Below are positions 1-64,000 of a DNA stretch of 64,000 nt, piece by piece. This DNA comes from Thermosediminibacter oceani DSM 16646 (GTDB lineage: Bacteria; Bacillota; Thermosediminibacteria; Thermosediminibacterales; Thermosediminibacteraceae): assembly GCF_000144645.1 (NCBI RefSeq), contig NC_014377.1, forward strand, positions 1,240,001-1,304,000. The letters are read 5' to 3'. The position numbers and the translations under genes were made by a program. The notes beneath the pieces are model-generated. The model saw only the letters and a program-made list of their open reading frames with translations. It did not search any database and had not been told where the DNA came from. Numbering within the stretch: position 1 is the stretch's first letter; each line of letters starts with the position of its first letter.

Positions 1-901
1 TAAACGTTATCCTATCTAGAACTCCCATGACAACCTTTTCGCTCGAACACCGGGGACATTTACTAACCGGCGGCGGTTCCTCAGCTATATAGTTGCAGGA
101 AAGACAACAGGTCCTGTGGTACTTTCCCAATCTAGGATCAAGACCGTAGTTGGCCAAGATCCTTCTTCGATTCGATTTACCTTCCAATGCTTCAAATAAA
201 TTTTCGAAATCCGGTGCGTCGAGCCGAACTATGTTGTATTCTCTACCTATTTTATTCAGGGAGTGGGCATCAGAATTGCTGACGAACTGCTTGCCGGAGA
301 GTTCCTTTATTCTATCGGCCAGCTGCGTATCGGCGCTTAGCCCCAGTTCCACGGCTGTAACCTCGTTGAACCTTTCTTCAAAAGCCTCGGACATTCTTTC
401 GTAACAGCTGCCGTAAAAACTTTTAAATGGGGTGAAGACATGAGCTGGAACAAGCTTGCCGCCCAAATCTTTGACTATGGAAAGCAGTTCCCTGGCAGAC
501 AGCCGGGCCTTCTGCGAACTCAGCCCTATATTATTAATAAATTTGCTCATAATATTAGAGAATCCTTCCATCTGTGCTATGCTCGGAAAATATGCGACGC
601 TGTGGGCAACCCCTCCCCTTTCCTGGGTTTCTACTTCCGAGCCCAGGATTAGTGTTAAGTTCCCCCGGTAAGAAAGTCCGCCTTTCGAAAGCTCTATTAA
701 TTCTCCGGAATCGATCTTGTTTTTAATTTCTCTAAGAACGTATGGCGACGCGCAATCCACCAATCCCACAATATCTATGCCTTTTATTTCCATACATGTT
801 CTAATAATACCATCGAGGGTCAGCTGCCGGGAAGCCGTTACCTTTACGGGCTTGCTGCAGGCCTGTCCGATGTGAACGTGTAAGTCTGCGAAATATTCCA
901 T
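1..901 (-). CDS. PHP-domain / endonuclease Q-like protein (partial, C-terminus off the window)
   Basis: An open minus-strand frame of about 300 codons starts at ATG 901 and runs off the left edge. The N-terminus reads MEYFADLHVHIG, the first metal-binding motif of PHP phosphoesterases. VPAHVFTPF (about residue 160) and SNSDAHS (about residue 215) supply further metal ligands. Near residues 265-285 there is a four-cysteine zinc ribbon of the form CxxC...CxxC. This order, PHP then Cys4 ribbon, is that of the TIGR00375/endonuclease Q family, which in archaea cuts DNA 5' of deaminated bases. The activity of bacterial members is less certain. The start overlaps the stop of the Nudix gene as TAATG, so the two are probably co-translated. 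The C-terminal part needed to separate EndoQ from other family members is missing. Confidence 0.75.
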   Translation of the reverse strand, partial: MEYFADLHVHIGQACSKPVKVTASRQLTLDGIIRTCMEIKGIDIVGLVDCASPYVLREIKNKIDSGELIELSKGGLSYRGNLTLILGSEVETQERGGVAHSVAYFPSIAQMEGFSNIMSKFINNIGLSSQKARLSARELLSIVKDLGGKLVPAHVFTPFKSFYGSCYERMSEAFEERFNEVTAVELGLSADTQLADRIKELSGKQFVSNSDAHSLNKIGREYNIVRLDAPDFENLFEALEGKSNRRRILANYGLDPRLGKYHRTCCLSCNYIAEEPPPVSKCPRCSSEKVVMGVLDRITF

Positions 902-1443
902 TAAAATTCCCCTCTTAAATAGGAGCTTGCAAGAAAAAGTCCTACGATGGTCTTTGCGTCTTTCAGTTTCCCGCTGTACGCCATTTTTACTGCTCGTTCG
1001 AAGGGGATTTTTTCTATCTTAATATACTCGTCTTCATCGGCTTGTCCTGCCGCTTTTTTCAAATTCCGCCCTAAAAATAAAGACATTTTTTCATTGGAAA
1101 AACCCGGTGATGTGAAAAAGTCAGTGATATGTATAAGATTTTCCGCCATAAAACCTGTTTCTTCCATGAGCTCCCTTTGGGCGCAGGCTGTCACGTCTTC
1201 ATTCTCCTCGAGCTTACCCGCTGGTATTTCAAGGAGCTCCTCTTCTACCGGTTTACGGTACTGTCTTACCATGAGAACGCTACCGTCGTCATCAATGGCC
1301 ACAATCGCCACCGCTCCCGGGTGTTCAACGATTTCCCTGGTGGAGGTTCTTCCGTTGGGAAGTCTAACCTCGTCCAGCCGCAATTTTAATATTTTACCGG
1401 AAAAAATGTTCCTAGAGTTGATCGTAACCTCGAAAAAATCCAT
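901..1443 (-). CDS. Nudix hydrolase, ADP-ribose pyrophosphatase type
   Basis: A 180-residue protein carrying a complete Nudix box beginning GKLEENE and ending RELMEETGF (about residues 74-97), following the GX5EX7REUXEEXGU pattern that holds the catalytic Mg2+. Preceding segments such as EHPGAVAIVAI and QYRKPVEEELLEIPAGK are typical of the ADP-ribose pyrophosphatase (NudF/YqkG) subgroup, which hydrolyses ADP-ribose to AMP and ribose 5-phosphate in the cytoplasm. The start overlaps the end of the DUF3866 gene by about 58 bases and the stop overlaps the PHP gene, so three genes form a tight operon. A Nudix gene of this type near spo0A and steA is common in Firmicutes. Subgroup assignment is by overall resemblance, so the exact substrate is inferred. 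Confidence 0.88.
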   Translation of the reverse strand: MDFFEVTINSRNIFSGKILKLRLDEVRLPNGRTSTREIVEHPGAVAIVAIDDDGSVLMVRQYRKPVEEELLEIPAGKLEENEDVTACAQRELMEETGFMAENLIHITDFFTSPGFSNEKMSLFLGRNLKKAAGQADEDEYIKIEKIPFERAVKMAYSGKLKDAKTIVGLFLASSYLRGEF

Positions 1444-2537
1444 TCCCTCCAGCCTCCATCTCTCCTGTTCAGTATAATTTTCGCTGCAAACGTGCCGGCG
1501 GCACCGGCCGCTAGAAAAAACTCGGGATCCTCTTCAAATCTCCTGCTCATGGTTCTGAGTTCTATCCCCGAGGCCCTCAGCAGCTCTATCCCTCCCATGC
1601 CATCTTCCACTATTATACTGTGTTTTTTTGTAATACCGCAATTTTTAAGCTGAGTCATAACTACACCAAGCTTCCCGTCGTGCATCTTGGGAATCACCAC
1701 AAAGGCTCTGGTCAGGGCAATTTCGAGCAGCGATGTTATAGTATGGTGGCTCACTCCTTGATGACGCTTTCTTTGGTCGGAAAAACTTATCCTCGGTATA
1801 ACGATAGCGGTCCCATTAAGAATGTTGACCGCATTTATAATTTCTCCTTGTTCAAGTCCTGTATGGCCGTACTTAGTACCGGTTCCAACTATTCCGGGCC
1901 CCATTGCAACGACAGCAATATCGCATCCCGAAGCCCTAGCCGCCAGCAAACCCGAGTATATGTTGACCGCTTCCAGGTCGCCGCCGAAAGCGTGGCCTGA
2001 CGTTACAGTTAAATCAAGGAGCTTTTTTTTCTTCAGTTCGTACACAGTTCGGCTGAAAAAGATTGGAAGCGCTCCCCCATCGGTCATGACGTACGCTATC
2101 TTAAGGGTGGGCGATTTTGCTTTTATAGCCGCACATGCAGGAGCCAGCATGCTGTGGAGCGAACCTATAATCACCGGCATACCATCTAACGACTCGGTTT
2201 TCATAAATTTATTCCGGAAGGGGCTTGCCTCTTCTTCCGCACTCAGGCATTTTATCTGAAAAGGAGTATACCTGAGTTTCATAATATGACCCGGTCCACC
2301 CGCCTCAAGCCGGTTAACGGAATGATTGTATATTACAAAATGAAACCCGCCTGTTCCCAGTTTCAAAAAAAGGGCGGTAGTGTTGAGAAGGACCTTGTCG
2401 CCTTTTCGGCAGTTACCTGTAAGATCCGGGTAGTTTATCGCTTTATTCTTTTCTCCATCTACTTCTACAAGAAGCTCCTGTACTCCCGGCCTTTCTTCCA
2501 GAACGTCGAGAACTACTCCCTCTCTTAATCTTATCAT
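1386..2537 (-). CDS. DUF3866 family protein
   Basis: A protein of about 383 residues. The start at 2537 (MIRLREGVV) is chosen because an AAGGGGA ribosome binding site lies five bases upstream; a longer reading begins at 2552. It resembles the conserved DUF3866 proteins found beside steA/steB and Nudix genes in spore-forming Firmicutes. Visible features are glycine-rich turns (MGPGIVGTGTKYGHTGLE near residue 215, VEDGMGGIELL near residue 320) and no clear membrane segment. No biochemical function is established for the family. The gene overlaps the downstream Nudix start and belongs to the same leftward operon as the GT4, SteB and SteA genes. Confidence 0.75.
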   Translation of the reverse strand: MIRLREGVVLDVLEERPGVQELLVEVDGEKNKAINYPDLTGNCRKGDKVLLNTTALFLKLGTGGFHFVIYNHSVNRLEAGGPGHIMKLRYTPFQIKCLSAEEEASPFRNKFMKTESLDGMPVIIGSLHSMLAPACAAIKAKSPTLKIAYVMTDGGALPIFFSRTVYELKKKKLLDLTVTSGHAFGGDLEAVNIYSGLLAARASGCDIAVVAMGPGIVGTGTKYGHTGLEQGEIINAVNILNGTAIVIPRISFSDQRKRHQGVSHHTITSLLEIALTRAFVVIPKMHDGKLGVVMTQLKNCGITKKHSIIVEDGMGGIELLRASGIELRTMSRRFEEDPEFFLAAGAAGTFAAKIILNRRDGGWREWIFSRLRSTLGTFFPVKY

Positions 2538-2558
2538 ATATTTCCCCTTCATACATCA

Positions 2559-3356
2559 TTAAATTTTTTTTCTAATCATACTTAATCTCTCAATTATCCT
2601 AGAAATGGAATAGTATTCCGCTAGCAGATGGATTCCGATAAACAAGGCGAGAACACTCATCCTTACGTTATATGAGGCACCCCAGGCAATCATTACACCC
2701 AAGCTCATCCCCAGGACGTTGGCGCCTGTATCTCCCATCATTACTATTTCCATGGAATCGTAAAATAAAAACACCAAAGCCGATGCAGCGAGTGGCAACA
2801 ACCATGGAATCAAATACGTATTATTTGTGAATATAAAGTATAAGCACAAAATTCCTGTTGAACACAAAAAAAATCTGCAGGCTCTTCCGGGCCTTAAGTC
2901 CATCAGATTCAGCAAATTGGCTGCAAGAGCTATTATGAGAGCGTTTACCACCACTTCAAGCGGGGAACCACCCTTTTTTAAAGATATTAAATAGGCTACT
3001 GCAAATCCCAATACAGCTTTTAAGGATCCAGTAGTAATCCGGCCCCGAAGCAATTCGGAAAAATGCCCCTTCAGGCCTTTGGCAGTGTTGCTTCCGTAGA
3101 CATCATCCATTAAACCCGAAAAGCCCATACCTGCTGCGGCAAGTATTAAAGATTCTGAAACAGGGTGATATTTAATGATCAAAGCATTAAATATATTCGT
3201 CAAAATTGCAACGATAACGAATACTACACCTCCTGCGGTTATAACTTGTCTATTCCTGTAGTTAGTCTTTTTTACGGCCTTTTCCCATGTGCGGAAATTT
3301 TCAAGAAACAACAAAGTTATCAGTATAGATAAAAGTATCGCTGACAAAGTCGACAC
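2559..3356 (-). CDS. Membrane glycosyltransferase family 4 / MraY-WecA-like protein
   Basis: A 265-residue hydrophobic protein with about eight predicted membrane segments. It keeps the polytopic phosphoglycosyl transferase motifs: GLMDDVYG (about residue 80, the DD motif), NLLNLMDLRPGRA (about residue 150) and MMGDTGANVLG (about residue 208). Enzymes of this family transfer a sugar phosphate from a UDP-sugar to a lipid phosphate carrier. This short relative is found in the steA/steB cluster of many clostridia and is much shorter than true MraY (about 320 residues). Its substrate is unknown, but a cell-envelope polymer is likely. Its stop is 21 bases from the DUF3866 start and its start is two bases from the SteB stop, so it sits inside the operon. 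Confidence 0.78.
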   Translation of the reverse strand: MSTLSAILLSILITLLFLENFRTWEKAVKKTNYRNRQVITAGGVVFVIVAILTNIFNALIIKYHPVSESLILAAAGMGFSGLMDDVYGSNTAKGLKGHFSELLRGRITTGSLKAVLGFAVAYLISLKKGGSPLEVVVNALIIALAANLLNLMDLRPGRACRFFLCSTGILCLYFIFTNNTYLIPWLLPLAASALVFLFYDSMEIVMMGDTGANVLGMSLGVMIAWGASYNVRMSVLALFIGIHLLAEYYSISRIIERLSMIRKKI

Positions 3357-3357
3357 C

Positions 3358-4071
3358 TCATAAGTTATTCATTAAAGAAATTATCATTTTGTACTTGCCA
3401 ATCGCCGTATCAATGTTATCGATATAAAATAACCTATCACTATCCTTTAAGTCCAGCTTCGGTAAATTCGAAGTTTGAACTAGAGCTACCGGTTTTAGCT
3501 TGACCAATTTTCCAACAGCAGAGAGCGGATTATTTTTATCATCGTTCCTTATTAGGACTATGAAATCAAAAAGATTATCGTAAGTTCCGATAAATTTTAT
3601 TAAACCAGCCTCTTTCAGATATTGAAGTTTTTCGATATTTCCAGTTGCGAAAGCTTCTGCAAAAACATCAAGGTCCGAAGAGTCTAGCTCTTCGTTTACT
3701 TTCGTAATGAGTTGGATTTGAGCTCCAGCTTTTTCCAGGTAGTCCACGATTTCATCTGATTTATCAGAGCTTCCGAGTTCTATTATTAACGCCTTTTTGC
3801 CTTGAAGCCGCCCAGCAAGTAATATATCAAAACTTTGATCAAGAAATTCATATTCTCTTTTTTGTCGCTCGATAAATAACGCCAGTTGCCTTTCTTTCAT
3901 TCTACTACTTTCCTTAAGCCGGTTATAGTTTTCTTCCAACTGATCTATAATTATTTTCTGCTGCTTTACGAGCAGTTTGTCGCTGTTGGCAGTAAAGCCT
4001 ATGGCAATTCCTATGCCCAGGGCAAAGAAAACCGCAATCAAAAGAATTGTCATGTGCTTTATGTTGTACAA
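3358..4071 (-). CDS. SteB/MctB-like (copper transporter family) membrane-anchored protein
   Basis: About 237 residues: one N-terminal membrane helix (TILLIAVFFALGIGIAIGF), then a coiled-coil stretch (about residues 30-75, KQQKIIIDQLEENYNRLKE) and an alpha/beta soluble domain. This is the layout of the DUF3186/MctB family, called SteB when encoded beside SteA. In Corynebacterium, SteA and SteB act together in controlling peptidoglycan splitting; in Firmicutes the role is inferred. A TTG start at 4071 is preferred because GAGGTG lies six bases upstream, while a GTG nine bases earlier overlaps that site. The gene is directly downstream of steA. The copper-transport name comes from one mycobacterial family member and should not be taken as function here. 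Confidence 0.72.
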   Translation of the reverse strand: MYNIKHMTILLIAVFFALGIGIAIGFTANSDKLLVKQQKIIIDQLEENYNRLKESSRMKERQLALFIERQKREYEFLDQSFDILLAGRLQGKKALIIELGSSDKSDEIVDYLEKAGAQIQLITKVNEELDSSDLDVFAEAFATGNIEKLQYLKEAGLIKFIGTYDNLFDFIVLIRNDDKNNPLSAVGKLVKLKPVALVQTSNLPKLDLKDSDRLFYIDNIDTAIGKYKMIISLMNNL

Positions 4072-4082
4072 TAAAATCACCT

Positions 4083-5210
4083 CTACAAAAAACCAATCAT
4101 TAACTTGACTTTGAGGAGTATAAGCCTCAACAAGTGCCTAAAAGCAGGAGACGTTGTACCTAATATAAAAATCGGAAAAAAGGCGGCTACAAATAAAGCC
4201 GCTATATAATTTATCTTAATCCCTCCTTTGTAGAGCTTGTTTACACCTTTGGCGTCGATTAATATATGCCCGACCTTTAGACGAACTAAAAAAGTGCTGG
4301 CCATCCCCTGGCGACCTTTTTCTAGAAAATCAATGATATTATTGTGAGTGCCTACCGCCACTATCAAATCTGCACCGCTGTGGTAAGCTAAAAGTAATGC
4401 CGCATCCTCGCTTGTACCCGTTACCGGCATTATATGATAATCAAGGCCCAGCTTTTTTACCCTGTCGAGCCCGGGTGCCCTGCCGTCGGGATAAGCATGA
4501 ACCACTATCTCGGCACCACACATGAGTCCTTTATCGCTTATACTATCCATGTCACCTATTATGACATTCGGTTTCAATCCGAACTCTAACAGAGCGTCTG
4601 CCCCGCCATCTACGCCGATAAGAACCGGTTTTATTTCTTCTATATACGATCTCAAAGTTAAAAGATCTTCCCTGTAATCTTTCCCCCGTACAACAACCAT
4701 AACGTGCTTTCTATGCATGTCGGTCTTAAGTCGAGGCACCGTATAATCCGACGATAAAAGTGTCTTTTCACGGCGAATATACTCAAGGGTATTTACGGCG
4801 AATTTCTCTAATTCTTTTTCAAAATTTGCTTTTGCTTCCTCAAGTTTAGAGCTTATCAAATCTTGACTTAAAATCACGCCTTTACAAAGAAAGCGGCCGT
4901 TTACTGTTATTTCTCCGTTTTCTTTTATTTGCACTATATCCCCATCGCGTATCGAGTCAAATAACTCCTCCTCAGAGACATCTACAACCGGTATTCCGGC
5001 ATCTAGCAACATTGCAGGCCCTTGGTTGAAAAACCGGCCGCTCATTGACGGTTGAAAGTTAATTACACCTTTGACTTTAGATTTAACCAAGTTTTTGGCG
5101 GCCAATTCATCTATGTCTTTGTGATAAATTACAGCTATCTCGCCGGGTTTTAGCCGCTGTAAAAGTTTTTTAGTTTTCCTGTCAACTACAGCTCTACCAA
5201 CAGCACCCAT
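4083..5210 (-). CDS. steA: SteA-like putative cytokinetic ring protein (thiamin pyrophosphokinase-like fold)
   Basis: About 375 residues. The start at 5210 (MGAVGRAVVD) has AAGGTG six bases upstream; the ATG at 5237 lacks one. The middle of the protein (LIGVDGGADALLEFG, NVIIGDMDSISD, VTGTSEDAALLLAYHSGADLI in overlapping stretches) matches the thiamin pyrophosphokinase catalytic-domain fold used by SteA proteins. A C-terminal membrane helix (INYIAALFVAAFFPIFILG) anchors it. The family was described with SteB in corynebacterial division; here the immediate SteB-like partner supports the same pairing. In related firmicutes this gene lies near spo0A, and in this genome about 21 kb of mobile DNA separates the two. 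No promoter with a good -35 and -10 was found directly upstream. Confidence 0.8.
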   Translation of the reverse strand: MGAVGRAVVDRKTKKLLQRLKPGEIAVIYHKDIDELAAKNLVKSKVKGVINFQPSMSGRFFNQGPAMLLDAGIPVVDVSEEELFDSIRDGDIVQIKENGEITVNGRFLCKGVILSQDLISSKLEEAKANFEKELEKFAVNTLEYIRREKTLLSSDYTVPRLKTDMHRKHVMVVVRGKDYREDLLTLRSYIEEIKPVLIGVDGGADALLEFGLKPNVIIGDMDSISDKGLMCGAEIVVHAYPDGRAPGLDRVKKLGLDYHIMPVTGTSEDAALLLAYHSGADLIVAVGTHNNIIDFLEKGRQGMASTFLVRLKVGHILIDAKGVNKLYKGGIKINYIAALFVAAFFPIFILGTTSPAFRHLLRLILLKVKLMIGFL

Positions 5211-5290
5211 AAAAGACACCTTTTGAAAAGCTTTCAAGCTTTTTGGAATCGATTTTACCTAATCTTAGTATTTCCCACCAGTAAAAATAA

Positions 5291-5313
5291 AACACCCCTA
5301 AATTTGGGGTGTT
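5291..5313 (-). terminator. Rho-independent terminator upstream of steA
   Basis: An eight-pair stem AACACCCC/GGGGTGTT with a short AT loop is followed on the minus strand by TTTTATTTTT. It lies between the IS1182 element and steA, so it would stop leftward transcripts arriving from the island. It may be the original terminator behind spo0A, which is an inference from position only. Confidence 0.6.
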
Positions 5314-5320
5314 ACAGCTT

Positions 5321-6864
5321 GTAGACAAAGCCGCTTTTAGGATGCATAACCTAAAAGCGGCTTTTTGTTGAAGGCGAAGAAAATTTTTAAGAAAAACGAA
5401 TGTAAAGCGGGGACTGTTGGCGGAAACGTTCCCCGTCTTTTCTTCCATAAAGCCAGCTTTTTTAAATTCATGCATGCGAAAAGAAGCGTGAGGTAATGTC
5501 CAACTTTCCTCAAGCCTCGTAGATTTGTATAGCGCATGCCATGCTTTTCCTTCGCATCGGCAAATACCCGCTCGATGGTCTGGCCGCGCATTTTGTATAG
5601 TTCTTTACCCCATTGGGTGTGTCTTATATCTTCCGCTATTTCTATGTAATGCTCCCATATATGCCGAGTTATGATTTTTGTGTAATTTTTACTTTTGGTG
5701 CACTGTAGGCGCATGGGACATTTACAGCATATTTGGGGGTTGCTCCTATATTCCCGGTATCCCGCCCGGTTGGTGGTGCTGTATTCTAATATTTGGTTGT
5801 TGGGGCATATGTAACAATCATAATATTCGTCATAGACGTATTCGCGTTTTTTAAAGTAGCCATCTTTGGTCATCGGCCTCTTGTAGGGCATAACGGGAAG
5901 CGCTCCTGCCTCAATGATTTCTCTGCATATCCCGGGGGTTTTGTAGCCTGCATCAACCACTACCGCCTCTATTTTAGAAAATTTATCGTTTACTTCTTGA
6001 AATAAATCGGAGAATACCTGGCTGTCATGAACATTTCCAGGTGCTATTTTGACACCAAGGACAAAGTTGTTCCGGTCACAGGCTACAGAAGCTGTGTAGG
6101 CAAAGCAGCGCTCTTTTTCCCCTTTTTGAAACATCCCACTTTCAGGATCTGTGGTGCTTACCCTGACTTTTTTAGAGCTATTTTCTCCTTTGTTGTTATC
6201 GTCATCATCATCTTCTTCTTCAAAGGGCTTTTTACCGTTTGCTTCCCGTTCGGCGTTGATTTCTTTTAAAAGTTCTTCCTTATATTTTTGAGTCCGTTGC
6301 TTAGCGACTTTCTCGATATATTTATTCTTATTGGCACTGGCTTTTATGTGAGTAGCATCGATAAATACTGCATCTGTTTTAACAAACCCGCATTCTATTG
6401 CTTCCATCAACACCCGCTCGAATATCTTTTCAAATAGATCACTTTCCTTAAACCGCCGTTCATAGTTTTTTCCAAAAGTTGAAAAGTGAGGTATTTTTTC
6501 TTGTAATCCATAGCCTAAAAACCAACGGTAAGCTACATTGACTTCTACTTCTCTGATGGTTTGGCGCATGGAGCGGATTCCATACAATGCTTGGAGCATG
6601 AGTAGCTTAATTAACACTACCGGGTCAATACTAGGTCTTCCTGTATTTTCGCTATATAGGTCTTTTACTTCTTCATATATGAAACTAAAGTCGATGCTTT
6701 CTTCTACAGCTCTAAGGAGATGGTCTTGAGGCACCAGGCTATCGATGCTTACTAATTCTACTTGCTTTATTATTTCTCTATTTTTCTTCGTTAACATTTC
6801 ATCGCCCCACAATATTTTTGTATCTTCTTTAATTTTACTAAAAAGCTGATGATTTTTGTACTAC
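5321..6864 (-). mobile_element. IS1182-type insertion sequence
   Basis: A single-transposase element bounded by imperfect inverted ends: GTAGACAAAGCCGCTTTTAG on the left, and on the right, read on the minus strand, GTAGTACAAAAATCATCAGC followed by TTTTTAG. A 15-base perfect palindrome arm pair (5327-5341 with 5350-5364) overlaps the end of the transposase gene and can form a terminator. No convincing target duplication is visible, so the exact ends are uncertain by a few bases. The element separates the phage capsid gene from steA and is where tail and lysis genes of a full prophage would be expected. Confidence 0.75.
5337..6797 (-). CDS. IS1182-family DDE transposase
   Basis: About 486 residues. 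The start at 6797 (MLTKKNREIIKQVELV) has a GGGGCGATGAA ribosome binding region just upstream; a further in-frame start lies 15 bases before it. The N-terminal part holds a helical domain (GRPSIDPVVLIKLLMLQALYGIRS) typical of the IS1182/IS5-like group. DDE-type catalytic stretches follow: VFIDATHIKASANKNK (about residue 145), VVVDAGYKTPG (about residue 282) and TIERVFADAKEKHGMRY near the C-terminus. A run of acidic residues (EEEDDDDDNN) lies near residue 195. Four cysteines in the CPNN...CCKCPMRLQC region suggest a zinc-binding insertion. The frame is intact and full length, so the element may still be active. Confidence 0.92.
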   Translation of the reverse strand: MLTKKNREIIKQVELVSIDSLVPQDHLLRAVEESIDFSFIYEEVKDLYSENTGRPSIDPVVLIKLLMLQALYGIRSMRQTIREVEVNVAYRWFLGYGLQEKIPHFSTFGKNYERRFKESDLFEKIFERVLMEAIECGFVKTDAVFIDATHIKASANKNKYIEKVAKQRTQKYKEELLKEINAEREANGKKPFEEEDDDDDNNKGENSSKKVRVSTTDPESGMFQKGEKERCFAYTASVACDRNNFVLGVKIAPGNVHDSQVFSDLFQEVNDKFSKIEAVVVDAGYKTPGICREIIEAGALPVMPYKRPMTKDGYFKKREYVYDEYYDCYICPNNQILEYSTTNRAGYREYRSNPQICCKCPMRLQCTKSKNYTKIITRHIWEHYIEIAEDIRHTQWGKELYKMRGQTIERVFADAKEKHGMRYTNLRGLRKVGHYLTLLFACMNLKKLALWKKRRGTFPPTVPALHSFFLKIFFAFNKKPLLGYAS

Positions 6865-6871
6865 CTTTTGC

Positions 6872-6932
6872 AAAAAAAGACTGTCGACAGTTACTTTGTC
6901 GACAGTCTGAGAAGGGGAATAAATCCCCTTCT
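6872..6932 (-). terminator. Tandem hairpin terminator behind the capsid gene
   Basis: Two hairpins follow the capsid stop on the minus strand: AGAAGGGGA paired with TCCCCTTCT (6910-6932), then an 11-pair stem AGACTGTCGAC/GTCGACAGTCT (6879-6908) followed by seven T. The second is a textbook rho-independent terminator and marks the end of the surviving phage head operon. Confidence 0.85.
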
Positions 6933-6935
6933 TCA

Positions 6936-7766
6936 TTAGGCTCTGTTGCAGGTCATAACTGCTATAGCGTTCGGTTTTATTACTTTTGCGCCATACAAAG
7001 CCAAGCCTTTTACGGCATCGGCGAAGGATTTTTCCGGCCTGTAGGCTTCTATGCTGTTGATAGCCCTTACGAAAGCGATAGCACCACGATAGCCAGCCAT
7101 TATCTTGTATTTCTGACCGCCAACGTTAGGAACATTGTTGGATTCGTATATAGTAGCACCGTCAACCATTCCGATTTCACCGGTTATGAGCACATCGGTT
7201 TTAGAAGTAAACCTCGGGTCTTTCTTCAGAAGCCCTGCAAACCAGGAAGGAACAACTACAAACCTGCCGTTTTTGGGTACATTGGCTTCGTCTAGTTTTA
7301 CAAGCAAATCCACCAAATAATCATAAGCATTATCTTTAGTAGGCACTATGGGACTTTCGTCACTGCCAATGGTATTGCCAGGAGCAACCTCAGTGTAAAG
7401 CGAAGCGATATATTGATCCATTGCATCCGCTAAAGCATAAGCGGCCTCCTGCATGGCAGCGTCTACAAGGTTTACATTCATTTGTGCCTTATCTACATCA
7501 TCTACTTTAAAATTGAAATACTTTGCTTGGTCTATAACAAGAGTGGTCTGATAAGAATCGAGTTCTTGAGGATCACCAATGCCGGTATTCTTATCATAGT
7601 CACCAATATTGATAGAACCAATAGAATTGATTTTTACAGTAGAACCCTTACCAACTATTTCCCCTTCATAATCAGTGTTTACAATATTACCATATACCAA
7701 AGCCTTCCTTAAATTTTCATTAAGCCTTGCACTCCATATTGTCGCTATAAAATTCTGTACACTCAT
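6936..7766 (-). CDS. Phage major capsid protein
   Basis: 276 residues. It is the last gene of the head module and follows the scaffold gene by 24 bases. The sequence resembles phage coat proteins of the HK97 fold: an N-terminal arm (FIATIWSARLNENLRKALVYG), a central stretch VVVPSWFAGLLKKDPRF that is characteristic of siphophage and P22-like coat proteins, and a C-terminal AIAFVRAINSIEAYRPE. It should form the icosahedral shell around the scaffold. No tail-completion, tail tube or tail tape gene follows; a terminator and the IS1182 element come next. Function is assigned from resemblance and gene order. Confidence 0.88.
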   Translation of the reverse strand: MSVQNFIATIWSARLNENLRKALVYGNIVNTDYEGEIVGKGSTVKINSIGSINIGDYDKNTGIGDPQELDSYQTTLVIDQAKYFNFKVDDVDKAQMNVNLVDAAMQEAAYALADAMDQYIASLYTEVAPGNTIGSDESPIVPTKDNAYDYLVDLLVKLDEANVPKNGRFVVVPSWFAGLLKKDPRFTSKTDVLITGEIGMVDGATIYESNNVPNVGGQKYKIMAGYRGAIAFVRAINSIEAYRPEKSFADAVKGLALYGAKVIKPNAIAVMTCNRA

Positions 7767-7789
7767 TTAAAACACTCCCTCTCATAAAA

Positions 7790-8392
7790 TTAATATTGAA
7801 TTTTGAATTTTCCCCAATATTTGTTAATCTCTTCTTCAGTCATATTTTTTAAATCATCTTTGGTAAAAACTCTGGTTTGTGTTTCTGTTTCTTTCGGTGG
7901 CTGATAAGTGCCTTTAAGCCTCTGCTGCACTATGTTATTAACCGCCTCATTAAAAACCCTTTCGAGTTTCATAAGATTATCTGTAGTAGTGCGTTCATCT
8001 TCTCCCACGAAGAAATCAATTATTTCTGTAGGCAAACCTCTTTCCTGCGCTATTTTTAGTGCTTTATTGGTTAAATCTTTCCTCAATGCTTCTGCCTTCA
8101 TCTTCTCGAATTCAGCCCTGAGTTTAGCAATTTCAATGTCTTTCTCATCCTTTTCAGGATACCTACGCTTAATTTCCTCATCAATGAGTTTTTGAAGGTT
8201 ATTGCTTTTCCATTTCTCAAGCCCTTTCTGTAGGTGTTTGTCTCTCTCAGAATCAAACCAAGACTTAAATTCAGGATTTTCATTCACTAGCGACTTCACT
8301 TTTTCCAAAGTAATGAACCCGCTAATGAATGATTTTACTTCATCCTTGTCTTGATTAGCCTCAAGAAAAGCCTTTACTTCTTCTAGTGTCAT
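7790..8392 (-). CDS. Phage scaffolding protein (minor structural protein GP20-like)
   Basis: 200 residues, very rich in Lys and Glu, and predicted mostly helical with coiled-coil potential (residues 60-150), as expected for capsid scaffolds that are lost on maturation. Its place between the minor head protein and the coat protein is the standard siphophage order. A GGAGAGG ribosome binding site precedes the ATG. The C-terminal helix-rich segment (FTKDDLKNMTEEEINKYWGK) is the sort used to bind coat protein. A strong terminator lies just upstream (8464-8500), so this gene and the capsid gene probably need their own promoter or antitermination. Confidence 0.8.
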   Translation of the reverse strand: MTLEEVKAFLEANQDKDEVKSFISGFITLEKVKSLVNENPEFKSWFDSERDKHLQKGLEKWKSNNLQKLIDEEIKRRYPEKDEKDIEIAKLRAEFEKMKAEALRKDLTNKALKIAQERGLPTEIIDFFVGEDERTTTDNLMKLERVFNEAVNNIVQQRLKGTYQPPKETETQTRVFTKDDLKNMTEEEINKYWGKFKIQY

Positions 8393-8463
8393 GCTAACCT
8401 CTCCTTTTTGCCCCCAGAACAGGATTAATCCTCCTCTGGACGCAATTTTTTGGTTTATAAATT

Positions 8464-8500
8464 AAAAAAAAACGCCTCCAAATTTCGTTTTAAAGGCGTT
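8464..8500 (-). terminator. Terminator inside the phage head operon
   Basis: The stem AACGCC/GGCGTT, extended by flanking A and T runs, encloses an AT-rich loop and is followed on the minus strand by nine T. It sits between the minor head gene and the scaffold gene, splitting structural genes that normally share a transcript. Confidence 0.75.
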
Positions 8501-8569
8501 TTTTCTATGAGGGGATATAAAACTATTACCTTTCAAAAAAAATCCTCTAAAAAGTGCCTTTTTGTGCGT

Positions 8570-9451
8570 TTAAAACGATTTTGATGCTTGCCAATCTTCA
8601 TAAGATTTATAATCTATTATTTCGCCTGTTTCCTGATCCCTTCTTTGTGACGGATTCCACCCCTCCACAACAGGAACTAATGTCGATCTGCAATTTGGAT
8701 GAGTATCTTCAGGTATGTTTGGCGCATCATCTAGATCAAAATATTTTCCGTCTAGATTTTGGCATATTTGCGAAGTCCTGTCGTCTAAAGTGGCAGAAAA
8801 AAGAACTTTTTGCACCACACCAGAACTTTTATAAACTTCTTTTTGTGCCTGCGTCATACATCTTGCCATTTCTGTATTGATTATTCTTTTGGCTTCATAA
8901 GCACCTGAACCCATTGTCTGCGCTATATCTTTGCTTAATTTATCAATGGATTTGCCCTGAATCATGCCATCTTCAAGGTTTTTACGGAGGTTTTTCACTA
9001 ATTTTTCTTTGTTGTCCCATATTCGGTCGCTAAAAGTTTTACCTTCAATGGGCATTTTCACTGCTTTTTCAACGAATTCAGGTCTTAAAATAGAATAATC
9101 TATGCTTACATCAACGCCTTTTTCAATAACATTTGCAGTGCGGTAAAAACTTTCTTTATATATGTCTTTCAGTATTTCCGTTGTTTTTTCATCCTCAATT
9201 TGCCCTAATTCTCTAGCCATCTGAGTTAATTTTTTTTGCATTTGTATTAAAACTGCATATCTTTGCTGGTCACTAACACTCAAAACCCCGTCTTTAGCAT
9301 ATTTAGCAAATATCTTCCCTAACTCTCCCCTGATGTCGTTAAGTGCTCTTTTATATGCCTGAAGTATTGGTAAACTGTCTTTATTAGCCTTCCTCTGCAT
9401 TTGAATATGTATTTTTTCTATTTCCTTCTGCAATTGTTTTTGTTTATCCAT
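8570..9451 (-). CDS. Phage minor head protein (SPP1 gp7 / Mu F-like)
   Basis: 293 residues. The N-terminal half is helical and charged. The C-terminal part has the Mu F-like/SPP1 gp7 domain, recognised by INTEMARCMTQAQKEVYKSS, FSATLDDRTSQICQNLDG and EDTHPNCRSTLVPVVEGW (residues 190-260). Proteins of this family are carried in a few copies inside the procapsid and help DNA entry or exit. The gene overlaps the portal gene by eight bases, as in SPP1-type phages, where portal and gp7 interact. The C-terminus continues about 20 residues past the domain. It is a confident family match by motif. Confidence 0.87.
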   Translation of the reverse strand: MDKQKQLQKEIEKIHIQMQRKANKDSLPILQAYKRALNDIRGELGKIFAKYAKDGVLSVSDQQRYAVLIQMQKKLTQMARELGQIEDEKTTEILKDIYKESFYRTANVIEKGVDVSIDYSILRPEFVEKAVKMPIEGKTFSDRIWDNKEKLVKNLRKNLEDGMIQGKSIDKLSKDIAQTMGSGAYEAKRIINTEMARCMTQAQKEVYKSSGVVQKVLFSATLDDRTSQICQNLDGKYFDLDDAPNIPEDTHPNCRSTLVPVVEGWNPSQRRDQETGEIIDYKSYEDWQASKSF

Positions 9452-10721
9452 TTTCTACACCATCCGGTATACTATCTAAATTAATACTCATAACTTCTTC
9501 TTGCTCTTTGCGGAGTTTTGCAATTTCTTCTTTGGGATTGTCAACAAAACTCAATTGAGCAAGTGCGGTTTCTGTTGAAAGTTTACCGTTAAGTTGTGAT
9601 ATTATCTGAGCAGTCATGAGATCATCCTGCGGTATGTTCGGAGTAAACTTAATTTTTACATCTCTATAGTCAAAATTCTGGCCGGTTTTGATTTTCAGGT
9701 ATTTAAATAAAAACTTTAGTCTTGTTTTCAGTGCATCAGCCAAAGCATCAGCGTTTAATTTGCACTTATTTTCAAGGGAAATAAGCCTAGTCCGCAAAGC
9801 CAGCGAACTTGTGTTGCTAGAAAGTTTCTCATTAGCATTTATATGGTTTGAAATCTGATACATTTTATCTTCAAGGGTTTTTAGCGTATTCTGTATAAAA
9901 GCGTCATTAATATTTTTAGTAAGCCAGCGCACATCTCCACCCTGCGGAACTTTCATTGCTCCTAACTGTTTCATGGCTGCAAGGTCGTCTGCGCTAATTT
10001 CTGCACCCATAATCATGAGATAAGCGTTGCGGAAGTCGGAAATTTCATTGGAAATATCACTTAAATTAGTCTCGTAAGCGTCCTGTAACCCCTTTAGGTC
10101 GTTAAAAAGTGTATCAAATTCTTTTTCTTCCGCTATGCTGCAAATAGCAACCGGCACTTCATCGAAAATATGAGTATCTTCGCCGATATAATTAATATCC
10201 GAAATACCCGAAACGGTGTAATGTTCTACTTTCCCAGGGTAGTAAACATCAAGATACTGCGTTTCGTCAAATTTTTTCTTGAATAAAACTAAAAACATTT
10301 GCACATTGCCGTAGTCATCGAGTAATGCATAAGAATTCAATGGACTATATATCTGCGCTGAGAATAAACCGTCTTTATCCACGTAATATAATTCGTACGC
10401 TTCCCCGAAGGTGAGCATTTTTTTGCATAAATTCTGGTCGTGTTTTTCGCTCCAGTGTGCAAGATTTTGTGTTATAGCATTGATTATATCCTCGTTGCCG
10501 GATTTTGAAATATAAGTAACCTTATTACCGACAATGTAGGAAACTTCTTCTTTAATGAAGGTTTTAATAAAATTGCAGTTTACTTTATTATTAGTGCGGT
10601 TGGTGATCATTTGATAATTAAGCATAGCATCGGTTTTTCCCAGGTAGTAGTTATACATCTTCTGAAACTTAGGCAAATTAAGGAAGTAATCTTCCAAACA
10701 AGACTTTATTAAGGTTTCCAT
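9444..10721 (-). CDS. Phage portal protein (SPP1 gp6-like)
   Basis: 425 residues. The N-terminal NRTNNKVNCNFIKTFIKEEV (about residues 41-60) and SYIVGNKVTYIS are typical of SPP1-type portals. A middle section (LKGLQDAYETNLSDISNEIS, about residues 210-230) and MIMGAEISADDLAAMKQLG match the stem and wing regions. The protein forms the dodecameric ring at one vertex through which the terminase pumps DNA. It starts 18 bases after the large terminase stop and overlaps the minor head gene, completing the usual terminase-portal-head order. The length is a little short against SPP1 gp6 (about 500 residues) but normal for thermophile phages. Confidence 0.9.
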   Translation of the reverse strand: METLIKSCLEDYFLNLPKFQKMYNYYLGKTDAMLNYQMITNRTNNKVNCNFIKTFIKEEVSYIVGNKVTYISKSGNEDIINAITQNLAHWSEKHDQNLCKKMLTFGEAYELYYVDKDGLFSAQIYSPLNSYALLDDYGNVQMFLVLFKKKFDETQYLDVYYPGKVEHYTVSGISDINYIGEDTHIFDEVPVAICSIAEEKEFDTLFNDLKGLQDAYETNLSDISNEISDFRNAYLMIMGAEISADDLAAMKQLGAMKVPQGGDVRWLTKNINDAFIQNTLKTLEDKMYQISNHINANEKLSSNTSSLALRTRLISLENKCKLNADALADALKTRLKFLFKYLKIKTGQNFDYRDVKIKFTPNIPQDDLMTAQIISQLNGKLSTETALAQLSFVDNPKEEIAKLRKEQEEVMSINLDSIPDGVENG

Positions 10722-10738
10722 TGTCGCACCACCTTATT

Positions 10739-12475
10739 TTATAAACCTAATAATCGTCTGTCGAATACCTGAATTTTCTCAACTACTTTAATGTCATCTA
10801 TCCTTAAATCTAACTCAGCCACACAGTCAGCGGCGTCATCATGCCCTATACCTTCGCCCTGATATTCCAAAATCTGGTTATAGAAGTCCTCATCTTCCTG
10901 GTTAAAGATGATAAAGCCATTGTTTACTTTCCCTGCAATAGCCCGGATTTTATTTTCTTTATTTTTCTTTTGGTATTCATTGATAAAAGTAATATTTCTA
11001 TGGCGTAATTCATCGTCATTTCTTATTAACTCTTGCAATCGTTTTACGTCACTACCGTTGAAGGTGTTTTTTTCGATAAAAACATGAGTAATATCAGGGT
11101 ATTGCTTGAGCAACTCAATTACTTTTGCTATGTATTCGTCAAAATCTACCTTCAAAAGCAAGCCTTTTCTGATATACCTATAACCATTACTATCTTTTGA
11201 GCCAACACAGATAGCGGTAAAGTCGTTGTTTTTGCCAGTATTAACAGCGCAGTCAACGCACATCATGGTCTTTTCAAAAACATGGCTTTCTATTTCTTCT
11301 GGGGTTTCGGTTTTTATAGTAAAGAAACACTTTTCCCCGATGTGGGTAGCGTCATTCATTATTTCACTTTTGAAGGCAATAGGATCAGAATAATACATTA
11401 GTGCTAAATCTATGCAGGTATATTTCTCCGGCCAAAGCCTCGGGAATGTCATTTCTTTTTCATACGCATAAAAATAATCCCTAGCGTCTATTTGAGCATA
11501 GGGATTTTTATTATCGAAGTATATTTTCTTAAATTCAGCCCAGTAAGGATTATGATTGAAATAGTTATCCACATCAAAATTTTCCAGCGGAATACCTCGT
11601 TTTAAAATACTGTAGTATGTTTTATCGTTTAGCAAACGTGAAATAAAATCGTTCTCGGCAAGCACAGTGCCGATAATTACGTATTTGCTGCCAGGTTTTA
11701 TTTTCACGCCATCCCTATATACAGGAGTATCACCGGCATAGAGAACATCTTTTTGAAAGGTCTCATATTTTTTATCCTTCGCCTGGTCATTTAAGCAGTC
11801 ATCCAATCCAACTATATCATCACAGATAATAAATTGAGGTCTTTTGCCTAAGTGTTTACGTCCTCTCATGCTTGACGTGCTAGATATTGCTTCAATTTTT
11901 GTGTTATTAGTTAAGTGTAATTCGTTAGCATTAACCGTAAAATTTTTGGTGTCTATTAATTCTCCAAAGGTTTCCTTAATATATTCATTATTTTCTAAAG
12001 CGGAACGCACATCAAACACAAATTTTTGAGCGTCTCTTTCAGTTTTACCCTGCACTATGGTATAAAAACTTTTACCATAGCAATGTAACCATATTACAGT
12101 AGCATAAGTTACTACAGTGCTTTTGGCGTGGCCTCTAGGTAAGCATAGGACTAATTTATCAAATTCGTCTTTGAGTATCATTCTTTCTAGTGTATTCCAT
12201 ATCTCATGGTGGAATGGTGCTAATGGTCTGGCATCGTTATTTTCTTTAACCCTAAAAGTATCCTGCAAAAAATAAAGGCAAAAAAACTCAATACTTTCTG
12301 CGCCTACAGCGTAAGCCAATCCATGATAACCAAACAGATTTTCTTTGTTTTTTTGTATTATTTTTTTCGCTATTTCCTCGGTTTTTTGTTGAGGAAGGTT
12401 TCGCTTTGCGGTAATGCTTTTAGTTAAGTATTTTAGTAAAAGTTCTATATCTTCTTTTGTGGGTTGCACTGCCAT
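10739..12475 (-). CDS. Phage terminase large subunit
   Basis: About 578 residues from the ATG at 12475, chosen because GGTGAT lies close upstream; an upstream in-frame start at 12526 gives 17 extra, less convincing residues. The ATPase part has a Walker A-like LPRGHAKST (about residue 115) and Walker B FIICDDI (about residue 217), with YKYVIIG-like coupling residues (SKYVIIGTVLAEND) later. The C-terminal nuclease part shows MCVDCAVNTGKNNDF (about residue 405) and HVFIEKNTFNGSD (about residue 465), supplying the acidic residues of the RNase H-like nuclease. The enzyme cuts concatemers and powers packaging through the portal. The reading frame is intact. Confidence 0.92.
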   Translation of the reverse strand: MAVQPTKEDIELLLKYLTKSITAKRNLPQQKTEEIAKKIIQKNKENLFGYHGLAYAVGAESIEFFCLYFLQDTFRVKENNDARPLAPFHHEIWNTLERMILKDEFDKLVLCLPRGHAKSTVVTYATVIWLHCYGKSFYTIVQGKTERDAQKFVFDVRSALENNEYIKETFGELIDTKNFTVNANELHLTNNTKIEAISSTSSMRGRKHLGKRPQFIICDDIVGLDDCLNDQAKDKKYETFQKDVLYAGDTPVYRDGVKIKPGSKYVIIGTVLAENDFISRLLNDKTYYSILKRGIPLENFDVDNYFNHNPYWAEFKKIYFDNKNPYAQIDARDYFYAYEKEMTFPRLWPEKYTCIDLALMYYSDPIAFKSEIMNDATHIGEKCFFTIKTETPEEIESHVFEKTMMCVDCAVNTGKNNDFTAICVGSKDSNGYRYIRKGLLLKVDFDEYIAKVIELLKQYPDITHVFIEKNTFNGSDVKRLQELIRNDDELRHRNITFINEYQKKNKENKIRAIAGKVNNGFIIFNQEDEDFYNQILEYQGEGIGHDDAADCVAELDLRIDDIKVVEKIQVFDRRLLGL

Positions 12476-13069
12476 ATTATCACCAACTTTTAAAAAAAGT
12501 TCAGGGAGGGAAGAACCCCTCCCCATAGACGGAATCCTCGCCGTCCCAGGCGGTTTTACTTTTTGGAGGAAGGAGGAGGCAGGAGTCGAACCTGCTAGAA
12601 ACTGCCAAACTTACCCTTATGGCTGCTTGCCGATGTTTTGATGTATAGTAAGGCCCTGTTGCTACCTCGAAGGTTAAAAATTACATAAAAAATTTGTAGA
12701 GATAATCCCACCCCATTTTCTGACAATTCAAAAAAGAAGGGTGGGGGGTAAATTTTCTTAACATTCTCATAATGAATAATATACAAATTACATTTACCAA
12801 TAATTGTAATTGAGTCTATGATAATAAACCTTATCATAGACTCAACGTCCGATAATATAACACTATGTTAAATGATAAAAATTCTCACGATAGCCTTCTA
12901 ATCCTTGATTTTATTGAAACTGTTATATTCTTCCATCATAATTATTAATTATTTTTCATTTATATACAGGTTCGATTGTATATCTATCCATTTTTCTAGT
13001 GTTTAAACTAGATAAAACTCAAATTTTATTCAAATCTGAAATTTATTTTTATGTGAGTTTTTGTAGGTT
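12476..13069. other. 594-base non-coding, structured gap between small and large terminase genes
   Basis: No convincing gene is present. The region contains a perfect 15-pair hairpin (12810-12824 with 12831-12845, loop TAAACC), a GC-rich stem on the minus strand (CCCACCC at about 12740-12750 with GGGTGGG at about 12708-12715), and a tRNA T-arm mimic on the minus strand (12579-12595: GCAGG, loop TTCGACT, CCTGC). The right part (about 12880-13069) is AT-rich with nothing recognised. The position beside terS suggests a packaging site (cos or pac) or a small RNA. This is inference. Confidence 0.5.
12810..12845. repeat. Perfect 15-bp inverted repeat
   Basis: TTGAGTCTATGATAA and TTATCATAGACTCAA are separated by six bases. 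No T-run follows on either strand, so it is not an ordinary terminator. It lies between terS and terL and could be a protein-binding palindrome or an RNA hairpin. Confidence 0.75.
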
Positions 13070-13462
13070 TTATTCATCCAAAACCTCATCAATGAGATCA
13101 TTTAAATCTGCTGCGGAGTCTTTATTTGGATCATTCATATCCACGCTAACTTTTGTTGAAGGTTTGCCCAATTGCCTATCAACCCAGTATTTGAGCAGGT
13201 CTGCTTTAACTTTATCGCTCTGGCTTTTTTCTATTAAGGCCCATATCTTATATAATGCTTCAGGCAATTTGGAATTGATAATCTTCTCTGCCTGAGCTTT
13301 ATTTTCCTGTAAGCGTTCGTCAAGCGCTGCCTTAAATTCAGGATTCTTCAACCAATCATATATCGCTTGTCTGCTTCTCCCTATTTTCTGTGCTATTTCA
13401 GTAATACTCATGCCTGCAACTAAATATTCAATACACAATCGTTTCTGTTCATCTATTATCAT
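13070..13462 (-). CDS. Phage terminase small subunit-like, HTH protein
   Basis: 130 residues. The N-terminal helix-turn-helix reads SITEIAQKIGRSRQAIYDWL (residues 19-38), as in phBC6A51-type DNA-binding proteins and small terminases. It is followed by a long helical region suited to oligomerisation (residues 40-105) and an acidic C-terminal tail (DLNDLIDEVLDE) of the kind that contacts the large subunit. The gene lies one non-coding interval upstream of the large terminase, the expected place. It should recognise the packaging site on the element's DNA. HTH proteins with this architecture are sometimes transcription regulators, so the terminase role depends on gene order. Confidence 0.75.
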   Translation of the reverse strand: MIIDEQKRLCIEYLVAGMSITEIAQKIGRSRQAIYDWLKNPEFKAALDERLQENKAQAEKIINSKLPEALYKIWALIEKSQSDKVKADLLKYWVDRQLGKPSTKVSVDMNDPNKDSAADLNDLIDEVLDE

Positions 13463-13568
13463 TGTTAACTTTCACCACCTTTACAGTTTACATTTATTAT
13501 ATCATACTCCCCAGGGGTATATTACAAATCCATAAAAAAAGCAAAGGATATAAATTCATACCCCCTGC

Positions 13569-13724
13569 CTATATCCATCGAAACAATTTCCACAACAATC
13601 TTCCCTTTATCTTATTTTTAGCCCTTCTCGCTATTTTTTTAGGATCACCGCTTACAATCGCTTCAATATCTTTTGCGACACTAGCAGCACGGTTAATTTT
13701 TCGTAATATCTTTTTCCAGGACAT
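13569..13724 (-). CDS. Small basic phage protein, 51 residues
   Basis: An ATG at 13724 with AGGTGAT seven bases upstream opens a 51-residue frame starting MSWKKILRKINRAAS. It contains KDIEAIVSGDPKKIARRAKN and ends RLLWKLFRWI. Small basic proteins with a similar SGDPKKIAKRA-type core recur in Firmicutes phages and integrative elements, and their function is unknown to me. It follows the 68-residue gene by four bases, so the two are likely translated together. The strong Lys/Arg content suggests nucleic-acid or membrane contact. Confidence 0.6.
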   Translation of the reverse strand: MSWKKILRKINRAASVAKDIEAIVSGDPKKIARRAKNKIKGRLLWKLFRWI

Positions 13725-13728
13725 ATTA

Positions 13729-13935
13729 TCACCTATTATCCAATACTATTATCAATTTTCTAGTATCAATATCAAATACCCTTTCAATAACTGGTCTAAA
13801 ACTTACCCGATCATTAATTGGTATTATAACTGTATTAGAATTTAATAAAGCAAATAATTCATCGCCACTTAAATTTAATTCTTGTATTTTATCATATTTT
13901 TGGGTATCAATTTTAAGTTGAATTTCAACTAACAT
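13729..13935 (-). CDS. Hypothetical phage protein, 68 residues
   Basis: A short acidic/hydrophobic frame (starting MLVEIQLKIDTQKYD, ending KLIIVLDNR) with a GGAGGGGGAGG ribosome binding site just upstream of ATG 13935. No family is recognised. Alternating beta-type residues suggest a small beta-rich fold, and there is no membrane segment or cysteine. It lies between the DHH-like gene and the 51-residue gene and probably shares their transcript. Confidence 0.55.
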   Translation of the reverse strand: MLVEIQLKIDTQKYDKIQELNLSGDELFALLNSNTVIIPINDRVSFRPVIERVFDIDTRKLIIVLDNR

Positions 13936-14004
13936 CCTCCCCCTCCTTTCTGGGAATAAAATTCCACAAAAGAAGGGAATTTCCTGCCATTGTTGAAAAA
14001 TTTT

Positions 14005-14784
14005 TTATACAGCCACGGAATATTTTATTTTGTTTCTGCCCACTAAAGCCGCCGAAAAAATTTTACCGCCAATGGTTGATATTTTGGCGGTTTGAGGTAT
14101 AAAATAATAATAGGGAAGGAATTCTATATCTGGTAATGTTAAATCTAAATCAAATAACTCGCTTAATTCGGCAAGCCTTATATCGCTTGCTAATTTTTTA
14201 TCTTTATCTATCCAAATTTTACCATTTAGGTTATATTTCTTTTTGACTTCTTCAAAGTCTTTAGGTTTGTACCTACTCAAAATTTCCTCAAATTCTTTCA
14301 TTTCAAGCACGTTGAGGTAATGAGCGTGAGAAATGATGTCATTAAAATATTGCGAATAGTAACCTAGATAAAATGAATCTATAGCCAACAAAATCATTTT
14401 GGCTTCTTCGCTTTGGGGTAAAGGTATATCATAGTAACTCCAAATTTCAAGCAATGTGCTTCCTGCATACTTATCGAAGTAATTTTCGTGGCTAATACTA
14501 TCAATTATATTCAAGTTCGCTGCTTCAGGATTATAAAAAGGGGTAACATGATTACCCCAACACTTACCACGTATTAAATCTATATCTACTGCAATCGCTT
14601 CATTAATTGCATTTTCGGTTTTGTAAAGACAATTGAAATCATAAAAGTAATTGATTTTATATCCTTTTACTTTCTCTAGTAATTTACACGAGAATAGCGA
14701 ATCAATATCATTACTTAAACACAAATCAAAATATTTATCGCTTTTCGTCCATTCTGGAAATTTGGCTTTGTATTCTGCTCGCAT
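14005..14784 (-). CDS. DHH phosphoesterase-like phage protein
   Basis: 259 residues. Three stretches recall the metal-binding motifs of DHH-superfamily phosphoesterases in the right order: SNDIDSLFSCKLL (about residue 24), AVDIDLIRG (about residue 64) and GNHVTPF (about residue 76, in place of the DHH motif). A large helical middle part follows and then a C-terminal PQTAKISTIGGKIFSAALVG. Canonical members hydrolyse oligonucleotides or act as exonucleases (RecJ). Here the third motif is altered, so activity is uncertain. The gene has its own GGAGAGA-type ribosome binding site and is separated from the primase gene by a strong terminator. No closer assignment can be made by eye. Confidence 0.45.
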   Translation of the reverse strand: MRAEYKAKFPEWTKSDKYFDLCLSNDIDSLFSCKLLEKVKGYKINYFYDFNCLYKTENAINEAIAVDIDLIRGKCWGNHVTPFYNPEAANLNIIDSISHENYFDKYAGSTLLEIWSYYDIPLPQSEEAKMILLAIDSFYLGYYSQYFNDIISHAHYLNVLEMKEFEEILSRYKPKDFEEVKKKYNLNGKIWIDKDKKLASDIRLAELSELFDLDLTLPDIEFLPYYYFIPQTAKISTIGGKIFSAALVGRNKIKYSVAV

Positions 14785-14826
14785 AGTGCTTCTCTCCTTT
14801 GTTTGTTTTTTTGTTTGATAATAAAA

Positions 14827-14853
14827 AAAGCAAGGGTGAAAATACCCTTGCTT
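14827..14853 (-). terminator. Terminator behind the primase gene
   Basis: An 11-pair stem AAAGCAAGGGT/ACCCTTGCTTT with a five-base loop is followed on the minus strand by a T-run. It ends the primase transcript right at its stop codon and separates it from the DHH-like gene. Confidence 0.85.
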
Positions 14854-15392
14854 TAATTTTCTTCATCTTCTAATATTCCATCGGGGATTTCCCCATATTT
14901 AAAATCAAGGGGATAATTTTGGCTCATGATTACATAGGGATAACCTTTTTCTTTGATGAATAGTTTTCTTTTTAACTTTTTATTTGCTCTCACTTTTTTT
15001 AGATTATACTTTTCGATAACTTCGCCAAGAATCCGCTTTAGGTTTACTTCTTTTTCTTTTCCCGCAAGTTTCAAAATGTCCTTTTCAGTAGCATAACCTT
15101 TTTCATTAATAAAATCCAAAATCAATTTTTCTAAATAAAACGCTGTCCTTTCATTTTTTCTGGGTATTTTTTTGGTTTGCATTTGCGGATATACTCTATT
15201 TGCTTCTTCCTCGCCAAAATTTCGCAAAATCATTTCTCGACTAATACCTTTCATAGTGCAATGTTTTTCTTTCCACGTCATTGCTCTTTTTTCTGCTCGT
15301 TCTATAATGTCCCAACAATAAGAAGGAATTGAGTAAAATGACGTCAAGTTTTTCTGGTTTTTGGTTTTTGCTTGTCTAATCGCTTCCGCAAG
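14853..15392 (-). pseudogene. Primase, C-terminal fragment (split by IS21 copy 1)
   Basis: About 177 codons (from EAIRQAKTKNQ to the stop at 14853) belong to the primase gene whose first 444 codons lie at 17564-18894. When the IS21 copy and one GCAAG duplicate are removed, the frame runs through IPDFLLA-EAIRQAK without any change, giving one protein of about 621 residues. This part is basic and helical (ISREMILRNFGEEEANRVYP, KKVRANKKLKRKLFI) and may be a C-terminal DNA-binding or helicase-interaction region. Within the IS end a GTG could restart translation (MTLAEAIRQ), but no good ribosome binding site is seen. Confidence 0.85.
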
Positions 15393-15496
15393 TGTCACCG
15401 CCGGTGTATAATTGACCCAGGAGCAACGAAAAGGAATTGACCCACCCCCTGGCGAAATATCCCTCTGATACCAGCCAAAAGATCGGAGGGAAATAA

Positions 15497-16726
15497 GTGC
15501 TAGGGAGTGGATCTATTATCATGTTACACGAATTAAGAGCAATGGGCAAGAGCATCCGTGCAATTGCACGAGAAACAGGCCGTTCAAGGAATACGGTAAG
15601 AAAATACTTAAGGGCAGAGGGCATTCCCGAAAGGAAGCCGCATCCCAAAAGAGGATCAAAGCTCGATCCATACAAAGATACCATTCAAGAGCTCATAAAT
15701 CTTGGTATATTCAATTGCGAAGTTATCTACGAAAGAATCAAAGAAGAAGGCTATACCGGCGGCCGCACTATCTTAAGGGACTATGTAAGACAATTTAGAC
15801 CCCCAAAACAGGTTCCTGCCGTATGCCGCTACGAAACCAAGCCCGGCCAGCAGGCCCAGGTCGACTGGGGCGAATACACCTACATTGACGAGGAAACCGG
15901 CGAAATACGTAAGCTTTACGTCTTCGTCATGGTACTGGGTTACTCCAGAGCCATATACGTAGAATTCACAAACCGCTGCGACATACATACCTTCATCCGC
16001 TGCCTGATCCGCGGGTTTGAATACTTCGGCGGAGTGACCGACATAGTCCTTACCGACAGAATGAAGACCGTAATACTTGGCACCGGAGAAAACAGAAAGC
16101 CCATATGGAACTCCATCTTTGAAGACCTGGCTGTAACCCTTGGATTTACCCCTAAAGTGTGCAGAGCACGACGTCCACAGACCAAAGGCAAAGTAGAAAG
16201 CGGAATAGACTTTGTCAAAAGCAACTTCCTGCCGGGTAGGAAGTTCATAAACTACGGTGACTTAAACCACCAGGCAATAGTGTGGTGCGAAAAGAAAAAC
16301 AGGAGGATTCACGGCACCACCGGGGAAAAGCCTATTGACCGCCTGAAGGAAGAAAACCTCAAACCACTCCCTGCCTCTGACAGATACCAAAAATTCCTTG
16401 AAGAAGTAAGGAAAGTCCACAAAGACGGCCTCTTGAGCTTTAACGGCGTAAGATACGGCGTTCCCTGGCAATATAGCGGAAAAGAGGTGGTTGTAAGGGA
16501 CAAAAACGGCAAAATCGAAATCCTCTATGATGGGAAGGTGATAGCAACCCACGAAAAACATTATCGCTCAAGGACCATCGTTTTCCTCAAAGGTCAGTAT
16601 AAGGGTCTAAAAGAAGCCGAAGGCATGTTCTATCCTAGACCGAGGGCTATCAAGTTATCTTCCCTGGAAGTTGAGAAGCGTTCTCTGGGGGTTTACGAAA
16701 GCCTCCTGGAGGTGGGCACAGTATGA
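15497..16726 (+). CDS. istA: IS21 transposase IstA
   Basis: 409 residues, GTG start with GGAGGGAAATAA immediately upstream. The N-terminal HTH reads GKSIRAIARETGRSRNTVRKYL (shown by the segments SIRAIARETGRSRNTV and RKYL, residues 16-38). The rve-type DDE core is recognised by QAQVDWGEYTYID (about residue 114), DIVLTDRMKTVILG and a KGKVESGIDFVKSNFLPG segment carrying the catalytic Glu (about residue 230). It cuts and joins IS21 ends. The stop overlaps the istB start by four bases, the normal coupling in this family. Full length, so probably functional. Confidence 0.95.
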   Translation: MLGSGSIIMLHELRAMGKSIRAIARETGRSRNTVRKYLRAEGIPERKPHPKRGSKLDPYKDTIQELINLGIFNCEVIYERIKEEGYTGGRTILRDYVRQFRPPKQVPAVCRYETKPGQQAQVDWGEYTYIDEETGEIRKLYVFVMVLGYSRAIYVEFTNRCDIHTFIRCLIRGFEYFGGVTDIVLTDRMKTVILGTGENRKPIWNSIFEDLAVTLGFTPKVCRARRPQTKGKVESGIDFVKSNFLPGRKFINYGDLNHQAIVWCEKKNRRIHGTTGEKPIDRLKEENLKPLPASDRYQKFLEEVRKVHKDGLLSFNGVRYGVPWQYSGKEVVVRDKNGKIEILYDGKVIATHEKHYRSRTIVFLKGQYKGLKEAEGMFYPRPRAIKLSSLEVEKRSLGVYESLLEVGTV

Positions 16727-17493
16727 TAGACCTTGAAAAAGCTCGGTCCCACCTTGAAGAACTGGGGCTTTTAAACGCAGCATCTTTCCTTGACGCCCTC
16801 CTTGAAAGAGCTCAACGCCAAAATAGCACGTATCTTGATTTCTTAAATAACCTGCTCGAGGCTGAACTTGCTGAAAGGCAAAGGCGGAATATCGAGGTAA
16901 GGTCAAAACTTGCCCGGCTTCCATACCGCAAGACTCTAACCGAATTTGACTTTGCCTTCCAGCCCAGCATCGATGAAAAACTGATAAAAGAGCTTGCCAC
17001 AATGGCCTTTGTCCACCGGGTAGAAAACGTAATATTTCTTGGCCCGCCTGGAGTAGGGAAGACGCACCTTGCCGTGGCTCTTGCTATAGAAGCCCTATCT
17101 TGTGGTATATCAGTCTACTTCACGAGTCTTTCTAGGCTCATTGAGGACCTCAAAAAGGCATATAAAGAAAGCCGGTTAGAAAGGCGAATGAGGATCTACA
17201 CTAGGCCCAAGCTCCTTGTAATCGATGAAGTAGGCTATCTTCCATTAGATGGCCTTGGCTCGAACCTCTTTTTCCAGCTAATAAGTGCCCGATATGAAAA
17301 GGGGAGCATAATACTTACCAGCAACAAAGGCTTTGGAGAATGGGGGGAGCTCATGGGAGACCCTGTACTTGCTACTGCAGTGTTGGATAGACTATTACAC
17401 CATGCCCACATAATCAACATAAGGGGCAACAGCTACCGCCTAAAGGACAGGCTAAAGACCGGGTTGTATGGTAACCAACATAATAATGCTTAA
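16723..17493 (+). CDS. istB: IS21 helper ATPase IstB
   Basis: 256 residues of the DnaC/IstB AAA+ family. Walker A is LGPPGVGKTHLA (about residue 106), Walker B LLVIDEVGYLPLD (about residue 164) and sensor I region IILTSNKGFGEW (about residue 197). The N-terminal helical part (residues 1-70) is the IstA-interaction region in studied members. IstB assembles on target DNA and selects the insertion site. It overlaps istA by four bases. It differs clearly from the IstB of the second IS21 copy in this window, so the two elements belong to different subgroups. Confidence 0.95.
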   Translation: MIDLEKARSHLEELGLLNAASFLDALLERAQRQNSTYLDFLNNLLEAELAERQRRNIEVRSKLARLPYRKTLTEFDFAFQPSIDEKLIKELATMAFVHRVENVIFLGPPGVGKTHLAVALAIEALSCGISVYFTSLSRLIEDLKKAYKESRLERRMRIYTRPKLLVIDEVGYLPLDGLGSNLFFQLISARYEKGSIILTSNKGFGEWGELMGDPVLATAVLDRLLHHAHIINIRGNSYRLKDRLKTGLYGNQHNNA

Positions 17494-17563
17494 ATTTAAA
17501 AAAAGCCAGGGTGGGTCAATTTAAAATCGCTGAAAATGGGTCAATTTAAATCCGCTATTGACA

Positions 17564-18894
17564 GCAAGAAGAAAATCTGGTATTTGATGTTTTTGAAGTT
17601 TATTAAGAAAGCCCAAAAATGTAAACAATGCGATTCTGTCATTCATTCGTTGCATACTACCACAATCACATATTTTAGTTAAAAACTTTATGCTAGCAAA
17701 GAATATGGCATTATCCTCATCATCTGTAAAATTTTCAGTCAAAACATGGTCTTTAGCATAACCTAAAATTAAATACAGGTCATTAATGTAACGCTTAACC
17801 AATTTGTAAGTTTCAGGATAAGAGTTTTCAAATTCATCGCTTATAATAAATCTCATATTTTCCTCAATAATTTCCTTTTGTTTTTTTTGCCACTCGGTTT
17901 CTTCATACTCAATTTTATACACTTGTCTTAAAAACCGTAAAGCGTCAACCCTGTTTGCATGTTGTATTTTTTCTACACATTGAATTATTGTGCCCTTAAA
18001 GCCACAACCAAAACAATAGTAAATTTGATGTCCTGTATCTTCGCTTATCAAAACTTCCGCCGAAGGTTTTTGGTCGTCATGGAATATGCAATTAAACATT
18101 TTTTTGTTGCCATCAATACCTAAAAATAACTTCAAATCTTGTTGCTTTATGTAATCGTAAACATCATCATGGTTATTGAATTTTACTGGTTTTGGATTTA
18201 TAATATCTTGTAGTGTTTGAATATCTTTATTTTTGATTAAGTCAAAGTGGCTATAATCCTTGTGTGTCAAGGCTTCTGGGTTTTGGTGGGAATGATAAAT
18301 AGTAATATATTTCTTTTTATCATTCCCACTTTTCTCCCTTAACACTTTTATTATGGTCTTAATATCATATCTCACATTATTATCCTCAATAATTTTTACT
18401 AAAAAAGGATTATTAACATCCTTTACATGATAAAATCCTGGTAACCTCATCAATCTTGCAGGATTTTTTACTTGAGGATCAGCGTTAAAGTAATTAATTA
18501 ATAATTCTTCACACTCTCTAAATTCTTCTATGCTTACTCCTTCTTCTATAAGCCAGTATACATGCAACCCATTTTTAGTCTCTATTATGTAACTCGGTTT
18601 AAAATCAAAGTTATGTATTTCTTCAAGTTTAATTTGCTTAAAACTATCAATCATGCTCAAATCTAAATCTTTGCCTGCGTCCAGGTCAATAAACACTGCA
18701 TTAATTTTGTTTATTTCACTGTCTTTAAAGCCTCCACTATTTACGACAAAGTAAATATTAAAACCATCTTCATTGAGCTTTCCTAATTCCTCTTTCAAAT
18801 CTTCAAATTTCCCGCTTTTTTTGATGGCATAGTTTCTTATACAGGAAAAATTTATGAGTGCATTTTTCCCAAAAATGTCATCTAAAAATTTCAT
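17564..18894 (-). pseudogene. Phage primase with PrimPol-like and CHC2 zinc-finger domains, N-terminal part (disrupted)
   Basis: The first 444 codons of a replication primase; the current frame reads 13 extra codons into the IS21 end and stops at 17521. The N-terminal archaeo-eukaryotic PrimPol-like part shows INAVFIDLDAGKD (about residue 64), YIIETKNGLHVYWL (about residue 101) and ARLMRLPGFYHVK (about residue 145). A CHC2-type zinc finger follows: CIFHDDQKPSAEVL...YYCFGCG (about residues 265-293). Together these identify a primase that starts replication of the element. AAGGAGGAA lies nine bases upstream of the ATG. The truncation leaves both recognisable domains intact, so residual function cannot be excluded, but the gene is physically broken. 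Confidence 0.85.
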
Positions 18895-18940
18895 CCAAAT
18901 ATTCCTCCTTTTTTAAGATTTTTTCCTCGTATTAATCTCA

Positions 18941-19111
18941 TTATAAATTTTCATACATTTCTAGCACTTTCTGGAGTTCTGGACTATTTTCAAACACAAA
19001 TACAGTCGCAAAATGGTTTTGTTTATGAGGTTTAAGGTCAACAATTTTAAATCCTTTTTTTACCAGTTTTCTTGCTAGTGCAGGATTCAATATAACTTTT
19101 GTCGGTTTCAT
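18941..19111 (-). CDS. Small hypothetical phage protein, about 56 residues
   Basis: The start at 19111 (MKPTKVILNPALARKLVKKG) has AGGAGGCAAAGA just upstream; a longer frame from 19153 lacks a site. Similar small proteins with an N-terminal V-x-L-x-P-x-L-A-x-x-L basic helix and a C-terminal FVFENSPELQKVL segment are frequent in Firmicutes phage replication regions. No function is known to me. It sits between the 151-residue gene and the primase, with tight spacing. Confidence 0.6.
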   Translation of the reverse strand: MKPTKVILNPALARKLVKKGFKIVDLKPHKQNHFATVFVFENSPELQKVLEMYENL

Positions 19112-19159
19112 ATTCTTTGCCTCCTTTTTTTTATTTTGTATTTGTAAGGCCAACCGGCC

Positions 19160-19615
19160 CTATATAACCCCATCCTGTGCTAAACCTTCCAGGACGCTTT
19201 TTCTCTGTTCAAAATTCAGTCCCGCCCTCAATAGCGCTAAATCCATATACACGTAGTGTTTCAGCATTTCTTCATGTAGCGGCGCTATAAGGTATTCAGA
19301 CAGTATGTAGTCTATCATTTGCAGTTCTTCTTCCAGTGTCCCTATGCTCTCGTCCTCAAATTGTGCAACGTAGAAATTTAACCATTCTGCTATTTCATCC
19401 AGTTCGTCTTTACCGTCAAAAAATATTTCTTCCATCATGGCTTTCTTTTCTTCAAAGCCTTTTTTAAATGCCGCATAATCCGCAACTGAATTTAACAACC
19501 TTTCGATTACAAGTTTCTGATCCTTTAGGCTTAGTCTCCTGATAGCATTTTTGGTTTTTTCGCACATTTCCCTTCCGAATACTTCCCTTACGGTGTCATT
19601 CAGTGTGTTAATCAT
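19160..19615 (-). CDS. Hypothetical phage protein, about 151 residues
   Basis: The start at 19615 (MINTLNDTVREVFG) is preferred because AGGAGAGG lies about eight bases upstream; earlier in-frame starts at 19621 and 19669 are possible. The protein is mostly helical and acidic, with leucine-rich segments (LDEIAEWLNFYVAQFE, EEELQMIDYILSEYLIAP) and no membrane helix. No family is recognised. It follows a terminator (19675-19698) and precedes the primase region. Confidence 0.6.
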   Translation of the reverse strand: MINTLNDTVREVFGREMCEKTKNAIRRLSLKDQKLVIERLLNSVADYAAFKKGFEEKKAMMEEIFFDGKDELDEIAEWLNFYVAQFEDESIGTLEEELQMIDYILSEYLIAPLHEEMLKHYVYMDLALLRAGLNFEQRKSVLEGLAQDGVI

Positions 19616-19674
19616 TAACATCCTCTCCTTTGTTTTTTTTATTTTTTTGTCCAAAAAATAAAAAAGCAAAAGCC

Positions 19675-19698
19675 AGCCATATATTACCTTTTATGGCT
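19675..19698 (-). terminator. Terminator in the early phage region
   Basis: The stem AGCCAT/ATGGCT (extended by weaker pairs) is followed on the minus strand by a GC step and then a T-rich tract near 19640-19665. It divides the small regulatory genes from the 151-residue gene. Confidence 0.55.
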
Positions 19699-19776
19699 AA
19701 CTTTCCCCTCCATTATATATTATATTCTCGAAATTTGAATTTATAAACTTAACTTTATTATATTCTTGTTACAATT

Positions 19777-19935
19777 TTATTTATATACTGTTTTTTCAAG
19801 ATTTGATATACGTATCTCATGATTAGTGAGCATTAATAAGCACTGTTCAATGGTATCTATCATTTTATCCATTCTTTTCATGTGTTCTTTAAGAAACTCT
19901 ATTAACTCATCAATTTTCTTGGCAAATTCATCCAT
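19777..19935 (-). CDS. Small coiled-coil phage protein, 52 residues
   Basis: The ATG at 19935 overlaps the stop of the HTH gene by eight bases, and the HTH gene's GGGGAAGGTGG end supplies the ribosome binding site. The protein starts MDEFAKKIDELIEFLKEH and continues with heptad-like hydrophobic spacing through MKRMDKMIDTIEQCLLML, ending NLEKTVYK. It should form a short coiled coil. The overlap shows translational coupling to the repressor-like gene, so it may act with it, which is inference. Confidence 0.6.
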   Translation of the reverse strand: MDEFAKKIDELIEFLKEHMKRMDKMIDTIEQCLLMLTNHEIRISNLEKTVYK

Positions 19936-20119
19936 TGCCACCTTCCCCTCCCTGCAATATATACTGCTTGTAAGCGATTTCTTTTTCGGGTGAAATGTTG
20001 CACTTATCCCTCTCCCACATACTTAAAAGTGAAACCGAGCAGCCAATACTATTCGCTATCTCCTGTAGAGTAATGTTTTTCTTTTTCCGTGCCATGATAA
20101 ACAAGTCTTTAACGTTCAT
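19928..20119 (-). CDS. Small XRE-type HTH regulator
   Basis: 63 residues, almost entirely a Cro/CI-type helix-turn-helix: ITLQEIANSIGCSVSLLSMW (residues 16-35). GGGAGGGAAGAAG precedes the ATG. Its size is that of a Cro-like or excisionase-like regulator, not a full repressor with an oligomerisation or cleavage domain. It is the only clear lysogeny-type regulator in the island and lies between the AP2/sigma pair and the replication genes. A controlling role over early genes is likely but inferred. Confidence 0.8.
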   Translation of the reverse strand: MNVKDLFIMARKKKNITLQEIANSIGCSVSLLSMWERDKCNISPEKEIAYKQYILQGGEGGNG

Positions 20120-20171
20120 TCTTCTTCCCTCCCCTCTTTTCTCTCCCCTTATTCCCCTGAAAATATCCCTC

Positions 20172-20405
20172 TTATACGTTGTTTAGTTTCTTTTTGCCTA
20201 ATTTTCGAGCCACTTCATCATAGGCCCTCGCCGCTTCGAGGGCCGTGGGGAACACTCCGATATATTGTTGTTTGTTTCCGTTTCGTATCACCGCTCGGTA
20301 TGCTCCGTATTTAGTTTTGCTGACTCCATAATATTTTTGCTCTTCGAGCAATTCTGAAAAAAATAAGTTCCATATCGGATAAGTTTCTATTGAGGATGTA
20401 GTCAA
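20172..20405 (-). CDS. AP2 DNA-binding domain frame, possibly a shifted extension of the sigma-like gene
   Basis: The last 53 of 77 codons make an AP2 domain: YYGVSKTKYGAYRAVIRN with NKQQYIGVFPTALEAARAYD and VARKLGK, the standard YRG and RAYD halves. In bacteria AP2 domains occur mostly in phage homing endonucleases and small phage DNA-binding proteins. The nominal TTG start at 20405 has no ribosome binding site and lies inside the 3' end of the sigma-like gene, which it overlaps by 95 bases in another frame. The frames meet around a run of seven T (20357-20363 on the minus strand). Either a programmed slip makes a sigma-AP2 fusion or an indel has split one gene. An independent start cannot be excluded. 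Confidence 0.7.
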   Translation of the reverse strand: MTTSSIETYPIWNLFFSELLEEQKYYGVSKTKYGAYRAVIRNGNKQQYIGVFPTALEAARAYDEVARKLGKKKLNNV

Positions 20406-21513
20406 GCATCTGTTTTTGATTTGTTGTAACGTTTTGTATAAAATCGTAAAAAGCCTTAAAGCACGTCCAAAATATTTGCTCTTTCTGTTTGGCGGTTATT
20501 TCTGCTTCTTCTTTTTCGAGGATAGAGAAAAGCACTTCGTATTGTGGACGTGGTATTCTGTCAACGAGGATATCGAAAATTGTTTCGTTAATGATGTTTT
20601 TGTTTTTGTGCAATTGCTCGAAGGATATATCTTGTTCGCCTTTTCGGTAGTTTGCTTTTAGAAAATTGATTAAATAACTAAAATAATCAAAATTATTCCC
20701 TGCTACCTCATGGATTTTTGCCACTTCAAGCAGGAAACCGGCAATTTTCTGGTATTTGTCGGTTTTTAATTTTGTCTCGGCTTCAAGATATTGATTCCAG
20801 AGTTCTCGAATACGTTCAACTATAGTGCGCTTTATACTATGGAATTGGTCCCATGTCATGTTTAGTTCCTCGGCTATTTCTGTATCTGTTTTTACACCTG
20901 CCTGGCAAATTGCCTCAAAAACTTCATATTGCTTCGGTGTTAATACATTTTTTGCCACATTCTTAAAAGCATCCCAAAACTTTCTTTCTTTGGTGCTTTC
21001 GCTGCTTCCTTCGGCGAATTCATGTATTTGTTGCCAATCTACATTTGTACAAGCCACGTCTCCTTCTTTGTCTAAATATTCGATGATGGGCTCAAATTCA
21101 ACGAATTGGCGATATCGCATGTTTTTACCATCACGTACACGCTGTTTCCCCTGGATTTTCATGGTTTCGTTGGAGAGTGCGTATTTGATGGATTTCTGGA
21201 AAAAACTGATAATACTTGTTGTATCTTTATATTTCTCTAAATCACATTTTTCTAAACATTCGGTAAATGTAAATAAAGCAATATCGTAAGCCTCATCTGT
21301 TCCGAGAAATTTGCAATACATCGGCATAAGTTCGTTCAGTATTTTCTGCATTTTCCAGTCAATACATGTCCACTTATCGCCGTGAAATTTTATTAAGCTT
21401 CCCAAAACTTCACTTTTATTGCTAGCGTTCTGATATTCTCTAACCCAATCATGGAAAGTTTTGTGTTGGCTTATGTGTTTCACCGCCTTTCTGGTTTTAG
21501 TGAAAAATTTCAA
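20311..21513 (-). CDS. Phage sigma-70-like regulator
   Basis: 400 residues. The first 120 resemble sigma region 2 in layout (DEAYDIALFTFTECLEKCDL, FFQKSIKYALSNETMKI). Residues about 190-240 form a region 4-like helix-turn-helix, LTPKQYEVFEAICQAGVKTD followed by TEIAEELNMTWDQFHSIKRT. A second region 4-like copy may lie near the C-terminus (RPQYEVLFSILEKEEAEI). Such long sigma-like proteins occur in phages and plasmids of clostridia and probably direct RNA polymerase to element promoters. It follows a terminator directly. The final 30 codons overlap the AP2 frame, so the real C-terminus is doubtful. Confidence 0.65.
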   Translation of the reverse strand: MKFFTKTRKAVKHISQHKTFHDWVREYQNASNKSEVLGSLIKFHGDKWTCIDWKMQKILNELMPMYCKFLGTDEAYDIALFTFTECLEKCDLEKYKDTTSIISFFQKSIKYALSNETMKIQGKQRVRDGKNMRYRQFVEFEPIIEYLDKEGDVACTNVDWQQIHEFAEGSSESTKERKFWDAFKNVAKNVLTPKQYEVFEAICQAGVKTDTEIAEELNMTWDQFHSIKRTIVERIRELWNQYLEAETKLKTDKYQKIAGFLLEVAKIHEVAGNNFDYFSYLINFLKANYRKGEQDISFEQLHKNKNIINETIFDILVDRIPRPQYEVLFSILEKEEAEITAKQKEQIFWTCFKAFYDFIQNVTTNQKQMLDYILNRNLSDMELIFFRIARRAKILWSQQN

Positions 21514-21532
21514 TTGAATTCAAAATAAAAAA

Positions 21533-21550
21533 GAGGCATGAAGCCTCCTA
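21533..21550 (-). terminator. Terminator upstream of the sigma-like gene
   Basis: The stem GAGGC/GCCTC with an ATGAA-type loop is followed on the minus strand by six T and an A/T tract. It insulates the sigma-like gene from the zinc-ribbon and integrase side. Confidence 0.65.
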
Positions 21551-21584
21551 AAAAAACACCAAGGTTGTAAAAGTTTTTAGTGAA

Positions 21585-21756
21585 TATGAACTTATACACG
21601 GGCTGTAATACACCCCTCCATATATATTAAAAGACATTTTTTTTGAAAAAATTATCACTTTTTCCTGTAATTATCACATTTTTTACAAACACTTTGTAAC
21701 CCATCTTTTGTATCGGGTTTTTACCCTGTTTATTGCATAATTAAAATGGACAGAGT
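21585..21756 (-). pseudogene. Degenerate zinc-ribbon gene fragment left of IS21 copy 2
   Basis: Read on the minus strand, the region encodes DTKDGLQSVCKKCDNYRKK and then a stop. This is the C-terminal half of a CxxC...CxxC zinc-ribbon protein whose better copy lies at 24357-24510. A stop codon directly upstream in the same frame shows it is broken. The following DNA also repeats the spacer found between the right-hand copies (for example GAACTTATACACGGGCTGTA here against GAACTTGTACACGTGCTGTA at 24316). Confidence 0.6.
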
Positions 21757-21881
21757 TGCAAAATAAAATCCCCACTTTTGCAACTCAAAAATCCCCAAAT
21801 TTGCAAAGGTCATTGCAGGCACCCCTAAAAACCTTTACCCTTGTAGTTAGGGAAATCTTAACTGCAAGGGAGGATTGGAGG

Positions 21882-23405
21882 ATGCTCACAATGACCCATA
21901 TTGATAATATCAGAAAAGCGTTCTTTATGAAAGGGCAAAATATCAGCGAGATAGCCCGGGAATTCCAAAAAGACCGAAAAACTATACGCAAGTATATTTA
22001 TCAAGAAGACTGGAACACCAGGGTTAAAGTTGAAGAAGTTAAACATACCTTCCCAAAACTCGACCCTTTCAAGGCGGATATAGATCAGTGGCTTGAAGAA
22101 GATAAAAAAGCTCGCAAAAAGCAGAGGCATACCGCCAAAAGGATTTATGACAGGCTCTGTGAAAAATACCAAGATAAGTTTAACTGTTCTTACCGCACCG
22201 TAGCAGGCTACGTAGCCATGAGAAAAAAAGAATTGTACCAGGACAACTCATGTCGTCTGCCGCTGGAACATATCCCGGGTGAAGCGCAGGTGGATTTCGG
22301 TGAGGCAGACTTTTACGAAAACGGGACGCTGCATCACGGATTTTATCTGAACCTGTCGTTTCCCTACAGTAACGTAGGATATACCCAGCTTTTCAAGGGA
22401 GAAAACCAGGAATGCCTGTTTCAGGGACTTAAGGACATATTTGAACACTTGGGGGGAGTACCCCGTAAGCTATGGTTTGATAACGCCAGCACTATCGTGA
22501 AACTCTCGAAAAATGGAGAGCGCAAACTAACCGACGCCTTCCTGAGGTTCAAGCAGCACTATGGTTTTGAAGCGGTATTCTGTAACCCTGCTTCCGGCCA
22601 TGAAAAGGGTAATGTGGAAAACAAGGTGGGATACCACCGGCGCAACTTCCTTGTCCCGGTCCCCAGGTTTGAAAAGCTGGAGGATTTTAACCGCGAACTT
22701 TTACGATTGTGCGACCGGGACATGCACCGCGAACACTACCGGAAGGAGGCATCCATAGCCGAACTTTTTAATGAAGACCGTAAGGCTCTGCTTGAGCTGC
22801 CTACCGTTCCTTACGAGGTAGCCGGTTACATAACAGTCAAAACCAACGCCTACGCCAAATTCAGCTTGAACGGTGGAAAGCACCTATACTCTACCGCCCC
22901 CAAATACGCCAACAGCCGGGTGCTTGTAAAGATAACAGCCCATGAGGTCATACCGCTGGATGAGAGCCACCGGGAAATCGTGCGCCACCGGCGGCTTTAC
23001 GGGGACAACAAGCAAGAAAGCATGGACTGGCTGCCATATCTTACCCAGCTTTCCCGCTGTCCGGGAGCCCTTAAGTATTCGGGAATATACAGCATGCTGC
23101 CGGACCCACTCCGGGAATACCTCGACGGCTTAAGCAAAAGTGAGCGCGGCAAAGCGCTCAAGGCTTTGGCTGTGCTTTGTACCAAAAGCAGTTTTGAACA
23201 GGCTGTGAACGCTGTAGCCGAGGCTCTCCTTTACGGAGTGCAGGATTTAGACAGCCTCGTAGCCATCCATAACAGGATAACGGGTATAACCCCGCAGTTG
23301 GAGCCGGTAAAGATTCCGGAAGGGGTTCCTGAACTCACTGCATTCCGCTTCAATGCAGAAGACTATGACAAAGCCTTTCTGAAAGGCGGTGCCAATTTAT
23401 GCTGA
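21882..23405 (+). CDS. istA: IS21 transposase IstA (second type)
   Basis: About 507 residues from ATG 21882, with GGGAGG eight bases upstream; the open frame extends to 21756 but reaches the IS end. The HTH is ISEIAREFQKDRKTIRKYIY (about residue 23). DDE-core stretches are GEAQVDFGEADFYENG (about residue 127), RKLWFDNASTIVKL and NPASGHEKGNVENKVGYHRR with the catalytic Glu (about residue 245). The length matches the longer IstA group and is about 100 residues more than copy 1. The stop overlaps istB by seven bases. Confidence 0.94.
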   Translation: MLTMTHIDNIRKAFFMKGQNISEIAREFQKDRKTIRKYIYQEDWNTRVKVEEVKHTFPKLDPFKADIDQWLEEDKKARKKQRHTAKRIYDRLCEKYQDKFNCSYRTVAGYVAMRKKELYQDNSCRLPLEHIPGEAQVDFGEADFYENGTLHHGFYLNLSFPYSNVGYTQLFKGENQECLFQGLKDIFEHLGGVPRKLWFDNASTIVKLSKNGERKLTDAFLRFKQHYGFEAVFCNPASGHEKGNVENKVGYHRRNFLVPVPRFEKLEDFNRELLRLCDRDMHREHYRKEASIAELFNEDRKALLELPTVPYEVAGYITVKTNAYAKFSLNGGKHLYSTAPKYANSRVLVKITAHEVIPLDESHREIVRHRRLYGDNKQESMDWLPYLTQLSRCPGALKYSGIYSMLPDPLREYLDGLSKSERGKALKALAVLCTKSSFEQAVNAVAEALLYGVQDLDSLVAIHNRITGITPQLEPVKIPEGVPELTAFRFNAEDYDKAFLKGGANLC

Positions 23406-24130
23406 AGGACGAAATCGCCGCCTGCTGTAAAGCATTAAAACTCAGCCGCAATCTAGTGGAAAACTGCGACAAGATCGAGGCTCAAAGCCATGAAGAATAC
23501 CTGCTGAAGCTGCTAAGATTAGAACTGGAGCACAGAGACGCAAGTCGAAAGGACAGGCTTTTGAAAAATGCGGGCTTTTACACGATAAAGACCTTTGCCG
23601 GCTACATATTCGATGAAATCAAACTCCCGCAGGGGCTTACACCGCAGGACCTAAAAGATTGCAAATTTCTCGAAGAAAAGAAAAACCTGATCCTTTACGG
23701 CAACGTGGGAACCGGCAAAACCCATCTTGCCACCGCCATCGGTGTGGAGGCCTGTAAAAAAGGCTACAACGTAAAGTTTTTCCGCACTGCAGCGCTGGTA
23801 AACCGGCTGGTGGAAGCCCGGAAGGGAGGTGAACTTTCCGGGTTACTGAAACAGCTTTCCAAACCAGATCTTCTGATCTGCGACGAATGGGGCTATGTTC
23901 CTTTGGACCGCGAAGGAGCGCAGCTACTTTTTCAGGTGATTTCGGACTGCTATGAACGTCGCAGTGTAGTAATTACCACTAACCTGGAATTCAGCCGCTG
24001 GGCGAGCATTTTCTACGATGAGCAGATGACAGCAGCAATGATTGACCGGCTAATACACCACAGTTACCTATTGATCTTTGATGGTCAAAGCTACCGGATG
24101 AGGCAATCACTCATGAGGCAATTAAGTTAA
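23399..24130 (+). CDS. istB: IS21 helper ATPase IstB (second type)
   Basis: 243 residues. Walker A LYGNVGTGKTHLATAIG (about residue 98), Walker B LLICDEWGYVPLD (about residue 157) and sensor region VVITTNLEFSRWASIF (about residue 193). It is the AAA+ target-selection partner of the adjacent IstA, with which it overlaps by seven bases. The C-terminal IDRLIHHSYLLIFDGQSYR is typical of IstB. The frame is intact. Confidence 0.94.
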   Translation: MLKDEIAACCKALKLSRNLVENCDKIEAQSHEEYLLKLLRLELEHRDASRKDRLLKNAGFYTIKTFAGYIFDEIKLPQGLTPQDLKDCKFLEEKKNLILYGNVGTGKTHLATAIGVEACKKGYNVKFFRTAALVNRLVEARKGGELSGLLKQLSKPDLLICDEWGYVPLDREGAQLLFQVISDCYERRSVVITTNLEFSRWASIFYDEQMTAAMIDRLIHHSYLLIFDGQSYRMRQSLMRQLS

Positions 24131-24194
24131 CATAAAAATTCCCCACCGGTGCCTGGGGAAAAACCTTTGCAAAAATGGGGAATTTCCTCTTGCA

Positions 24195-24600
24195 AAAAAC
24201 ATTTACCCTTCCATAAATATACTAGCATTTTTTTGAGCATTTTTCCTCGATTTTTATGTAATTATTCCAACATTTCTTGCAAACATTATATAATCCATCT
24301 TTGTTTCTTTTGAATGAACTTGTACACGTGCTGTATTATACCCTTCCATAATAATATTAGCATTTTTTTGAGCGTTTTTCCTCGATTTTGCCCAAATTTC
24401 TGCACTTTTTACAAACACTATGTAACCCATCTTTACTATCTTGATTAATGCTAAAATATTTTCTTGTTGCCAAATATACCTTTCCACATTTAGAACAGGT
24501 TTTATACTTACCACGTGCTTTGAAAAACCTCTCTATAAATATTATAACGGAATGAAACTTGTTATTTTTAACGCTTTTTCTCTACTTTTTCACAATTTCT
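24195..24600 (-). repeat. Tandem degenerate zinc-ribbon gene repeats
   Basis: Three further partial copies of one small gene lie here on the minus strand. One (stop at 24357-24359) encodes KTCSKCGKVYLATRKYFSIN with KDGLHSVCKKCRNLGK and ends RSKKC, a CxxC...CxxC zinc ribbon with no clear start codon. A second, to its left, encodes NKDGLYNVCKKCWNNYIKIE and ends CSKKC. A third, near 24555-24600, preserves only FRCRNCEKVEKKR. They share spacer DNA such as GAGCATTTTTCCTCGATTTT. Similar small proteins occur in phage replication regions. These look decayed. Confidence 0.6.
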
Positions 24601-24685
24601 ACAACGAAAAAATAAAAATTCTCTCCCATATATATTATTTACGCACAAAATTGCATTTTTTAACCAATTTTCGCCGAAAAAAATA

Positions 24686-24702
24686 AGAGGCTTAAAGCCT
24701 CT
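24686..24702 (-). terminator. Terminator behind a small open frame near the integrase
   Basis: The palindrome AGAGGCTT/AAGCCTCT is followed on the minus strand by ATTTTTTT. It ends the integrase-proximal transcript. Confidence 0.7.
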
Positions 24703-24814
24703 ACTTTAATTTTTGGTGTATATGATATGTAACATGATATATATCATCATTTATACAGTCATAATCTCTAAAACCCTCATTATGCTTTGCTTTGAGTTTT
24801 TTGGACAAACTCAA
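24701..24814 (-). other. Possible small protein, about 37 codons, start unclear
   Basis: An open frame ending at TAG 24701, directly at the terminator, reads SLSKKLKAKHNEGFRDYDCI and NDDIYHVTYHIHQKLK. It is preceded in frame by a hydrophobic run (GFFIAIFILL) without an ATG. A TTG at 24814 is the only usable start and lacks a ribosome binding site. The hydrophobic head, charged tail and terminator-adjacent stop hint at a small membrane protein or its remnant. Confidence 0.3.
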
Positions 24815-24840
24815 TAAAATAAAAATTGCTATGAAAAATC

Positions 24841-25077
24841 CTAATCAAGTCGTGTGGCAAGATATTGTTGGAGAAAATGCAGTTTATTAATGTCGTCTAT
24901 GAGGGAATTAATATAAGTGATCCTCTCCCGAATCGGCGATTCATCATTTTTTATCATTGTTTCAAATCTTTCCGACACTTCTTTTCCGCAGACAGTTTTG
25001 TATGTTTGCTTTAAAGCCATAAGCCTCCTTTCGAGAATTTTGTTTTCATTAATTTCCAGCGTAAGCATTTCCCCCAT
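24841..25077 (-). CDS. Hypothetical helical phage protein, 78 residues
   Basis: Starts MGEMLTLEINENKILERRLM (the fourth codon, also ATG, is an alternative start) behind a G-rich ribosome binding region. It is charged and helical with coiled-coil potential in its last 35 residues (ERITYINSLIDDINKLHFLQ). No family is recognised. It lies 30 bases downstream of the integrase stop and could be an accessory such as an excisionase-sized factor, but no HTH is visible. Confidence 0.5.
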   Translation of the reverse strand: MGEMLTLEINENKILERRLMALKQTYKTVCGKEVSERFETMIKNDESPIRERITYINSLIDDINKLHFLQQYLATRLD

Positions 25078-25107
25078 ACCCCCTATGATTTTTATTTAAA
25101 AAATTAT

Positions 25108-26079
25108 TCATAAATCAAAATGATTCAAAGGGCTATGCTGCATATAGTCCTTTTTTATGTCTTCATCTAGCAAATCCATATAAGCATCCATCGTAACTTT
25201 GACGTCCGAATGTCCCAGAAGTTTAGAAAGCATAGGGAAATTCCCGCCGTTGAGTATGTAATATCTAGCAAATTGGTTTCTAAGCATGTGTGGTGAAATG
25301 TCTATTCCTACAAGTTTCCCTGCGTCTCTTAATTGTTTTTCGTATGAGTGGACAGTGAGGGGTGTCCCCCTTTTGGTGGGAAAAATTAGATCTGATGAAA
25401 CATACCTTTCCTTATATTTGAGCCAATTCTTCATTTCCTGAAGCATCTTTGGACTTAAATATACTTTTCTTTCTTGCTTGTTTTTTGTGTTTCGCAAGGT
25501 AACTACTCTAAATTTGAGATCAATATCATTGTGAGTAAGAGACAGGGTTTCTTGTATCCTTGCTCCTGTATCAAGCAAAAACTTGAATATAACGTAATTC
25601 CGATAGCCAGTAAACGTTGACTTAACAAAGCAGTTGGCTATTCTCTTTAGATCCTGTTCGGATAAGGGTTTTTTAACTTTTCTTTGTGGTTTAATCTGCT
25701 CGATTTTCGCCACTGGATTTTTAGGTATTTCACCTTCTCCGTAGAGCCAATTAAAGAATACTTTGAGATTCCGCAAGTAGTTTGCTTTTGTAGTTGTAGA
25801 TAGAGGTTGTCCAAAATCTTGACGATTCTCGGGGTTATTTATTTCTTTTTTTGTCTCATCTATAATTACCGTATATTTCCCTCTTTTTCCAAGATAGTCC
25901 AAATACTGCCTAATATGTCCAGTATTTACTTTAGATACTTCTTCAATGCCATATTTCTCTTTTAGGAATTGAGCAAAAAGTCTTAAACTTTGCTCATAAC
26001 TTCCGATTGTTCGTTTTGAGAGATTCTTAGCATTACAATATAACAGAAAATTTTCGATTTGAAATTCGATGTCGGTCAA
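25108..26079 (-). CDS. Tyrosine recombinase / integrase of the island
   Basis: About 323 residues with an N-terminal SAM-like core-binding domain (residues 1-110) and a C-terminal catalytic domain. The catalytic set is complete: Arg in TGARIQE (about residue 174), Lys in RNTKNK (about 199), HMLR (His 264, Arg 267), His in LGHSD (about 290) and the nucleophile Tyr in DAYMD (about 300). The TTG at 26079 is the likely start, with GGGAGGTG upstream; the GTG at 26091 lies inside that site. It is the first gene after spo0A, 135 bases away and in the same direction. It should integrate and excise the island. Confidence 0.9.
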   Translation of the reverse strand: MTDIEFQIENFLLYCNAKNLSKRTIGSYEQSLRLFAQFLKEKYGIEEVSKVNTGHIRQYLDYLGKRGKYTVIIDETKKEINNPENRQDFGQPLSTTTKANYLRNLKVFFNWLYGEGEIPKNPVAKIEQIKPQRKVKKPLSEQDLKRIANCFVKSTFTGYRNYVIFKFLLDTGARIQETLSLTHNDIDLKFRVVTLRNTKNKQERKVYLSPKMLQEMKNWLKYKERYVSSDLIFPTKRGTPLTVHSYEKQLRDAGKLVGIDISPHMLRNQFARYYILNGGNFPMLSKLLGHSDVKVTMDAYMDLLDEDIKKDYMQHSPLNHFDL

Positions 26080-26082
26080 TAA

Positions 26083-26135
26083 AACAAACACCTCCCGTTA
26101 GTTTAGTTCTAGCCAACTAACAAGAGGTGTTTGTT
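26083..26135 (-). promoter_or_regulatory. Long inverted repeat sequestering the integrase ribosome binding site
   Basis: AACAAACACCTC (26083-26094 on the plus strand) pairs perfectly with GAGGTGTTTGTT (26124-26135), and an inner GTTAGTT/AACTAAC pair extends the structure. In the mRNA the 3' arm contains the GGAGGTG ribosome binding site of the integrase, so a folded leader would block translation. The repeat might also be a recombinase-binding or attachment-site element. Confidence 0.65.
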
Positions 26136-26213
26136 GGGTTTACTTTGGGAAGTTTGTTGGTTTTTCTAGTGCCATTTTCAAAAATTCGTTGGTTTTTCAA
26201 TGCCTTCAAACCC
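26136..26213. repeat. Short direct repeats between integrase and spo0A, possible attachment-site region
   Basis: TTGTTGGTTTTTCTAGTGCC (about 26153-26172) is repeated imperfectly as TTCGTTGGTTTTTCAATGCC (about 26187-26206). A third GTTTGTTGGG-type word occurs at about 26129-26138. Their spacing is irregular. They could be arm-type integrase sites or the right attachment site. No matching copy was found at the left end, so the attachment core remains undefined. Confidence 0.4.
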
Positions 26214-26999
26214 TTACGATATTGCCTTTTGCTCCATTCTAAGCTTGTCTGAAATCATCGCGATAAATTCGGAGTTTGTGGGTTTTCCTTTGTCCTTTGG
26301 AATGGTATAGCCGAAAAGATTGTTTATCGTCTCTATACATCCCCTGTTCCACGCCACTTCTATGGCATGCCGGATTGCCCGTTCGACTCTGCTCGGTGTT
26401 GTATTATATTTGTTAGCTATAGTAGGATAAAGTACTTTCGTAACGGCGCCAAGGAGTTCTACATTGTTTACGACCATAGCGATTGCTTCCCTCAGATAAA
26501 AATAACCTTTAATATGGGCGGGAATCCCTATTTCATGTATGATATTGGTTATTTCCATTTCGAGATTGGAATCTTTTCGTTTATCGGGGGTATTGTTTGC
26601 AGTCCTAGTTTTCTTCTGCCCTGTATTAGAGGTTACAAGTTCACGAATACGCTCGACAAGGATTTTTAAATCAAAGGGCTTTACTACATAATAATCAGCA
26701 CCCAAATTGATAGCTTTTTGAGTGATCTTATCCTGACCTACAGCGGACAGCACTATAATTTTGGGCCTTTTATCGGAATTTGCTAATTTTTCGATCACAC
26801 CTAGGCCGTCAAGATTTGGCATGATTATATCCAGAACCACAAGGTCCGGATTCAGCTCCTGTACTTTTTCCAGCGCCTCAAGCCCGTTGTAGGCCTTACC
26901 TACGACTTCCATGTCATCTTCGCCCGAAAAATATTCTTCCAGAAGATCGCAAAATTCTTTATTGTCATCGACGAGCAGAATCCTTTTTTTATCATTCAT
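26214..26999 (-). CDS. spo0A: Sporulation master regulator Spo0A
   Basis: 261 residues. The receiver domain (residues 1-125) has acidic-pocket residues in [10 protein letters not shown], the phosphoacceptor Asp in [15 protein letters not shown] (about residue 57), Thr/Ser in IIVLSAVGQ and Lys in YYVVKPFDL. The C-terminal effector domain (residues about 150-261) holds the Spo0A recognition region, [20 protein letters not shown] and [20 protein letters not shown]. Phospho-Spo0A binds 0A boxes to start sporulation. A TGTCGAA box lies in its own leader. The C-terminus is full length even though a mobile island begins about 80 bases behind the stop. A GGGGGT ribosome binding site precedes the ATG. 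Confidence 0.97.
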
Positions 27000-27038
27000 C
27001 TAACGAGACCCCCTTTTTTATCTTTCTTTTTTGATATA

Positions 27039-27045
27039 TTCGACA
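27039..27045 (-). promoter_or_regulatory. 0A box upstream of spo0A
   Basis: TGTCGAA on the minus strand, 40 bases ahead of the spo0A start, matches the Spo0A-binding consensus TGNCGAA exactly and suggests autoregulation. The surrounding 83-base gap shows no clear -35/-10 pair. Confidence 0.55.
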
Positions 27046-27082
27046 AGTTATGGTATATTCCTCCTTAAATACCAGATTTTGT

Positions 27083-28399
27083 TTAAAAATTAGATACCTG
27101 TCGTTCAATTTTCAATTTCGATATTTCCTCAATCATCCATTCGGCAAAAACTCCATAACCCCTTGTAGGATCATTGACGAATACGTGTGTAACAGCTCCT
27201 ACCAGATAACCATCTTGGATTATGGGACTCCCGCTCATTCCCTGTACGATGCCGCCGGTTTTTTCTATCAGCCTCGGATCTATAATTTTTATAATCATTC
27301 CCTTTGTACTGGGGAAATTCTGCCTCACAATTTTTTGTATTTCTATATCAAATTTTTCTATTCGCTCCCCATCGATAACAGTTAAAATCTGCGCCTTTCC
27401 CTCATGGGCGAAGCTGGCAAGAGCGACGGGGATTTCCGAATAATATGGATTTTTTACAGGTTCGTACATTCTTCCAAAAATACCGAATTGGGTGTTAGTC
27501 AATATATTACCCATCACTCTATCTTCTTCAACAAAAACCCCCCGTTTTTCCCCAGGTACGTTTTTTCTCGCCGGTGCAATAGAGGTTATGCTCGCTCTAA
27601 TGATTTCTCCCTGCCCGACCTCTACAATCCTACCCGTATCGGAATCGGATATTATATGACCCAGGGCGCCGTAATAGCCGGATTCGGGGTCATAAAAGGT
27701 TAGGGTGCCAACTCCCGCAGCTATATCCCTGACCCAAAGTCCAATCTGATATATACCGTCCCTGCTTTTTACCGCACCTAATTGGGTCTCGAAAGTTTTT
27801 CCGTTTCTTTTAACCGTTAAAGTTACAATTTTATCCTCATCCCTGTTTACTATTCTTGATAATTCCTCAGCAGTATAAATCTTATATCCGTTTACCATGG
27901 AGATGGTATCTCCCACCTGGATACCAGCTTCTCTGGCCGGGTAGCTGGTTTTTCCCTTTTCATCTATAACCGAAGCAATGCCAACCACAATAACCCCGTC
28001 AGGTCTCAGTTTTACACCTATCGAATGCCCTCCAGGTATGACTTTCACCTCCGGCAATACTTCAAGTTTCATCTTTTTAACGGGGATTATTCCAAATAAC
28101 CTGAACTCCAAATCATAGGTTCCCAGGCGTGAAGATTTGATAGAAAGGGGGTTTTTTAAATTTACATTCATCCTGTCCTTAAGCGCAGCACCGTTAATTA
28201 TTAAATAATCCGAGCTTTTGGCAAAGAGCTGAAGGGTAAAGGGAATTCTAAAATTCAACGTATGTTCTTTTCCTTCGATTACCCTTATTCTGTCGGGGAA
28301 CCTGTTTAACCCTGAAAATTGAGGGGAAAATGCTACTAGAGTTATCATTATTGCGATAAAAACGCCGATTAATTTCCTATTTTTGCTGTAAACCAACAC
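27083..28399 (-). CDS. spoIVB: SpoIVB serine peptidase
   Basis: 438 residues, GTG start behind GGGGAG. One N-terminal membrane helix (LIGVFIAIMITLVAFSP) anchors it. A PDZ domain (about residues 120-200, AREAGIQVGDTISMVNGYKI) and a C-terminal S55 peptidase domain follow, with the catalytic His in YGALGHIISDSDTG and Ser in VQGMSGSPIIQDG (about residue 390). SpoIVB is made in the forespore and triggers SpoIVFB to process pro-sigma-K. Its adjacency to spo0A and recN is conserved in spore formers. sigK is present later in this window. Confidence 0.95.
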   Translation of the reverse strand: MLVYSKNRKLIGVFIAIMITLVAFSPQFSGLNRFPDRIRVIEGKEHTLNFRIPFTLQLFAKSSDYLIINGAALKDRMNVNLKNPLSIKSSRLGTYDLEFRLFGIIPVKKMKLEVLPEVKVIPGGHSIGVKLRPDGVIVVGIASVIDEKGKTSYPAREAGIQVGDTISMVNGYKIYTAEELSRIVNRDEDKIVTLTVKRNGKTFETQLGAVKSRDGIYQIGLWVRDIAAGVGTLTFYDPESGYYGALGHIISDSDTGRIVEVGQGEIIRASITSIAPARKNVPGEKRGVFVEEDRVMGNILTNTQFGIFGRMYEPVKNPYYSEIPVALASFAHEGKAQILTVIDGERIEKFDIEIQKIVRQNFPSTKGMIIKIIDPRLIEKTGGIVQGMSGSPIIQDGYLVGAVTHVFVNDPTRGYGVFAEWMIEEISKLKIERQVSNF

Positions 28400-28421
28400 T
28401 TTTCACTCCCCATTTTCAAAA

Positions 28422-28461
28422 TGAAAAAAAACCGGGCCTGAAACTTAAGATAACCCGGTTT
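28422..28461 (-). terminator. Terminator between recN and spoIVB
   Basis: An eight-pair stem AAACCGGG/CCCGGTTT with an AT-rich loop is followed on the minus strand by a run of T. It separates the recN transcript from spoIVB. Confidence 0.8.
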
Positions 28462-28503
28462 GATTCTTTTAATACTGGAAAAATAAAAAAAGCCGCAATG
28501 GGC

Positions 28504-30234
28504 TTATAAATTCTTTTTTATGTCTTCGGCCATTTTCAGCATTTCTCTGGCATGGACCAAAGTAGTGCTGGTGATCTCAGCTCCACCCAGCATTCTTGCT
28601 ATTTCTTTAACTCTTTCTTCTCCTCTTATCTCTGATACGATGGTACTGGTTTTGTTTTTATTTACTACTTTTCTTATACAAAAATGTGCGTCTCCTAAGC
28701 TCGCTATCTGTGGGGAGTGAGTAACACAAAGCACTTGATGGTTCCTAGCTACTTTAGCCATCTTTTCTCCAACTATTTGGGATATCCTTCCTCCGATCCC
28801 AGCGTCTATCTCGTCGAAGATTAGACACGGAATATTATCGATTCTTGCTAGAATGTTTTTTAAAGCTAACATAATACGGGAAGCTTCCCCGCCGGATACT
28901 ATTTTTGCCAACGGTTTTAGCGGCTCGCCGGGATTGGTGGAAATTAGAAATTCAACGCTGTCCAAACCGTTTTCATTCATTTTGTAAGTCTTTCCATTTA
29001 TTTCTACTCCTGTATCGGTTTCCACCCACTTAATGTCCACCGATAATTTTGTTCCTTTCATTCCGAGGTCATTCAGCTCTTTAAAAATATCTTTTTCAAA
29101 AGCGGCCGCTACCTTCTTACGCAGTTCGTGCAATTTTAAGGAAGAATTGATATAATTCTCTTTTAATTCTTTTAAAGAAGATTCCAATTTTGATATCTCA
29201 TCGTCGATATTCAAAGCCTCCTCCAGTTTCGAGGCAGCCTGTTCTTTATAGTTTAAAAGCTCTTCGATACTCATGTTGTACTTGCTCTTTAAACGGTCCA
29301 GCAGTGCGAGCCTTGCCTGGATTTCGTCCAGACGCCCGGGATCGAAATCAATAGATTTGACGCATTCTCTTATGGTGGAAACAACATCTTCTACCTCGTA
29401 CAGAATATTCTTCAGTGAAGCTAGAGGTTGTTCGACAGGTTTAAAATAATCCTTTATATCTTCCAGGGCGCTTATTATTCTGCATAAATTGTCTATTACC
29501 GGGGCGGTAGTCTCATCGCCTTCGTAAAGCAATAATAAACTAAAATTTAGATTTTTCAATATTTTTTCGGAATGCGCTAGTATTTCGCGCTCTTCCTCCA
29601 GCATCACATCTTCCTGGGGCTTTAGCTGTGCTCTTTCAAGCTCTTCGATTTCGAATTGTAGCTGTTCCCTGTACCTGAAAAATTCCTCACGGCTCCTTTT
29701 AAGAGTCTCAAGCCTGTAAACGGTATCCAGGATCCTTCTGTAATACTGCCCTACTTGTTTTTTTACATTTGCGATCTCGTCACCGCCGAGCAGGTCCAGC
29801 ATTTCCAGGTGACGTTCGGGATTCAAGAGTGACTGGTGCTGGTGCTGGCCGTGTATATCGATGAGGTATTTACCTAAATTTTTCAGTGCCGATACGGGAA
29901 CGCTCTTGCCGTTTATCCTGCAGTAGTTTTTTCCCTGATCGGTAATCTGACGGGAAATTATTAGAGTATTATCTTCCTCCTCGATCCCCAATTCCCTTAA
30001 AAAAGCGCTTACCTGTTCGTTATCGTATTCGAATACTGCCTCTATAACCGAACTTTCTTTGCCTGATCTGATGTACTCACTAGAAGCCCGCTCCCCCAGG
30101 ATCATGCCTATTGCGTCAATTATAATCGATTTGCCGGCTCCGGTTTCGCCGGTCAGTATGTTCAACCCCCGCTTGAAATCAATTTCTATATCATCAATAA
30201 GAGCAAAATCCTTAATTATTAGTTTAAGGAGCAT
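28504..30234 (-). CDS. recN: DNA repair ATPase RecN
   Basis: About 576 residues from ATG 30234 (AAGGAGG six bases upstream; an in-frame start at 30255 is less likely). It is an SMC-like ATPase: Walker A ILTGETGAGKSIIIDAIG (about residue 27), two long coiled-coil arms (about residues 155-390), the ABC-type signature LAKIVSGGEASRIMLALKN (about residue 455) and Walker B PCLIFDEIDAGIGG (about residue 485). RecN acts early at double-strand breaks. It overlaps the argR region closely and belongs to the conserved argR-recN-spoIVB-spo0A block. Confidence 0.96.
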   Translation of the reverse strand: MLLKLIIKDFALIDDIEIDFKRGLNILTGETGAGKSIIIDAIGMILGERASSEYIRSGKESSVIEAVFEYDNEQVSAFLRELGIEEEDNTLIISRQITDQGKNYCRINGKSVPVSALKNLGKYLIDIHGQHQHQSLLNPERHLEMLDLLGGDEIANVKKQVGQYYRRILDTVYRLETLKRSREEFFRYREQLQFEIEELERAQLKPQEDVMLEEEREILAHSEKILKNLNFSLLLLYEGDETTAPVIDNLCRIISALEDIKDYFKPVEQPLASLKNILYEVEDVVSTIRECVKSIDFDPGRLDEIQARLALLDRLKSKYNMSIEELLNYKEQAASKLEEALNIDDEISKLESSLKELKENYINSSLKLHELRKKVAAAFEKDIFKELNDLGMKGTKLSVDIKWVETDTGVEINGKTYKMNENGLDSVEFLISTNPGEPLKPLAKIVSGGEASRIMLALKNILARIDNIPCLIFDEIDAGIGGRISQIVGEKMAKVARNHQVLCVTHSPQIASLGDAHFCIRKVVNKNKTSTIVSEIRGEERVKEIARMLGGAEITSTTLVHAREMLKMAEDIKKNL

Positions 30235-30251
30235 ATTATGCCTCCTTATGG

Positions 30252-30704
30252 TCATTTAATAAGGCTTTCTAATTTTTCCACGAGTTCTTTTACCGCGGAC
30301 TTGGAACGGGTTACAACCAATATGGTATCATCTCCTGCGACGGTACCCACCACTATATCTCTCCAGTTCAGGCCGTCTATCGCGGCGGCTGCTGCAGCTT
30401 GTGCTGTCCCCGAAAGTGTCTTTATCACGACCAGGTTTTCAGCCGAATCTATACTGACTATGGAATCCCTGAACATCCTCACTAATTTATCGGAGATAAT
30501 AGTGGATTTATCAGGTTCCGAATAACAGTAATGCTTATTATCTCTGAGAACTTTAACCAGCCTCAGTTCTTTGATGTCGCGGGAAACTGTAGCCTGGGTC
30601 ACATTAAATCCGCACTTTCTAAGCTCTTCTGCCAGTTCTTCTTGTGTCTCTATTGGTTTTTCTCTGATGATCTCCCTTATCTTCATGTGTCTTTTCGCCT
30701 TCAA
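30252..30704 (-). CDS. argR: Arginine repressor ArgR/AhrC
   Basis: About 150 residues with a TTG start at 30704 and GGGGGTG upstream. The N-terminal winged helix ([33 protein letters not shown]) binds ARG boxes. The C-terminal oligomerisation and arginine-binding domain shows [15 protein letters not shown] and the [14 protein letters not shown] core (here [16 protein letters not shown]), with the Asp pair contacting arginine. It forms hexamers that repress biosynthesis and activate catabolism of arginine. The location beside recN is typical for Firmicutes. Confidence 0.95.
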
Positions 30705-30724
30705 ACAATTCACCCCCTAAAACA

Positions 30725-31585
30725 TTATTGGCAATTTGACTCCCTTAATTTTTTCCGTAAAATATCGTAAAAACTCCTGCTTTTGATGCGAACCAATTTT
30801 GTATAAAAATCCGATTTTTTTACAATGACTTTGTCGTTCGGCAGGAGTTCGTATCCCTGTTGTCCGTCCACTGTAAGCATTATTTCCTGGTGCTCCGCCA
30901 GAATCTGAACATTAATGACGTCGTCTTTTGACATTATGATGGAACGATTCTGGAGGGTATGAGGACAAATGGGGGTCAGCAGCAAAAGTTCCATATTAGG
31001 ATTTACTATTGGTCCACCTGCTGAAAGGGAGTATGCCGTAGACCCCGTAGGGGTGGAAATTATGAGGCCGTCGGCGTTATAAGTATCGATATAAGCGTCA
31101 TTAACCCTGGCTTTCAATCTTATTAATCTTGCAAAGGGACCTTTCGTTATAACTACATCGTTTAATGCTAAAAATTTTTCCATAATTTTATTTTCCCTCA
31201 GTACTTGAGCTTCTATCATCATTCGCCGTTCTATATTGTATTTGTTGGCCTTTAACTGTTCAAAATCCCTGAACAAATCCGGCACTTCTATCTCGGTAAG
31301 AAATCCAAGGTGCCCAAGGTTTATCCCAAGCACAGGTATATCATGGGGTGCCATCTTTCTCGCTATGGCAAGCAGTGTACCGTCGCCACCCAGTGTTATG
31401 GCCAGGTCGATACTTTTCGCCAGTTCCTCCAAGCTTTTAGCCTCTACAGGAAAACCTAACTTATCGGCAACGTTCTTGTCGGTATATACTACGTAGTCAT
31501 TTTCTTTCAACCATCTGATCAGATTCTCGGCCAGGTTCACCGCTTTTTTTTTCGAAGGGTTTACAAAAAGTCCTATTTTTTTCAA
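30725..31585 (-). CDS. nadK: NAD kinase
   Basis: About 286 residues. A TTG start at 31585 (LKKIGLFVNPSKKKA) has GAGGTG six bases upstream; a GTG at 31594 overlaps that site. Family motifs are LGGDGTLLAIAR (GGDG, about residue 65), INLGHLGFLTE (about residue 92) and TPTGSTAYSLSAGGPI (about residue 177). The enzyme phosphorylates NAD to NADP in the cytoplasm. It overlaps the stop of the upstream gene, so the two are translated together. The order tlyA, small nuclease-like gene, nadK, argR, recN is close to the usual clostridial arrangement. Confidence 0.95.
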   Translation of the reverse strand: MKKIGLFVNPSKKKAVNLAENLIRWLKENDYVVYTDKNVADKLGFPVEAKSLEELAKSIDLAITLGGDGTLLAIARKMAPHDIPVLGINLGHLGFLTEIEVPDLFRDFEQLKANKYNIERRMMIEAQVLRENKIMEKFLALNDVVITKGPFARLIRLKARVNDAYIDTYNADGLIISTPTGSTAYSLSAGGPIVNPNMELLLLTPICPHTLQNRSIIMSKDDVINVQILAEHQEIMLTVDGQQGYELLPNDKVIVKKSDFYTKLVRIKSRSFYDILRKKLRESNCQ

Positions 31586-31586
31586 C

Positions 31587-32102
31587 TCATTCACCTCTGG
31601 TTAAAAAACCCATTATAAAGCCGATAAAAAAAATGACAACGGCGTAAAAAAGATAGCGCACTTGAAAGTAATCTCTTTTAAGAATCGAATACTCAACGGT
31701 TTTAATTTTTCTCTGTTCCATATCCACTAGTATTAGTCCAGCAGGTTTATAAACTAGATAATATTCCAATAGCTGTCTTCGGGTGGCAGATGTGTTTAAA
31801 GAGGGGGATGTCTTGCCTGATTTTATCTCCGCCACGTATATTTTCCCATCCTTTTTTACTATCACGTCAGCCCTTACGGTAACTTTATGGGGTTTTCCGT
31901 TTACGAACACCTCGTAGGAAGCTTCTTTCTGTACATCTACTATATCAAAACCGTGTTTTTTTAGCAAACTCACAGCTCCGCGTTCGCTTATACGGGCTTT
32001 TTCCATTCGCTTCCTAAGCTTAAGGTCAAGAAAATACTTCCATCCAAGTATCCCCAGAATAGCACCTAAAATAATCAATAAGAAAACAGCATATAAATCC
32101 AT
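31587..32102 (-). CDS. Membrane-anchored PD-(D/E)XK nuclease-like protein
   Basis: 171 residues. An N-terminal membrane helix (LYAVFLLIILGAILGILGW) and a C-terminal one (LFYAVVIFFIGFIMGFLT) flank a soluble domain. In this domain VRADVIVKKDGKIYVAEIKSG (residues about 77-97, quoted here as VRADVIVKKDG and IYVAEIKSG) has the D...ExK pattern of PD-(D/E)XK nucleases, preceded by a helix (SERGAVSLLKKHGFDIVDVQ) with the Glu expected on the first core helix. Homologues sit at this place in related anaerobes with no known role. It overlaps nadK. Nuclease activity is inferred from motif only. Confidence 0.6.
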   Translation of the reverse strand: MDLYAVFLLIILGAILGILGWKYFLDLKLRKRMEKARISERGAVSLLKKHGFDIVDVQKEASYEVFVNGKPHKVTVRADVIVKKDGKIYVAEIKSGKTSPSLNTSATRRQLLEYYLVYKPAGLILVDMEQRKIKTVEYSILKRDYFQVRYLFYAVVIFFIGFIMGFLTRGE

Positions 32103-32124
32103 ACTAAACCTTCTCTTGCATTAA

Positions 32125-32919
32125 TTAATTAAGAAGCGTGTGAGCCTCCTCAACAATTTTTTTAATGTCTATCTTTGAATCGATATCGCGATATTTTTTA
32201 AACCATGCTAAAAATTCTATATTGCCCTTAGGCCCTTTTATCGGCGAAAAGGTGACACCCCTGCAAAAAAAACCGGCAACCTCGGCCGAAGCAATTACTT
32301 CACTTATGGCTTTCTCGTGCAACTTTCTGTCGCGCACGACTCCGTTTTTTACCTCACTCTTACCAACCTCAAACTGTGGTTTAATAAGAGTGATAAGATC
32401 TCCATCCTCTTTTAAAATTGAATAGAGAGGTTCGAATACCTTGGATAACGAGATAAATGAAAGATCTGCGGTTATTATATCCACCAGTTCCCCTATATCT
32501 TCAAATCTAATATATCTTATATTTTTCCGCTCGATGTTTACGACCCTCGGATCGTTTCTTAGGGAATAATCAAGCTGTCCGTACCCCACGTCGACCGCAT
32601 AAACTTTGGTAGCACCTTCTTTTAGCAGGCAATCGGTAAACCCCCCCGTCGAAGCACCAGCATCCAGTGCAACCTTCCCTCTAACGTCTATTGAAAAGGC
32701 AGTGAGGGCTTTTTTAAGTTTCAACCCACCCCTGCTGACATATGGCAAGGATCTTTCTTTCACTATAATATCTGAATTTATATCCACCATGGTCCCGGGT
32801 TTATCTATTTTTTTATTGTTGACGAAGACGTTACCCATCATTATCTCGGATTTCGCTCGCTCCCTGCTGGAAAAAAGTCCCCGCTGAACCAGCAACACGT
32901 CAAGCCTTTCTTTCTGCAA
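32125..32919 (-). CDS. tlyA: TlyA family rRNA 2'-O-methyltransferase / hemolysin A homologue
   Basis: 264 residues. An N-terminal S4 RNA-binding domain (RLDVLLVQRGLFSSRERAKS, residues 4-23) is followed by a FtsJ-like methyltransferase domain with the SAM motif ALDAGASTGGFTDCLL (about residue 84) and motif IV ITADLSFISL (about residue 150). TlyA proteins methylate ribosomal RNA in studied actinobacteria; the hemolysin name is historical. In many Firmicutes it follows dxs, but here oapA and the OLE RNA occupy the place between it and ispA. A start with a weak ribosome binding site (GAAGAAAATTTG region) is used. Confidence 0.92.
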   Translation of the reverse strand: MQKERLDVLLVQRGLFSSRERAKSEIMMGNVFVNNKKIDKPGTMVDINSDIIVKERSLPYVSRGGLKLKKALTAFSIDVRGKVALDAGASTGGFTDCLLKEGATKVYAVDVGYGQLDYSLRNDPRVVNIERKNIRYIRFEDIGELVDIITADLSFISLSKVFEPLYSILKEDGDLITLIKPQFEVGKSEVKNGVVRDRKLHEKAISEVIASAEVAGFFCRGVTFSPIKGPKGNIEFLAWFKKYRDIDSKIDIKKIVEEAHTLLN

Positions 32920-32937
32920 ATTTTCTTCACCCCAAAT

Positions 32938-33546
32938 CTATTTTCTACCGGTCTTACCCGGAAACAATTCGATCCCGAAACGCTCTTTCAACAAAAAAAG
33001 AATATAGGCAACCCTGCCGACAATCTCTTTGGAATTCTTGATAGCTATGTTTTTACCGAAAGCCTTTCCCCCTACTGTCATAGCAGAGATGAGTCCGGCT
33101 ATCAGAGTGCTGATAAGTATTTCTACTAATTCGCTACCGTCGGAGATTATCTTTAAAACAATGGAGGCTCCAGCGGTGCCGCTGACTATCCCAGAAATAT
33201 CACCTACCACATCGTTGCAGAAATTCGAAACCACATCGGCATTTCTTATCAGTTTTACCGCTTCCTTCGCCCCTGGAACTTTGTCAGCGGCCATGGCATG
33301 GAATGGGGTTTCGCTGGCAGAAGTTACAGCTACCCCTATGATGTCAAATATAATTCCGATCAGTACTATTCCCGAAAGTATAAAAAAAGAAACGATTAAA
33401 TTTACCCTTTCCATTAGCGTTTCTGATATTAAACTAAAAAAAACGGACAGCCCAAAAGTCATTAAGACAACTCTGTATATCCATCCAGCTTTTGGTCCTC
33501 CGTTGTTCCTTTTATTTTTATATCGTTTATTTTTGTTTTTACTCAA
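32938..33546 (-). CDS. oapA: OLE-associated protein OapA
   Basis: 202 residues. A strongly basic N-terminus (SKNKNKRYKNKRNNGG) is followed by hydrophobic segments: VVLMTFGLSVFFSLI, LIVSFFILSGIVLIGIIFDI, SDGSELVEILISTLIAGLIS with the region after it. Gly/Ala-rich stretches such as VVGDISGIVSGTAGASI lie between. The size, the three or more membrane passes and above all the position immediately downstream of the OLE RNA identify it as OapA. OapA binds OLE RNA and brings it to the membrane in Bacillus halodurans (Halalkalibacterium), where the complex affects ethanol, cold and Mg2+ stress. It starts 27 bases after the end of the RNA, with GAGGTG upstream. Confidence 0.92.
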   Translation of the reverse strand: MSKNKNKRYKNKRNNGGPKAGWIYRVVLMTFGLSVFFSLISETLMERVNLIVSFFILSGIVLIGIIFDIIGVAVTSASETPFHAMAADKVPGAKEAVKLIRNADVVSNFCNDVVGDISGIVSGTAGASIVLKIISDGSELVEILISTLIAGLISAMTVGGKAFGKNIAIKNSKEIVGRVAYILFLLKERFGIELFPGKTGRK

Positions 33547-33573
33547 AAATGTTCACCTCAGAATAACGAACGA

Positions 33574-34182
33574 AACAGGTGGCAGTGAACTGAGTAAATT
33601 TTGCGGCTTAGGTCCAGCAGGATTTCCCAGAGGAGCACCCTCCGTCGCCGGCAAGGGCGGTTCCCCTTTAAGCCCCTCTCTGCCATGTTGCCATGAGCAG
33701 GGCTGGATTGCCACTTAGACCGCACTGTAATCCTCAGTTCACTTCCTTGCGGAACAGTCTAGGAGTTTTCCTCACCGAAATCCACCTTCTCCTAGCCTCT
33801 TTTGCAGAAAAGGTTTCAAAGGTATTTAGCTGCATTTAAATGGCCAGTTTAAATGCAGCCTTATGCCTTTTTCCACCCTTTCCGCTCAAGGCAGGCTACA
33901 CTGCACCCAACACGGTTTGTATCGGATGCAGGTTCACCCCCCAAGCCGTAACGGAAGGCCGTGACCTTCCATCACGCACTTGGGTCTCCACGGGAGTAGG
34001 GTCGTGCCTGCATGCCTTTGCAGGTTGCCCCACTCCCTTACTCCCTGCACCAACCCCCGACTGGGCGTCGGCAGCCAGCACAAGGAACTTCATCGATGTG
34101 CCCTTGACGGATTTTTAGCCCCGTCTTCAGAGAAGAGGATTTCGACTAGAATACTGCACCACCTGTTTCTCCGTAAATCGCC
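33574..34182 (-). ncRNA. ole: OLE RNA (ornate, large, extremophilic RNA)
   Basis: About 609 non-coding bases of high GC content between ispA and oapA. The ends pair: AACAGGTGGTGCAGT near 34153-34168 with ACTGCCACCTGTT near 33574-33586, giving the closing P1 stem. Internal helices are obvious, for example a 12-pair hairpin GCTGCATTTAAA/TTTAAATGCAGC (33829-33840 with 33848-33859) and GC-rich arms around 33610-33720 and 33930-34060. Length, closing stem, neighbour oapA and the ispA/tlyA gene context all match the known OLE class. The RNA acts with OapA (and elsewhere-encoded OapB, OapC) as a membrane ribonucleoprotein tied to stress and Mg2+ homeostasis. The 5' end is predicted from the promoter. 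Confidence 0.95.
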
Positions 34183-34188
34183 AAACCT

Positions 34189-34217
34189 ATTATAACAAAA
34201 ACCATCCACGCGTTCAA
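34189..34217 (-). promoter_or_regulatory. Sigma-A promoter of the OLE RNA
   Basis: On the minus strand TTGAAC (34217-34212), a 17-base spacer and a perfect TATAAT (34194-34189) lie just upstream of the OLE P1 stem, predicting a start near 34182. The RNA therefore has its own strong promoter between ispA and itself. Confidence 0.88.
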
Positions 34218-34262
34218 ACGTCGAGCGGTTTACTATAGTCATTCTAAAGGATGATTTAAATA

Positions 34263-35153
34263 TCAATACTGTCGTTCAACGAGAAAATCGACCAATTGCA
34301 CGAAAAATTCACCGTTTTTAAATTCAAGTATTATTTCTTTGGCTTCTTCCGAAAGATCCTTAATAAGCTTTACGGAATTCTCATACCCGTATACGCTCGG
34401 GAAAGTACTCTTTTTGTTTCTAACGTCGCTTCCTACCGGCTTTCCGAGCTTTTTTTCGTCGCCACAGATATCTAAGAGGTCGTCGACTATCTGAAAAATA
34501 AGACCGATCTTCTCTCCGAATATATCTAATTTATTAAGATCCGATGCGGGGGCTTCCGCCAGTCTCGCTCCTGCCCAGAGAGATGCTTGAATCAGACAGC
34601 CGGTCTTATGGTAATCCATATAAAACAAGGTTTTTTCATCTATCGATACGCCCTGCGACAGAATATCGACGGTTTGGCCTCCAATCATCCCCAGACTCCC
34701 CGACGCCCGAGATATCCTGCCTATGACGTCAATTACAGCCTGCATGGATATGCCCTCGATTTGTGCATTCTTAACTATCGTATTGAAGGCAAGGGTAAGC
34801 AGGGCATCTCCGGCTAAAAGCGCAATGGCGTCCCCGAAGACCTTATGGCATGTGGGCTTTCCCCTTCTAAAATCATCATTATCCATTATGGGTAGGTCGT
34901 CATGAATGAGCGAATAAGTATGGATCATTTCTATTCCGCAGGCTGTGGGTATTACCTTTTCCCCCTGCAATCCGAAAAGTTCTGCGGCTTTCATCGTCAG
35001 CACCGGTCTGATTCGCTTGCCTCCGTTGAAAGTGCTGTAACGCATGGCTTCGTGAATTTTCTGCGGATACTCGTTGCTTTTCGGTATGTAAAAGTCAAGA
35101 GCTTTTTCAATTATTTTGCCGGCTTCCTTCAGTTCGATTTCAAAATTCTTCAA
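34263..35153 (-). CDS. ispA: Polyprenyl (farnesyl) diphosphate synthase
   Basis: About 296 residues. TTG at 35153 (LKNFEIELKEAGK) is the likely start, since GGAGGGT at about 35165 overlaps the nominal GTG. First aspartate-rich motif LIHDDLPIMDNDDFRRGKPT (about residue 82), second QIVDDLLDICGD (about residue 222), and GGKRIRPVL near residue 45. The enzyme makes farnesyl or geranylgeranyl diphosphate for undecaprenyl phosphate and quinones. It directly follows xseB in the nusB-xseA-xseB-ispA operon and is the last gene before the OLE RNA. dxs, which often follows ispA, is not at this place. Confidence 0.94.
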   Translation of the reverse strand: MKNFEIELKEAGKIIEKALDFYIPKSNEYPQKIHEAMRYSTFNGGKRIRPVLTMKAAELFGLQGEKVIPTACGIEMIHTYSLIHDDLPIMDNDDFRRGKPTCHKVFGDAIALLAGDALLTLAFNTIVKNAQIEGISMQAVIDVIGRISRASGSLGMIGGQTVDILSQGVSIDEKTLFYMDYHKTGCLIQASLWAGARLAEAPASDLNKLDIFGEKIGLIFQIVDDLLDICGDEKKLGKPVGSDVRNKKSTFPSVYGYENSVKLIKDLSEEAKEIILEFKNGEFFVQLVDFLVERQY

Positions 35154-35155
35154 CT

Positions 35156-35386
35156 TCAGATACACCCTCCGTTAAAATCTTTAAAATCAATCTCTCCGTT
35201 CAAATCCTTGATCAAAACCTGAACTCGTCCCTCTGCTTCATCCAATATCTTTGTGCATATCTTTGTAAGCCTTATTCCTTCCTCAAAGAGGCTCAGCGAT
35301 TCCTCCAGCGATAAATTACCTTTTTCAAGCTTTTCGATAATCTCCTCAAGCCGTGCGATTGCATCTTCATATTTATACTCTGCCAT
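35156..35386 (-). CDS. xseB: Exodeoxyribonuclease VII small subunit
   Basis: 76 residues with the family core YEDAIARLEEIIEKLEKGNL and SLEESLSLFEEGIRLTK (residues 4-42), two helices that form the antiparallel hairpin wrapping XseA. The gene overlaps xseA by 14 bases and ends two bases before the likely ispA start. With XseA it degrades single-stranded DNA to oligonucleotides. Confidence 0.95.
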   Translation of the reverse strand: MAEYKYEDAIARLEEIIEKLEKGNLSLEESLSLFEEGIRLTKICTKILDEAEGRVQVLIKDLNGEIDFKDFNGGCI

Positions 35387-36605
35387 TTTCGCGCACCACC
35401 TTCTTTCCCTTGCTTCTGACCTCGCACAAGAGGTAACCGTTGGAAAGAATAACCTTTACTTCTTCGCCCGAAGATACTTCCTCCACCCTTTTCACGATCC
35501 TTAGATCGTCAATGGTCTGGCATATACTGTAACCCCTGTCCAGCACGGAAAGCGGGCTTAAAACATCAAGCCTCCCCATTAGACTCTTTAGAGCGGACTT
35601 TTTGACAGTTATTTGGTTCATAGTTTCTCTCAAAAGCCTTCTAGTCAGGACATCCAGTTGTATTCTGTTATTGTCTACTTCCGACCTCAGTTTTCTGAAG
35701 ACTACCGACCTTCTTATGTATTCTATTCCCTGCTTCCTGGTATTTAAAAAGGCGCACATAGCAGCAATTATCCTTTTTTTCCTCTGATCTATATCGGCGA
35801 GCAGCTGGTTTTTTTCGGGCACCACCATTTCCCCGGCTGCAGAAGGCGTTGGAGCCCTTTTATCAGCCACAAAATCGGCTATTGTATAATCGGTCTCGTG
35901 CCCTACTGCCGATATTATTGGGATTCTGGAACTGTATATCGCCCGGGCCACCTTTTCTTCATTAAAAGTCCAGAGCTCCTCTATGGAACCTCCTCCCCTA
36001 GCCACAATTATAACATCCAGTTTCCCTATCCTGTTTAGGTCTTTTATTGCCTCGCATATTTCGTCAGCAGCCTGTTTGCCCTGCACCGAAACAGGAGCTA
36101 TAAGGATGTTGACATTGGGAAACCTTCTCCTGATGACGGTAAGCAAATCCTTAATAGCTGCACCGTTTATCGAAGTAATAATCCCTATATTTTTCGGCAG
36201 AAATGGTATGGCTTTTTTTCTATTAGCATCGAATAATCCTTCTTTTTGTAGTTTTGCTTTTAATTTCTCATACGCCAGGTAAAGCGCACCGATACCGTCG
36301 GGTTCCATATCGTCCACATACAATTGATATTCCCCGTTTTTTTCGTATACTGTTACGTATCCAAAGGCCACAACCCTCATTCCGTTTTCCGGCATGAAAG
36401 GTAGTAATACGCTCTTGTTTTTAAACATTACGCACCGGATTTGAGCTTTCTCATCCTTAAGGACAAAGTAAATGTGCCCCGAAAGATGGTATTTAAAATT
36501 TGAAATCTCACCTCTGACGTACACCTGGCGCAAGATTTCGTTGGAATCGAACAAGTATTTAATTATACCCGTCAGCTCACTGACCGTCAATACAGGCGCA
36601 GCCAT
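35373..36605 (-). CDS. xseA: Exodeoxyribonuclease VII large subunit
   Basis: 410 residues. N-terminal OB domain (VRGEISNFKYHLSGHIYFVL, residues 25-44), catalytic core with IGIITSINGAAIKDLLTVIR (about residue 141), VIIVARGGGSIEELWTFNEE (about residue 202) and ISAVGHETDYTIADFVADKRA (about residue 230, given here as SAVGHETDYTIADFV), then a coiled-coil region and a short C-terminal segment DRGYSIC. Length is normal. It sits between nusB and xseB in the standard order. Confidence 0.96.
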   Translation of the reverse strand: MAAPVLTVSELTGIIKYLFDSNEILRQVYVRGEISNFKYHLSGHIYFVLKDEKAQIRCVMFKNKSVLLPFMPENGMRVVAFGYVTVYEKNGEYQLYVDDMEPDGIGALYLAYEKLKAKLQKEGLFDANRKKAIPFLPKNIGIITSINGAAIKDLLTVIRRRFPNVNILIAPVSVQGKQAADEICEAIKDLNRIGKLDVIIVARGGGSIEELWTFNEEKVARAIYSSRIPIISAVGHETDYTIADFVADKRAPTPSAAGEMVVPEKNQLLADIDQRKKRIIAAMCAFLNTRKQGIEYIRRSVVFRKLRSEVDNNRIQLDVLTRRLLRETMNQITVKKSALKSLMGRLDVLSPLSVLDRGYSICQTIDDLRIVKRVEEVSSGEEVKVILSNGYLLCEVRSKGKKVVRENGRV

Positions 36606-36622
36606 AAGATTTCCTCCAGGCT

Positions 36623-37045
36623 TTATATTGAAAAACGATGCCGGAGCTTTTCTCTATCCCTGGCAATGGCTCCCAGAACCCCGTTTACAAACTTCGGAGA
36701 CTTCTCATCACCGTATTTCTTTGCTATTTCTACTGCCTCATTAATAGATACGCTTAAAGGAATATCATCGCTGAAAAATATTTCATAGATTGCGAGTCTC
36801 ATGATATTCCTATCTGCTATATTCAGGCGCTCCAACTCCCAGTCAACACAGTATTCGTCTATAATTTCATCAATGCACTCCTTTTTCTCCAACACCCCAT
36901 TGACTTCTTTGAGCATAAATTCTCTAATATCCTCGTTTAAAGGCTTGTTTACCGTTATTTTCATAGCTTCATCTATAGTGTTGCCACCTGCATCGATGGC
37001 AAATAATATTTTGAAACACCATTCTCTTGCAAGTTTCCTGCTCAA
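36623..37045 (-). CDS. nusB: Transcription antitermination factor NusB
   Basis: About 140 residues from a TTG start at 37045 (LSRKLAREWCFKILFAID), with AAGGGGTG six bases upstream; the open frame reaches 37129 but overlaps the preceding gene. All-helical NusB signature: REWCFKILFAID, the middle WELERLNIADRNIMRLAIYE and the C-terminal INEAVEIAKKYGDEKSPKFV followed by NGVLGAIAR. NusB with NusE (S10) binds boxA in rRNA transcripts. The place between the asp23-amaP genes and xseA is typical of Clostridia. Confidence 0.94.
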   Translation of the reverse strand: MSRKLAREWCFKILFAIDAGGNTIDEAMKITVNKPLNEDIREFMLKEVNGVLEKKECIDEIIDEYCVDWELERLNIADRNIMRLAIYEIFFSDDIPLSVSINEAVEIAKKYGDEKSPKFVNGVLGAIARDREKLRHRFSI

Positions 37046-37058
37046 TTGCAGCACCCCT

Positions 37059-37274
37059 TTACTTACCCGGTGGTAAAATTTTATCAAGAATATCCCGCAG
37101 GCTTTCCCCTTTATCGAGATGCTTACCAATATAATAACCTATAAAAACGCAAGAAATAAGAAAGATGGCTTTTATAAAACCGAAAACTAATATTAAAACA
37201 CCCGCTAGAAACCCCAAAATCGCACCTAAAATCTTCCCCCGGTGTTGTTGCCATAGATCCCAAAGAACGTCCAT
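37059..37274 (-). CDS. DUF2273 small membrane protein
   Basis: About 71 residues from ATG 37274 with GAGGAG seven bases upstream. A soluble start (MDVLWDLWQQHRGKILG) is followed by two membrane helices (AILGFLAGVLILVFGFIKAI, IFLISCVFIGYYIG) and a short charged tail. DUF2273 proteins co-occur with amaP and asp23 in the alkaline-shock/envelope-stress module. The function is unknown beyond that association. The in-frame ATG at 37289 overlaps the amaP stop. Confidence 0.82.
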   Translation of the reverse strand: MDVLWDLWQQHRGKILGAILGFLAGVLILVFGFIKAIFLISCVFIGYYIGKHLDKGESLRDILDKILPPGK

Positions 37275-37285
37275 ACTCCCACTCC

Positions 37286-37819
37286 TCATTTTACTTTTTG
37301 CTTGTACTGGCCGGCAATATTTTCTACGTTTATAGATACGTCTTTTATGGTGATGCCCGCCATGGACTCCACGTAGTCTTTTACTGCTTTCTGCAGTTCT
37401 GCAGTCAATTCGGGGATTTTTACATCGGGCACGACAACTATCTTGAGCACTACGGATAATGAGTCTCCCTTCTGTCTTATCTTTACCTTAACATCCTTTA
37501 TTTTTTCTTTATCCCTGGTCACCTTAAGTATTAAATTTTCAACTGCGTTAAAAGAAATATTTACATTTCCCAGTTCTCCGCTGCTAATGAGAGCCTCCTC
37601 AGCTTTCCGATTCCTTAACCCGGAAAGCAAAAACCCGAGGCTCAATATGAAAAAAATACCGCCTACCATACCGATTTCCCAGCGGCCGTAAAAATACTGG
37701 AGTCTTGTCCACAAAAGATCCAAAGAAAAAGCCTTTACAGAAAATAATATAACCACTGCGGAAATGACGGCGGTAATTAAAGAAATAAGAGCTATAATAA
37801 CTCTATCGTAGAGCTTCAT
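37286..37819 (-). CDS. amaP: Alkaline shock response membrane anchor AmaP
   Basis: 177 residues: two N-terminal membrane helices (VIIALISLITAVISAVVILF and GMVGGIFFILSLGFLLSGL) followed by a cytoplasmic domain (about residues 80-170) with Asp23-like strands, VNISFNAVENLILKVTRDKE and GDSLSVVLKIVVVPDVKIPE. AmaP anchors Asp23 at the membrane in Staphylococcus. Here it lies directly between asp23 and DUF2273, keeping the module. Confidence 0.88.
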   Translation of the reverse strand: MKLYDRVIIALISLITAVISAVVILFSVKAFSLDLLWTRLQYFYGRWEIGMVGGIFFILSLGFLLSGLRNRKAEEALISSGELGNVNISFNAVENLILKVTRDKEKIKDVKVKIRQKGDSLSVVLKIVVVPDVKIPELTAELQKAVKDYVESMAGITIKDVSINVENIAGQYKQKVK

Positions 37820-37871
37820 CGGAATTCCCCTTTCAAATGGAAATTAACCCCCTAATAAAGATAGGGGGCTT

Positions 37872-38249
37872 TTATTTTGCTTTGGAATCTTCTTCTTTCC
37901 CGGGTTGACCGAAATTTACTCCCTGAACGTGTATGTTAACTTCAACCACCGAAAGTCCGGTCATATTTTCTATAGCTTTCTTTACGTTTTCCTGGACTTT
38001 CCAAGCTACTTCCGGAATTCGCACTCCGTAGTTAACTATTATGTAAAGATCGACCGCTACCTCTTTTTCTCCCACCTGGACTTTTACGCCTTTTGATAAA
38101 TTTTTCCGCCCGAGCATTTCGGCTATACCGCCCGCTATGCCGCCGCTCATACCCGCTACCCCTTCAATTTCTGTAGCAGCAAGGCCGGCTATTATGCTTA
38201 CAACTTCATCGGCTATCCTTATGGACCCTTTTCCGCTGTTTGTTTCCAT
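37872..38249 (-). CDS. Asp23/Gls24 family envelope stress protein
   Basis: About 125 residues from ATG 38249 (METNSGKGSIRIADE), with GGAGGG ten bases upstream. The Asp23 core reads VVSIIAGLAATEIEGVAGMS (residues 17-36) and VAVDLYIIVNYGVRIPEVAW (about 63-82), then VQENVKKAIENMTGLSVVEV. It forms a membrane-associated network with AmaP. A sigma-A type promoter lies directly upstream, making it the first gene of an operon that probably runs through nusB to ispA. A glycine-rich insert (GGIAGGIAEMLGRKN) is usual in clostridial members. Confidence 0.9.
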   Translation of the reverse strand: METNSGKGSIRIADEVVSIIAGLAATEIEGVAGMSGGIAGGIAEMLGRKNLSKGVKVQVGEKEVAVDLYIIVNYGVRIPEVAWKVQENVKKAIENMTGLSVVEVNIHVQGVNFGQPGKEEDSKAK

Positions 38250-38308
38250 GTTTATGACACCCTCCAAATTCTATAGCTTTATTGAAATCTAGGCAAAAGG
38301 CCGATTAA

Positions 38309-38337
38309 ATTATAACAAAAATCAGAAGAAAATACAA
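38309..38337 (-). promoter_or_regulatory. Sigma-A type promoter of the asp23-nusB-ispA operon
   Basis: TTGTAT (38337-38332), a 17-base spacer and TATAAT (38314-38309) on the minus strand lie 60 bases upstream of asp23, in the gap after spoIIIAH. Confidence 0.75.
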
Positions 38338-38346
38338 TTGCACCCA

Positions 38347-38889
38347 TTATTTTCTTTCGACAATCGTTATCTTATCCATGGGATAGCCGGTGGCCCTTGT
38401 TACCACATCGGTTATTTGTGCCACTTCTTTTTGCGAGAGGCCATCAGATCTCACTATGACGTTCACCGAATCTCCTGAAATGATTATAATCGCATCCTCG
38501 AAGCCCTTGGCTTTAATAAGATTTTCGACCATCATTTCCTTTTCAACTTTTTCTGCCAGGGCTATGAGATCCTTTTGTGCCTTTTCTTTTGACTCCTGGC
38601 TTGCATTTGGATTATTTATAATTTCTCTCAGATAGTCGGCTTCCTGGCTTCTTAGGCGATCTCTCTCCAGGCGGTAGTCTATAAAAAAGTCTTTCTCGCC
38701 CGCATTTTTGGCACTAGCATTATCCCCTTCCGATGTTTTCAAAGCAGCTACATCCTCAGCTTCGGGTGTGCCCGAGTTCTTGTAGATGACCTTAGGATAG
38801 TTTCCGATCAGCATGAGGTATATTGAAAATACCAGCAAGCCTAAAAACATTATTATCAATACCGTCTTCCTCTTAAACATGAACATCAA
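38347..38889 (-). CDS. spoIIIAH: SpoIIIAH
   Basis: 180 residues: one N-terminal membrane helix (TVLIIMFLGLLVFSIYLMLI), a variable Glu/Lys-rich linker, a helical stretch (LRSQEADYLREIINNPNASQ) and a ring-building C-terminal domain (residues 100-180; GFEDAIIIISGDSVNVIVRS, ITDVVTRATGYPMDKITIVE). SpoIIIAH is made in the mother cell and pairs with forespore SpoIIQ across the intermembrane space. It is the last gene of the spoIIIA operon. The protein is somewhat shorter than in B. subtilis (218 residues), in the linker. Confidence 0.93.
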   Translation of the reverse strand: MMFMFKRKTVLIIMFLGLLVFSIYLMLIGNYPKVIYKNSGTPEAEDVAALKTSEGDNASAKNAGEKDFFIDYRLERDRLRSQEADYLREIINNPNASQESKEKAQKDLIALAEKVEKEMMVENLIKAKGFEDAIIIISGDSVNVIVRSDGLSQKEVAQITDVVTRATGYPMDKITIVERK

Positions 38890-38901
38890 CTTAATCCCTC
38901 C

Positions 38902-39498
38902 TCAGTTTTTTGAATAAGGTAATACCTTAATCTTATAAACAGGAACACCAAGCAAAGTGGAAGTCGCTTGTGTTATTCTTTCGACAGTCTCGGAAGACTC
39001 ACCTCCGTCAGCAACTATTAAAACCCCTTTTATTGCGGGCATCATCTTTTTCACGAGCAGAGGTTCGTCCTCCCCCCCTTTATTGAGCAGAACCACCTGT
39101 TTGTTTACCTGAACTTCGGTTATCGTCCTGGTACCGCCTTCACTGTCGTTTTCTTCGGTAACCCTTTTATTGTCAACAGTATTAAAAGCCGGTTCTACCT
39201 GATTTTCAGTCTCTAGGGTAAGCATTACTTTGACCCTGCCTACCCCTTCCACCTGTGCCAGTATCTGCTCGAGTTTTTTTTCAATGTCTTGCTGAATAAA
39301 CGGTTGATCGGTGGGAATTTTAATATCTGTTGTGCTGCCGTCTACGCTTTTGTGGGAGTAATCTCCCTGTATGGAAATCTTGCCTAAAGTGAGCAGAAAA
39401 AATCCCACCAGACCTAAAATTATGAGTGTAGATATTGATTTATTTTTGTTTTTTTTAAAAAGATCTAAAAGATTTTTTAGTTTAATTTCCCCTTCCAT
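38902..39498 (-). CDS. spoIIIAG: SpoIIIAG
   Basis: 198 residues. Membrane helix ISTLIILGLVGFFLLTLG (about residues 21-38), then a periplasm-facing domain with a ring-building motif region (EKKLEQILAQVEGVGRVKVM, LVKKMMPAIKGVLIVADGGE, VERITQATSTLLGVPVYKIK). SpoIIIAG forms a large ring of the forespore feeding channel. The start overlaps spoIIIAF by 22 bases and the end is 13 bases from spoIIIAH. Confidence 0.93.
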   Translation of the reverse strand: MEGEIKLKNLLDLFKKNKNKSISTLIILGLVGFFLLTLGKISIQGDYSHKSVDGSTTDIKIPTDQPFIQQDIEKKLEQILAQVEGVGRVKVMLTLETENQVEPAFNTVDNKRVTEENDSEGGTRTITEVQVNKQVVLLNKGGEDEPLLVKKMMPAIKGVLIVADGGESSETVERITQATSTLLGVPVYKIKVLPYSKN

Positions 39499-40088
39499 GG
39501 ATCCCCCTCCAGTTCCAGGTGAATGTTGGCCTCAGGAATTTCGTAAAATTTGCTCAAGTAGTCCTTTAGTTCGGCGATCTCTTTTTCCAGAGCGTATTTT
39601 GATTTACTCTGCGCTGGTTGATTTAGTTTTACGGAAACTTTTTCTATACCTTTCTGTACCTGTCTACCATCGGCTTCTTGAAGTATCAGGCGAATTTGTT
39701 CTATCTTTCCGTTCTGATCTATTTTTATGTCAGTTTTCGCTACTTCAAAAAGTGTATTATTTTCTACTTGCTGAGCGATTAAAGTCTCCAATTCTTTCTT
39801 GTACCGATCAAGCGCAATTTCAATATTTCTTTTTTTAAATTCTTCGGTTTTCATCATCAGCTGATCCTGATCGAGATAATTTTTAATCTCCAGCTGCGTC
39901 CTGGTAAAAGCTATATCTCCTTTCAATAATACGATAACCGGATTTAGTATTGTAATCATTACGACAAGTCCCAGTACAACCCTCACATATTTTTGAAGAT
40001 TGCTGCTCGGCAAAAGAAAATCCACGAATACCGTAAACATCACAACCATAATTATCTGTCTAATCCACATGCTCAAATTCTCAAGCAC
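39477..40088 (-). CDS. spoIIIAF: SpoIIIAF
   Basis: 203 residues. Two N-terminal membrane helices (IIMVVMFTVFVDFLLPS, YVRVVLGLVVMITILNPVIV) are followed by a soluble ring-forming domain (about residues 70-200) ending YEIPEANIHLELE. Part of the mother-cell ring complex with SpoIIIAG and SpoIIIAH. It lies four bases after spoIIIAE and overlaps spoIIIAG. Confidence 0.92.
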   Translation of the reverse strand: MLENLSMWIRQIIMVVMFTVFVDFLLPSSNLQKYVRVVLGLVVMITILNPVIVLLKGDIAFTRTQLEIKNYLDQDQLMMKTEEFKKRNIEIALDRYKKELETLIAQQVENNTLFEVAKTDIKIDQNGKIEQIRLILQEADGRQVQKGIEKVSVKLNQPAQSKSKYALEKEIAELKDYLSKFYEIPEANIHLELEGDPWKGKLN

Positions 40089-40092
40089 GGCA

Positions 40093-41250
40093 TCACCTCA
40101 ATATTACGGCCAGATTACCCGAGGCCAGTATTATCGTTATTGCAATAAAAAACATCATCGCCACCGAAGCAACCGAAATGAACACCATCGTTAGCGAATT
40201 TCCTATGTCGTTTAGGCACTTTACTATGGAATCCTCTCCAACCGGCTGTATGATCGCTGCACTTAGGCGGTATATGAAAATCATTGAAAGTATTTTTATC
40301 ACCGGAAAGAGAGTTATGATAAATATGAACAGCAGTCCTATAAGGCCTACGGTATTTTTTAGGATCAAGGAATAGCCTACCACCGCATCCAGAGCATCGG
40401 AAAAAATTCCTCCGACTATTGGAACAAAATTTTTCGAAGCAAATTTTGCAGTTCTGATTGATATTCCGTCAACCGTAGCAGCTGCAGCCCCCTGAACTAC
40501 CATTATGCCTAGAAATACGCTTAAAAAAAGTCCGAGTAAAAATACGCATACCTGTCTTAACAGTTGGGCAAGATGAGACACGTGAAAGCTGTCCGATATA
40601 TTATTGACCAGGCTCAAAACCGAGATGAAAAAGATCACCGGCAGGATGATATCTTTGATCCACGTGCTTGCAGCGGTTATGCCAATAAAGATAAGCGGAT
40701 TGAAGACATTAACTGAAGTAATTCCTCCTACGGCGGCCAGCAGGGTAAATACCGTAGGCATTAAGGCATGCACAAAAGATACCATGTTGGAAATAGCGTC
40801 TCGCCCTGTATTTATTGCGATTATAAAGCTTTGCACTGCAATTACGACCAAAACAAGGTAAATCGCGCTGTAAGCCATCCTTCCGATATTGTCCTTTTCA
40901 AAACCGTTATTAAGGTTTTTGAGTACCGCACAAATCACAGAGAGAGCAACCAGTTTTGCCAGCAGGTGGTAATTAGCGGTGATTTCGCGAAAGACATATT
41001 TGATAATTCCATTTACTAAACCTCTAAGATCGTATCTTTGGTTCCCCCTCAGGGTATTTATAAGGTCTTTTAAATCATAGGAAGGGACATAGTCACCGTA
41101 TTCGCGGTTCAATTCTCTCAAAAAACTATCTAGTTCTTGGGTATCCAGGTTTTCCAGCTGCTTTTCCACGTCGTCTGCAGCCAAAGCCACCGGCGAAATT
41201 ATTATCAAAAATATCAAAAGGCTGAACAATACTTTTTTCAAAACTATCAC
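40093..41250 (-). CDS. spoIIIAE: SpoIIIAE
   Basis: 385 residues. A signal-like N-terminus (VLFSLLIFLIIISPVALAAD) is followed by a short extracytoplasmic region and seven or more membrane helices (LLAKLVALSVICAVLKNLNN, IGFIGITAASTWIKDIILPV-type segments, LIGLLFIFIITLFPVIKIL). It is the multispanning channel-like member of the spoIIIA complex, conserved in all endospore formers. Spacing to both neighbours is under five bases. Confidence 0.93.
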   Translation of the reverse strand: MIVLKKVLFSLLIFLIIISPVALAADDVEKQLENLDTQELDSFLRELNREYGDYVPSYDLKDLINTLRGNQRYDLRGLVNGIIKYVFREITANYHLLAKLVALSVICAVLKNLNNGFEKDNIGRMAYSAIYLVLVVIAVQSFIIAINTGRDAISNMVSFVHALMPTVFTLLAAVGGITSVNVFNPLIFIGITAASTWIKDIILPVIFFISVLSLVNNISDSFHVSHLAQLLRQVCVFLLGLFLSVFLGIMVVQGAAAATVDGISIRTAKFASKNFVPIVGGIFSDALDAVVGYSLILKNTVGLIGLLFIFIITLFPVIKILSMIFIYRLSAAIIQPVGEDSIVKCLNDIGNSLTMVFISVASVAMMFFIAITIILASGNLAVILR

Positions 41251-41253
41251 CTT

Positions 41254-41640
41254 TTAAGGAAGAATTTTCAGTAAAAGGTCTAAAACCGCCATAAGAATCG
41301 GTACCGAAAGTAACATGATTATAATTTTTGCCGCAAATTCAATTTTAGATGCTATGGAGGAAGAACCGGAGTCCCTGCATATCTGCGCTCCGAATTCGGC
41401 TATATAAGCTATGCCTATTATCTTGAGTATCGTATTCAGGTAAATAAAGTCTATGTTGGCCCTTCTTGCCATATCCTGAAGCACGTTCAACGCAGACGCT
41501 ACTTTATTTAACATTAAAAGGAATACAATCGCCCCGACCACTATGCTAATTTGCAAGGCAATTTCGGGCCGGTCTTCTTTTAGCAAAACCACCATTATAG
41601 CTGCTACAAGACTGATACCTACGATTTGGATTATCTCCAT
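41254..41640 (-). CDS. spoIIIAD: SpoIIIAD
   Basis: 128 residues with four hydrophobic segments (IIQIVGISLVAAIMVVLL, IALQISIVVGAIVFLLML, the ILKIIGIAYIAEFGAQICRD region, IIMLLSVPILMAVLDLLLKI). SpoIIIAD and SpoIIIAC are related small membrane proteins; this one carries the extra N-terminal helices. It lies between spoIIIAC and spoIIIAE with short gaps. Confidence 0.92.
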   Translation of the reverse strand: MEIIQIVGISLVAAIMVVLLKEDRPEIALQISIVVGAIVFLLMLNKVASALNVLQDMARRANIDFIYLNTILKIIGIAYIAEFGAQICRDSGSSSIASKIEFAAKIIIMLLSVPILMAVLDLLLKILP

Positions 41641-41651
41641 GCCTACACCCC

Positions 41652-41849
41652 TTAGTAAAGCTGGAACATTGACTTTACGTTGGCAAAAAGCTGGCTGATG
41701 AGCTGAATAACCATCATGAGGACGATAACTACCCCTACCAACGTAGTCATCTGAGCCTGTTCCTTTCTTCCTGCCTCGTCCAGCACCTTGCTCAGGATCG
41801 ATATGACAATTCCTATGCCGGCGATTTTAAACAGAACATCCACATTCAT
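41652..41849 (-). CDS. spoIIIAC: SpoIIIAC
   Basis: 65 residues from ATG 41849 (MNVDVLFKIAGIGIVISIL) with GAGAGGTG six bases upstream; the open frame begins earlier but overlaps spoIIIAB without need. Two membrane helices with the conserved DEAGRKEQAQM turn between them. The size is that of B. subtilis SpoIIIAC. Confidence 0.93.
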   Translation of the reverse strand: MNVDVLFKIAGIGIVISILSKVLDEAGRKEQAQMTTLVGVVIVLMMVIQLISQLFANVKSMFQLY

Positions 41850-41866
41850 TGGTAACACCTCTCGAT

Positions 41867-42388
41867 TTAATATAATAGGAGGACTACCGTCAATCCGGTT
41901 AAAACTCCCAGATATCTCCACATTTTTTCATTTTTCTGTTTTTCTTCAACGGCCAGAACTTCCTGCTGCCTTAGCTGAGATAGAGTCAGTTTCAAATTCC
42001 TTATCTGGTCGTCCTTATCGGACGATCCCAGATATTTGCCGAAGGACGTCAGTATTTCAAAATCGGATTCCTGGAGGGGGAACTGGGATCTAAATTCTCT
42101 AAGGGACTTTTCCCAGGCCTCTCCCGCAGTAAAACCCTCTATTGATAACAGAAGCTGTCTGACCCTCTCTAAAAACTTGGAAATTTCCGGATCGCAGCTC
42201 CTGCTTACATTTTTCAAAGCTTCTGGTAGAGGAGTTTGACCATAATCGATCTCGGTTTCCAGCATGGACAGAGCCTGCTGTAGGTTTCTTAACGTCCTGG
42301 GCCGTTGCTGGTAATAACCTGCTATTATGAAGCCGATCATAGTTGATGAAAAGATCACCAAAATAGCTCCCAGTATCTTAAACAGCAT
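41867..42388 (-). CDS. spoIIIAB: SpoIIIAB
   Basis: 173 residues. An N-terminal membrane helix (ILGAILVIFSSTMIGFIIAG) and a C-terminal one (WRYLGVLTGLTVVLLLY) flank a helical cytoplasmic domain (LRNLQQALSMLETEIDYGQT). The fold is related to type II/IV secretion GspF/PilC proteins. It partners the SpoIIIAA ATPase, whose gene it overlaps by 11 bases. Confidence 0.93.
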   Translation of the reverse strand: MLFKILGAILVIFSSTMIGFIIAGYYQQRPRTLRNLQQALSMLETEIDYGQTPLPEALKNVSRSCDPEISKFLERVRQLLLSIEGFTAGEAWEKSLREFRSQFPLQESDFEILTSFGKYLGSSDKDDQIRNLKLTLSQLRQQEVLAVEEKQKNEKMWRYLGVLTGLTVVLLLY

Positions 42389-43403
42389 TTAAAATCACTC
42401 CCTTATTCCTCCGGTCGTAAATTATCCTGTGGTTTTTACCTTCAATCACTTTTTCTATAGTACCTACTCCTTCGCTGAACCCTAATATAAGGTACCTGTC
42501 GAAAAAATTGCTTCCTATCAATTTCCTTAGGGTCGGCCTTCTCCCGACATCCTCCAAGTCGGCACCGTGAGCGGTAGTTAACAATTTGACGCCGGCGTTC
42601 AGAGCCTCTTCCATAGCCTCAACATCTTCCGTTCTTCCGATTTCATCGGTAGCTATAATATCCGGCGACATCGACCTTAAAAGCATCATAATGCCGCGGG
42701 CTTTGGGGCAACCATCCAGGACATCGGTCCGTATTCCTACGTCGTTTTGAGGTACACCTTCATAACAGCAGGCTATCTCCGACCTTTCATCAACAACCCC
42801 AACTTTAAAACCCTTTAGCCCTAGCCGTGGATTTCCCGAGCTAAGCTGCCTTATTAAATCCCTGAGCAAGGTGGTTTTTCCCGCTTTGGGCGGGGATAAT
42901 ATCATCGTGTTTAAAAATTCCCCCTTCTCGTCTATCACAAAGCGGAGTGCTTCGTCGGCAGCTCCCAAAACTTCCCTCGCGATTCTTATATTAAATCCGG
43001 AAATATGCTTCATAGTTTTAATCTGGCCGCCTTCCAGGATTACTTTTCCAACTATCCCAACCCGGTGCCCACCTTTTAAAGTAATATAGCCGTTTTTGAT
43101 CTCTTCCTCCAACGCGTAAACGGAACTCCGGCTAATCAGTTGAAAAATTTTAGCGGCGTCTTCGCCGGTAACGATATAAGCCCTGTCAGGATCATCGGTA
43201 ATGACTCCCTCCGGGGTCATCATATAATCTTGTTTTCCCGCAACGACCATAAGCGGTCTTCCACGGCGCAGCCTTATCTCCTCAACCTTATTTAACTTAT
43301 CGGGAGGCAGTTTAAAAAAAATCTGCCTGATAGCTGATGGAAGTATAGGGGATATATGTTGTTCCAATTTAACAAGAAACTGATTTTCTCCTTTTTCATT
43401 CAC
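42378..43403 (-). CDS. spoIIIAA: SpoIIIAA secretion-type ATPase
   Basis: 341 residues, GTG start behind GGGGGGGACAAGAG. An N-terminal domain is followed by a PilB/VirB11-like ATPase core: Walker A MILSPPKAGKTTLLRDLIRQ (about residue 170), Walker B region SPDIIATDEIGRTEDVEAME (about residue 250) and LTTAHGADLEDVGRRP. It powers the SpoIIIA-SpoIIQ channel from the mother cell. It is the first gene of the operon; a candidate sigma-E promoter lies upstream. Confidence 0.95.
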   Translation of the reverse strand: MNEKGENQFLVKLEQHISPILPSAIRQIFFKLPPDKLNKVEEIRLRRGRPLMVVAGKQDYMMTPEGVITDDPDRAYIVTGEDAAKIFQLISRSSVYALEEEIKNGYITLKGGHRVGIVGKVILEGGQIKTMKHISGFNIRIAREVLGAADEALRFVIDEKGEFLNTMILSPPKAGKTTLLRDLIRQLSSGNPRLGLKGFKVGVVDERSEIACCYEGVPQNDVGIRTDVLDGCPKARGIMMLLRSMSPDIIATDEIGRTEDVEAMEEALNAGVKLLTTAHGADLEDVGRRPTLRKLIGSNFFDRYLILGFSEGVGTIEKVIEGKNHRIIYDRRNKGVILNAV

Positions 43404-43426
43404 CTCTTGTCCCCCCCTTGTTTAAA

Positions 43427-43455
43427 TGTATATTTTGCAGGTGTTTTTATTATGA
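43427..43455 (-). promoter_or_regulatory. Candidate sigma-E promoter of the spoIIIA operon
   Basis: TCATAATA (43455-43448), a 13-base spacer and AATATACA (43434-43427) on the minus strand each match six of eight positions of the B. subtilis sigma-E consensus (GHATADKT-13-CATAHAHT) with correct spacing, 24 bases before the GTG of spoIIIAA. The terminator just upstream makes an own promoter necessary. Confidence 0.45.
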
Positions 43456-43468
43456 CTGCATATAAAAA

Positions 43469-43511
43469 AAGAGGGCTTAAAAACCCTCTTGGGTTTTTAA
43501 GCCCTCTTTTA
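43469..43511 (-). terminator. Terminator between the CD1247-like gene and spoIIIAA
   Basis: A long stem AAGAGGGCTTAAAAACCC/GGGTTTTTAAGCCCTCTT is followed by a T-run on the minus strand. It overlaps the last codons of the CD1247-like gene. Confidence 0.88.
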
Positions 43512-43943
43512 GTCCTCTTCGTCCTCCATCTCTTCTATATCTATTACGGCTTTACAGTTCGGGCATTCGGTTTTACCGTCATCATCGATCAGATCTTCGT
43601 CCATAAATATGACTTCATGACATTTGGGGCATTCAATTTCGCACAAATCCTCATCGTCTATATCGTAATCATCTTCGTATTCCTCGTCGTAATCATCTTC
43701 ATACTCGTCTTCGTCTTCTTCACAGCCGTAGAAATCCTGTTCTAGCTGTTCCAGGTCTTCATCGATGCTTTCCACGTATTCTTGAGTGGCTTCGGAAAAT
43801 GCCTGCAAACTGTCAATAGCTTCTGCCATTTCATCCAGGACTTTTACGATCTCTGACATCAACCGCTTTTCCTTTGATTCATCAAGTCCTAATCCATCAG
43901 CTAGACCTTTTAGATACGCAACCCTTGATTTTAAGTCACCCAT
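43509..43943 (-). CDS. CD1247 N-terminal domain protein (acidic, zinc ribbon)
   Basis: 144 residues. Residues 1-60 (LKSRVAYLKGLADGLGLDES, VLDEMAEAIDSLQAFSEATQ) match the CD1247 N-terminal domain found in clostridia beside efp and spoIIIA. A very acidic low-complexity stretch follows (residues 70-98, almost only Asp, Glu and Tyr). A C-terminal zinc ribbon has two CPxC pairs (IECPKCHEVIF, TECPNCKAVID). The function is unknown. Its conserved place between efp and spoIIIAA suggests a sporulation or ribosome-related role, which is inference. Confidence 0.8.
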   Translation of the reverse strand: MGDLKSRVAYLKGLADGLGLDESKEKRLMSEIVKVLDEMAEAIDSLQAFSEATQEYVESIDEDLEQLEQDFYGCEEDEDEYEDDYDEEYEDDYDIDDEDLCEIECPKCHEVIFMDEDLIDDDGKTECPNCKAVIDIEEMEDEED

Positions 43944-43964
43944 GTTATTTCCTCCTTCCTCAAA

Positions 43965-44522
43965 TTAAACGCGGCTTAGATACTCACCGGTTCTGGTATC
44001 AACCCTTATCACATCGCCCTTATTTATGAACAGGGGAACCTGCACCACCGCTCCGGTTTCCAGAGTAGCCGGTTTGGAACCGCCCGTTGCGGTATCGCCT
44101 TTGAAACCGGGTTCTGTATCAACTACGGTGAGTTCTACAAAAGTGGGCAATTCTATGCCTATCGGTACTCCTTCGTAGAACATTACCATAACCTCAAGGT
44201 TTTCTTTTAGATACTTTACTGCATCCCCCAGTTGGTCCTTATTTAGGGGGATCTGCTCAAAAGTTTGGGTATCCATGAAATAGTATGTATCATCGGTTTG
44301 ATATAAATACTGCATCGTTTTTCTTTCAACAATCGCTCTGTTTAATTTTTCCCCTGCTCTAAAGTTGCGTTCGAAAACCTGTCCTGTCTTTATGTTTTTT
44401 ATTCTTGTCCTGACAAAAGCGGCACCTTTCCCCGGTTTTACGTGTTGAAAATCCACCACCATGTATACTTCCCCGTCAATTTCTACGGTAACTCCTGGTC
44501 TTAAGTCGTTAGTGGAAATCAT
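43965..44522 (-). CDS. efp: Translation elongation factor P
   Basis: About 185 residues from ATG 44522 ([17 protein letters not shown]), with GGAGG seven bases upstream; an ATG six codons earlier is less likely. Three OB-type domains: the tip loop [15 protein letters not shown] (Lys near residue 32 is the modification site in the family), [18 protein letters not shown] in the middle and [20 protein letters not shown] at the C-terminus. EF-P rescues ribosomes stalled at proline runs. It follows pepP, the common clostridial order. Confidence 0.97.
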
Positions 44523-44561
44523 GACTATACCTCCAATCATTGATTTTTATTTAAATAGTTG

Positions 44562-45632
44562 TTATAGACAGATCAAATCTTTTGACGACTTTGTGAGATT
44601 GATACACCCATCCTCGGTAATTATTACTAGGTCTTCTATCCTAACTCCTCCGAAGTTCTTAACGTAAATTCCGGGTTCAACGGTAACCACCATACCCGGC
44701 AGGAGAGAGGTTTCCCCCAATTTGCTGAGCCTGGGGGCTTCATGTATCTCTAATCCGACACCGTGGCCCAGAGCATGGCCGAAGTTGCGGCCGAATCCTT
44801 TCTCTGCAATAAAATCTCTGGCAACCTTATCTACATCTTTCCCAGAAACACTTGATTTTATATATTCCAGGGCCCTTTTTTGAGCCTCAAGTACAATGCT
44901 GTAAATTTCCAACTGGTCTTTATTAGGTTTACCCATAACCACAGTACGGGTCATGTCGGAGCAGTAATGTTTAACCTTTGCTCCAAAATCAAACGTTATG
45001 AAGTCACCGGGTTGAATTTTCCTGGAAGTAGGTGTCCCATGAGGAAGCGAGCTCCTCGGCCCCGAAGCAACTATGGTAGGGAATGCAACTCCCTCAGCCC
45101 CGTTCTTTTTCATGAAGTACTCTATTTCTAAAGCAAGTTCACTTTCCGTCACACCGGGGCGGATGTAATCGAGGATATGCTCAAAAGCCTTATCGGTAAT
45201 TTCCTGGGCTTTTTTTATGATTTCAAGTTCAACTTCATCTTTAATTGTTCTCAGTTCTTCTATAAGGCCGTCGGTTTTTATAACTTCAACGCCATCCAGG
45301 AAGGATTTTAGTTCTTCATAGAATTTAACCGTCAAATAATGGCCTTCAAAGGCCAAATTTTTCAACCCTATAGATTTTATTTCATCGGCACACTTTTTAA
45401 AAGGAGAAACAGACTCGAATTCGACGACCTCGAAATCCGGACACTCTTTTTTTGCCTGCTCTATGTAGCGAAAGTCGGTAAACAACAGGGCGCGCTCACG
45501 GGTTACAACAAGAAAGCCTTCCCCGTCAAAACCGCTTATGTAAAATATGTTTTCCGGTTTGCTTACGAGTATACCGTCCAGATCTTTTTCCGACAGGTTT
45601 CGCCGTAATTTACTAATTCTTTCCGAATTCAT
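44562..45632 (-). CDS. Xaa-Pro aminopeptidase / M24 metallopeptidase
   Basis: About 356 residues from ATG 45632 (MNSERISKLRRNLSE), with GGGAGGGAG upstream. A creatinase-like N-terminal domain is followed by the pita-bread catalytic domain: FITFDFGAKVKHYCSDMTRT (metal Asp pair, about residue 210), GRNFGHALGHGVGLEIHEAP (metal His, about residue 285) and VVTVEPGIYVKNFGGVRIED (Glu pair, about residue 320). It removes residues before proline in peptides. The 5' end overlaps the upstream aroQ end by 20 bases. A PepP/PepQ-type enzyme beside efp is widespread in Firmicutes. Confidence 0.93.
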   Translation of the reverse strand: MNSERISKLRRNLSEKDLDGILVSKPENIFYISGFDGEGFLVVTRERALLFTDFRYIEQAKKECPDFEVVEFESVSPFKKCADEIKSIGLKNLAFEGHYLTVKFYEELKSFLDGVEVIKTDGLIEELRTIKDEVELEIIKKAQEITDKAFEHILDYIRPGVTESELALEIEYFMKKNGAEGVAFPTIVASGPRSSLPHGTPTSRKIQPGDFITFDFGAKVKHYCSDMTRTVVMGKPNKDQLEIYSIVLEAQKRALEYIKSSVSGKDVDKVARDFIAEKGFGRNFGHALGHGVGLEIHEAPRLSKLGETSLLPGMVVTVEPGIYVKNFGGVRIEDLVIITEDGCINLTKSSKDLICL

Positions 45633-46653
45633 TGACTCCCTCCCTTCCTCTCTTCTCAATGAGATCTTTTAAGGCCAGCAAAGCAAGCCAGTACCCCGTT
45701 TCCCCGAGCCCGGCTATAATCCCGCTCGCTTTTTGTCCGGTAACGCTGACTCTTCTAAAATCTTCCCTAGCAAAGATATTGCTCATGTGTACTTCTATAA
45801 CAGGTAGTTTGACCGCTTCCAAGGCATCGCGTATTGCAATACTGTAGTGGGTATACGCCCCCGGGTTTATGACAATCCCGTCATATTGGCCAATGCACCC
45901 TTGAATTTCGTCTACTATTTCCCCTTCGCTATTCGACTGGAAGAAATCTACTAAAACCCCCATTTCGCGAGCCCTTTTTTCAAGGTGCTGATTTATTTCT
46001 TCAAGGGTTGATTCACCGTAAATGTCCCGCTCCCTCAATCCTAATAGGTTCATGTTTGGTCCGTTTATAATTTTAACCTTCATTTGCCTCACCCGCTGAA
46101 ATTCTCCTATTATATTACCATATTTCCCATTATTTGAATAGCTATTTTTTAAGTGTTTTATTATCTCTATGGCAATGGCTTCTTTATCTTTCCCACTGGT
46201 TTCAATGATGATGTCGGCATATGTCGCATACAAATTTAGTCTTTTGGAGTAAATTTCGAGAATCTCAGATTCACTTTTATTGGAGGCAAGTGGTCGGGAG
46301 GCATCTCCCGATATCCTTTGAAGTATTTCCTCTTCTGAAGCCCGAAGCCACACTATAATACCCGACCGCCTTAGTTTTTCCATATTTTCGGGGTTCAACA
46401 CCACTCCGCCCCCGGTAGCAATGACCGTACCTTCCCGAGCAGCCGCTCTTTCTACCGTCTCCTTTTCCTTATTTCGAAAATACTCTTCCCCGAATTTGTG
46501 AAAAATCTCCGATATCTCCATTCCGCATTCCTGTCGTATAAGTTCATCCGTGTCCAAAAACCTCTTACCCAGCTTTTCGGCAAGCATTTTGCCGATTGAA
46601 GTTTTACCGCTTCCCATAAAACCGATAAGAACTATGTTAGTTTTATTTTTCAC
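45613..46653 (-). CDS. aroK-aroQ: Shikimate kinase fused in frame to type II 3-dehydroquinate dehydratase
   Basis: 346 residues from a GTG at 46653 that overlaps the pilO stop (GTGA), with GGAGGG upstream. Residues 1-170 are shikimate kinase: Walker A GFMGSGKTSIG, DTDELI, and ATGGGVVLNPENM. Residues 191-346 are AroQ: KIINGPNMNLLGLRERDIYG, VINPGAYTHYSIAIRDAL and EVHMSNIFAREDFR. The roughly 20-residue linker (NSYSNNGKYGNIIGEFQRV) is joined without a stop. Inside the linker DNA lie a TATAAT-like box and GGTGAGG six bases from the AroQ ATG (46083), so AroQ may also be made alone. The two enzymes act at the third and fifth steps of the shikimate pathway. Confidence 0.9.
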   Translation of the reverse strand: MKNKTNIVLIGFMGSGKTSIGKMLAEKLGKRFLDTDELIRQECGMEISEIFHKFGEEYFRNKEKETVERAAAREGTVIATGGGVVLNPENMEKLRRSGIIVWLRASEEEILQRISGDASRPLASNKSESEILEIYSKRLNLYATYADIIIETSGKDKEAIAIEIIKHLKNSYSNNGKYGNIIGEFQRVRQMKVKIINGPNMNLLGLRERDIYGESTLEEINQHLEKRAREMGVLVDFFQSNSEGEIVDEIQGCIGQYDGIVINPGAYTHYSIAIRDALEAVKLPVIEVHMSNIFAREDFRRVSVTGQKASGIIAGLGETGYWLALLALKDLIEKRGREGVNEFGKN

Positions 46654-47186
46654 TCCGTACCCTCCTGCATAGGAAAGTAATAGAGATCTACTGTAACAGT
46701 CAGTGTCCAAAAACCGGATAGTTCTGCATAAACTAAATTAATCTTTTCTACTTTGGAAAGTCTTTCGAAATTTTCGATGCGTTTTAAAAACTTTAATAGG
46801 GATTCTTTGTCGCCTTCCACCGTTATTTCAACGGGTAAAACCTTTACCTCGTCCCCCGAAACTTCTCCCGCCTTTATTAGCACCAGTCTAACTCCCTCGG
46901 CCCTTGCCCATCCCTCGATATTAATTATGTAGTCCGCTATTTTATCATCGTCGGGAAGCTTTTTTAACTCTAACTTCGCGGCATCTTCAATCCCGCTTTT
47001 TTTATCGTATATCCTCTGCAATAAAGAAAGACTCAGTCTTTTTTGTTCCAGCTCAATTTTCTTTTTAAAGTGGTCCTCAATTTGCCGATACCCGGTCCTG
47101 TAAAACAAGTATAAGGCGACGGTGACAAAAAATAAAAGCAACAAGGCTTTTTCCCTTTTGGTTAATCTAATTTTCAATAGCATCAT
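46650..47186 (-). CDS. PilO-like type IV pilus assembly protein
   Basis: About 178 residues. One N-terminal membrane helix (KALLLLFFVTVALYLFY), a coiled-coil segment (QIEDHFKKKIELEQKRLSLS) and a ferredoxin-like C-terminal domain (VRLVLIKAGEVSGDEVKVLP, ITVEGDKESLLKFLKRIENF). This is the layout of PilO/GspM-type proteins, which pair with PilN. The start is uncertain among several codons at 47174-47186, all behind CAGGGGA. It overlaps pilN and is coupled to aroK by GTGA. Confidence 0.78.
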   Translation of the reverse strand: MMLLKIRLTKREKALLLLFFVTVALYLFYRTGYRQIEDHFKKKIELEQKRLSLSLLQRIYDKKSGIEDAAKLELKKLPDDDKIADYIINIEGWARAEGVRLVLIKAGEVSGDEVKVLPVEITVEGDKESLLKFLKRIENFERLSKVEKINLVYAELSGFWTLTVTVDLYYFPMQEGTE

Positions 47187-47721
47187 TCCCCTGGACCTGA
47201 AAATAAATTTCAAAAGTGAAAAGACCTTTTTCGGTTTCCAGTTTAATAAAACCGAGTTTAACCCCTACGAAACCATCAATTCGCCGCAAATTTTCTATCA
47301 TACGGGCCACAGATAAATTGTCAGGCGAGGTCCCTCTTATCACTCCGCTACCACCATCGCCGATATCTATAGACAGGAGAAGTATTTTTTCCGGCGAGGA
47401 TTTCATTATTTCCTGAATGTATGAAGACCAGGTTGACTTGTGCGTTGCCAGATTACTGGTAATCCTTCTTCTTTCTTGAAGGTCGCTGTACAGCCTCTCC
47501 AAATCACGCCCGGGACCAACCGCCGAGCGATAAAAATTCAGCTGCCTGTCTACTTCCTCAAGCTCATTGCGCAACTTGCATACTTCACCGTAAATACGGG
47601 TGAAAACCAACAGCAAAAGAACCGCAGTTAAAAATGCTATGAAGGCATAAAAAAACCTTTGTCGCTTTTTTCCCCTCTCATTGAGAAATTCTGCGGGTAT
47701 TAAGTTCAGCTTATGCATCAT
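47167..47721 (-). CDS. PilN-like type IV pilus assembly protein
   Basis: About 184 residues from ATG 47721 (MMHKLNLIPAEFLNE), which overlaps the pilM stop; GAGGGGAGT lies upstream. The short N-terminal NLIPAE motif binds PilM in studied systems. A membrane helix (FFYAFIAFLTAVLLLLVFTR), a coiled coil and a C-terminal domain with ILLLSIDIGDGGSGVIRGTS and VARMIENLRRIDGFVGVKLG follow. It forms the inner-membrane alignment complex with PilM and PilO. Confidence 0.85.
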   Translation of the reverse strand: MMHKLNLIPAEFLNERGKKRQRFFYAFIAFLTAVLLLLVFTRIYGEVCKLRNELEEVDRQLNFYRSAVGPGRDLERLYSDLQERRRITSNLATHKSTWSSYIQEIMKSSPEKILLLSIDIGDGGSGVIRGTSPDNLSVARMIENLRRIDGFVGVKLGFIKLETEKGLFTFEIYFQVQGNDAIEN

Positions 47722-48737
47722 ACTCCCCTCAACGCAAATCCCAGAGCACATAAAAATTCCATCTTATCGAACCTCTCGCCTTTTTTTTCCTCTACCGTAA
47801 TTTTAGGAAAATCAAGGTCTTCAGCCGTGAGCATCTCTATATTCATCACATTGCCGAAGACCTCCTGTAAGCACCACAGCTTACCTCCACCGCCAGCTAA
47901 GAGAATGGCCCCGATCCGCTGGTCCTTTCTCTGAACTGCATAGAATTTTAAGTATCTCGATACCTCAATCGCCAGTTGCTGTACTGCCGGGTAAAGGCAC
48001 TCCATGATGGGGGATCGTAGATTCCCGGGATCGATTTTTATAGACTCTGCAGTGTTTTCGTCCACGGAAAAAGTCCGGGCTATAAGCTTGGTCATGTACT
48101 CACTTCCAAAAGGGATACAACCGTTGAAATAGACCCGGCCACCTTCCAGGACGGTAACGTCAGTCCGTTTGGCCCCTATATTTACAACTGCTAAATTACT
48201 TCGTACAAGACACGAACCGACAACACGGGAAATAGCCAGGGGATAAACATCAAGGGCTTCCGGAAACAATCCGGCTTTTTCTACGGGGTAAAAGTAGTCC
48301 ATTACATTTTCCTTTAAAGCGGCGGCTATTAACACCCGGTAATCGTCCCTGTTTTCCTCCACCACTTCAAAATCCAATATATAATCGCCGTTTAACTGTC
48401 CGATGAGTTCCCTGGTTTCCCAGTATACCACCTCTTTGAGTTCGGAAAGCCGCATCCTGGGAAAATGTAGGTTACGGAAAAGAACCCTGTCACCCGGGAC
48501 CCCCACGATTACTTTTCGATTTTTTAAATGCCCTCTTAGGGGCGCAAGTGTTCGGGCCAGAACTTCTCGTCTTTCCTCTCTCGAACCGCTTTTGCCTTTT
48601 AAAGGGTTCGGGATTGACAAAAAATACTTTACCTTTATCCTCCCGCGGCATTTACTCAGATGAACCACTTTTATATTGTGGTTTCCTATATCCAAACCTA
48701 TATAGTCCGAAGAACAAAACATACTGTCACCCGGCAT
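47718..48737 (-). CDS. pilM: PilM-like type IV pilus ATPase (actin fold)
   Basis: 339 residues. Actin-like motifs are YIGLDIGNHNIKVVHLSK (about residue 12), LAVVNIGAKRTDVTVLEGGR (about residue 180) and GAILLAGGGGKLWCLQEVFG (about residue 283). The start codon overlaps the comFB stop as TAATG; an ATG five codons later is an alternative. PilM is a cytoplasmic protein that binds the PilN N-terminus. Confidence 0.9.
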   Translation of the reverse strand: MPGDSMFCSSDYIGLDIGNHNIKVVHLSKCRGRIKVKYFLSIPNPLKGKSGSREERREVLARTLAPLRGHLKNRKVIVGVPGDRVLFRNLHFPRMRLSELKEVVYWETRELIGQLNGDYILDFEVVEENRDDYRVLIAAALKENVMDYFYPVEKAGLFPEALDVYPLAISRVVGSCLVRSNLAVVNIGAKRTDVTVLEGGRVYFNGCIPFGSEYMTKLIARTFSVDENTAESIKIDPGNLRSPIMECLYPAVQQLAIEVSRYLKFYAVQRKDQRIGAILLAGGGGKLWCLQEVFGNVMNIEMLTAEDLDFPKITVEEKKGERFDKMEFLCALGFALRGV

Positions 48738-49039
48738 TAGTGATAGGGATTTTTGCGAACGATGTCGATGGCCCTTAAAAGTTCCACTACCGCGTCTGTC
48801 TTGAACTGCTGACTCAAAAGTTGCGTTTTAGCAAAAACTTCCCCTTGGTCGGTCACCACGTACTTGGCTGGTAGATGATTTAAAGCTATTGCGGCAATAT
48901 CGTACCTGCAGCGCTCGCATGTGCAAACCTGTTTTTGTCTTATTAGTTCGTCTAGAAATGAGAACACCACATCTTCCATATAGTTTTTTAGCTTAAACTT
49001 TTGTTCCACAAAGACACCTCCGCATTTAAGCTTAATCAA
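48737..49039 (-). CDS. comFB: ComFB-domain protein in the pilus operon
   Basis: About 100 residues. The ComFB core is KNYMEDVVFSFLDELIRQKQ followed by CTCERCRYDIAAIALNHLPA (about residues 38-57), with the conserved CxCxxC cysteines that probably hold zinc, and KYVVTDQGEVFAKTQLLSQQ. ComFB-type proteins occur in competence and pilus loci. Some cyanobacterial and Bacillus members have been reported to bind cyclic dinucleotides, which would make this a second-messenger input to the pilus (inference). It lies between prepilin genes and pilM with overlaps on both sides. Confidence 0.82.
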   Translation of the reverse strand: MIKLKCGGVFVEQKFKLKNYMEDVVFSFLDELIRQKQVCTCERCRYDIAAIALNHLPAKYVVTDQGEVFAKTQLLSQQFKTDAVVELLRAIDIVRKNPYH

Positions 49040-49517
49040 TCAAGGAATAACCAAAGGGAGTAGCCGCCGTTTCTAGAATAAAATATTTTTCTTCCCCTGC
49101 TTTGGCCGTAATCTTAATGAAATCGGAACCTATGGAGCGGGAAAATTCAAGGGATTTGAGTTCAGCCACCGGATTTTTTCCGCCGTTTTTTTCTCTGTAG
49201 AGGATCCCGTATTCCAGGTAATAATATACCTTTGATCCGTCCGACGCCCTAATTTCTATTTTGTTGTCAGATATCAATCTGACTTCCCTTGCCTGCCTTA
49301 TTGACGTCGAAAGCTTATTGACAGCATAACGGGCATTTTGCATGTTTGATAGCTCTTCCAGGCAACGCTTGTACACCTTTATCCCGGAGTTGCATAGTCC
49401 AAAAGCCGCTGCAAGTAATACTGACAGCAGAGCTATAGATAAAACCAGCTCAATAAGGGTCAGCCCCTGTGTTGTTTTAAATTTTCCCCCGAAGCGTGAC
49501 GATTGCGACGGCATCAC
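49032..49517 (-). CDS. Prepilin-like protein (PilW/PulJ type)
   Basis: 161 residues. A type III prepilin signal near residue 18, TQG then LTLIELVLSIALLSVLLAAA, places cleavage after Gly with Glu at +5. The globular part includes LSTSIRQAREVRLISDNKIE and KVYYYLEYGILYREKNGGKN, which resembles the PilW/GspJ group. It probably forms part of the minor-pilin tip complex. It overlaps the next prepilin gene by 41 bases and the comFB gene by eight. Confidence 0.82.
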   Translation of the reverse strand: MMPSQSSRFGGKFKTTQGLTLIELVLSIALLSVLLAAAFGLCNSGIKVYKRCLEELSNMQNARYAVNKLSTSIRQAREVRLISDNKIEIRASDGSKVYYYLEYGILYREKNGGKNPVAELKSLEFSRSIGSDFIKITAKAGEEKYFILETAATPFGYSLID

Positions 49518-49854
49518 CTTTTCCCTTTACCTCCACGGTAATCTTTACCAGGTCTTCATCCAGAATTTCGAGAGTCGTATGCCTTGTAAATTCCATACCA
49601 TTTAATAGTACCTGTTCATTCCAAGAATCGTTTTTATAAAGGCTTTCAAAAGAACGGCTTTTTAATTCCTCTATTTTTTCCTGAGCCAGCATGGTGGCCG
49701 CGGTAAGTTCGCCGCTCAGCCGGCTGGACTGGAGGCTCCGGACGAAAAGGCCAGCGAAAGAAATAGAAACTATTGCTATAATCGCAACAGCGACGGTTAT
49801 TTCGATTAAAGTAAAGCCTCTAGAACCGTTTTCACAGTTACGGAGCTGTTTCAC
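49477..49854 (-). CDS. Prepilin-like protein (PilV/GspI type)
   Basis: 125 residues. The signal GSRGFTLIEITVAVAIIAIV (residues about 11-30) is cut after Gly, leaving Phe at +1 and Glu at +5. The following ELTAATMLAQEKIEELKSRS is typical of PilV/GspI minor pilins. It overlaps prepilin genes on both sides, giving a strongly coupled minor-pilin cluster. Confidence 0.85.
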   Translation of the reverse strand: MKQLRNCENGSRGFTLIEITVAVAIIAIVSISFAGLFVRSLQSSRLSGELTAATMLAQEKIEELKSRSFESLYKNDSWNEQVLLNGMEFTRHTTLEILDEDLVKITVEVKGKGDAVAIVTLRGKI

Positions 49855-50287
49855 TTATCCTCACCCGACCTGTAGCAACGGTTACGATTACATAAAGCCT
49901 GTCCTTAGCTCCTTTTATCGCAACAGTACCCCCCTGTTCCGGGGCCCCCGAAGGTGTAAATATCAGAGTATTTTTAGGGAAATTTGTCCACGAAAGTGAA
50001 ACGCCCTCAGGCAGATACACTCTTGATGCACGGTAACCGTGCAGTATCTGATAATTATCGCATCGGTGCGTGTCAAACAGAATTTTATAACTTTCGCCTT
50101 CGGCCATGGCCTGCTGCTGTACGGTTCGCATGTCTTGTACCAGCTTTTGTGTGGCAACCTGCAATTTGAAGTTGTCCAATACAGTCCTGATGCTTGGCAC
50201 CGTTATCATACACAGGATACCCAGAATTGCGGTTACTGCTATTGTCTCGATTAGAGTAAAACCTCGCCGGTATACTGTCCCTCTCAT
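49838..50287 (-). CDS. Prepilin-like protein (FimT/GspH type)
   Basis: About 149 residues from ATG 50287 (MRGTVYRRGFTLIETIAV) with GAGGTG six bases upstream. The prepilin motif RRGFTLIE is followed by a hydrophobic helix. The C-terminal region shows ATQKLVQDMRTVQQQAMAEG and NTLIFTPSGAPEQGGTVAIK, the GspH/FimT signature. It is a minor pilin, possibly with DNA-binding ability as known for some FimT proteins (inference). Confidence 0.85.
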   Translation of the reverse strand: MRGTVYRRGFTLIETIAVTAILGILCMITVPSIRTVLDNFKLQVATQKLVQDMRTVQQQAMAEGESYKILFDTHRCDNYQILHGYRASRVYLPEGVSLSWTNFPKNTLIFTPSGAPEQGGTVAIKGAKDRLYVIVTVATGRVRISETAP

Positions 50288-50321
50288 GAAGTGCACCTCA
50301 AAATCGTTTCCCAAGAAAGCT

Positions 50322-50672
50322 TTAATTATTTTTTGGACTGACGGTTAAAGTATAATTTTTACCATCCAAAGAACTATAATCAATGTTAAATTTCTCGGTC
50401 ATCTTTTCCCAGCTTTTTTCGTCGATATATTTCGGTACAAGGGAACCACCCAAGTTGTCTTGAGGATATTTGCCATTGTCGGTATAATACATTTCAAGGG
50501 CATTTTTCAGTACGGTCTCATTGGCTTCGCCTATTTTTGTTTTAGAATCATCCACTAACTTGGACACGCTGGGAATTGCAATTGCTCCTACAAATGTAAT
50601 TATGGCAATAACGATAATTAACTCCAGCAGAGTAAAACCCCTCGCCCTATCAGGATTTTCTTTAATTATCAT
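50322..50672 (-). CDS. Major-type prepilin (PilA/PulG/ComGC-like)
   Basis: 116 residues. RARGFTLLELIIVIAIITFV (about residues 9-28) is a textbook type IVa prepilin start, cut after Gly. The short globular part ends with strands GKNYTLTVSPKNN; MYYTDNGKYPQDNLGGSLVP resembles GspG-type calcium-binding pseudopilins. It is placed right after pilC and is the likely main pilin subunit. A GGAGGGGGC ribosome binding site precedes it. Confidence 0.88.
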   Translation of the reverse strand: MIIKENPDRARGFTLLELIIVIAIITFVGAIAIPSVSKLVDDSKTKIGEANETVLKNALEMYYTDNGKYPQDNLGGSLVPKYIDEKSWEKMTEKFNIDYSSLDGKNYTLTVSPKNN

Positions 50673-50690
50673 TTAGCCCCCTCCTTTTTT

Positions 50691-51896
50691 TCAGAAAGAA
50701 CTATAAATGTTGAACATAGGAAGAACTATAGAAATCACTGCAAAACCGATAATAAGTGACATCAAAATCAGCGCAGCCGGTCCAGCTATTGATAAAAGCC
50801 TGCTCTGCATGTCTTCTACCTCGCTATCATAAAAATCGGCAGTTTTAAACAACATCTCTTCAAGCTTTCCCGATTCTATACCGACCTGCAGCATTTTCAA
50901 CATCAAGGGCGGAAAGCTCGAATCCCGAAGAGATACCGCCAGGTTTTTCCCTATCCTGAGGTTTTCCAGGGCTACCTGCAGATCCCTTTTAAAAACCTGG
51001 TTTTTCTGAGCACTCTCCACAATTTCAATGGCCTTTACCAGAGGTATACCGCAGGAAATAAGGATAGCAAGAACTCTGCAGAGTATAGCTGAAGTGCTCT
51101 TTTTCTGCAAAGGTCCTAAAACTGGCGTCGAAAGCCAGAATTTATCGATTGCATAGGCCTTTTCGGGATCACGCTTAAGCTTATAGAGGCCTAATAAGAG
51201 AAGAAAAAATGCAGACAACGAATAAAGCACATATCGCCCCATGTTTGTACTGACAGACATAAAGATTCTCGTTATAACGGGGAGATATACGCCCGATTCC
51301 TCAAACATATTAGAATATACGGGCAGTATATTGTTCGAAGTGTAATAAAAGACAACCAGTGCCACAGCGCCAAGAATAGCCGGGTAAGTCATTGAGGTTT
51401 TCAGCCTTTCCCGGTATTTTGCCATGGTCTCAAAATGCACGGCCAGCTTTTTAAGAATATCTTCCAGACATCCCGCTATTTCTCCGGTCTCAACCGTATA
51501 GATTAAAATTTCTGGAAAGATACCCGGTTGATTTCTGAAGGCTTCCGACAGCGTAAAACCTCGTTTTAAATCCCGGATCACCCTGCGCAGAGCTCTTGTT
51601 AATCCCGGATGGGAGTTCTGCTGGCACATTACAGAAAGGCACTCTATCACAGGAATACCACTTTCTAGCATGCTGGCCATTTGACGGCAAAAAACCGCCA
51701 ATTCTCTAAATCCCCTTTTGAGCATAAAATCTCTGTAAAGAAAAAATAAAGTGTAAAGCGGCTCCTTCCGGATCCGTACAGGGAAAAATCCCTTATTTTT
51801 CAACAAATTGGCCACATCTTGCATATTTTGAGCCTCATGTATTCCCTGTATTACTTCTCCGTCAAAATTTATACCGCGGTAATAAAAAACAGCCAA
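50691..51896 (-). CDS. pilC: Type IV pilus inner-membrane platform PilC
   Basis: 401 residues with two GspF/PilC domains. The first reads ELAVFCRQMASMLESGIPVI and FPEILIYTVETGEIAGCLED, the second ILCRVLAILISCGIPLVKAI and LMLKMLQVGIESGKLEEMLF. Three membrane helices follow the usual pattern (around residues 170, 220 and 375). It couples PilB rotation to pilin insertion. It lies 20 bases after pilB. Confidence 0.94.
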   Translation of the reverse strand: MAVFYYRGINFDGEVIQGIHEAQNMQDVANLLKNKGFFPVRIRKEPLYTLFFLYRDFMLKRGFRELAVFCRQMASMLESGIPVIECLSVMCQQNSHPGLTRALRRVIRDLKRGFTLSEAFRNQPGIFPEILIYTVETGEIAGCLEDILKKLAVHFETMAKYRERLKTSMTYPAILGAVALVVFYYTSNNILPVYSNMFEESGVYLPVITRIFMSVSTNMGRYVLYSLSAFFLLLLGLYKLKRDPEKAYAIDKFWLSTPVLGPLQKKSTSAILCRVLAILISCGIPLVKAIEIVESAQKNQVFKRDLQVALENLRIGKNLAVSLRDSSFPPLMLKMLQVGIESGKLEEMLFKTADFYDSEVEDMQSRLLSIAGPAALILMSLIIGFAVISIVLPMFNIYSSF

Positions 51897-51916
51897 TGTT
51901 CAGCAGGCACCTCTTT

Positions 51917-53665
51917 TCAATCGGAAAATATAACCTTAATTATTTCATGTGGAGTAGTTATACCCTTCATGACAAGCCTTAGAGCACTTTCTTTCATATT
52001 CTTAAAACCCAACCTCGAAGAAACCTTTAAAAGTTGTTCAGTAGAGGCTCCCTTGATAATTAATTCTCGGTGTTCTTGTGATATGAGAAGTATTTCAGCC
52101 ACGACTGTACGCCCTTTAAACCCCGATTGGTTACAAAATTTACAGCCTCTACCTCGATAAAGTCTTGTTGGGTTATTAATGCCGAGAGCTATAAGGTCTC
52201 TATCTTCTGGCTGGTATTCTTCTTTACAATACGGGCATATTTTTCTTACCAATCTCTGGGATACCACACCTATTAAACTGGAAGCCACAAGATAGGGTTC
52301 TATGCCCATGTCTAGCAATCTTGTGATGGATCCTACCGCATCACCTGTATGTAAAGTTGAGAAGACCAGGTGGCCCGTAAGCGCAGCCCTCACAGCTATT
52401 TCCGCCGTTTCGCGGTCTCTTATCTCACCTACCATTATCACGTTCGGATCCTGCCTCAAAACAGAGCGAAGCCCTGCAGCAAATGTAATTCCCGCCTTTG
52501 GATTAATCTGAAGTTGGTTAATACCGTCCAATACGTATTCTACCGGATCTTCCAGGGTCACAATGTTTTTCGCCGGTGTATTTATGGAATTCAACATTGA
52601 GTAAAGAGTAGTTGTTTTGCCGCTACCGGTGGGGCCCGTAACCAGGATCATCCCGCAAGGAAATTTAAGCATCTTAGAGATCGAATCAAGCTCGCGCTCA
52701 TCAAAACCCAGGTGCTTTAAGTCGAGGTGCATGCGGTGGCGATTAAAAATTCTCAAAACAACCTTCTCACCGTGAATCGTTGGCATTGTTGACACCCTAA
52801 TGTCAATAATCGAATCGTTTACAGAAAGTTCTATGCGGCCATCTTGCGCCACCCTCTTTTGAGCTATATCCATACCGGCCATTATTTTTATCCTCGTAAT
52901 GACCGAAGCAAGAAGCTTTTTGGGCCATCTTATAATTTCGAACAGCTCCCCATCAATGCGGTATCTTACCCTTATATCCCTTTCCTGAGGTTCTATATGA
53001 ATATCGCTCGCACCTTCATTGATCGCCCTGAACAGGACAGTATTTACAAGCTTTATTATTGGGGCGCTGTCTTCATCGTAAGAAGTGTCAATAAGCGGTT
53101 CTTCGTAGATTTCGCTTCCTATTTCCCGCAAAACCTCTTCTATAGAGTCTTTTGCAGAGTAAAATATATCTATTGCCCTTTCTATTTGCCCTCTTGAAGC
53201 TATGGCCACCTGAATGTCCAACCCCGTTATTACCCTTACGTCGTTTACAGCAAAAACATCCAACGGATCACTAAAGACTACCGTAAGTATGCCGTCTTTA
53301 TATTTTAACGGGAAAACACCGTACTTCCTAGCCAGGCTTTCAGGTAAAAATTTAACGACCTGTGGATCGATGTCATATACATTTAAGTCAACGTGAGGGA
53401 TTCCCAGCTGAAATTCCAGAGCCTCCATCAGCATTTTTTCTCTGATAATACCCATATCCACCATGATTTCTCCGATCAGTTTCCCGGTTTTTTTCTGAAT
53501 ATCCAGCGCTTTTTCCAGCTGAGATTTCGTTATGATGTTTTGTTCCAACAATATATCGCCCAATCTCTTTTCCACAGCCTCATCATCGCCGCACTTTAAG
53601 TGTAGAAAATTTTTCCGTATATTAATATTCAACAAATTATTCCAATTTCCTTCAAGTAACGTCAT
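51917..53665 (-). CDS. pilB: Type IV pilus extension ATPase PilB
   Basis: 582 residues as the longest frame. An N-terminal MshEN-type region (LGDILLEQNIITKSQLEKAL, residues about 34-53) may sense cyclic di-GMP as in related proteins. The ATPase core has Walker A GMILVTGPTGSGKTTTLYSM (about residue 338), the Asp box VVTLEDPVEY-like IVTLEDPVEYVLDGINQLQI, Walker B NVIMVGEIRDRETAEIAVRA and the tetracysteine motif region CPYCKEEY...CKFC. The first 30 residues lack a ribosome binding site, so a GTG near residue 31 is a possible start. No retraction ATPase PilT lies nearby. Confidence 0.93.
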   Translation of the reverse strand: MTLLEGNWNNLLNINIRKNFLHLKCGDDEAVEKRLGDILLEQNIITKSQLEKALDIQKKTGKLIGEIMVDMGIIREKMLMEALEFQLGIPHVDLNVYDIDPQVVKFLPESLARKYGVFPLKYKDGILTVVFSDPLDVFAVNDVRVITGLDIQVAIASRGQIERAIDIFYSAKDSIEEVLREIGSEIYEEPLIDTSYDEDSAPIIKLVNTVLFRAINEGASDIHIEPQERDIRVRYRIDGELFEIIRWPKKLLASVITRIKIMAGMDIAQKRVAQDGRIELSVNDSIIDIRVSTMPTIHGEKVVLRIFNRHRMHLDLKHLGFDERELDSISKMLKFPCGMILVTGPTGSGKTTTLYSMLNSINTPAKNIVTLEDPVEYVLDGINQLQINPKAGITFAAGLRSVLRQDPNVIMVGEIRDRETAEIAVRAALTGHLVFSTLHTGDAVGSITRLLDMGIEPYLVASSLIGVVSQRLVRKICPYCKEEYQPEDRDLIALGINNPTRLYRGRGCKFCNQSGFKGRTVVAEILLISQEHRELIIKGASTEQLLKVSSRLGFKNMKESALRLVMKGITTPHEIIKVIFSD

Positions 53666-53674
53666 CTTTAAACA

Positions 53675-53701
53675 AAAAAAGCCTTAATTCAAAATAAGGC
53701 C
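53675..53701 (-). terminator. Terminator behind yqeG
   Basis: The stem GCCTTA/TAAGGC overlaps the yqeG stop codon and is followed on the minus strand by seven T. It separates yqeG from the pilus operon, which therefore needs its own promoter in the short remaining gap. Confidence 0.75.
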
Positions 53702-54195
53702 TTTCTTTTCATAAAATTTATTATTTTTCGCTCCAGTCGGCGAATTATCTTAGTCCAGAAGAATTCGCTCTCATCTAAAGGTTTTACCAGTATAACCATC
53801 ATCCCGAGGCGTTTGGCCCCCAGAACGTCGGTAAAAAGCTGATCGCCTATAAAAACCGTTTCGTTTACCGATGTACCGATAATCTCCATTCCTTTTAAAA
53901 AGACTCTTTTACCGGGCTTGAACGCACCACTGGTTACTGCAGGTATCCCCAGTTTTTCGGAGCAGGTCTTTATCCGGCGAGCCATGTTATTCGACACAAT
54001 ACAGAACGTGAAACCTTCCTCCCTCCCTCGCCGGATCCACTCGATCAACTTATCGTCAATTTCACATGAGTTCCAGGGCAAAAGCGTATTGTCAAGGTCG
54101 ATCAGTATACCTTTAATGCCCTTTTGTTTTAGATATTTAAAATCTATTTGGAAGATATCTTGTACATATAGATCAGGCCGAAACAATTTCCACAT
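53689..54195 (-). CDS. yqeG: YqeG family HAD phosphatase
   Basis: 168 residues of the HAD subfamily IIIA. Motif I is GILIDLDNTLLPW (about residue 31, nucleophile Asp), motif II CIVSNNMARRIKT (Ser/Asn, about residue 66), and motifs III/IV KPGKRVFLKGMEI with VFIGDQLFTDVLGAKRLGMM (about residue 116). Orthologues are phosphatases of small substrates, and the plant relative is a phosphatidylglycerophosphate phosphatase. A TATAAT box overlaps the intergenic gap upstream (about 54234-54239). Confidence 0.92.
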   Translation of the reverse strand: MWKLFRPDLYVQDIFQIDFKYLKQKGIKGILIDLDNTLLPWNSCEIDDKLIEWIRRGREEGFTFCIVSNNMARRIKTCSEKLGIPAVTSGAFKPGKRVFLKGMEIIGTSVNETVFIGDQLFTDVLGAKRLGMMVILVKPLDESEFFWTKIIRRLERKIINFMKRKALF

Positions 54196-54252
54196 ACCCT
54201 GCCTCCATTAAAAAAATAAAATCTGCGTTGTATATTATAGCATATAAATTTT

Positions 54253-54972
54253 TTAGTTGCAGCCTTCGGGATGTAATTCGTCGAACAGTTTTTTTATTGC
54301 CCTTTTCTCTATTCTGGAAACATACGACCTCGAAATTCCCAGTAATTTGGCTATCTCTCTTTGAGTCCTGGCCTTGCCGTTTAGAAGGCCGTATCTCAAT
54401 TCTATTACTTTTTTCTCGCGACCTTTCAGAACAGTGCGGATCTTATCGTAAAGTTTCTTTTGCTGAAATTTATTCGATATTTCTTCGATTATGGCATCAG
54501 ATTCGGTTCCTAAAATATCCATAAGGGATATCTCATTACCTTCTTTATCCACTCCTATTGGATCCTGCAGAGAAACCTCCGCTTTAATTTTTTTCGTCGT
54601 GCGAAGATTCATCAATATCTCGTTTTCTATACAGCGGGCCGCATAGGTAGCGAGGCGGTTTCCCTTGGTCTTATTAAAGGTTGTAATGGCCTTTATTAAT
54701 CCTATGGTCCCGATAGATATCAGGTCGTCCATGTCTTCACCGGTATTGGCAAATTTCTTTACTATGTGAGCCACCAACCTCAGGTTTCTTTCTATCAGTA
54801 TGTTTCTTGCCTCCTCATCGCCATTTCTGTAAAGCTCCAGGTATTTTTCCTCCTCTTCGGGCGTCAATGGCTGCGGGAAAGTATTATTGTTAATAATATA
54901 TCCCATCCATGTGAGTAGCTCTTTAAAAAACAAAAAGCCCAAAGTCATCAGTACCGACAAAGCACTTCCCAT
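54253..54972 (-). CDS. sigK: Sporulation sigma factor SigK (uninterrupted)
   Basis: 239 residues. A short hydrophobic pro-sequence ([20 protein letters not shown]) precedes region 2 ([55 protein letters not shown]) and region 4 ([20 protein letters not shown]). The sequence [20 protein letters not shown] is diagnostic for sigma-K against sigma-E. It directs late mother-cell transcription after SpoIVFB cleavage, which SpoIVB (also in this window) signals. The gene is continuous, with no skin-like element. GGGGAGGGGG lies upstream, and CATATATT near 54999 may be a sigma-E -10. Confidence 0.95.
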
Positions 54973-55034
54973 TTAAATCCCCCTCCCCGTGCGTACCTAT
55001 AATATATGACTTTGGGCTAGAATATGTGCATGTT

Positions 55035-56639
55035 TTACCTACCCTTAAGGTAATAAATTTTTTCGACTATTTTTCCGAAAATCGGAGCTGCCTTAAAGGG
55101 GCCCGACTGCCCTTTTTCTACAAAAACGGTAACGATGTAACGCGGATCTTCCGCGGGATAATACCCCACAAACCATGCGTGATTGTTCCCGTCTCCGAGT
55201 TCAGCGGTTCCGGTCTTGCCCGCCACCTCCACATGCACCTTCGATGGCGCCGCTAACATCCCTGTTCCGTATTGGGTTACAGCTCTCAGAGCTTCCTTCA
55301 CTTTTCTGGCGGTATCTTTAGATATCACTCTTTCCGAAAAGCGGGTCGCCGGAGTATCAGCCGTTACGGTTGAACCCGTGGAATCGACCACTTTTTTCAC
55401 TAAATAAGGTTTTATTTTTATCCCGTCATTCGCTATTATCAACAGCATTTGAGCAGCTTGCAATGGCGTAACCTGAAGTTTTCCCTGTCCTATTGACAGA
55501 TTACCTAAATCTTCCCGGTAGACGTCACGGGAAGCAGGAATAAACCCTGTCTTTTCTTCGCTAAGATCACTTAATACTCTCTCTCCTAAGCCGAATTTTT
55601 CGGCATACTCTAAAACCCTTTCTTTTCCCAATCTCATGCCGAGCTCTATAAATACCGAATTACACGAATATGCCAAGGCATCTTTAAGCGTTAACCGACC
55701 ATGTCCACCCTTTTCGTGACTATAGCACTTGATAACATTACCCCCAACCCTGATAGCCCCGGAACAGTGAAATTCCTCATCAAGATCGGTGACTTTTTCT
55801 TCGAGAGCTGCAGCGAGAACAACGATTTTAAAAATTGAACCCGGTATATATGCTTCTACTGCACGGTTTATCAGGGGCGCATCCTTTTGATTAAGGTAAG
55901 CATCAAGGTCGCTCTGCTTATAATTGGGTCTGCTTGCCATTGCCAGTATCTCTCCCGTTTTAGCGTCCAGTACTACAACCGCTCCTCTTTGAATTTCCGT
56001 GTCCATAACCTCTTCTACAGCTGCCTGTATTTCCCTATCAATCGTCAGCCATACGCCCCATTTTTCGGTAAATAGATTTTCCTTTGAAGCCCCGGGTATC
56101 GGCTGTCCAAAACCGTCGTATATTATACCCGTTTTTATCCTACCTCCGTTCAGAAATTTGTCGAAGGTTTTCTCGATTCCGGCCTTCCCCTTATAGCCTA
56201 CTACATGGGTTGCAAGTGCATTCTGACCGTAGCGCTTTTCCTTCTGGTAAACGAAAACCCCCGGAGTTCTGCCGAGCAGTTTTTTTATAACTGCTATATT
56301 TTCCGGGGATAATCTTACGCTTTGCGGCTTATAAGGGTCTTCAAATGAAAGTATATTATTTTTTTTCAAATATTCAATTTCGCTTTCTTTTAACCAGCGC
56401 GGCGAAATCAAGGCGTAATTTACTTTTTGCGAATCCAGAAGGGACCGACCGTCTCTATCAAAAACCCCTCCTCTGATTTCCTCCCGGGAAGAGCCTTGCC
56501 ACTGACTAAGGGCTCGCCTGTAAAGATAAGTATGGGACAGAACCTGGATGTCGAAAAGACGTATAATCATTAAGATAATTAAAAAAAATACGATGGCGAA
56601 AAAGTAATCCAGCCTTGTACCTTTGCCCACAAAAATCAC
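55035..56639 (-). CDS. Class B penicillin-binding protein (peptidoglycan transpeptidase)
   Basis: 534 residues. One N-terminal membrane helix (DYFFAIVFFLIILMIIRLFD), a dimerisation domain (residues 40-210) and a transpeptidase domain with all three motifs: SIFK (in YIPGSIFKIVVLAAAL, about residue 268), SCN (about residue 329) and KTGT (about residue 474). It is shorter than vegetative PbpB and has no PASTA domains. Its place beside sigK suggests a sporulation-related SpoVD/PbpI-like role, but this is inferred. It cross-links peptidoglycan on the outer face of the membrane. Confidence 0.9.
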   Translation of the reverse strand: MIFVGKGTRLDYFFAIVFFLIILMIIRLFDIQVLSHTYLYRRALSQWQGSSREEIRGGVFDRDGRSLLDSQKVNYALISPRWLKESEIEYLKKNNILSFEDPYKPQSVRLSPENIAVIKKLLGRTPGVFVYQKEKRYGQNALATHVVGYKGKAGIEKTFDKFLNGGRIKTGIIYDGFGQPIPGASKENLFTEKWGVWLTIDREIQAAVEEVMDTEIQRGAVVVLDAKTGEILAMASRPNYKQSDLDAYLNQKDAPLINRAVEAYIPGSIFKIVVLAAALEEKVTDLDEEFHCSGAIRVGGNVIKCYSHEKGGHGRLTLKDALAYSCNSVFIELGMRLGKERVLEYAEKFGLGERVLSDLSEEKTGFIPASRDVYREDLGNLSIGQGKLQVTPLQAAQMLLIIANDGIKIKPYLVKKVVDSTGSTVTADTPATRFSERVISKDTARKVKEALRAVTQYGTGMLAAPSKVHVEVAGKTGTAELGDGNNHAWFVGYYPAEDPRYIVTVFVEKGQSGPFKAAPIFGKIVEKIYYLKGR

Positions 56640-56750
56640 CCAAGGTTAGGTTTTCCATTTTTAGTTCAAATTATGCCTTGGGGTTTTATTGAAGGATTCG
56701 ACTGATAGTGTATTTGACTATAGGGATGGTGAACATATTATATAGTGGGG

Positions 56751-57827
56751 TTATCTAGCGAGGCTGCTTTTACTTTTCGCCTTTAGATGTTCCTCGTAAG
56801 TCCTACTGAAAGTATGGGTCCCATCTCCGTTAGCCACAAAGTATAGATAATCAACCGAAGCCGGGTTTAAGACAGCCTTTATGGACTCTATTCCAGGAGC
56901 CGAAATAGGACCCGGCGGCAGTCCGGCATTAATATACGTGTTATAAGGGGATTGTATTTTCAGATCCTCCAGCGTGAGCACCTCTTTATGCTCTTTTAAA
57001 GCGTATTCCACAGTAGCACACGACTGAAGCGGTATACCTTTTTTCAACCTGTTCAAAAAAACGGCGGCGATTATTGGCTTTTCCGTATTCAATTTTGCCT
57101 CTTTTTCTATTATCGATGCCAGGGTGATCACCTGATATGTGTTTAATCCCAGATCCCTTTCTCGTTCAAGAAATTCAGCGCTATTGTAATATACATCATA
57201 AAACCTTTTCAGCATGGAATCCACGTAATAGCTGGCCGGTTTATTTTTAGACAGGTAATAAGTATCGGGATATAAAAACCCTTCTAGGGTAGCCCCTTGT
57301 GGTAACATTTTCAGAAAAGGGTATTTATCCTTAAAATTTGATGCCACGGCCGACTTTAAAAATTCTTCTTTGGTGGTGAGTTTCCTAGCTTCGAATATCT
57401 CCGCAATCTTTTCAATAGTTATACCCTCGGGAATTGTCACCTTTTCAACTACAACATCTCCCCGTACAAGTTTACGGACAATGTCATGCAAAGACATGGC
57501 CGGACTTAACTCGTAAATGCCGCTCTTAAACTCCGTATCCAGGCCGTTGACCTTGACGTATATATTAAAAGCCAGCGAATTCCTTATTAATCCCCGGCTT
57601 TCTAAATTTTTTGCCACGACCTTCGCCGTCATTCCCTTTTCCAGGTCAAAAAATACACTGCCTTTTTCTTCGGGCTTCACAGGAGCCGACATGGCCCGGT
57701 ACCATAAAGCTCCTGATAAAATCACTAGGAGAAGAGGCGCAAAAAGCAGGATTTTTTTCCAGCGCTTGAGTTTCTGAATTAACCCGCTGTCTTTAAAATT
57801 CTGCCACAATGCTTTTACATTAAACAC
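56751..57827 (-). CDS. mltG: Endolytic transglycosylase MltG
   Basis: About 358 residues from a GTG at 57827 with GGGGG five bases upstream; an upstream GTG at 57839 is less likely. A membrane helix (WKKILLFAPLLLVILSGALW) is followed by LysM-like and YceG domains. The catalytic Glu lies in VITLASIIEKEA (about residue 240), and the C-terminal part has NTYINAGLPPGPISAPGIES and LYFVANGDGTHTFSRTYEEH. It cuts nascent glycan strands and sets their length. It follows queT by about 15 bases. Confidence 0.93.
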   Translation of the reverse strand: MFNVKALWQNFKDSGLIQKLKRWKKILLFAPLLLVILSGALWYRAMSAPVKPEEKGSVFFDLEKGMTAKVVAKNLESRGLIRNSLAFNIYVKVNGLDTEFKSGIYELSPAMSLHDIVRKLVRGDVVVEKVTIPEGITIEKIAEIFEARKLTTKEEFLKSAVASNFKDKYPFLKMLPQGATLEGFLYPDTYYLSKNKPASYYVDSMLKRFYDVYYNSAEFLERERDLGLNTYQVITLASIIEKEAKLNTEKPIIAAVFLNRLKKGIPLQSCATVEYALKEHKEVLTLEDLKIQSPYNTYINAGLPPGPISAPGIESIKAVLNPASVDYLYFVANGDGTHTFSRTYEEHLKAKSKSSLAR

Positions 57828-57841
57828 ATAAACCCCCACTT

Positions 57842-58318
57842 TCAGTCGGTTTTATCAAAGTATCTTATAAGGCCCGTCCTCTTAATAAAAAACACTAGCG
57901 GTATTCCCAGTAAGCCCACGGCGATGAATTCCCCCAGTCCGATATAGGCAGCAGTGATGGCGTAAGGCATTCCGTACAATAGGCTTAGATAGTAGGATAC
58001 TCCCAGCGCATTAAGTACGATGGGCGGCAGAGCTCCCAGAAATGGGTTCGGCATTTTGCTCGTTATGTATGCCGCCAATAGCGTTATGAGGCTTCCGCCA
58101 TATACATCCCATGGGCCCAGACCTCCAAGCAGGTTTGCCAGGAAGCATCCGACGAAAAGCCCGGGTACGGCTGAGCTTTCTATGAGTGGCAGAAGAGTTA
58201 GAGCCTCGGAGACTCGCACCTGCACTGGACCGTAACTTATAGGCTTTAAAAAGTAAGTTAATACAGTATAAAGACCCGCAATAATCGCCGCTCTAATGAT
58301 ATACCGGATAGATTTCAT
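57842..58318 (-). CDS. queT: QueT family queuosine-precursor transporter
   Basis: About 158 residues from ATG 58318 (MKSIRYIIRAAIIAGLYTV), with GGGAGGG upstream. Five to six membrane helices with family signatures YGPVQVRVSEALTLLPLIES (residues about 29-48) and VGCFLANLLGGLGPWDVYGG (about residues 56-75). QueT proteins are the substrate-specific component of ECF transporters for preQ1-type precursors. A 117-base leader with a candidate promoter lies upstream. No preQ1-I aptamer was recognised. Confidence 0.9.
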   Translation of the reverse strand: MKSIRYIIRAAIIAGLYTVLTYFLKPISYGPVQVRVSEALTLLPLIESSAVPGLFVGCFLANLLGGLGPWDVYGGSLITLLAAYITSKMPNPFLGALPPIVLNALGVSYYLSLLYGMPYAITAAYIGLGEFIAVGLLGIPLVFFIKRTGLIRYFDKTD

Positions 58319-58441
58319 ATTTTTCCCTCCCCAATTCTTGTACAAAGATGATATAATAAAATAATCAGGGGAACCAGTAGCGGTAAGTTAATATCCGATT
58401 TCCGACACCTAATACGAGATTTATATTAGAATTTCATTTTA

Positions 58442-58470
58442 AGTTTATCGCTAAGAACACTCTACGTCAA
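58442..58470 (-). promoter_or_regulatory. Candidate promoter and leader of queT-mltG
   Basis: TTGACG (58470-58465), a 17-base spacer and TAAACT (58447-58442) on the minus strand. The transcript would have a leader of about 117 bases in which TTCCCC (about 58370) can pair with the GGGGAGG ribosome binding site. The -10 is poor, so confidence is modest. Confidence 0.45.
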
Positions 58471-58562
58471 CTCAAATCTACATCCCACACTGGAGCCGGC
58501 CTTTACAAATAGAAATTTTTATTATATAATCGCAATTGAAAATAAGACTAGTTTATCTTCTA

Positions 58563-58706
58563 CGTTGAAGGGGAGTAGCCGAAAGATAAAGCCATCATCT
58601 CGGTAATCCATTGCGATTACCTGGCTTTATCCTCTGGATTATTATTTCTGGAGGGCGAGACCTTTGGCTTAATTCCTTTCGGAATTTCGGCCAAAGGTCA
58701 TTTTTA
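58563..58706 (+). ncRNA. yybP-ykoY (manganese) riboswitch with terminator
   Basis: The conserved GAAGGGGAGTAGCC (from 58566) and GGAGGGCGAGACCTTTGG (58650-58667) form the P1 region and metal loops. The arm GATAAAGCC/GGCTTTATC with inner GGTAATC/GATTACC makes the long helix between them. A terminator stem GACCTTTGG/CCAAAGGTC (58659-58667 with 58691-58699) plus TTTTT competes with P1, so Mn2+ binding should switch the downstream ATPase on. The class senses Mn2+ in studied bacteria. Confidence 0.93.
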
Positions 58707-58805
58707 TCTCTCTTGGTACACGGGAGGTGAAGTGGACAAAAATCAGCAATAAATAGCGATAATTAAAAAAATAATAAATTAATGTATAATAATGGAGGGT
58801 CGCTG

Positions 58806-61511
58806 GTGGAGGAAAAAAAGTGGTACGCTCTACATGCAAAGAATGTTGCCGAAATTTTTAGTACTCACCTGTCAAAGGGACTTTCATCCGAAGTCGCCCA
58901 ACAAAGGCTTAAGGACCACGGCTATAACGAGCTTGTGGGTAAAAGAGGGCCGACTTTGTTTGAAATGTTTTTGAGTCAATTCAAGGACTTCCTGGTATTA
59001 ATACTTATCGTTGCTAGCCTGATATCCATGCTGGTAGGCGAAGTAGTAGATTCGGCTGTAATTATTATGATAGTAGTTTTAAATGCGATACTGGGTGTAG
59101 TGCAGGAATATAGAGCGAGTAAGGCTCTGGATGCTTTGAAGAAAATGGCAGCTCCTGAGGCGCGAGTTATTAGAGACGGCACGGTCCAGGTTATCCCTGC
59201 TCGTGAACTGGTTCCGGGGGATATAGTCTTGCTGGAAGCCGGAAACTACGTGCCGGCGGATCTGCGACTGGTGGAAAGTGTGAATTTGAAAATCGACGAA
59301 TCAGCACTTACCGGAGAATCGGTCCCTGTCGAAAAAAACGCCGATATAGTATTCAACGAAGAGAGGCCCCTCGGAGACAGGACAAATTCTGCTTTTATGG
59401 GCACTGTGGTTACTTACGGCAGGGGCAAAGGCATAGTAGTATCGACGGGCATGAAGACTGAAATAGGTATGATCGCCAAAATGCTCGAGTCTTACCAGGA
59501 TGAAGTTACGCCTCTCCAGAAAAAATTGGAGGAAACGGGAAAAACGCTTGGAATCGCCTGCCTCGTCATATGCGGCATTGTCTTTTTAGTGGGGCTATTG
59601 AGAGACATCCCATTTTTAGAGATGTTCATGATTTCTGTCAGCCTTGCGGTAGCGGCTATACCCGAAGGTCTCCCCGCAATATTGACAATAGTCTTGGCAC
59701 TCGGCCTGCAGCGCATGGTAAAGCGGAATGCGATTATAAAAAAATTGCACGCTGTAGAAACTCTAGGAAGTACTACTGTTATATGCTCCGATAAAACCGG
59801 TACCCTAACTCAGAACCAGATGACTGCAACAAAAATTTTTACAAATGGCCGATTTATTTCAATCACCGGAGAAGGCTACAGGCCTGAAGGAGAATTTTAC
59901 CTTGACGGCTCCAGAATCATCGACCCCAAATCCGATACGAGTCTTGAACTGCTCCTGAAAATTGGAGCTCTCTGCAACGATTCAAAGCTGGAAGAAAGCG
60001 GTACAGAAAAAGAAGATCAAAAAACATGGAGAATTCTCGGTGACCCCACCGAAGGAGCACTTGTGGTTGCTGCTGCTAAAGCCGGAATATTCGTCGAAGA
60101 CCTAGAGAAGACGCAGCCCCGCGTTAACGAAATTCCCTTTGATTCGGATAGAAAGCTGATGACCACAATTCATCCTTTTGACGGAAAATATATAGCATAT
60201 GCAAAAGGGGCACCGGATGTCCTTTTAGGTCTTTCAAATTATATTTACAAAGACGGTCAGGAGGTACCTTTAACACAGGAAGACAGAAAAGCAATAATTG
60301 AGGCCAATAAAGCAATGGCGTCTCAGGCTCTCAGGGTACTTGCCCTGGCTTACAGGCCCCTTGACACCCTCCCGGATGAACCGAAATCAGAAGACATTGA
60401 AAAAGATTTCGTATTTGTCGGTTTGATAGGCATGATTGACCCTCCGCGGCCTGAAGCCATAGAGGCGATAAAGGTATGTAAACAGGCAGGTATAAGGCCT
60501 GTAATGATTACCGGCGATCACAGAGACACGGCGGTAGCTATAGCGAAGGATCTAGGCATGATTGAAAACGAAGCAGGTGTACTAACAGGCTCTGAACTGG
60601 ACTCCATGAGCGACGACGATCTGTTCCATAAATCTAAGGAAGTATCGGTTTACGCTAGAGTATCACCAACTCATAAACTAAGGATAGTAGAGGCTATAAA
60701 AAATAATGGCCATATCGTCGCAATGACCGGGGACGGAGTCAATGACGCGCCAGCACTAAAGAAGGCCGATATAGGCGTGGCAATGGGCATTACCGGCACC
60801 GACGTCGCCAAGGAAACCGCCGACATGATCCTGGTCGACGACAATTTTGCTAGCATAGTTTCGGCAGTGGAAGAAGGCAGGGTTATTTACTCCAACATAC
60901 GCAAATTCATATTCTTCCTGCTCTCTTGTAACATCTCGGAGATCCTCATTATATTCGCCTCCATGCTAGCTGGATTGCCCATACCGCTGAAGCCTATTCA
61001 GCTTTTGTGGATAAACGTGCTTACAGACGCATTCCCGGCTCTAGCTCTTGGTATTGAAAAGAAAGAGCCGGATATCATGCAACGGCCGCCTAGAAGGCCG
61101 GAAGAACCCATAATAGATGCCCGCATGCGGTGGCAAATTGCGATAAATAGCATTTTCATGGCCCTTTCTACATTGGGAGTATTCGTTCTTGCTTTGAAAA
61201 ATAGTGCCAGTATCGAAAAGGCAAGGACTCTTGCTTTTGCTACGCTGATTTTCTGCGAAGTCTTGTGGGCTTACTCTACCCGCTCCGAAACCCATTCAGT
61301 ATTCAAAATCGGATTTTTCTCCAACCGCTTTATGGTAATAGCATCATTTATCTCGCTGAGTTTGCTGCTGGCTGTAATCTATGTGCCGTTCTTGAGGGCC
61401 ATCTTCGATACAACCTACTTATCTTTCTACGAAATGGATCTCGTGGTATTATTTGGTTGGATACCCTTTGTAGCTGCGGAGATAAGCAAAATATTCCTGA
61501 GAAAGAGATAG
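58806..61511 (+). CDS. P2-type cation-transporting ATPase under Mn2+ riboswitch control
   Basis: About 901 residues from GTG 58806 (GGAGGG six bases upstream); an in-frame ATG at 58782 lies before that site. P-type motifs in order: TGES (LTGESVPVEKNA, about residue 170), the M4 segment VAAIPEGLPAILTIVLALGL (about 285), phosphorylation site ICSDKTGTLTQNQM (about 325), nucleotide-binding KGAPDVLL (about 470) and the hinge MTGDGVNDAPALKKADIGVA (about 640). Ten membrane helices are expected. The sequence is SERCA/YloB-like, usually annotated as a Ca2+ ATPase. The riboswitch indicates that it exports Mn2+, perhaps with Ca2+, to relieve excess. Confidence 0.93.
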   Translation: MEEKKWYALHAKNVAEIFSTHLSKGLSSEVAQQRLKDHGYNELVGKRGPTLFEMFLSQFKDFLVLILIVASLISMLVGEVVDSAVIIMIVVLNAILGVVQEYRASKALDALKKMAAPEARVIRDGTVQVIPARELVPGDIVLLEAGNYVPADLRLVESVNLKIDESALTGESVPVEKNADIVFNEERPLGDRTNSAFMGTVVTYGRGKGIVVSTGMKTEIGMIAKMLESYQDEVTPLQKKLEETGKTLGIACLVICGIVFLVGLLRDIPFLEMFMISVSLAVAAIPEGLPAILTIVLALGLQRMVKRNAIIKKLHAVETLGSTTVICSDKTGTLTQNQMTATKIFTNGRFISITGEGYRPEGEFYLDGSRIIDPKSDTSLELLLKIGALCNDSKLEESGTEKEDQKTWRILGDPTEGALVVAAAKAGIFVEDLEKTQPRVNEIPFDSDRKLMTTIHPFDGKYIAYAKGAPDVLLGLSNYIYKDGQEVPLTQEDRKAIIEANKAMASQALRVLALAYRPLDTLPDEPKSEDIEKDFVFVGLIGMIDPPRPEAIEAIKVCKQAGIRPVMITGDHRDTAVAIAKDLGMIENEAGVLTGSELDSMSDDDLFHKSKEVSVYARVSPTHKLRIVEAIKNNGHIVAMTGDGVNDAPALKKADIGVAMGITGTDVAKETADMILVDDNFASIVSAVEEGRVIYSNIRKFIFFLLSCNISEILIIFASMLAGLPIPLKPIQLLWINVLTDAFPALALGIEKKEPDIMQRPPRRPEEPIIDARMRWQIAINSIFMALSTLGVFVLALKNSASIEKARTLAFATLIFCEVLWAYSTRSETHSVFKIGFFSNRFMVIASFISLSLLLAVIYVPFLRAIFDTTYLSFYEMDLVVLFGWIPFVAAEISKIFLRKR

Positions 61512-61512
61512 T

Positions 61513-61550
61513 AAAAAAAGAAGAGCTTGTCTTTCAAGACAAGCTCTTCT
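61513..61550. terminator. Bidirectional terminator between the ATPase and fur
   Basis: A perfect 15-pair stem AGAAGAGCTTGTCTT/AAGACAAGCTCTTCT with a two-base centre. Seven T follow on the minus strand (end of fur) and a weaker T-rich tail on the plus strand. Confidence 0.88.
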
Positions 61551-62018
61551 TTACTCTTTGCCTTCCTGGCATTTCTTGCAGTATCCCAGAAATTTAACAA
61601 CATGGTCAATAATTTTAAATTCGTTTTTGGCTTCAATCTGATCTTCCAGGTCGTCCAGAAGATCGTCGTCAAACTCATAAACCTGCCCGCATTTCAGGCA
61701 AACCAGATGGTGATGCTGATGTTTTTCTTCCTCACTTAGTTCATACCTGTAGCAGCCATCGCCGAAGTTTAACTTCTTTATAATATCGCATTCGTCAAAA
61801 AGCTGTAAAGTCCTATAAATAGTAGCCAGCCCCACATCTGGAAACTTCTTTTTCACTAGGGCGTAAATTTCTTCGGTGCTCATATGCTTCGAAGGATTCT
61901 CTAAAAGCACATCCAGGGTTGCTCTCCTCTGGGGCGTGAGCTTCAACTCCCTGTCTTTTAACTTTTCTTCCAGCAATTTCAGCCTCCTTACTTTATCTTC
62001 ATCTTTTGTCTTTTCCAA
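61551..62018 (-). CDS. Fur family metalloregulator
   Basis: About 155 residues from a TTG at 62018 behind GGGAGGGG; a GTG at 62036 lacks that spacing. Winged helix LKLTPQRRATLDVLLENPSK and VGLATIYRTLQLFDECDIIK (residues about 30-85), regulatory metal site KHQHHHLVCLKCGQVYEFDD (about residues 102-121), and the second CxxC in FLGYCKKCQEG of the structural zinc site. Fur, PerR and Zur cannot be told apart safely by eye. Next to a Mn2+-controlled ATPase, a Mn/Fe-related role is plausible. Confidence 0.9.
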   Translation of the reverse strand: MEKTKDEDKVRRLKLLEEKLKDRELKLTPQRRATLDVLLENPSKHMSTEEIYALVKKKFPDVGLATIYRTLQLFDECDIIKKLNFGDGCYRYELSEEEKHQHHHLVCLKCGQVYEFDDDLLDDLEDQIEAKNEFKIIDHVVKFLGYCKKCQEGKE

Positions 62019-62054
62019 AATTTTCCCCTCCCGCACAACGGATGCGCCAAGTTA

Positions 62055-62083
62055 ATTATACACCCGCATTAATGCCAGTGCAA
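62055..62083 (-). promoter_or_regulatory. Sigma-A promoter of the fur-family gene
   Basis: TTGCAC (62083-62078), a 17-base spacer and TATAAT (62060-62055) on the minus strand, about 37 bases before the TTG start. The rest of the gap to the ABC operon (62084-62183) shows GC-rich inverted segments but nothing assigned. Confidence 0.85.
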
Positions 62084-62183
62084 GCTTTAGCCCACGCTCC
62101 TCCGAGTAGTGGAGTCTCTATGCAAGAACACTTCGGCTACCATCCAGTATCGCCATTATAGGGCGAAAGTCAAGCTTTACGAT

Positions 62184-62924
62184 CTACTTTTTCCACCGGC
62201 AAAATATCCTATCCAGAGCGTCTACAAATGAAAATAAAATCAATCCTATCCCGCCGAGAACCAGAATTCCCGAATACATGTCGATGTAATTTACCCTCAT
62301 CCAAGCATCCATAATAAAATATCCTATGCCTTGTACTGTTCCAAAGTTCTCTGTAAAAAACAAAACCGAAATAGCCGTGCCTGTACCCAGCCTCAGGGCG
62401 GTCAGCAATTCCGGCGCAGCTGCGGGCAGTATAATCTCCTTGAAAACAACTATATCGCCGGCACCCAATGATGTAAGGGAATAAAACATTTCTTTTGGTA
62501 TGTTTTTTACCGTGTCACGCATTGTGATAATGATTTGAAACACCGTTATAATAACTATCATCGTGATCTTGGACAATTCACCCAGGCCGAATAAAATCAT
62601 TACAATAGGCAATAAAGCGATTTTCGGTATGGGATATATAAAATATATTACCGGCGACAAAACTCTGTCTACAGAATGATAAAATCCCATTAAAAGCCCT
62701 AAAATAGAACCTATTAGTACCGAAAAGATAAGGCCTGCGATAATCCTGTATATGCTTAGGGCAGCGTGAGGAGCGATTTTTGAAAAAAATACTTCCCTCA
62801 AGTTGTAAAAGACGGCAGCCGGCGGCGGAAGCAAGGGACTTTTCACCACAGCGGACGCAATATGCCATAATATAACAATTAGAAAGAAAATAAAGATATA
62901 TTGGCTGGTGTTTTTTACCTTCAC
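62184..62924 (-). CDS. ABC transporter permease, nitrate/sulfonate/taurine type
   Basis: 246 residues with six membrane helices. The family loop before the EAA motif appears as LTSLGAGDIVVFKEIILPAA (about residues 147-166), with the following PELLTALRLGTGTAISVLFF. It resembles SsuC/TauC/ThiX permeases. It overlaps the ATPase gene by four bases and is the last gene of the operon. The substrate cannot be read from the sequence; sulfonate, taurine, nitrate and pyrimidine-precursor systems share this type. Confidence 0.88.
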   Translation of the reverse strand: MKVKNTSQYIFIFFLIVILWHIASAVVKSPLLPPPAAVFYNLREVFFSKIAPHAALSIYRIIAGLIFSVLIGSILGLLMGFYHSVDRVLSPVIYFIYPIPKIALLPIVMILFGLGELSKITMIVIITVFQIIITMRDTVKNIPKEMFYSLTSLGAGDIVVFKEIILPAAAPELLTALRLGTGTAISVLFFTENFGTVQGIGYFIMDAWMRVNYIDMYSGILVLGGIGLILFSFVDALDRIFCRWKK

Positions 62925-63670
62925 TTTTGTCTACCCTTTATCAAGTCTTTTAATTTAGATTTAATGCTGCTGTAAAGACCCAGGTCCTTAATTTCACGGG
63001 CACCAAAGAAGGGGTTATCGAACGTTTTAACGATTCGACCGGGAGGTCCCGTCATGACGGCTATTTTCTTCCCCAGATACATAGCTTCTTCGGTGCTGTG
63101 GGTCACAAACACCGTTGAGATAGAATCGCTTTCCCATACATCTAAAAAAAGGTCCTGCATTTCTTCTCTAGTTATTGCGTCGAGGGCGGAGAAAGGTTCA
63201 TCCATCAGCAAAATATCTGGCTTTAAAATAAACGCTCTTGCTATTGCTACTCTTTGTCTCTGGCCTCCACTTAACTCCCCGGGGTACCTAGTAAAAAGGC
63301 CGGAAAGGCCCATTCGGGACAATATGTATTCGGCATAATCTCTATCTGTTTTGGTTATTTTTTTCTTTACTCTTAACCCCAGCAGCGAATTTTCAATTAC
63401 GTTTTTCCAGGGCAAAAGCCCGTAATCCTGAAGGACGAGGCCTATTCGATGCTTCCTGGCATCGATAGGAGTTTTATCTATAAGAACTTCTCCTTTAAAT
63501 TCCTTTATAATCCCGGCCAGCGTGTAAAGCAGTGTGGATTTTCCACATCCCGACGGGCCAATTACGGCAACGATTCCGCCTTTTTCCACATCCAGGTTTA
63601 CCCCGGCCAGAGCCCTAAATTTTCCTCGTGAAGACTTGTAAAAGACTTCGAGGTTTCGAACCGTAATCAT
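62921..63670 (-). CDS. ABC transporter ATPase, SsuB/TauB type
   Basis: 249 residues. Walker A IGPSGCGKSTLLYTLAG (about residue 37), Q-loop VLQDYGLLPWKNV, signature ELSGGQRQRVAIARAFIL (about residue 133), Walker B DILLMDEPFSALD (about residue 154) and H-loop TVFVTHSTEEAMYLG. It energises the adjacent permease. The order SBP-ATPase-permease is complete on the minus strand. Confidence 0.94.
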   Translation of the reverse strand: MITVRNLEVFYKSSRGKFRALAGVNLDVEKGGIVAVIGPSGCGKSTLLYTLAGIIKEFKGEVLIDKTPIDARKHRIGLVLQDYGLLPWKNVIENSLLGLRVKKKITKTDRDYAEYILSRMGLSGLFTRYPGELSGGQRQRVAIARAFILKPDILLMDEPFSALDAITREEMQDLFLDVWESDSISTVFVTHSTEEAMYLGKKIAVMTGPPGRIVKTFDNPFFGAREIKDLGLYSSIKSKLKDLIKGRQK

Positions 63671-63689
63671 ATATAACGCCCGCTTTACT

Positions 63690-64000
63690 TTACTCTATGA
63701 ATCTACCGTCCACCAGTTCGTCAAAAGAATACGCCTTCTTTATCAGGCCTTTTTTTACCAGCCAGTCCATCACCCCGTCAAAATCCTCTTTAGACGGAAG
63801 TTCCGCCTTCGTGTATTCCGGCAGGACTATGGTGTCTTTAACTTCTTCAGGGAACCCGGCCTTTTCAATCACAACATCAATATAAGCTGACTTTTCATTT
63901 TGTTTAAGATATTCGACAGCCTTGTTATACGCCTTATAAAAGGCCTTTATTTCATCCTCTTTTCTTTCTAATGCCTCCGGAGTAAACAGCAATACCCCCG
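63690..64000 (-). CDS. ABC transporter substrate-binding protein, NMT1/SsuA type (partial, C-terminus)
   Basis: At least 103 codons at the C-terminus; the frame is open to the right edge, so the N-terminus and signal peptide are outside. LLFTPEALERKEDEIKAFYK, YLKQNEKSAYIDVVIEKAGF and KEDFDGVMDWLVKKGLIKKA match the last helices of NMT1/THI5/SsuA-type binding proteins. It is the first gene of the transporter operon. The missing ligand-binding half prevents a substrate call. Confidence 0.82.
   Translation of the reverse strand, partial: GVLLFTPEALERKEDEIKAFYKAYNKAVEYLKQNEKSAYIDVVIEKAGFPEEVKDTIVLPEYTKAELPSKEDFDGVMDWLVKKGLIKKAYSFDELVDGRFIE

Follow-up and report, generated by a model that had tools for sequence, protein, structure and literature searches.

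The 64,000-nucleotide stretch of the Thermosediminibacter oceani DSM 16646 chromosome analysed here (the window) carries a phage-derived island between spo0A (26214–26999) and a steA-like gene (4083–5237). All island genes lie on one strand (minus) and, as confirmed with Pfam and PHROGs, form a head-only set in the order integrase, HTH regulator, sigma-like/AP2 protein, PrimPol–CHC2 primase, small terminase subunit (TerS), large terminase subunit (TerL), SPP1-type portal, minor head protein, scaffold and capsid. The tyrosine integrase (25108–26091; PF00589, E = 5.9e-33) belongs to a group found behind spo0A and lies next to that gene in the window. The early region further includes orf78 (24841–25077), to which no function is assigned, the small HTH regulator (19928–20119; PF01381) and orf70 (18941–19153), a DUF5659 protein. 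Beyond orf259 (14005–14784), again with no assigned function, the head module comprises TerS (13070–13462; phrog_2538, E = 1.1e-18), TerL (10739–12526; phrog_38, E = 6.5e-91), the portal (9444–10721; PF05133, E = 1.4e-117), the minor head protein (8570–9451; phrog_115, E = 4.8e-80, and PF04233), the scaffold protein (7790–8392; DUF4355/PF14265, E = 3.2e-37) and the major capsid protein (6936–7766; phrog_267, E = 1.6e-70, and PF25209). Searching the window by tblastn with 12 connector and tail proteins of relatives as queries returned no connector or tail gene. Minus both IS21 elements the island measures 14,645 bp; a sequence-only reading of this DNA had put it at about 14.7 kb, and its account of the gene content, the single coding strand and the missing tail genes is borne out by these searches.

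Two early genes are damaged. An IS21 copy (15393–17563, plus strand) with the 5-bp target duplication GCAAG sits inside the primase gene, and the PrimPol/CHC2 primase described in that reading, although its domains were found, is not one gene but two ORFs split by the element: an N-terminal piece (17521–18894) of PrimPol/RepB type with a CHC2 zinc finger (PF01807), covering positions 70–447 of phrog_25531, and a cut-off C-terminal piece (14853–15398) covering positions 448–614. An uninterrupted relative is encoded by a single 626-aa ORF in Desulforamulus (locus L191), and no intact relative was confirmed in viral contigs. A second IS21 (21727–24201, plus strand) has the target duplication TTTACCC. 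The sigma-like protein is present as described, but its C-terminal AP2 DNA-binding domain lies in another reading frame, so that the gene (20172–21513) occupies two frames; the two parts are fused in one 450-aa ORF in the IMG/VR contig L016 (625–1977) and are in frame in contig L013. The apparent frameshift falls at a run of seven T, where a sequencing error is possible.

The closest matches of TerS (90% to both L013 and L016) and of the portal (83–88%, with 83% to L016) are the IMG/VR contigs L013–L016. L016 also shares its early genes with the island, namely orf78, sigma/AP2, the HTH regulator and orf70; orf78 is conserved in L013 as well, and the HTH regulator is at 70% to both contigs. The island capsid gene stems from another lineage than that of L016, as in a mosaic phage, and is closest to that of contig L083 (71%), with 55% to the capsid of the deep-sea thermophilic phage D6E (GU568037). 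L016 and L083, both unclassified tailed phages or prophages, have the same TerS–TerL–portal–minor head–scaffold–capsid order as the island. However, L016 continues behind the capsid gene with four connector-size genes, a tail tube protein and a tape measure, L083 with connectors, tail tube and tape measure, and D6E with a tail module, whereas the island stops at its capsid gene in an IS1182. A connector or tail match was found in 60 of the 75 relatives that have at least 3.5 kb behind their head genes, compared with none in the window; the other 15 gave no match with the queries used, which divergence may explain. In L016, the tape measure is directly followed by a large serine recombinase (18228–19862), and L083 has one a gene further on (16920–18686). 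A search for related portals in 60 related genomes gave distant matches only, along with a second, distant portal in the T. oceani genome itself.

The ‘proper tandem terminator’ at the end of the head operon had been taken as a sign of a complete unit. A terminator hairpin does stand directly behind the capsid gene (hairpin B, 6911–6932), but the other half of the tandem is the end hairpin of the IS1182, whose edge lies at 6910. Moreover, L083 has a T-tailed hairpin 10 nt past its capsid stop, in mid-operon, with connectors and tail genes following, so a terminator behind the capsid gene does not mark the end of a unit. A scan behind the capsid genes of relatives, in which a short stem was allowed and a T-run criterion applied (the stem in L083 is 6 bp), found such hairpins in 5 of 70, against 0.1 expected by shuffling.

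The IS1182 at the island edge (5315–6910, minus strand) is one of 33 copies in the genome, full-length or later interrupted, and both flanks were read for every one of them (loci including L043–L051 and L164–L188). In 32 of the 33, both sides of the element carry the same palindrome of ~16–34 nt, in most cases a terminator-like hairpin, with a single-base difference in one of these pairs. This pattern indicates that the IS1182 of this genome inserts at a hairpin and duplicates the whole of it as its target repeat. Targets of IS1272, which belongs to the same IS1182 family, are inverted repeats without common sequence, and the model proposed for IS1272 includes a variant that duplicates the whole stem-loop, similar to the situation here (PMC5678879). 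By contrast, the stem-loop targeted by IS1272 is reported to be replaced without target duplication (PMC5678879), whereas in T. oceani it flanks both sides in 32 of 33 copies. Mismatched flanks occur only in the copy at the island edge, which has hairpin A (5291–5313), AACACCCCTAAATTTGGGGTGTT, on the steA side and hairpin B, GAAGGGGAATAAATCCCCTTC, on the capsid side; a whole-genome search revealed no second occurrence of either. Because its flanks differ and each is found once in the genome, the edge copy is most simply understood as the product of recombination between two insertions. Four other copies (L185–L188; near 480.0–484.2, 1373.7–1378.0, 1477.3–1481.6 and 2227.1–2231.3 kb of C1) contain an insert of ~2.5 kb, at two different points within the IS1182, probably a further mobile element that inserted there.

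Hairpin A is the native terminator hairpin of the spo0A–steA interval: both the hairpin and the steA leader match those of a sister species (G001), in which the interval is seen as two contig ends, spo0A–AACACCCCTAATTAAGGGGTGTT–IS1182 and IS1182–AACACCCCTAATTAAGGGGTGTT–steA, the IS1182 being oriented as in the window and no phage being there. The hairpin on the spo0A side of the island differs from hairpin A and is similar to the spo0A terminator found in another genus of the family, a difference that fits a phage having integrated at the spo0A end and supplied a replacement end of its own. The putative attachment region with this replacement-type terminator hairpin occupies 26092–26213 on the 3′ side of spo0A; the position of the att core is presumptive, attR being gone. 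No attR was detected on the steA side, there being no repeat of at least 10 bases common to both island edges.

The three best relatives of the integrase in genomes (42–54%) all follow spo0A immediately; they are those of a Vallitalea MAG (L189), Clostridium sp. Ade.TY (L190) and Desulforamulus aquiferis (L191). Given this shared position in three other Firmicutes, spo0A is likely to be the attachment site. In L190, the 3′ end of spo0A recurs as an exact 133-bp copy at a distance of ~9.6 kb, which is what an attL/attR pair should look like, and the island bounded by this duplication is without head genes; the elements behind the three integrases vary in content. Such tyrosine integrases probably form a family that has the 3′ end of spo0A as its attachment site, brings a replacement for that end along and works for phages as well as small islands across the Firmicutes; the present locus would be a worn-out member. 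Nothing direct was found in the literature on spo0A as a phage attachment site, and this side result merits a survey of its own. In the L191 draft, spo0A and the neighboring integrase both appear frame-disrupted (9078–9850 and 10001–10985), owing to either decay or sequencing error.

We are confident that the island corresponds to the left half of a temperate tailed-phage genome with an SPP1-type head module, that the tail half was lost via IS1182 recombination, and that it is now a dead prophage. As in a tailed prophage, the integrase stands at one end beside a host target gene next to which related integrases also occur, and the head module is collinear with its counterpart in tailed phages (L016 and L083); the island is truncated, as the mismatched IS1182 flanks indicate, and its primase gene has been inactivated by splitting. 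A decayed prophage was indeed the first alternative of the sequence-only reading, which had also mentioned in passing a possible loss of a tail module through the adjacent IS1182; with the edge element the sole mismatched copy among 33 and the primase broken, both suggestions hold up well. The history probably ran as follows. A tailed temperate phage would have entered the chromosome at the 3′ end of spo0A, and one resident IS1182 copy would have landed in the terminator hairpin behind its capsid gene; another copy, like that of the sister species, would have occupied the spo0A–steA terminator. The two would have been in direct orientation, and recombination between them would have deleted everything in between, with the connectors, the tail and lysis genes and attR, leaving a single IS1182 between a phage hairpin and a host hairpin. 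The decay would then have been completed by the apparent frameshift and by insertion of the IS21 elements, of which one interrupts the primase gene. Because neither hairpin has a second copy in the genome, deletion of the tail-side half and attR through recombination between two IS1182 copies is the most likely course; we infer the content of the lost part from the relatives, and its size, like the event itself, is reconstructed.

An inversion between two IS1182 copies, which would have split the phage and moved its tail half elsewhere in the genome, would likewise leave mismatched flanks around the IS. However, the reciprocal junction expected from such an event is absent: both hairpins were searched genome-wide and neither recurs, the flanks of all other 32 copies match, and no tape measure is found elsewhere in the genome. 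The orientation of the IS1182 in the spo0A–steA hairpin of G001, which is that of the window copy, also argues against it. The missing junction favors deletion and already contradicts an inversion, unless the junction was later lost, and we regard this course of events as very improbable.

The sequence-only reading itself leaned towards a capsid-forming phage-inducible island (cf-PICI), an element that makes its own heads and takes its tails from a helper; the island would be such an element, or would have been one before the scar arose. Head–tail connector or adaptor genes let cf-PICI heads join helper tails. The likeness is considerable: cf-PICIs combine integrase, primase, terminase, portal and capsid genes in ~14 kb, which is also their average size (PMC10803314), and the island has terminase, portal and capsid genes of its own, no tail genes, a primase and an integrase, and 14.6 kb without the IS elements. 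Small elements without head genes, moreover, do occur at spo0A with a related integrase (L190). Yet the right boundary, where a complete unit would have its second att site, is a recombinant IS1182, that is, a deletion scar; no connector or adaptor gene was found with the connector proteins of relatives as queries; the island has its early and head genes in common with the tailed phages L016 and L083; and the primase is interrupted by IS21. A helper prophage in the same genome had been proposed as a check, but neither the L016 tape measure as query nor PF10145 found a tape-measure gene in the genome, which thus holds no obvious helper or displaced tail module; a helper could still reside outside it. 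These points leave a satellite origin only a slight chance. The reading as a self-packaging phage satellite is rejected because of what forms the right boundary, the missing connectors, the broken primase and the failure to find a helper in the genome. An allele of the spo0A–steA site carrying the same phage with its tail half, which had been named as the finding that would speak against a satellite, was not encountered; the one sister species compared, G001, is phage-free.

With the island read as a truncated prophage, one candidate cf-PICI is removed. IS scars can give a broken prophage the look of a neat head-only satellite, and the flanks offer a cheap sequence test: where an IS normally duplicates whole terminator hairpins, unlike hairpins on the two sides of a copy mark a deletion or another rearrangement.

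A second phage remnant, also without tail genes, lies elsewhere in the T. oceani genome (G000:C1:973400-990350; loci L052 and L053). It contains an integrase, a DnaD-like protein, scaffold, capsid (phrog_1328), TerL, the distant portal and a copy of orf259 that is 82% identical to that of the island (L052:14481-15257), and carries the same IS21 as the window. Its capsid gene stands before the early genes, and the remnant looks scrambled.

Follow-up and report, generated by a model that had tools for sequence, protein, structure and literature searches.

Introduction

Several described systems resemble parts of the locus analyzed here. In phages, homing endonucleases of the HNH-AP2 type carry an AP2 DNA-binding domain at their C-terminus, and a homing-endonuclease origin has been proposed for the plant AP2 factors, as cited in PMC10448857. 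For phage ICP1, the same source describes gp115/gp116, in which AP2 is encoded by the adjoining gene; its authors interpret the pair as an HNH-AP2 gene that a frameshift has inactivated (PMC10448857). Frame changes at homopolymers can also be productive. According to PMC1088944, slippage at runs of A or T yields the fusion proteins of IS elements and the products of dnaX; a large share of genomes avoid runs of nine nucleotides, and shorter runs may slip in some bacteria. Finally, ccpN and infC of Staphylococcus aureus are known to initiate at AUA behind an extended Shine-Dalgarno (PMC13009471).

Here we analyze a prophage locus of Thermosediminibacter oceani DSM 16646 in which a sigma-like gene overlaps a frame encoding an AP2 domain. 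The source genome comprises 2,280,035 bp in one contig, and the window is a stretch of 64,000 nucleotides from it (NC_014377.1, positions 1,240,001 to 1,304,000). All coordinates are window positions. The two frames meet at a run of seven T, and the arrangement may be what is left of a single gene.

The overlap and the point of frame change

The sigma-like open reading frame (ORF), as delimited mechanically, occupies 20311-21513 on the minus strand and encodes 400 aa from TTG 21513. On the same strand, the AP2-frame ORF at 20172..20405 encodes 77 aa from TTG 20405, with the frame open further upstream. The two share 95 nt (20311-20405), the AP2 frame being +1 relative to the sigma frame, and the T7 run at 20357..20363 (minus strand) marks the apparent +1 change of coding frame. 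When re-derived, the coordinates agreed with the preliminary description, which had reported a 95-nt overlap in different frames around this run. The AP2 domain proper spans about 20196-20336, so the sigma ORF covers only about 25 nt of it. In sigma-frame codons, the run happens to spell a canonical -1 heptamer (U UUU UUC). A -1 ribosomal slip was considered as the joining event and rejected, as it leads into the third frame and not the AP2 frame. From 5.3 to 26.1 kb, 12 T runs of at least seven are found in the sigma direction. Within 11,400 nt of prophage coding sequence there are two such T runs and 12 A runs of at least seven, so that the chance of finding an A or T run of seven in a given 95-nt stretch is about 0.1.

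The position of the frame change was estimated with a codon-likelihood switch test trained on 13 prophage genes, on 19 host genes or on both pooled. With all three training sets the likeliest switch falls after codon 20364, the first codon touching the T run, which supports the earlier claim that the frames can be joined around it. With prophage training and a flat prior over 62 possible switch positions, the five codons 20355-20367 around the run hold a posterior of 0.63, against a uniform share of 0.08. Of 480 artificial junctions used as a control, 39% were located to within one codon and 60% to within three. On the 5' side of the run the sigma frame is favored by 17.7-22.4 nats, and the AP2 frame is not coding-like there; over the 15 codons from the run to the sigma stop the AP2 frame is favored by just 2.1-3.0 nats, and past the sigma stop by 8.7-20.9 nats. 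These preferences of the three segments place the beginning of AP2-frame coding at the T run or just after it. The same codon signal is expected from a slip or indel at the run and from a start at TTG 20351.

The AP2 domain and its possible start

The Pfam AP2 domain (PF00847) matches residues 24-70 of the AP2 ORF, corresponding to 20196..20336 on the minus strand, with an E-value of 7.5e-5 and a score of 23.4, below the gathering score of 33.3. Other comparisons agree: phrog_99, an HNH endonuclease family, matches the AP2 part at E 1.2e-9, and against a local profile made of 11 AP2 domains taken from other genomes this part scores 25.9 bits, compared with 7.7 for the best of 1000 shuffles. 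A single-sequence model of the joined protein has a mean pLDDT of only 46.8 and lends weak support; it places strands at 383-386, 392-398 and 401-408 and a helix at 411-424, all with low pLDDT, and its top PDB match is AtERF1 (1gcc; probability 1.00, E 0.024). Together, profiles and model make AP2 a firm prediction. The sigma-like assignment that the preliminary description had set beside it also finds profile matches, weak but recurrent.

Within the overlap, TTG 20405 and TTG 20351 are the only ATG, GTG or TTG codons in the AP2 frame. The latter (20349..20351, minus strand) is the sole such codon after the T run and before the AP2 domain, and no Shine-Dalgarno precedes it. Duplex energies with the anti-Shine-Dalgarno are +0.1 kcal/mol for TTG 20405 and -3.3 kcal/mol for TTG 20351, in keeping with the previous observation that the AP2 frame lacks a ribosome binding site. 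Nine of 12 other prophage genes give -7.0 to -16.1 kcal/mol at their listed starts. The exceptions are the integrase (-1.2 kcal/mol), gene 24841 (-2.9 kcal/mol) and the TTG of gene 19160 (-3.9 kcal/mol). In gene 19160 a downstream ATG at 19615 gives -10.2 kcal/mol, and the listed starts of the exceptional genes may be misplaced.

A Pfam AP2 search of 398 genomes of the phylum (E <= 0.001) gave matches in 15, the T. oceani genome itself not among them. The AP2 frame could be read in 12 of the 15 loci (all except L069, L072 and L075), and in all of these AP2 forms the C-terminal part of open frames of 157-299 codons; a stand-alone AP2 domain of 59-77 aa was found in none of the 12. The N-terminal parts, judged by eye, are HNH-like or zinc-finger-like, and none is sigma-like.

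The sigma-like protein and its start

The sigma70-ECF profile TIGR02937 matches residues 83-237 of the 400-aa ORF with an E-value of 5.9e-4, at a score of 19.5 bits that is far below the curated cut-off of 42.9. Two families of phage sigma factors match the ORF as well, phrog_1740 at E 6.1e-4 and phrog_351 at E 0.024 (0.006 with the N-terminal part alone); a Pfam search of the ORF returned no match. The core from sigma region 2 to region 4, in its first copy, was assigned to 20803..21267 (minus strand) from the TIGR02937 residues and the model. That model, a single-sequence AlphaFold prediction, is poor (mean pLDDT 49.5) and gives weak support. Sigma entries nonetheless take ranks 1-4 of its 109 PDB matches, the best at E 0.15 and none at or below 0.001, and about 32 of the best 50 of the 109 are sigma or holoenzyme chains to judge by their titles. 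The match to sigma region 4 in 3vfz has a probability of 0.95 and an rmsd of 1.7 A, with E 3.5. Given a subthreshold TIGR02937 score and a poor model whose matches are headed by sigma structures, the long ORF is likely, not firmly, sigma-like. If the intact protein worked, binding of core RNA polymerase and promoter recognition would be predicted for it.

Near the C-terminus, a weak second region-4-like repeat was detected by Smith-Waterman comparison (20320..20484, minus strand). Its score against the first copy is 42, which 6 of 1000 shuffles reach. Beyond the T run, the frame-0 tail and the AP2-frame tail fit the repeat about equally well (42 vs 40); the frame-0 tail IARRAKILWSQ can be aligned with IVERIRELWNQ in the first region 4, an alignment equaled by 17 of 1000 shuffles. 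The second repeat seems to break off before its recognition helix.

The mechanical start of the gene, TTG 21513, has no Shine-Dalgarno (-0.7 kcal/mol). Further in, the ten-base stretch AAGGCGGTGA at 21480-21489 (minus strand) forms an extended Shine-Dalgarno with a duplex energy of -13.1 kcal/mol, 5' of ATA 21474 (21472..21474, minus strand), a probable initiation codon or mutated start. The first ATG, GTG and TTG codons have no good signal, and no other credible start was found for the gene. It thus seems to begin at AUA behind the extended Shine-Dalgarno, a feature that the preliminary description had missed. From this likely start to the TAA at 20311-20313 the sigma-like protein has 387 codons (20311..21474, minus strand). 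ATA 21474 may serve as a start that keeps expression low, or it may be an ATG that has mutated; if the latter, it would be a further sign of decay. A terminator-like hairpin with a T tail lies at 21531-21549 (minus strand), between an IS21-type element and the sigma-like gene; the region has three terminator-like sites, against 1.3 expected.

The prophage

The locus is held in a defective prophage at 5337..26091 on the minus strand, a low-GC remnant of about 20.8 kb that runs from a capsid and terminase module to an integrase. Its genes include the integrase (25108-26091), the sigma-like gene, AP2, an HTH protein, a DUF5659 protein and a primase, and, for packaging and the head, TerS, TerL, an SPP1-type portal, a minor head protein, a scaffold and the major capsid protein. 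The prophage, with its capsid and packaging module at 5337-12526 (minus strand), ends at a DDE transposase. At this left end, the stretch from the capsid gene to the host gene (4083-5237) holds the transposase, and no tail genes were seen in it. An IS21-type insertion with an IstA/IstB pair (15497-17493) splits the primase gene (14853-18894, minus strand), whose two parts align with successive segments of phrog_25531 and, likewise, of primases that are intact elsewhere. A second IS21-type insertion (21756-24130) stands before the sigma-like gene. In a prophage so damaged, a frameshifted gene is unsurprising. Several of the prophage's genes are intact, however, so decay of the sigma-like gene is not proven.

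The protein at 14005-14784 (minus strand) has no Pfam match and has a relative at L026:16302-17087; both lie between primase and terminase. That relative belongs to the start of a related prophage in a genome of the same class (L026:11378-17984, genome G022), which consists of an integrase, a DUF5659-like gene, an intact primase, the relative itself and a TerS-like gene, followed by an IS21-type element. No sigma-like or AP2 gene was found in this segment. In the host region of the window, an OLE RNA at 33563-34178 (minus strand) gives a full-length Rfam match of 535 bits.

Search for relatives

The sigma-like protein was searched for at several taxonomic levels. Among 61 relatives it was found once, as itself. 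Of 26 genomes of the class, two gave matches, itself and a chance-level match, L003 (E 0.011), which was rejected as an unrelated ORF of 125 aa. Three of 398 phylum genomes gave matches, itself and two weak ones: L029, discarded because the match falls inside an unrelated 536-aa ORF, and L028, a sigma-like ORF of only 127 aa that lacks AP2. There was none in the 19 genomes of the order of G253, and the counts in phages, plasmids, viral contigs and genome contigs were all zero. The joined protein, searched in 22 genomes of the order, matched two, itself and the same chance-level ORF. With the AP2 ORF as query, phages gave three records, HNH or unannotated; plasmids gave none and viral contigs no relatives; and the phylum gave three of 398 genomes, the two others encoding HNH-like proteins with AP2.

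Related prophages can also be approached through the primase. At E <= 1e-11, related primases occur in 12 of the 398 phylum genomes, the genome's own included, and nine loci were taken from eight of the 11 others (G022, G349, G324, G080, G253, G108, G069 and G076; G112, G314 and G339 were omitted). By phmmer, neither a sigma-like relative nor AP2 was found in these nine loci. When ten window proteins were compared by phmmer with the ORFs of 13 loci, relatives of the integrase, the DUF5659 protein and the primase were recovered; the sole sigma-like relative was again L028 (E 9.3e-6), a locus included through the earlier sigma match and not through primase, and there was no AP2 in any of the 13. 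Scans with the primase alignment gave two distant loci in viral contigs and none in genome contigs.

Across relatives, class, phylum, phages, plasmids, and viral and genome contigs, the searches recovered no homologue in which the sigma-like part is joined to AP2. A literature search for a sigma-AP2 fusion gave nothing on point among the matches listed, which is not proof of absence. The combination was not seen elsewhere in the collections searched, and the domain pair is an unusual one.

Discussion

Our best reading, to which we assign a probability of roughly 0.48, is that the prophage is decaying and that an indel at the T run has divided what was one sigma-like/AP2 gene. What speaks for it is the codon switch at 20364, an AP2 frame with no Shine-Dalgarno, the C-terminal position of AP2 in the phylum loci that were read, the broken state of the prophage and the published parallel of ICP1 gp115/gp116 (PMC10448857). 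The ancestral open frame would have encoded a phage sigma-like factor made up of regions 2 and 4 and a weak second part resembling region 4, followed at its end by the type of AP2 domain that phage HNH homing endonucleases carry C-terminally. A change of length in the T run at 20357-20363 would then have put the AP2 part into the +1 frame. The present product is probably a sigma-like protein that lacks AP2 and ends, past the run, in a short unrelated tail; it is probably translated weakly owing to the AUA start. In the intact protein, if functional, RNA polymerase would be bound by the sigma core, while AP2 would provide a second DNA contact at phage promoters. We infer the past fused frame, the length change itself and any activity, and the past fusion from one sequence, because no sigma-AP2 homologue, intact or not, was found. 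As no such fusion turned up anywhere searched, a fusion is also a priori unlikely. Two sequence features weigh against the reading as well: over the 15 codons from the run to the sigma stop the AP2 frame has an advantage of just 2.1-3.0 nats, and the frame-0 tail, with its likeness to the first region 4, does not look plainly random.

The T-run junction can be explained in other ways. Two separate genes come next, as an unlikely alternative: the sigma-like gene would end in frame 0 at 20311, and an AP2 protein of 59 aa would start at TTG 20351, with no Shine-Dalgarno or by weak coupled re-initiation. This codon lies just past the frame change and ahead of the AP2 domain, the codon statistics are alike for a start there and for a slip a few bases away, and the frame-0 tail is similar to the final helix of sigma region 4. 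Re-initiation, however, would require moving back by about 40 nt from the sigma stop, the duplex energy of the TTG falls short of the range seen in most of the other prophage genes, and the AP2 loci read in the phylum hold no stand-alone domain. Alternatively, AP2 could be the relic of a downstream HNH-AP2 homing endonuclease, a deletion having taken the HNH part together with the 3' end of the sigma-like gene, with no fusion ever formed. The best profile matches of the AP2 part are indeed HNH endonucleases, the AP2 proteins of the phylum have N-terminal parts of the HNH-like or zinc-finger-like kind, the second region-4-like repeat seems to lack its recognition helix, and genes have been lost from the prophage. 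Against such a deletion, which we also judge improbable, the ORFs tested show no HNH match except through the AP2 part itself, and the junction sits on a T7 run, a typical indel site that a deletion does not need.

The remaining explanations keep both frames in use or dispense with the frame change. Programmed recoding, in which RNA polymerase slippage or a +1 ribosomal slip at T7 would yield a minor sigma-AP2 fusion, would account for a homopolymer at the frame change and for an AP2 frame that keeps coding-like statistics and a complete domain, and slippage at A or T runs is known from IS fusions and dnaX (PMC1088944). We nevertheless give it little credence. The run of seven is shorter than the nine-nucleotide avoidance length given in that source, the -1 heptamer leads to the wrong frame, and there is neither a conserved site nor a relative in which to see one. 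RNA folding by the run is no better than in shuffled sequences (z 0.17 and -0.30 downstream, 0.23 upstream), a comparison that bears on ribosomal frameshifting, as transcriptional slippage needs no structure; for the ribosomal route, neither a slippery signal for the right frame nor a stimulatory structure was found. More specifically, the phage factor might exist in two forms, sigma-like without AP2 and a minority AP2 form made by slippage at T7, the whole kept low by the AUA start as a small stock in the lysogen; we regard this as very unlikely. The preliminary description had proposed that the locus yields a sigma-AP2 fusion protein. This is not supported, as the searches gave no homologue with the two parts in a single frame, and the natural indel that it named as an alternative is the better fit to the wrecked prophage. 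The other indel it mentioned, an error in the sequenced length of the T run with the real frame continuous, is least credible. Homopolymer runs are a classic error of 454 sequencing. That technology supplied 25.4x of the coverage, but the run has just seven T, and the genome was finished with 34.3x of Illumina data, used for polishing, and 5.3x of Sanger data, to a stated error rate of less than 1 in 100,000 (PMC3035372).

For annotation, the main lesson of the locus in its present state is that it may be a mistake to list the AP2 ORF as a separate gene, and likewise to treat the sigma-like ORF as complete.

Comparison with known systems

Each feature of the locus has a described counterpart that matches it in part. 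The likely start resembles those of AUA-initiated ccpN and infC in S. aureus in having AUA after an extended Shine-Dalgarno (PMC13009471); here, in contrast, the gene is a phage gene in a single genome, and its predicted start is perhaps simply a mutated ATG. With slippage genes at A or T runs, such as those of IS elements, Thermus dnaX and mxiE (PMC1088944), it shares the meeting of two frames over a homopolymer, but the run is of seven rather than nine or more, there is no conservation, and the case is known from sequence alone. The sigma-70 factors of phages and mobile elements (phrog_1740, phrog_351, TIGR02937) are resembled in a weak region 2 and region 4 signal, in order, and in residence on a mobile element; SigN/ZpdN of plasmid pBS32 may be compared with them. 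Unlike the known sigma-70 factors, the protein has about 150 extra C-terminal residues, an adjoining AP2, an apparent AUA start and a subthreshold TIGR02937 score. ICP1 gp115/gp116 offers the parallel of an AP2 part read as cut off by a frameshift (PMC10448857). The AP2 itself is of the same kind as in the phage HNH-AP2 homing endonucleases (phrog_99, phrog_953; ICP1 gp59/gp209), phrog_99 giving the match noted above, but they carry an HNH nuclease domain N-terminal to AP2, whereas here a sigma-like protein stands 5' of AP2. The fused gene, had it once been functional, would have joined a sigma-like factor to a sequence-specific domain borrowed from those homing endonucleases.

Follow-up and report, generated by a model that had tools for sequence, protein, structure and literature searches.

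The window that we analysed is a stretch of 64,000 nucleotides of the genome of Thermosediminibacter oceani DSM 16646, which is assembled as one contig of 2,280,035 bp. The species is anaerobic, stains Gram-negative and has a growth range of 52-76 C, and its sporulation has not been observed (PMC3035372). As an anaerobic and thermophilic member of the Bacillota, it is the type of host expected for OLE RNA. The gene order at the locus is nusB-xseA-xseB-ispA-OLE-oapA-tlyA-(PD-(D/E)XK protein)-nadK-argR-recN, where ispA and tlyA were identified by profile matches (Table 1) and nusB, xseA/B, nadK, argR and recN were assigned by eye from the open reading frames (ORFs). The initial annotation had described this same context of ispA, tlyA, argR, recN and nusB. 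Between the end of ispA and the start of oapA there is a non-coding gap of 716 bp. Other genes of the region include one at 31587-32102 (minus), between tlyA and nadK, encoding a 171-aa protein whose ends are hydrophobic and which has a PD-(D/E)XK nuclease-like (Cas4-like) domain. ORFs at 27083-28399, 26214-26999 and 37872-42388 (minus) resemble, when read by eye, sporulation genes of the spoIVB, spo0A and spoIIIA types.

Table 1. Coordinates of the features of the ole-oapA locus, given as positions in the window.
Feature	Position	Strand	Evidence
Extended -10 sigma-A-type promoter, TTGAAC-17-TATAAT with TG (predicted)	34189..34217	minus	Sequence; conserved position
OLE RNA, full-length class	33563..34178	minus	RF01071 match; fold z-score
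5' arm of P1, GAAACAGGTGGTG	34157..34169	minus	13 pairs with 33572-33584, covarying
3' arm of P1, TGCCACCTGTTTC	33572..33584	minus	Pairing and covariation
oapA, 202 aa membrane protein	32938..33546	minus	TTG start; GAGGTG ribosome site upstream
ispA, farnesyl diphosphate synthase, upstream neighbour	34263..35165	minus	NF045485, 348 bits, above cut-off
tlyA, downstream neighbour	32125..32919	minus	TIGR00478, 275 bits, above cut-off

With cmscan, we compared the complete window with every Rfam family and obtained a single match. The gap between ispA and oapA matches the OLE model (RF01071) over its full length (model positions 1-616 of 616) with 535.2 bits and an E-value of 3.8e-154, where the gathering score of the model is 50. 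No other Rfam family was found at E <= 0.1 between positions 25000 and 42000. The strand encoding the RNA has a folding energy of -304.9 kcal/mol, compared with -219.8 +/- 5.3 kcal/mol for shuffled sequences (z = -16.2), and its G+C content is 53% versus 41% for the window. The initial annotation, which had proposed a complete OLE RNA in a non-coding, GC-rich and strongly paired tract, is thus borne out. As judged from its sequence, this is a genuine and complete OLE gene, of an RNA class that is already known and is not itself new. A survey covering every GTDB species counted 2,822 OLE matches in Bacillota (Fernando and Breaker 2024, PMC11332333), and the T. oceani genome is very probably among them.

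The RNA resembles full-length OLE (PMC11332333) in its length, in its site between ispA and oapA and in its stems, since the alignment to the model retains all of them, including P7, P8, P9 and P13. It has the RNA class and the core conserved nucleotides in common with OLE variants 1 (TANB77 clade) and 2 (RF39 clade). However, the T. oceani RNA has P7, P8, P9 and the OapB site in full, whereas in these variants one or another of them is shortened or missing (PMC11332333). Hence, we assign it to the full-length class and to neither variant, because P7, P8, P9 and P13 are present. The loops that make the dimer contacts in the cryo-EM structures of OLE RNA (PMC12286853, PMC12265935) are also conserved, i.e. 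the A-rich P4 loop CUAAAAAU, the GCCCA and GGCA loops of P5.1/P6.1 and the palindromic UGGCCA loop of P9. One difference from full-length OLE is that J5/6 has one U fewer (GUAAGG instead of GUUAAGG), a change that is common in relatives. A separate case is an Oscillospiraceae OLE (L112:2133-2826, 370.8 bits), where the P5/P6 region is reshaped and the usual GUUAAGG joint is lacking.

The two ends of the RNA pair over 13 positions to form the closing stem P1 that had been claimed from the sequence (Table 1). We compared 75 OLE loci and found that the longest Watson-Crick run between the ends averages 9.1, against 6.1 when one side is shuffled. In a fixed register over 74 loci the pairs covary: one position is G-C in 39 and A-U in 26, and at the next one A-U, G-C, U-A and C-G all occur. 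The columns of P1 are unpaired in the Rfam structure line, but the published OLE model does include this stem. The mature RNA probably extends from about 34182 to about 33570.

The promoter proposed in the initial annotation is present at the expected place, with a predicted +1 at about 34182, some bases 5' of P1. A lone match of this type proves little, because the scanned region holds 10 promoter-like sites when 9.4 are expected from shuffles. We therefore looked at its position in the 75 OLE loci, which come from many Bacillota lineages, using the extended -10 pattern TGnTATAAT with at least 5 of 6. Such an element lies at the 5' end of OLE in 61 loci, where shuffling predicts 5.2 and windows elsewhere in these loci predict 2.5, an excess that is descriptive since OLE loci are not independent. 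Given this conserved position, we take a dedicated promoter to be a feature of the OLE class, and the predicted promoter of T. oceani is well supported. We found no intrinsic terminator between the OLE RNA and oapA. As a consequence, a joint ole-oapA transcript that is later trimmed is as likely as a discrete one. A polycistronic transcript has been reported in H. halodurans (PMC12265935).

The gene downstream had been described as oapA-like, and several observations agree with this. Its product matches the CNNM profile weakly (E 6.3e-5) and shares with 14 OapA relatives their invariant residues, e.g. CNDV.GD and T.GGKA.GK. Its predicted fold (mean pLDDT 77) retrieves CNNM transporters first, with MtCorB at probability 1.00, E 1.3e-3 and TM 0.46. 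The model thus suggests that OapA has the transmembrane fold of the CNNM magnesium transporters MpfA, CorB and CorC; unlike them, it has only 202 aa, too few to include the CBS and CorC domains. By OapA, the closest named relative is T. litoriperuensis (95% identical). In H. halodurans, OapA has been reported to bind OLE RNA.

The other partners known from full-length OLE hosts, OapB, OapC and bS21, are also encoded in the T. oceani genome. A search with the KOW domain returned only two places as candidates for OapB, which by size and position look like rplX and nusG. We located oapB by gene order, between map and infA (G000, C1:139217-139504), and its product then matched the PDB entry 7k9b, 'OLE-associated protein B', with E 4.5e-14. 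The oapC gene lies just before rpsL (G000, C1:123107-123355) and its product matches YbxF (4lck/3v7e; E about 5e-15). Another L7Ae protein, encoded beside nusA (C1:1209329), was rejected as OapC for its YlxQ-like position. The check for OapB and OapC homologues that accompanied the first description of the locus is therefore positive for both. As in other full-length OLE hosts, MpfA is absent: we found no MpfA-type CNNM transporter in the T. oceani genome, where OapA is the only CNNM match. Among relatives, MpfA-like CNNM proteins occur in all 8 near-complete genomes lacking OLE and in 12 of the 49 that have it (Fisher p = 8e-5). This anticorrelation has already been published, and the absence of MpfA-type proteins is reported for OLE hosts (PMC11332333).

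OLE was detected in 49 of 61 relatives and in none of the 14 control genomes. It adjoins oapA, directly upstream and on the same strand, in 80 of 80 oapA loci, which were fetched from named genomes by OapA similarity and of which 4 are cut by contig ends. The apparent OLE-negative relatives include incomplete genomes. For example, G016 lacks OLE only by assembly, since the contig breaks off right at its oapA. Genome G039 has a weak OLE (L120:1143-2200, 169.9 bits) with a run of N inside; next to it lie the remains of a broken oapA, and dxs comes after these. It also encodes an MpfA-type protein, and its ole-oapA pair is apparently in decay. We also found OLE-oapA of the Bacillota type in records titled Actinomycetota MAG (L064) and Pseudomonas sp. 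ISL-84 (L089), which are probably misnamed or contaminated assemblies.

We noted two further differences from full-length OLE. In H. halodurans, bS21 binding has been attributed to the sequence CCUCCU in P6, which mimics the tail of 16S rRNA (PMC12054373). The P6 of T. oceani (34040-33985) has CUACUCCC at this position, and both CCUCCU and the shorter CCUCC anti-Shine-Dalgarno mimic are absent. Among 73 readable loci, T. oceani included and all chosen by similarity to its OapA, CCUCCU occurs in one and CCUCC in 8 more, while in 40 neither of the four-base segments CUCC and CCUC occurs. This rarity suggests that the mimic is not a general feature of OLE, even if the P6 stem itself is. As the mimic is missing from the T. 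oceani RNA, its mode of bS21 binding may differ.

The second difference is that dxs, which is often a neighbour, does not adjoin oapA in T. oceani, whereas relatives have it at the junction between oapA and tlyA (window 32919-32938). Moreover, we found no canonical DXS in the genome: the best matches, a split transketolase and further proteins resembling thiamine enzymes, reach 223 bits for a cut-off of 466. There was also no match to the canonical DXR (DXR-I) or to HMG-CoA reductase in this genome, which does encode IspG, IspF and IspH. The missing DXR-I is explained by the record of DXR-II in T. oceani and Tepidanaerobacter (PMC3847144). At E 1e-100, dxs was found in none of the 22 genomes searched from the order of T. 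oceani and in 8 of the 9 searched outside it, mostly right beside ole-oapA. Hence, the ole-oapA pair has persisted in this order after the loss of dxs, and the idea mentioned in PMC10898510 that OLE acts through Dxs is weakened. We tentatively suggest, with slightly less than even odds, that OLE works in this order without the bS21 mimic and without dxs, as a self-standing system with its own conserved promoter that is not tied to the synthesis of isoprenoid precursors.

It is important to consider whether the locus could be something other than a gene for a stand-alone RNA. The arrangement could be that of a structured 5' leader, or a riboswitch-like regulator acting in cis on the translation of oapA. 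The start of oapA lies 17 bases past the matched end of OLE, there is no terminator before it, a shared promoter is likely, and the RNA is found directly 5' of oapA on the same strand in all fetched loci. However, we regard this explanation as very unlikely, because the match covers the full OLE model, because the 13 pairs of P1 close the RNA ahead of the ribosome site of oapA, and because OLE of H. halodurans is a stable and abundant membrane RNA with several protein partners (PMC12265935, PMC11332333).

The two remaining explanations have an even smaller, almost negligible probability. The RNA overlaps with ORFs of 229, 92, 71 and 65 aa on the two strands, and one of these could in principle be a real gene. 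These ORFs are mechanical and have no other support, and most of the longest one runs antisense to oapA. What is conserved in dozens of lineages is the modelled RNA structure, with compensatory changes in P1. We thus rejected a coding region, since conservation tracks RNA structure. Decayed copies of OLE do exist, as shown by G039 with its weak match beside a broken oapA, so that the T. oceani gene might be non-functional. This is hardly credible, given that it matches the complete model with 535 bits, that its oapA is an uninterrupted and conserved reading frame, and that all the partners are encoded.

The best explanation, to which we give a probability of about 0.97, is that T. oceani has an ole gene with a sigma-A-type promoter whose RNA of about 610 nt would work with OapA, OapB and OapC. 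The predicted extended -10 promoter directly upstream would start the transcript, which probably continues into oapA, and the OLE RNA would then be trimmed out. By analogy with OLE RNAs of known structure, it may form a homodimer. OapA, as a membrane protein with a CNNM fold, would bind the RNA and anchor it at the cell membrane. OapB would bind P12.2/P13 and OapC the k-turn of P5/P6, both as folding partners. If the particle acts as in H. halodurans, it would tune the handling of metal ions (Mg2+) and the adaptation to stress and to poor carbon sources. Assembly, membrane location and the role in stress are transposed here from other species. We favour the view that the OLE RNA gates or scaffolds a CNNM-like ion transporter.

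Two current ideas about OLE are constrained by these comparisons in testable ways: the mimic for bS21 is no general feature, and OLE can do without the link to Dxs. T. oceani offers a complete thermophilic OLE in a genome that encodes the known partner proteins, and this RNA could be a favourable subject for studies aimed at resolving the structure of domain 2.
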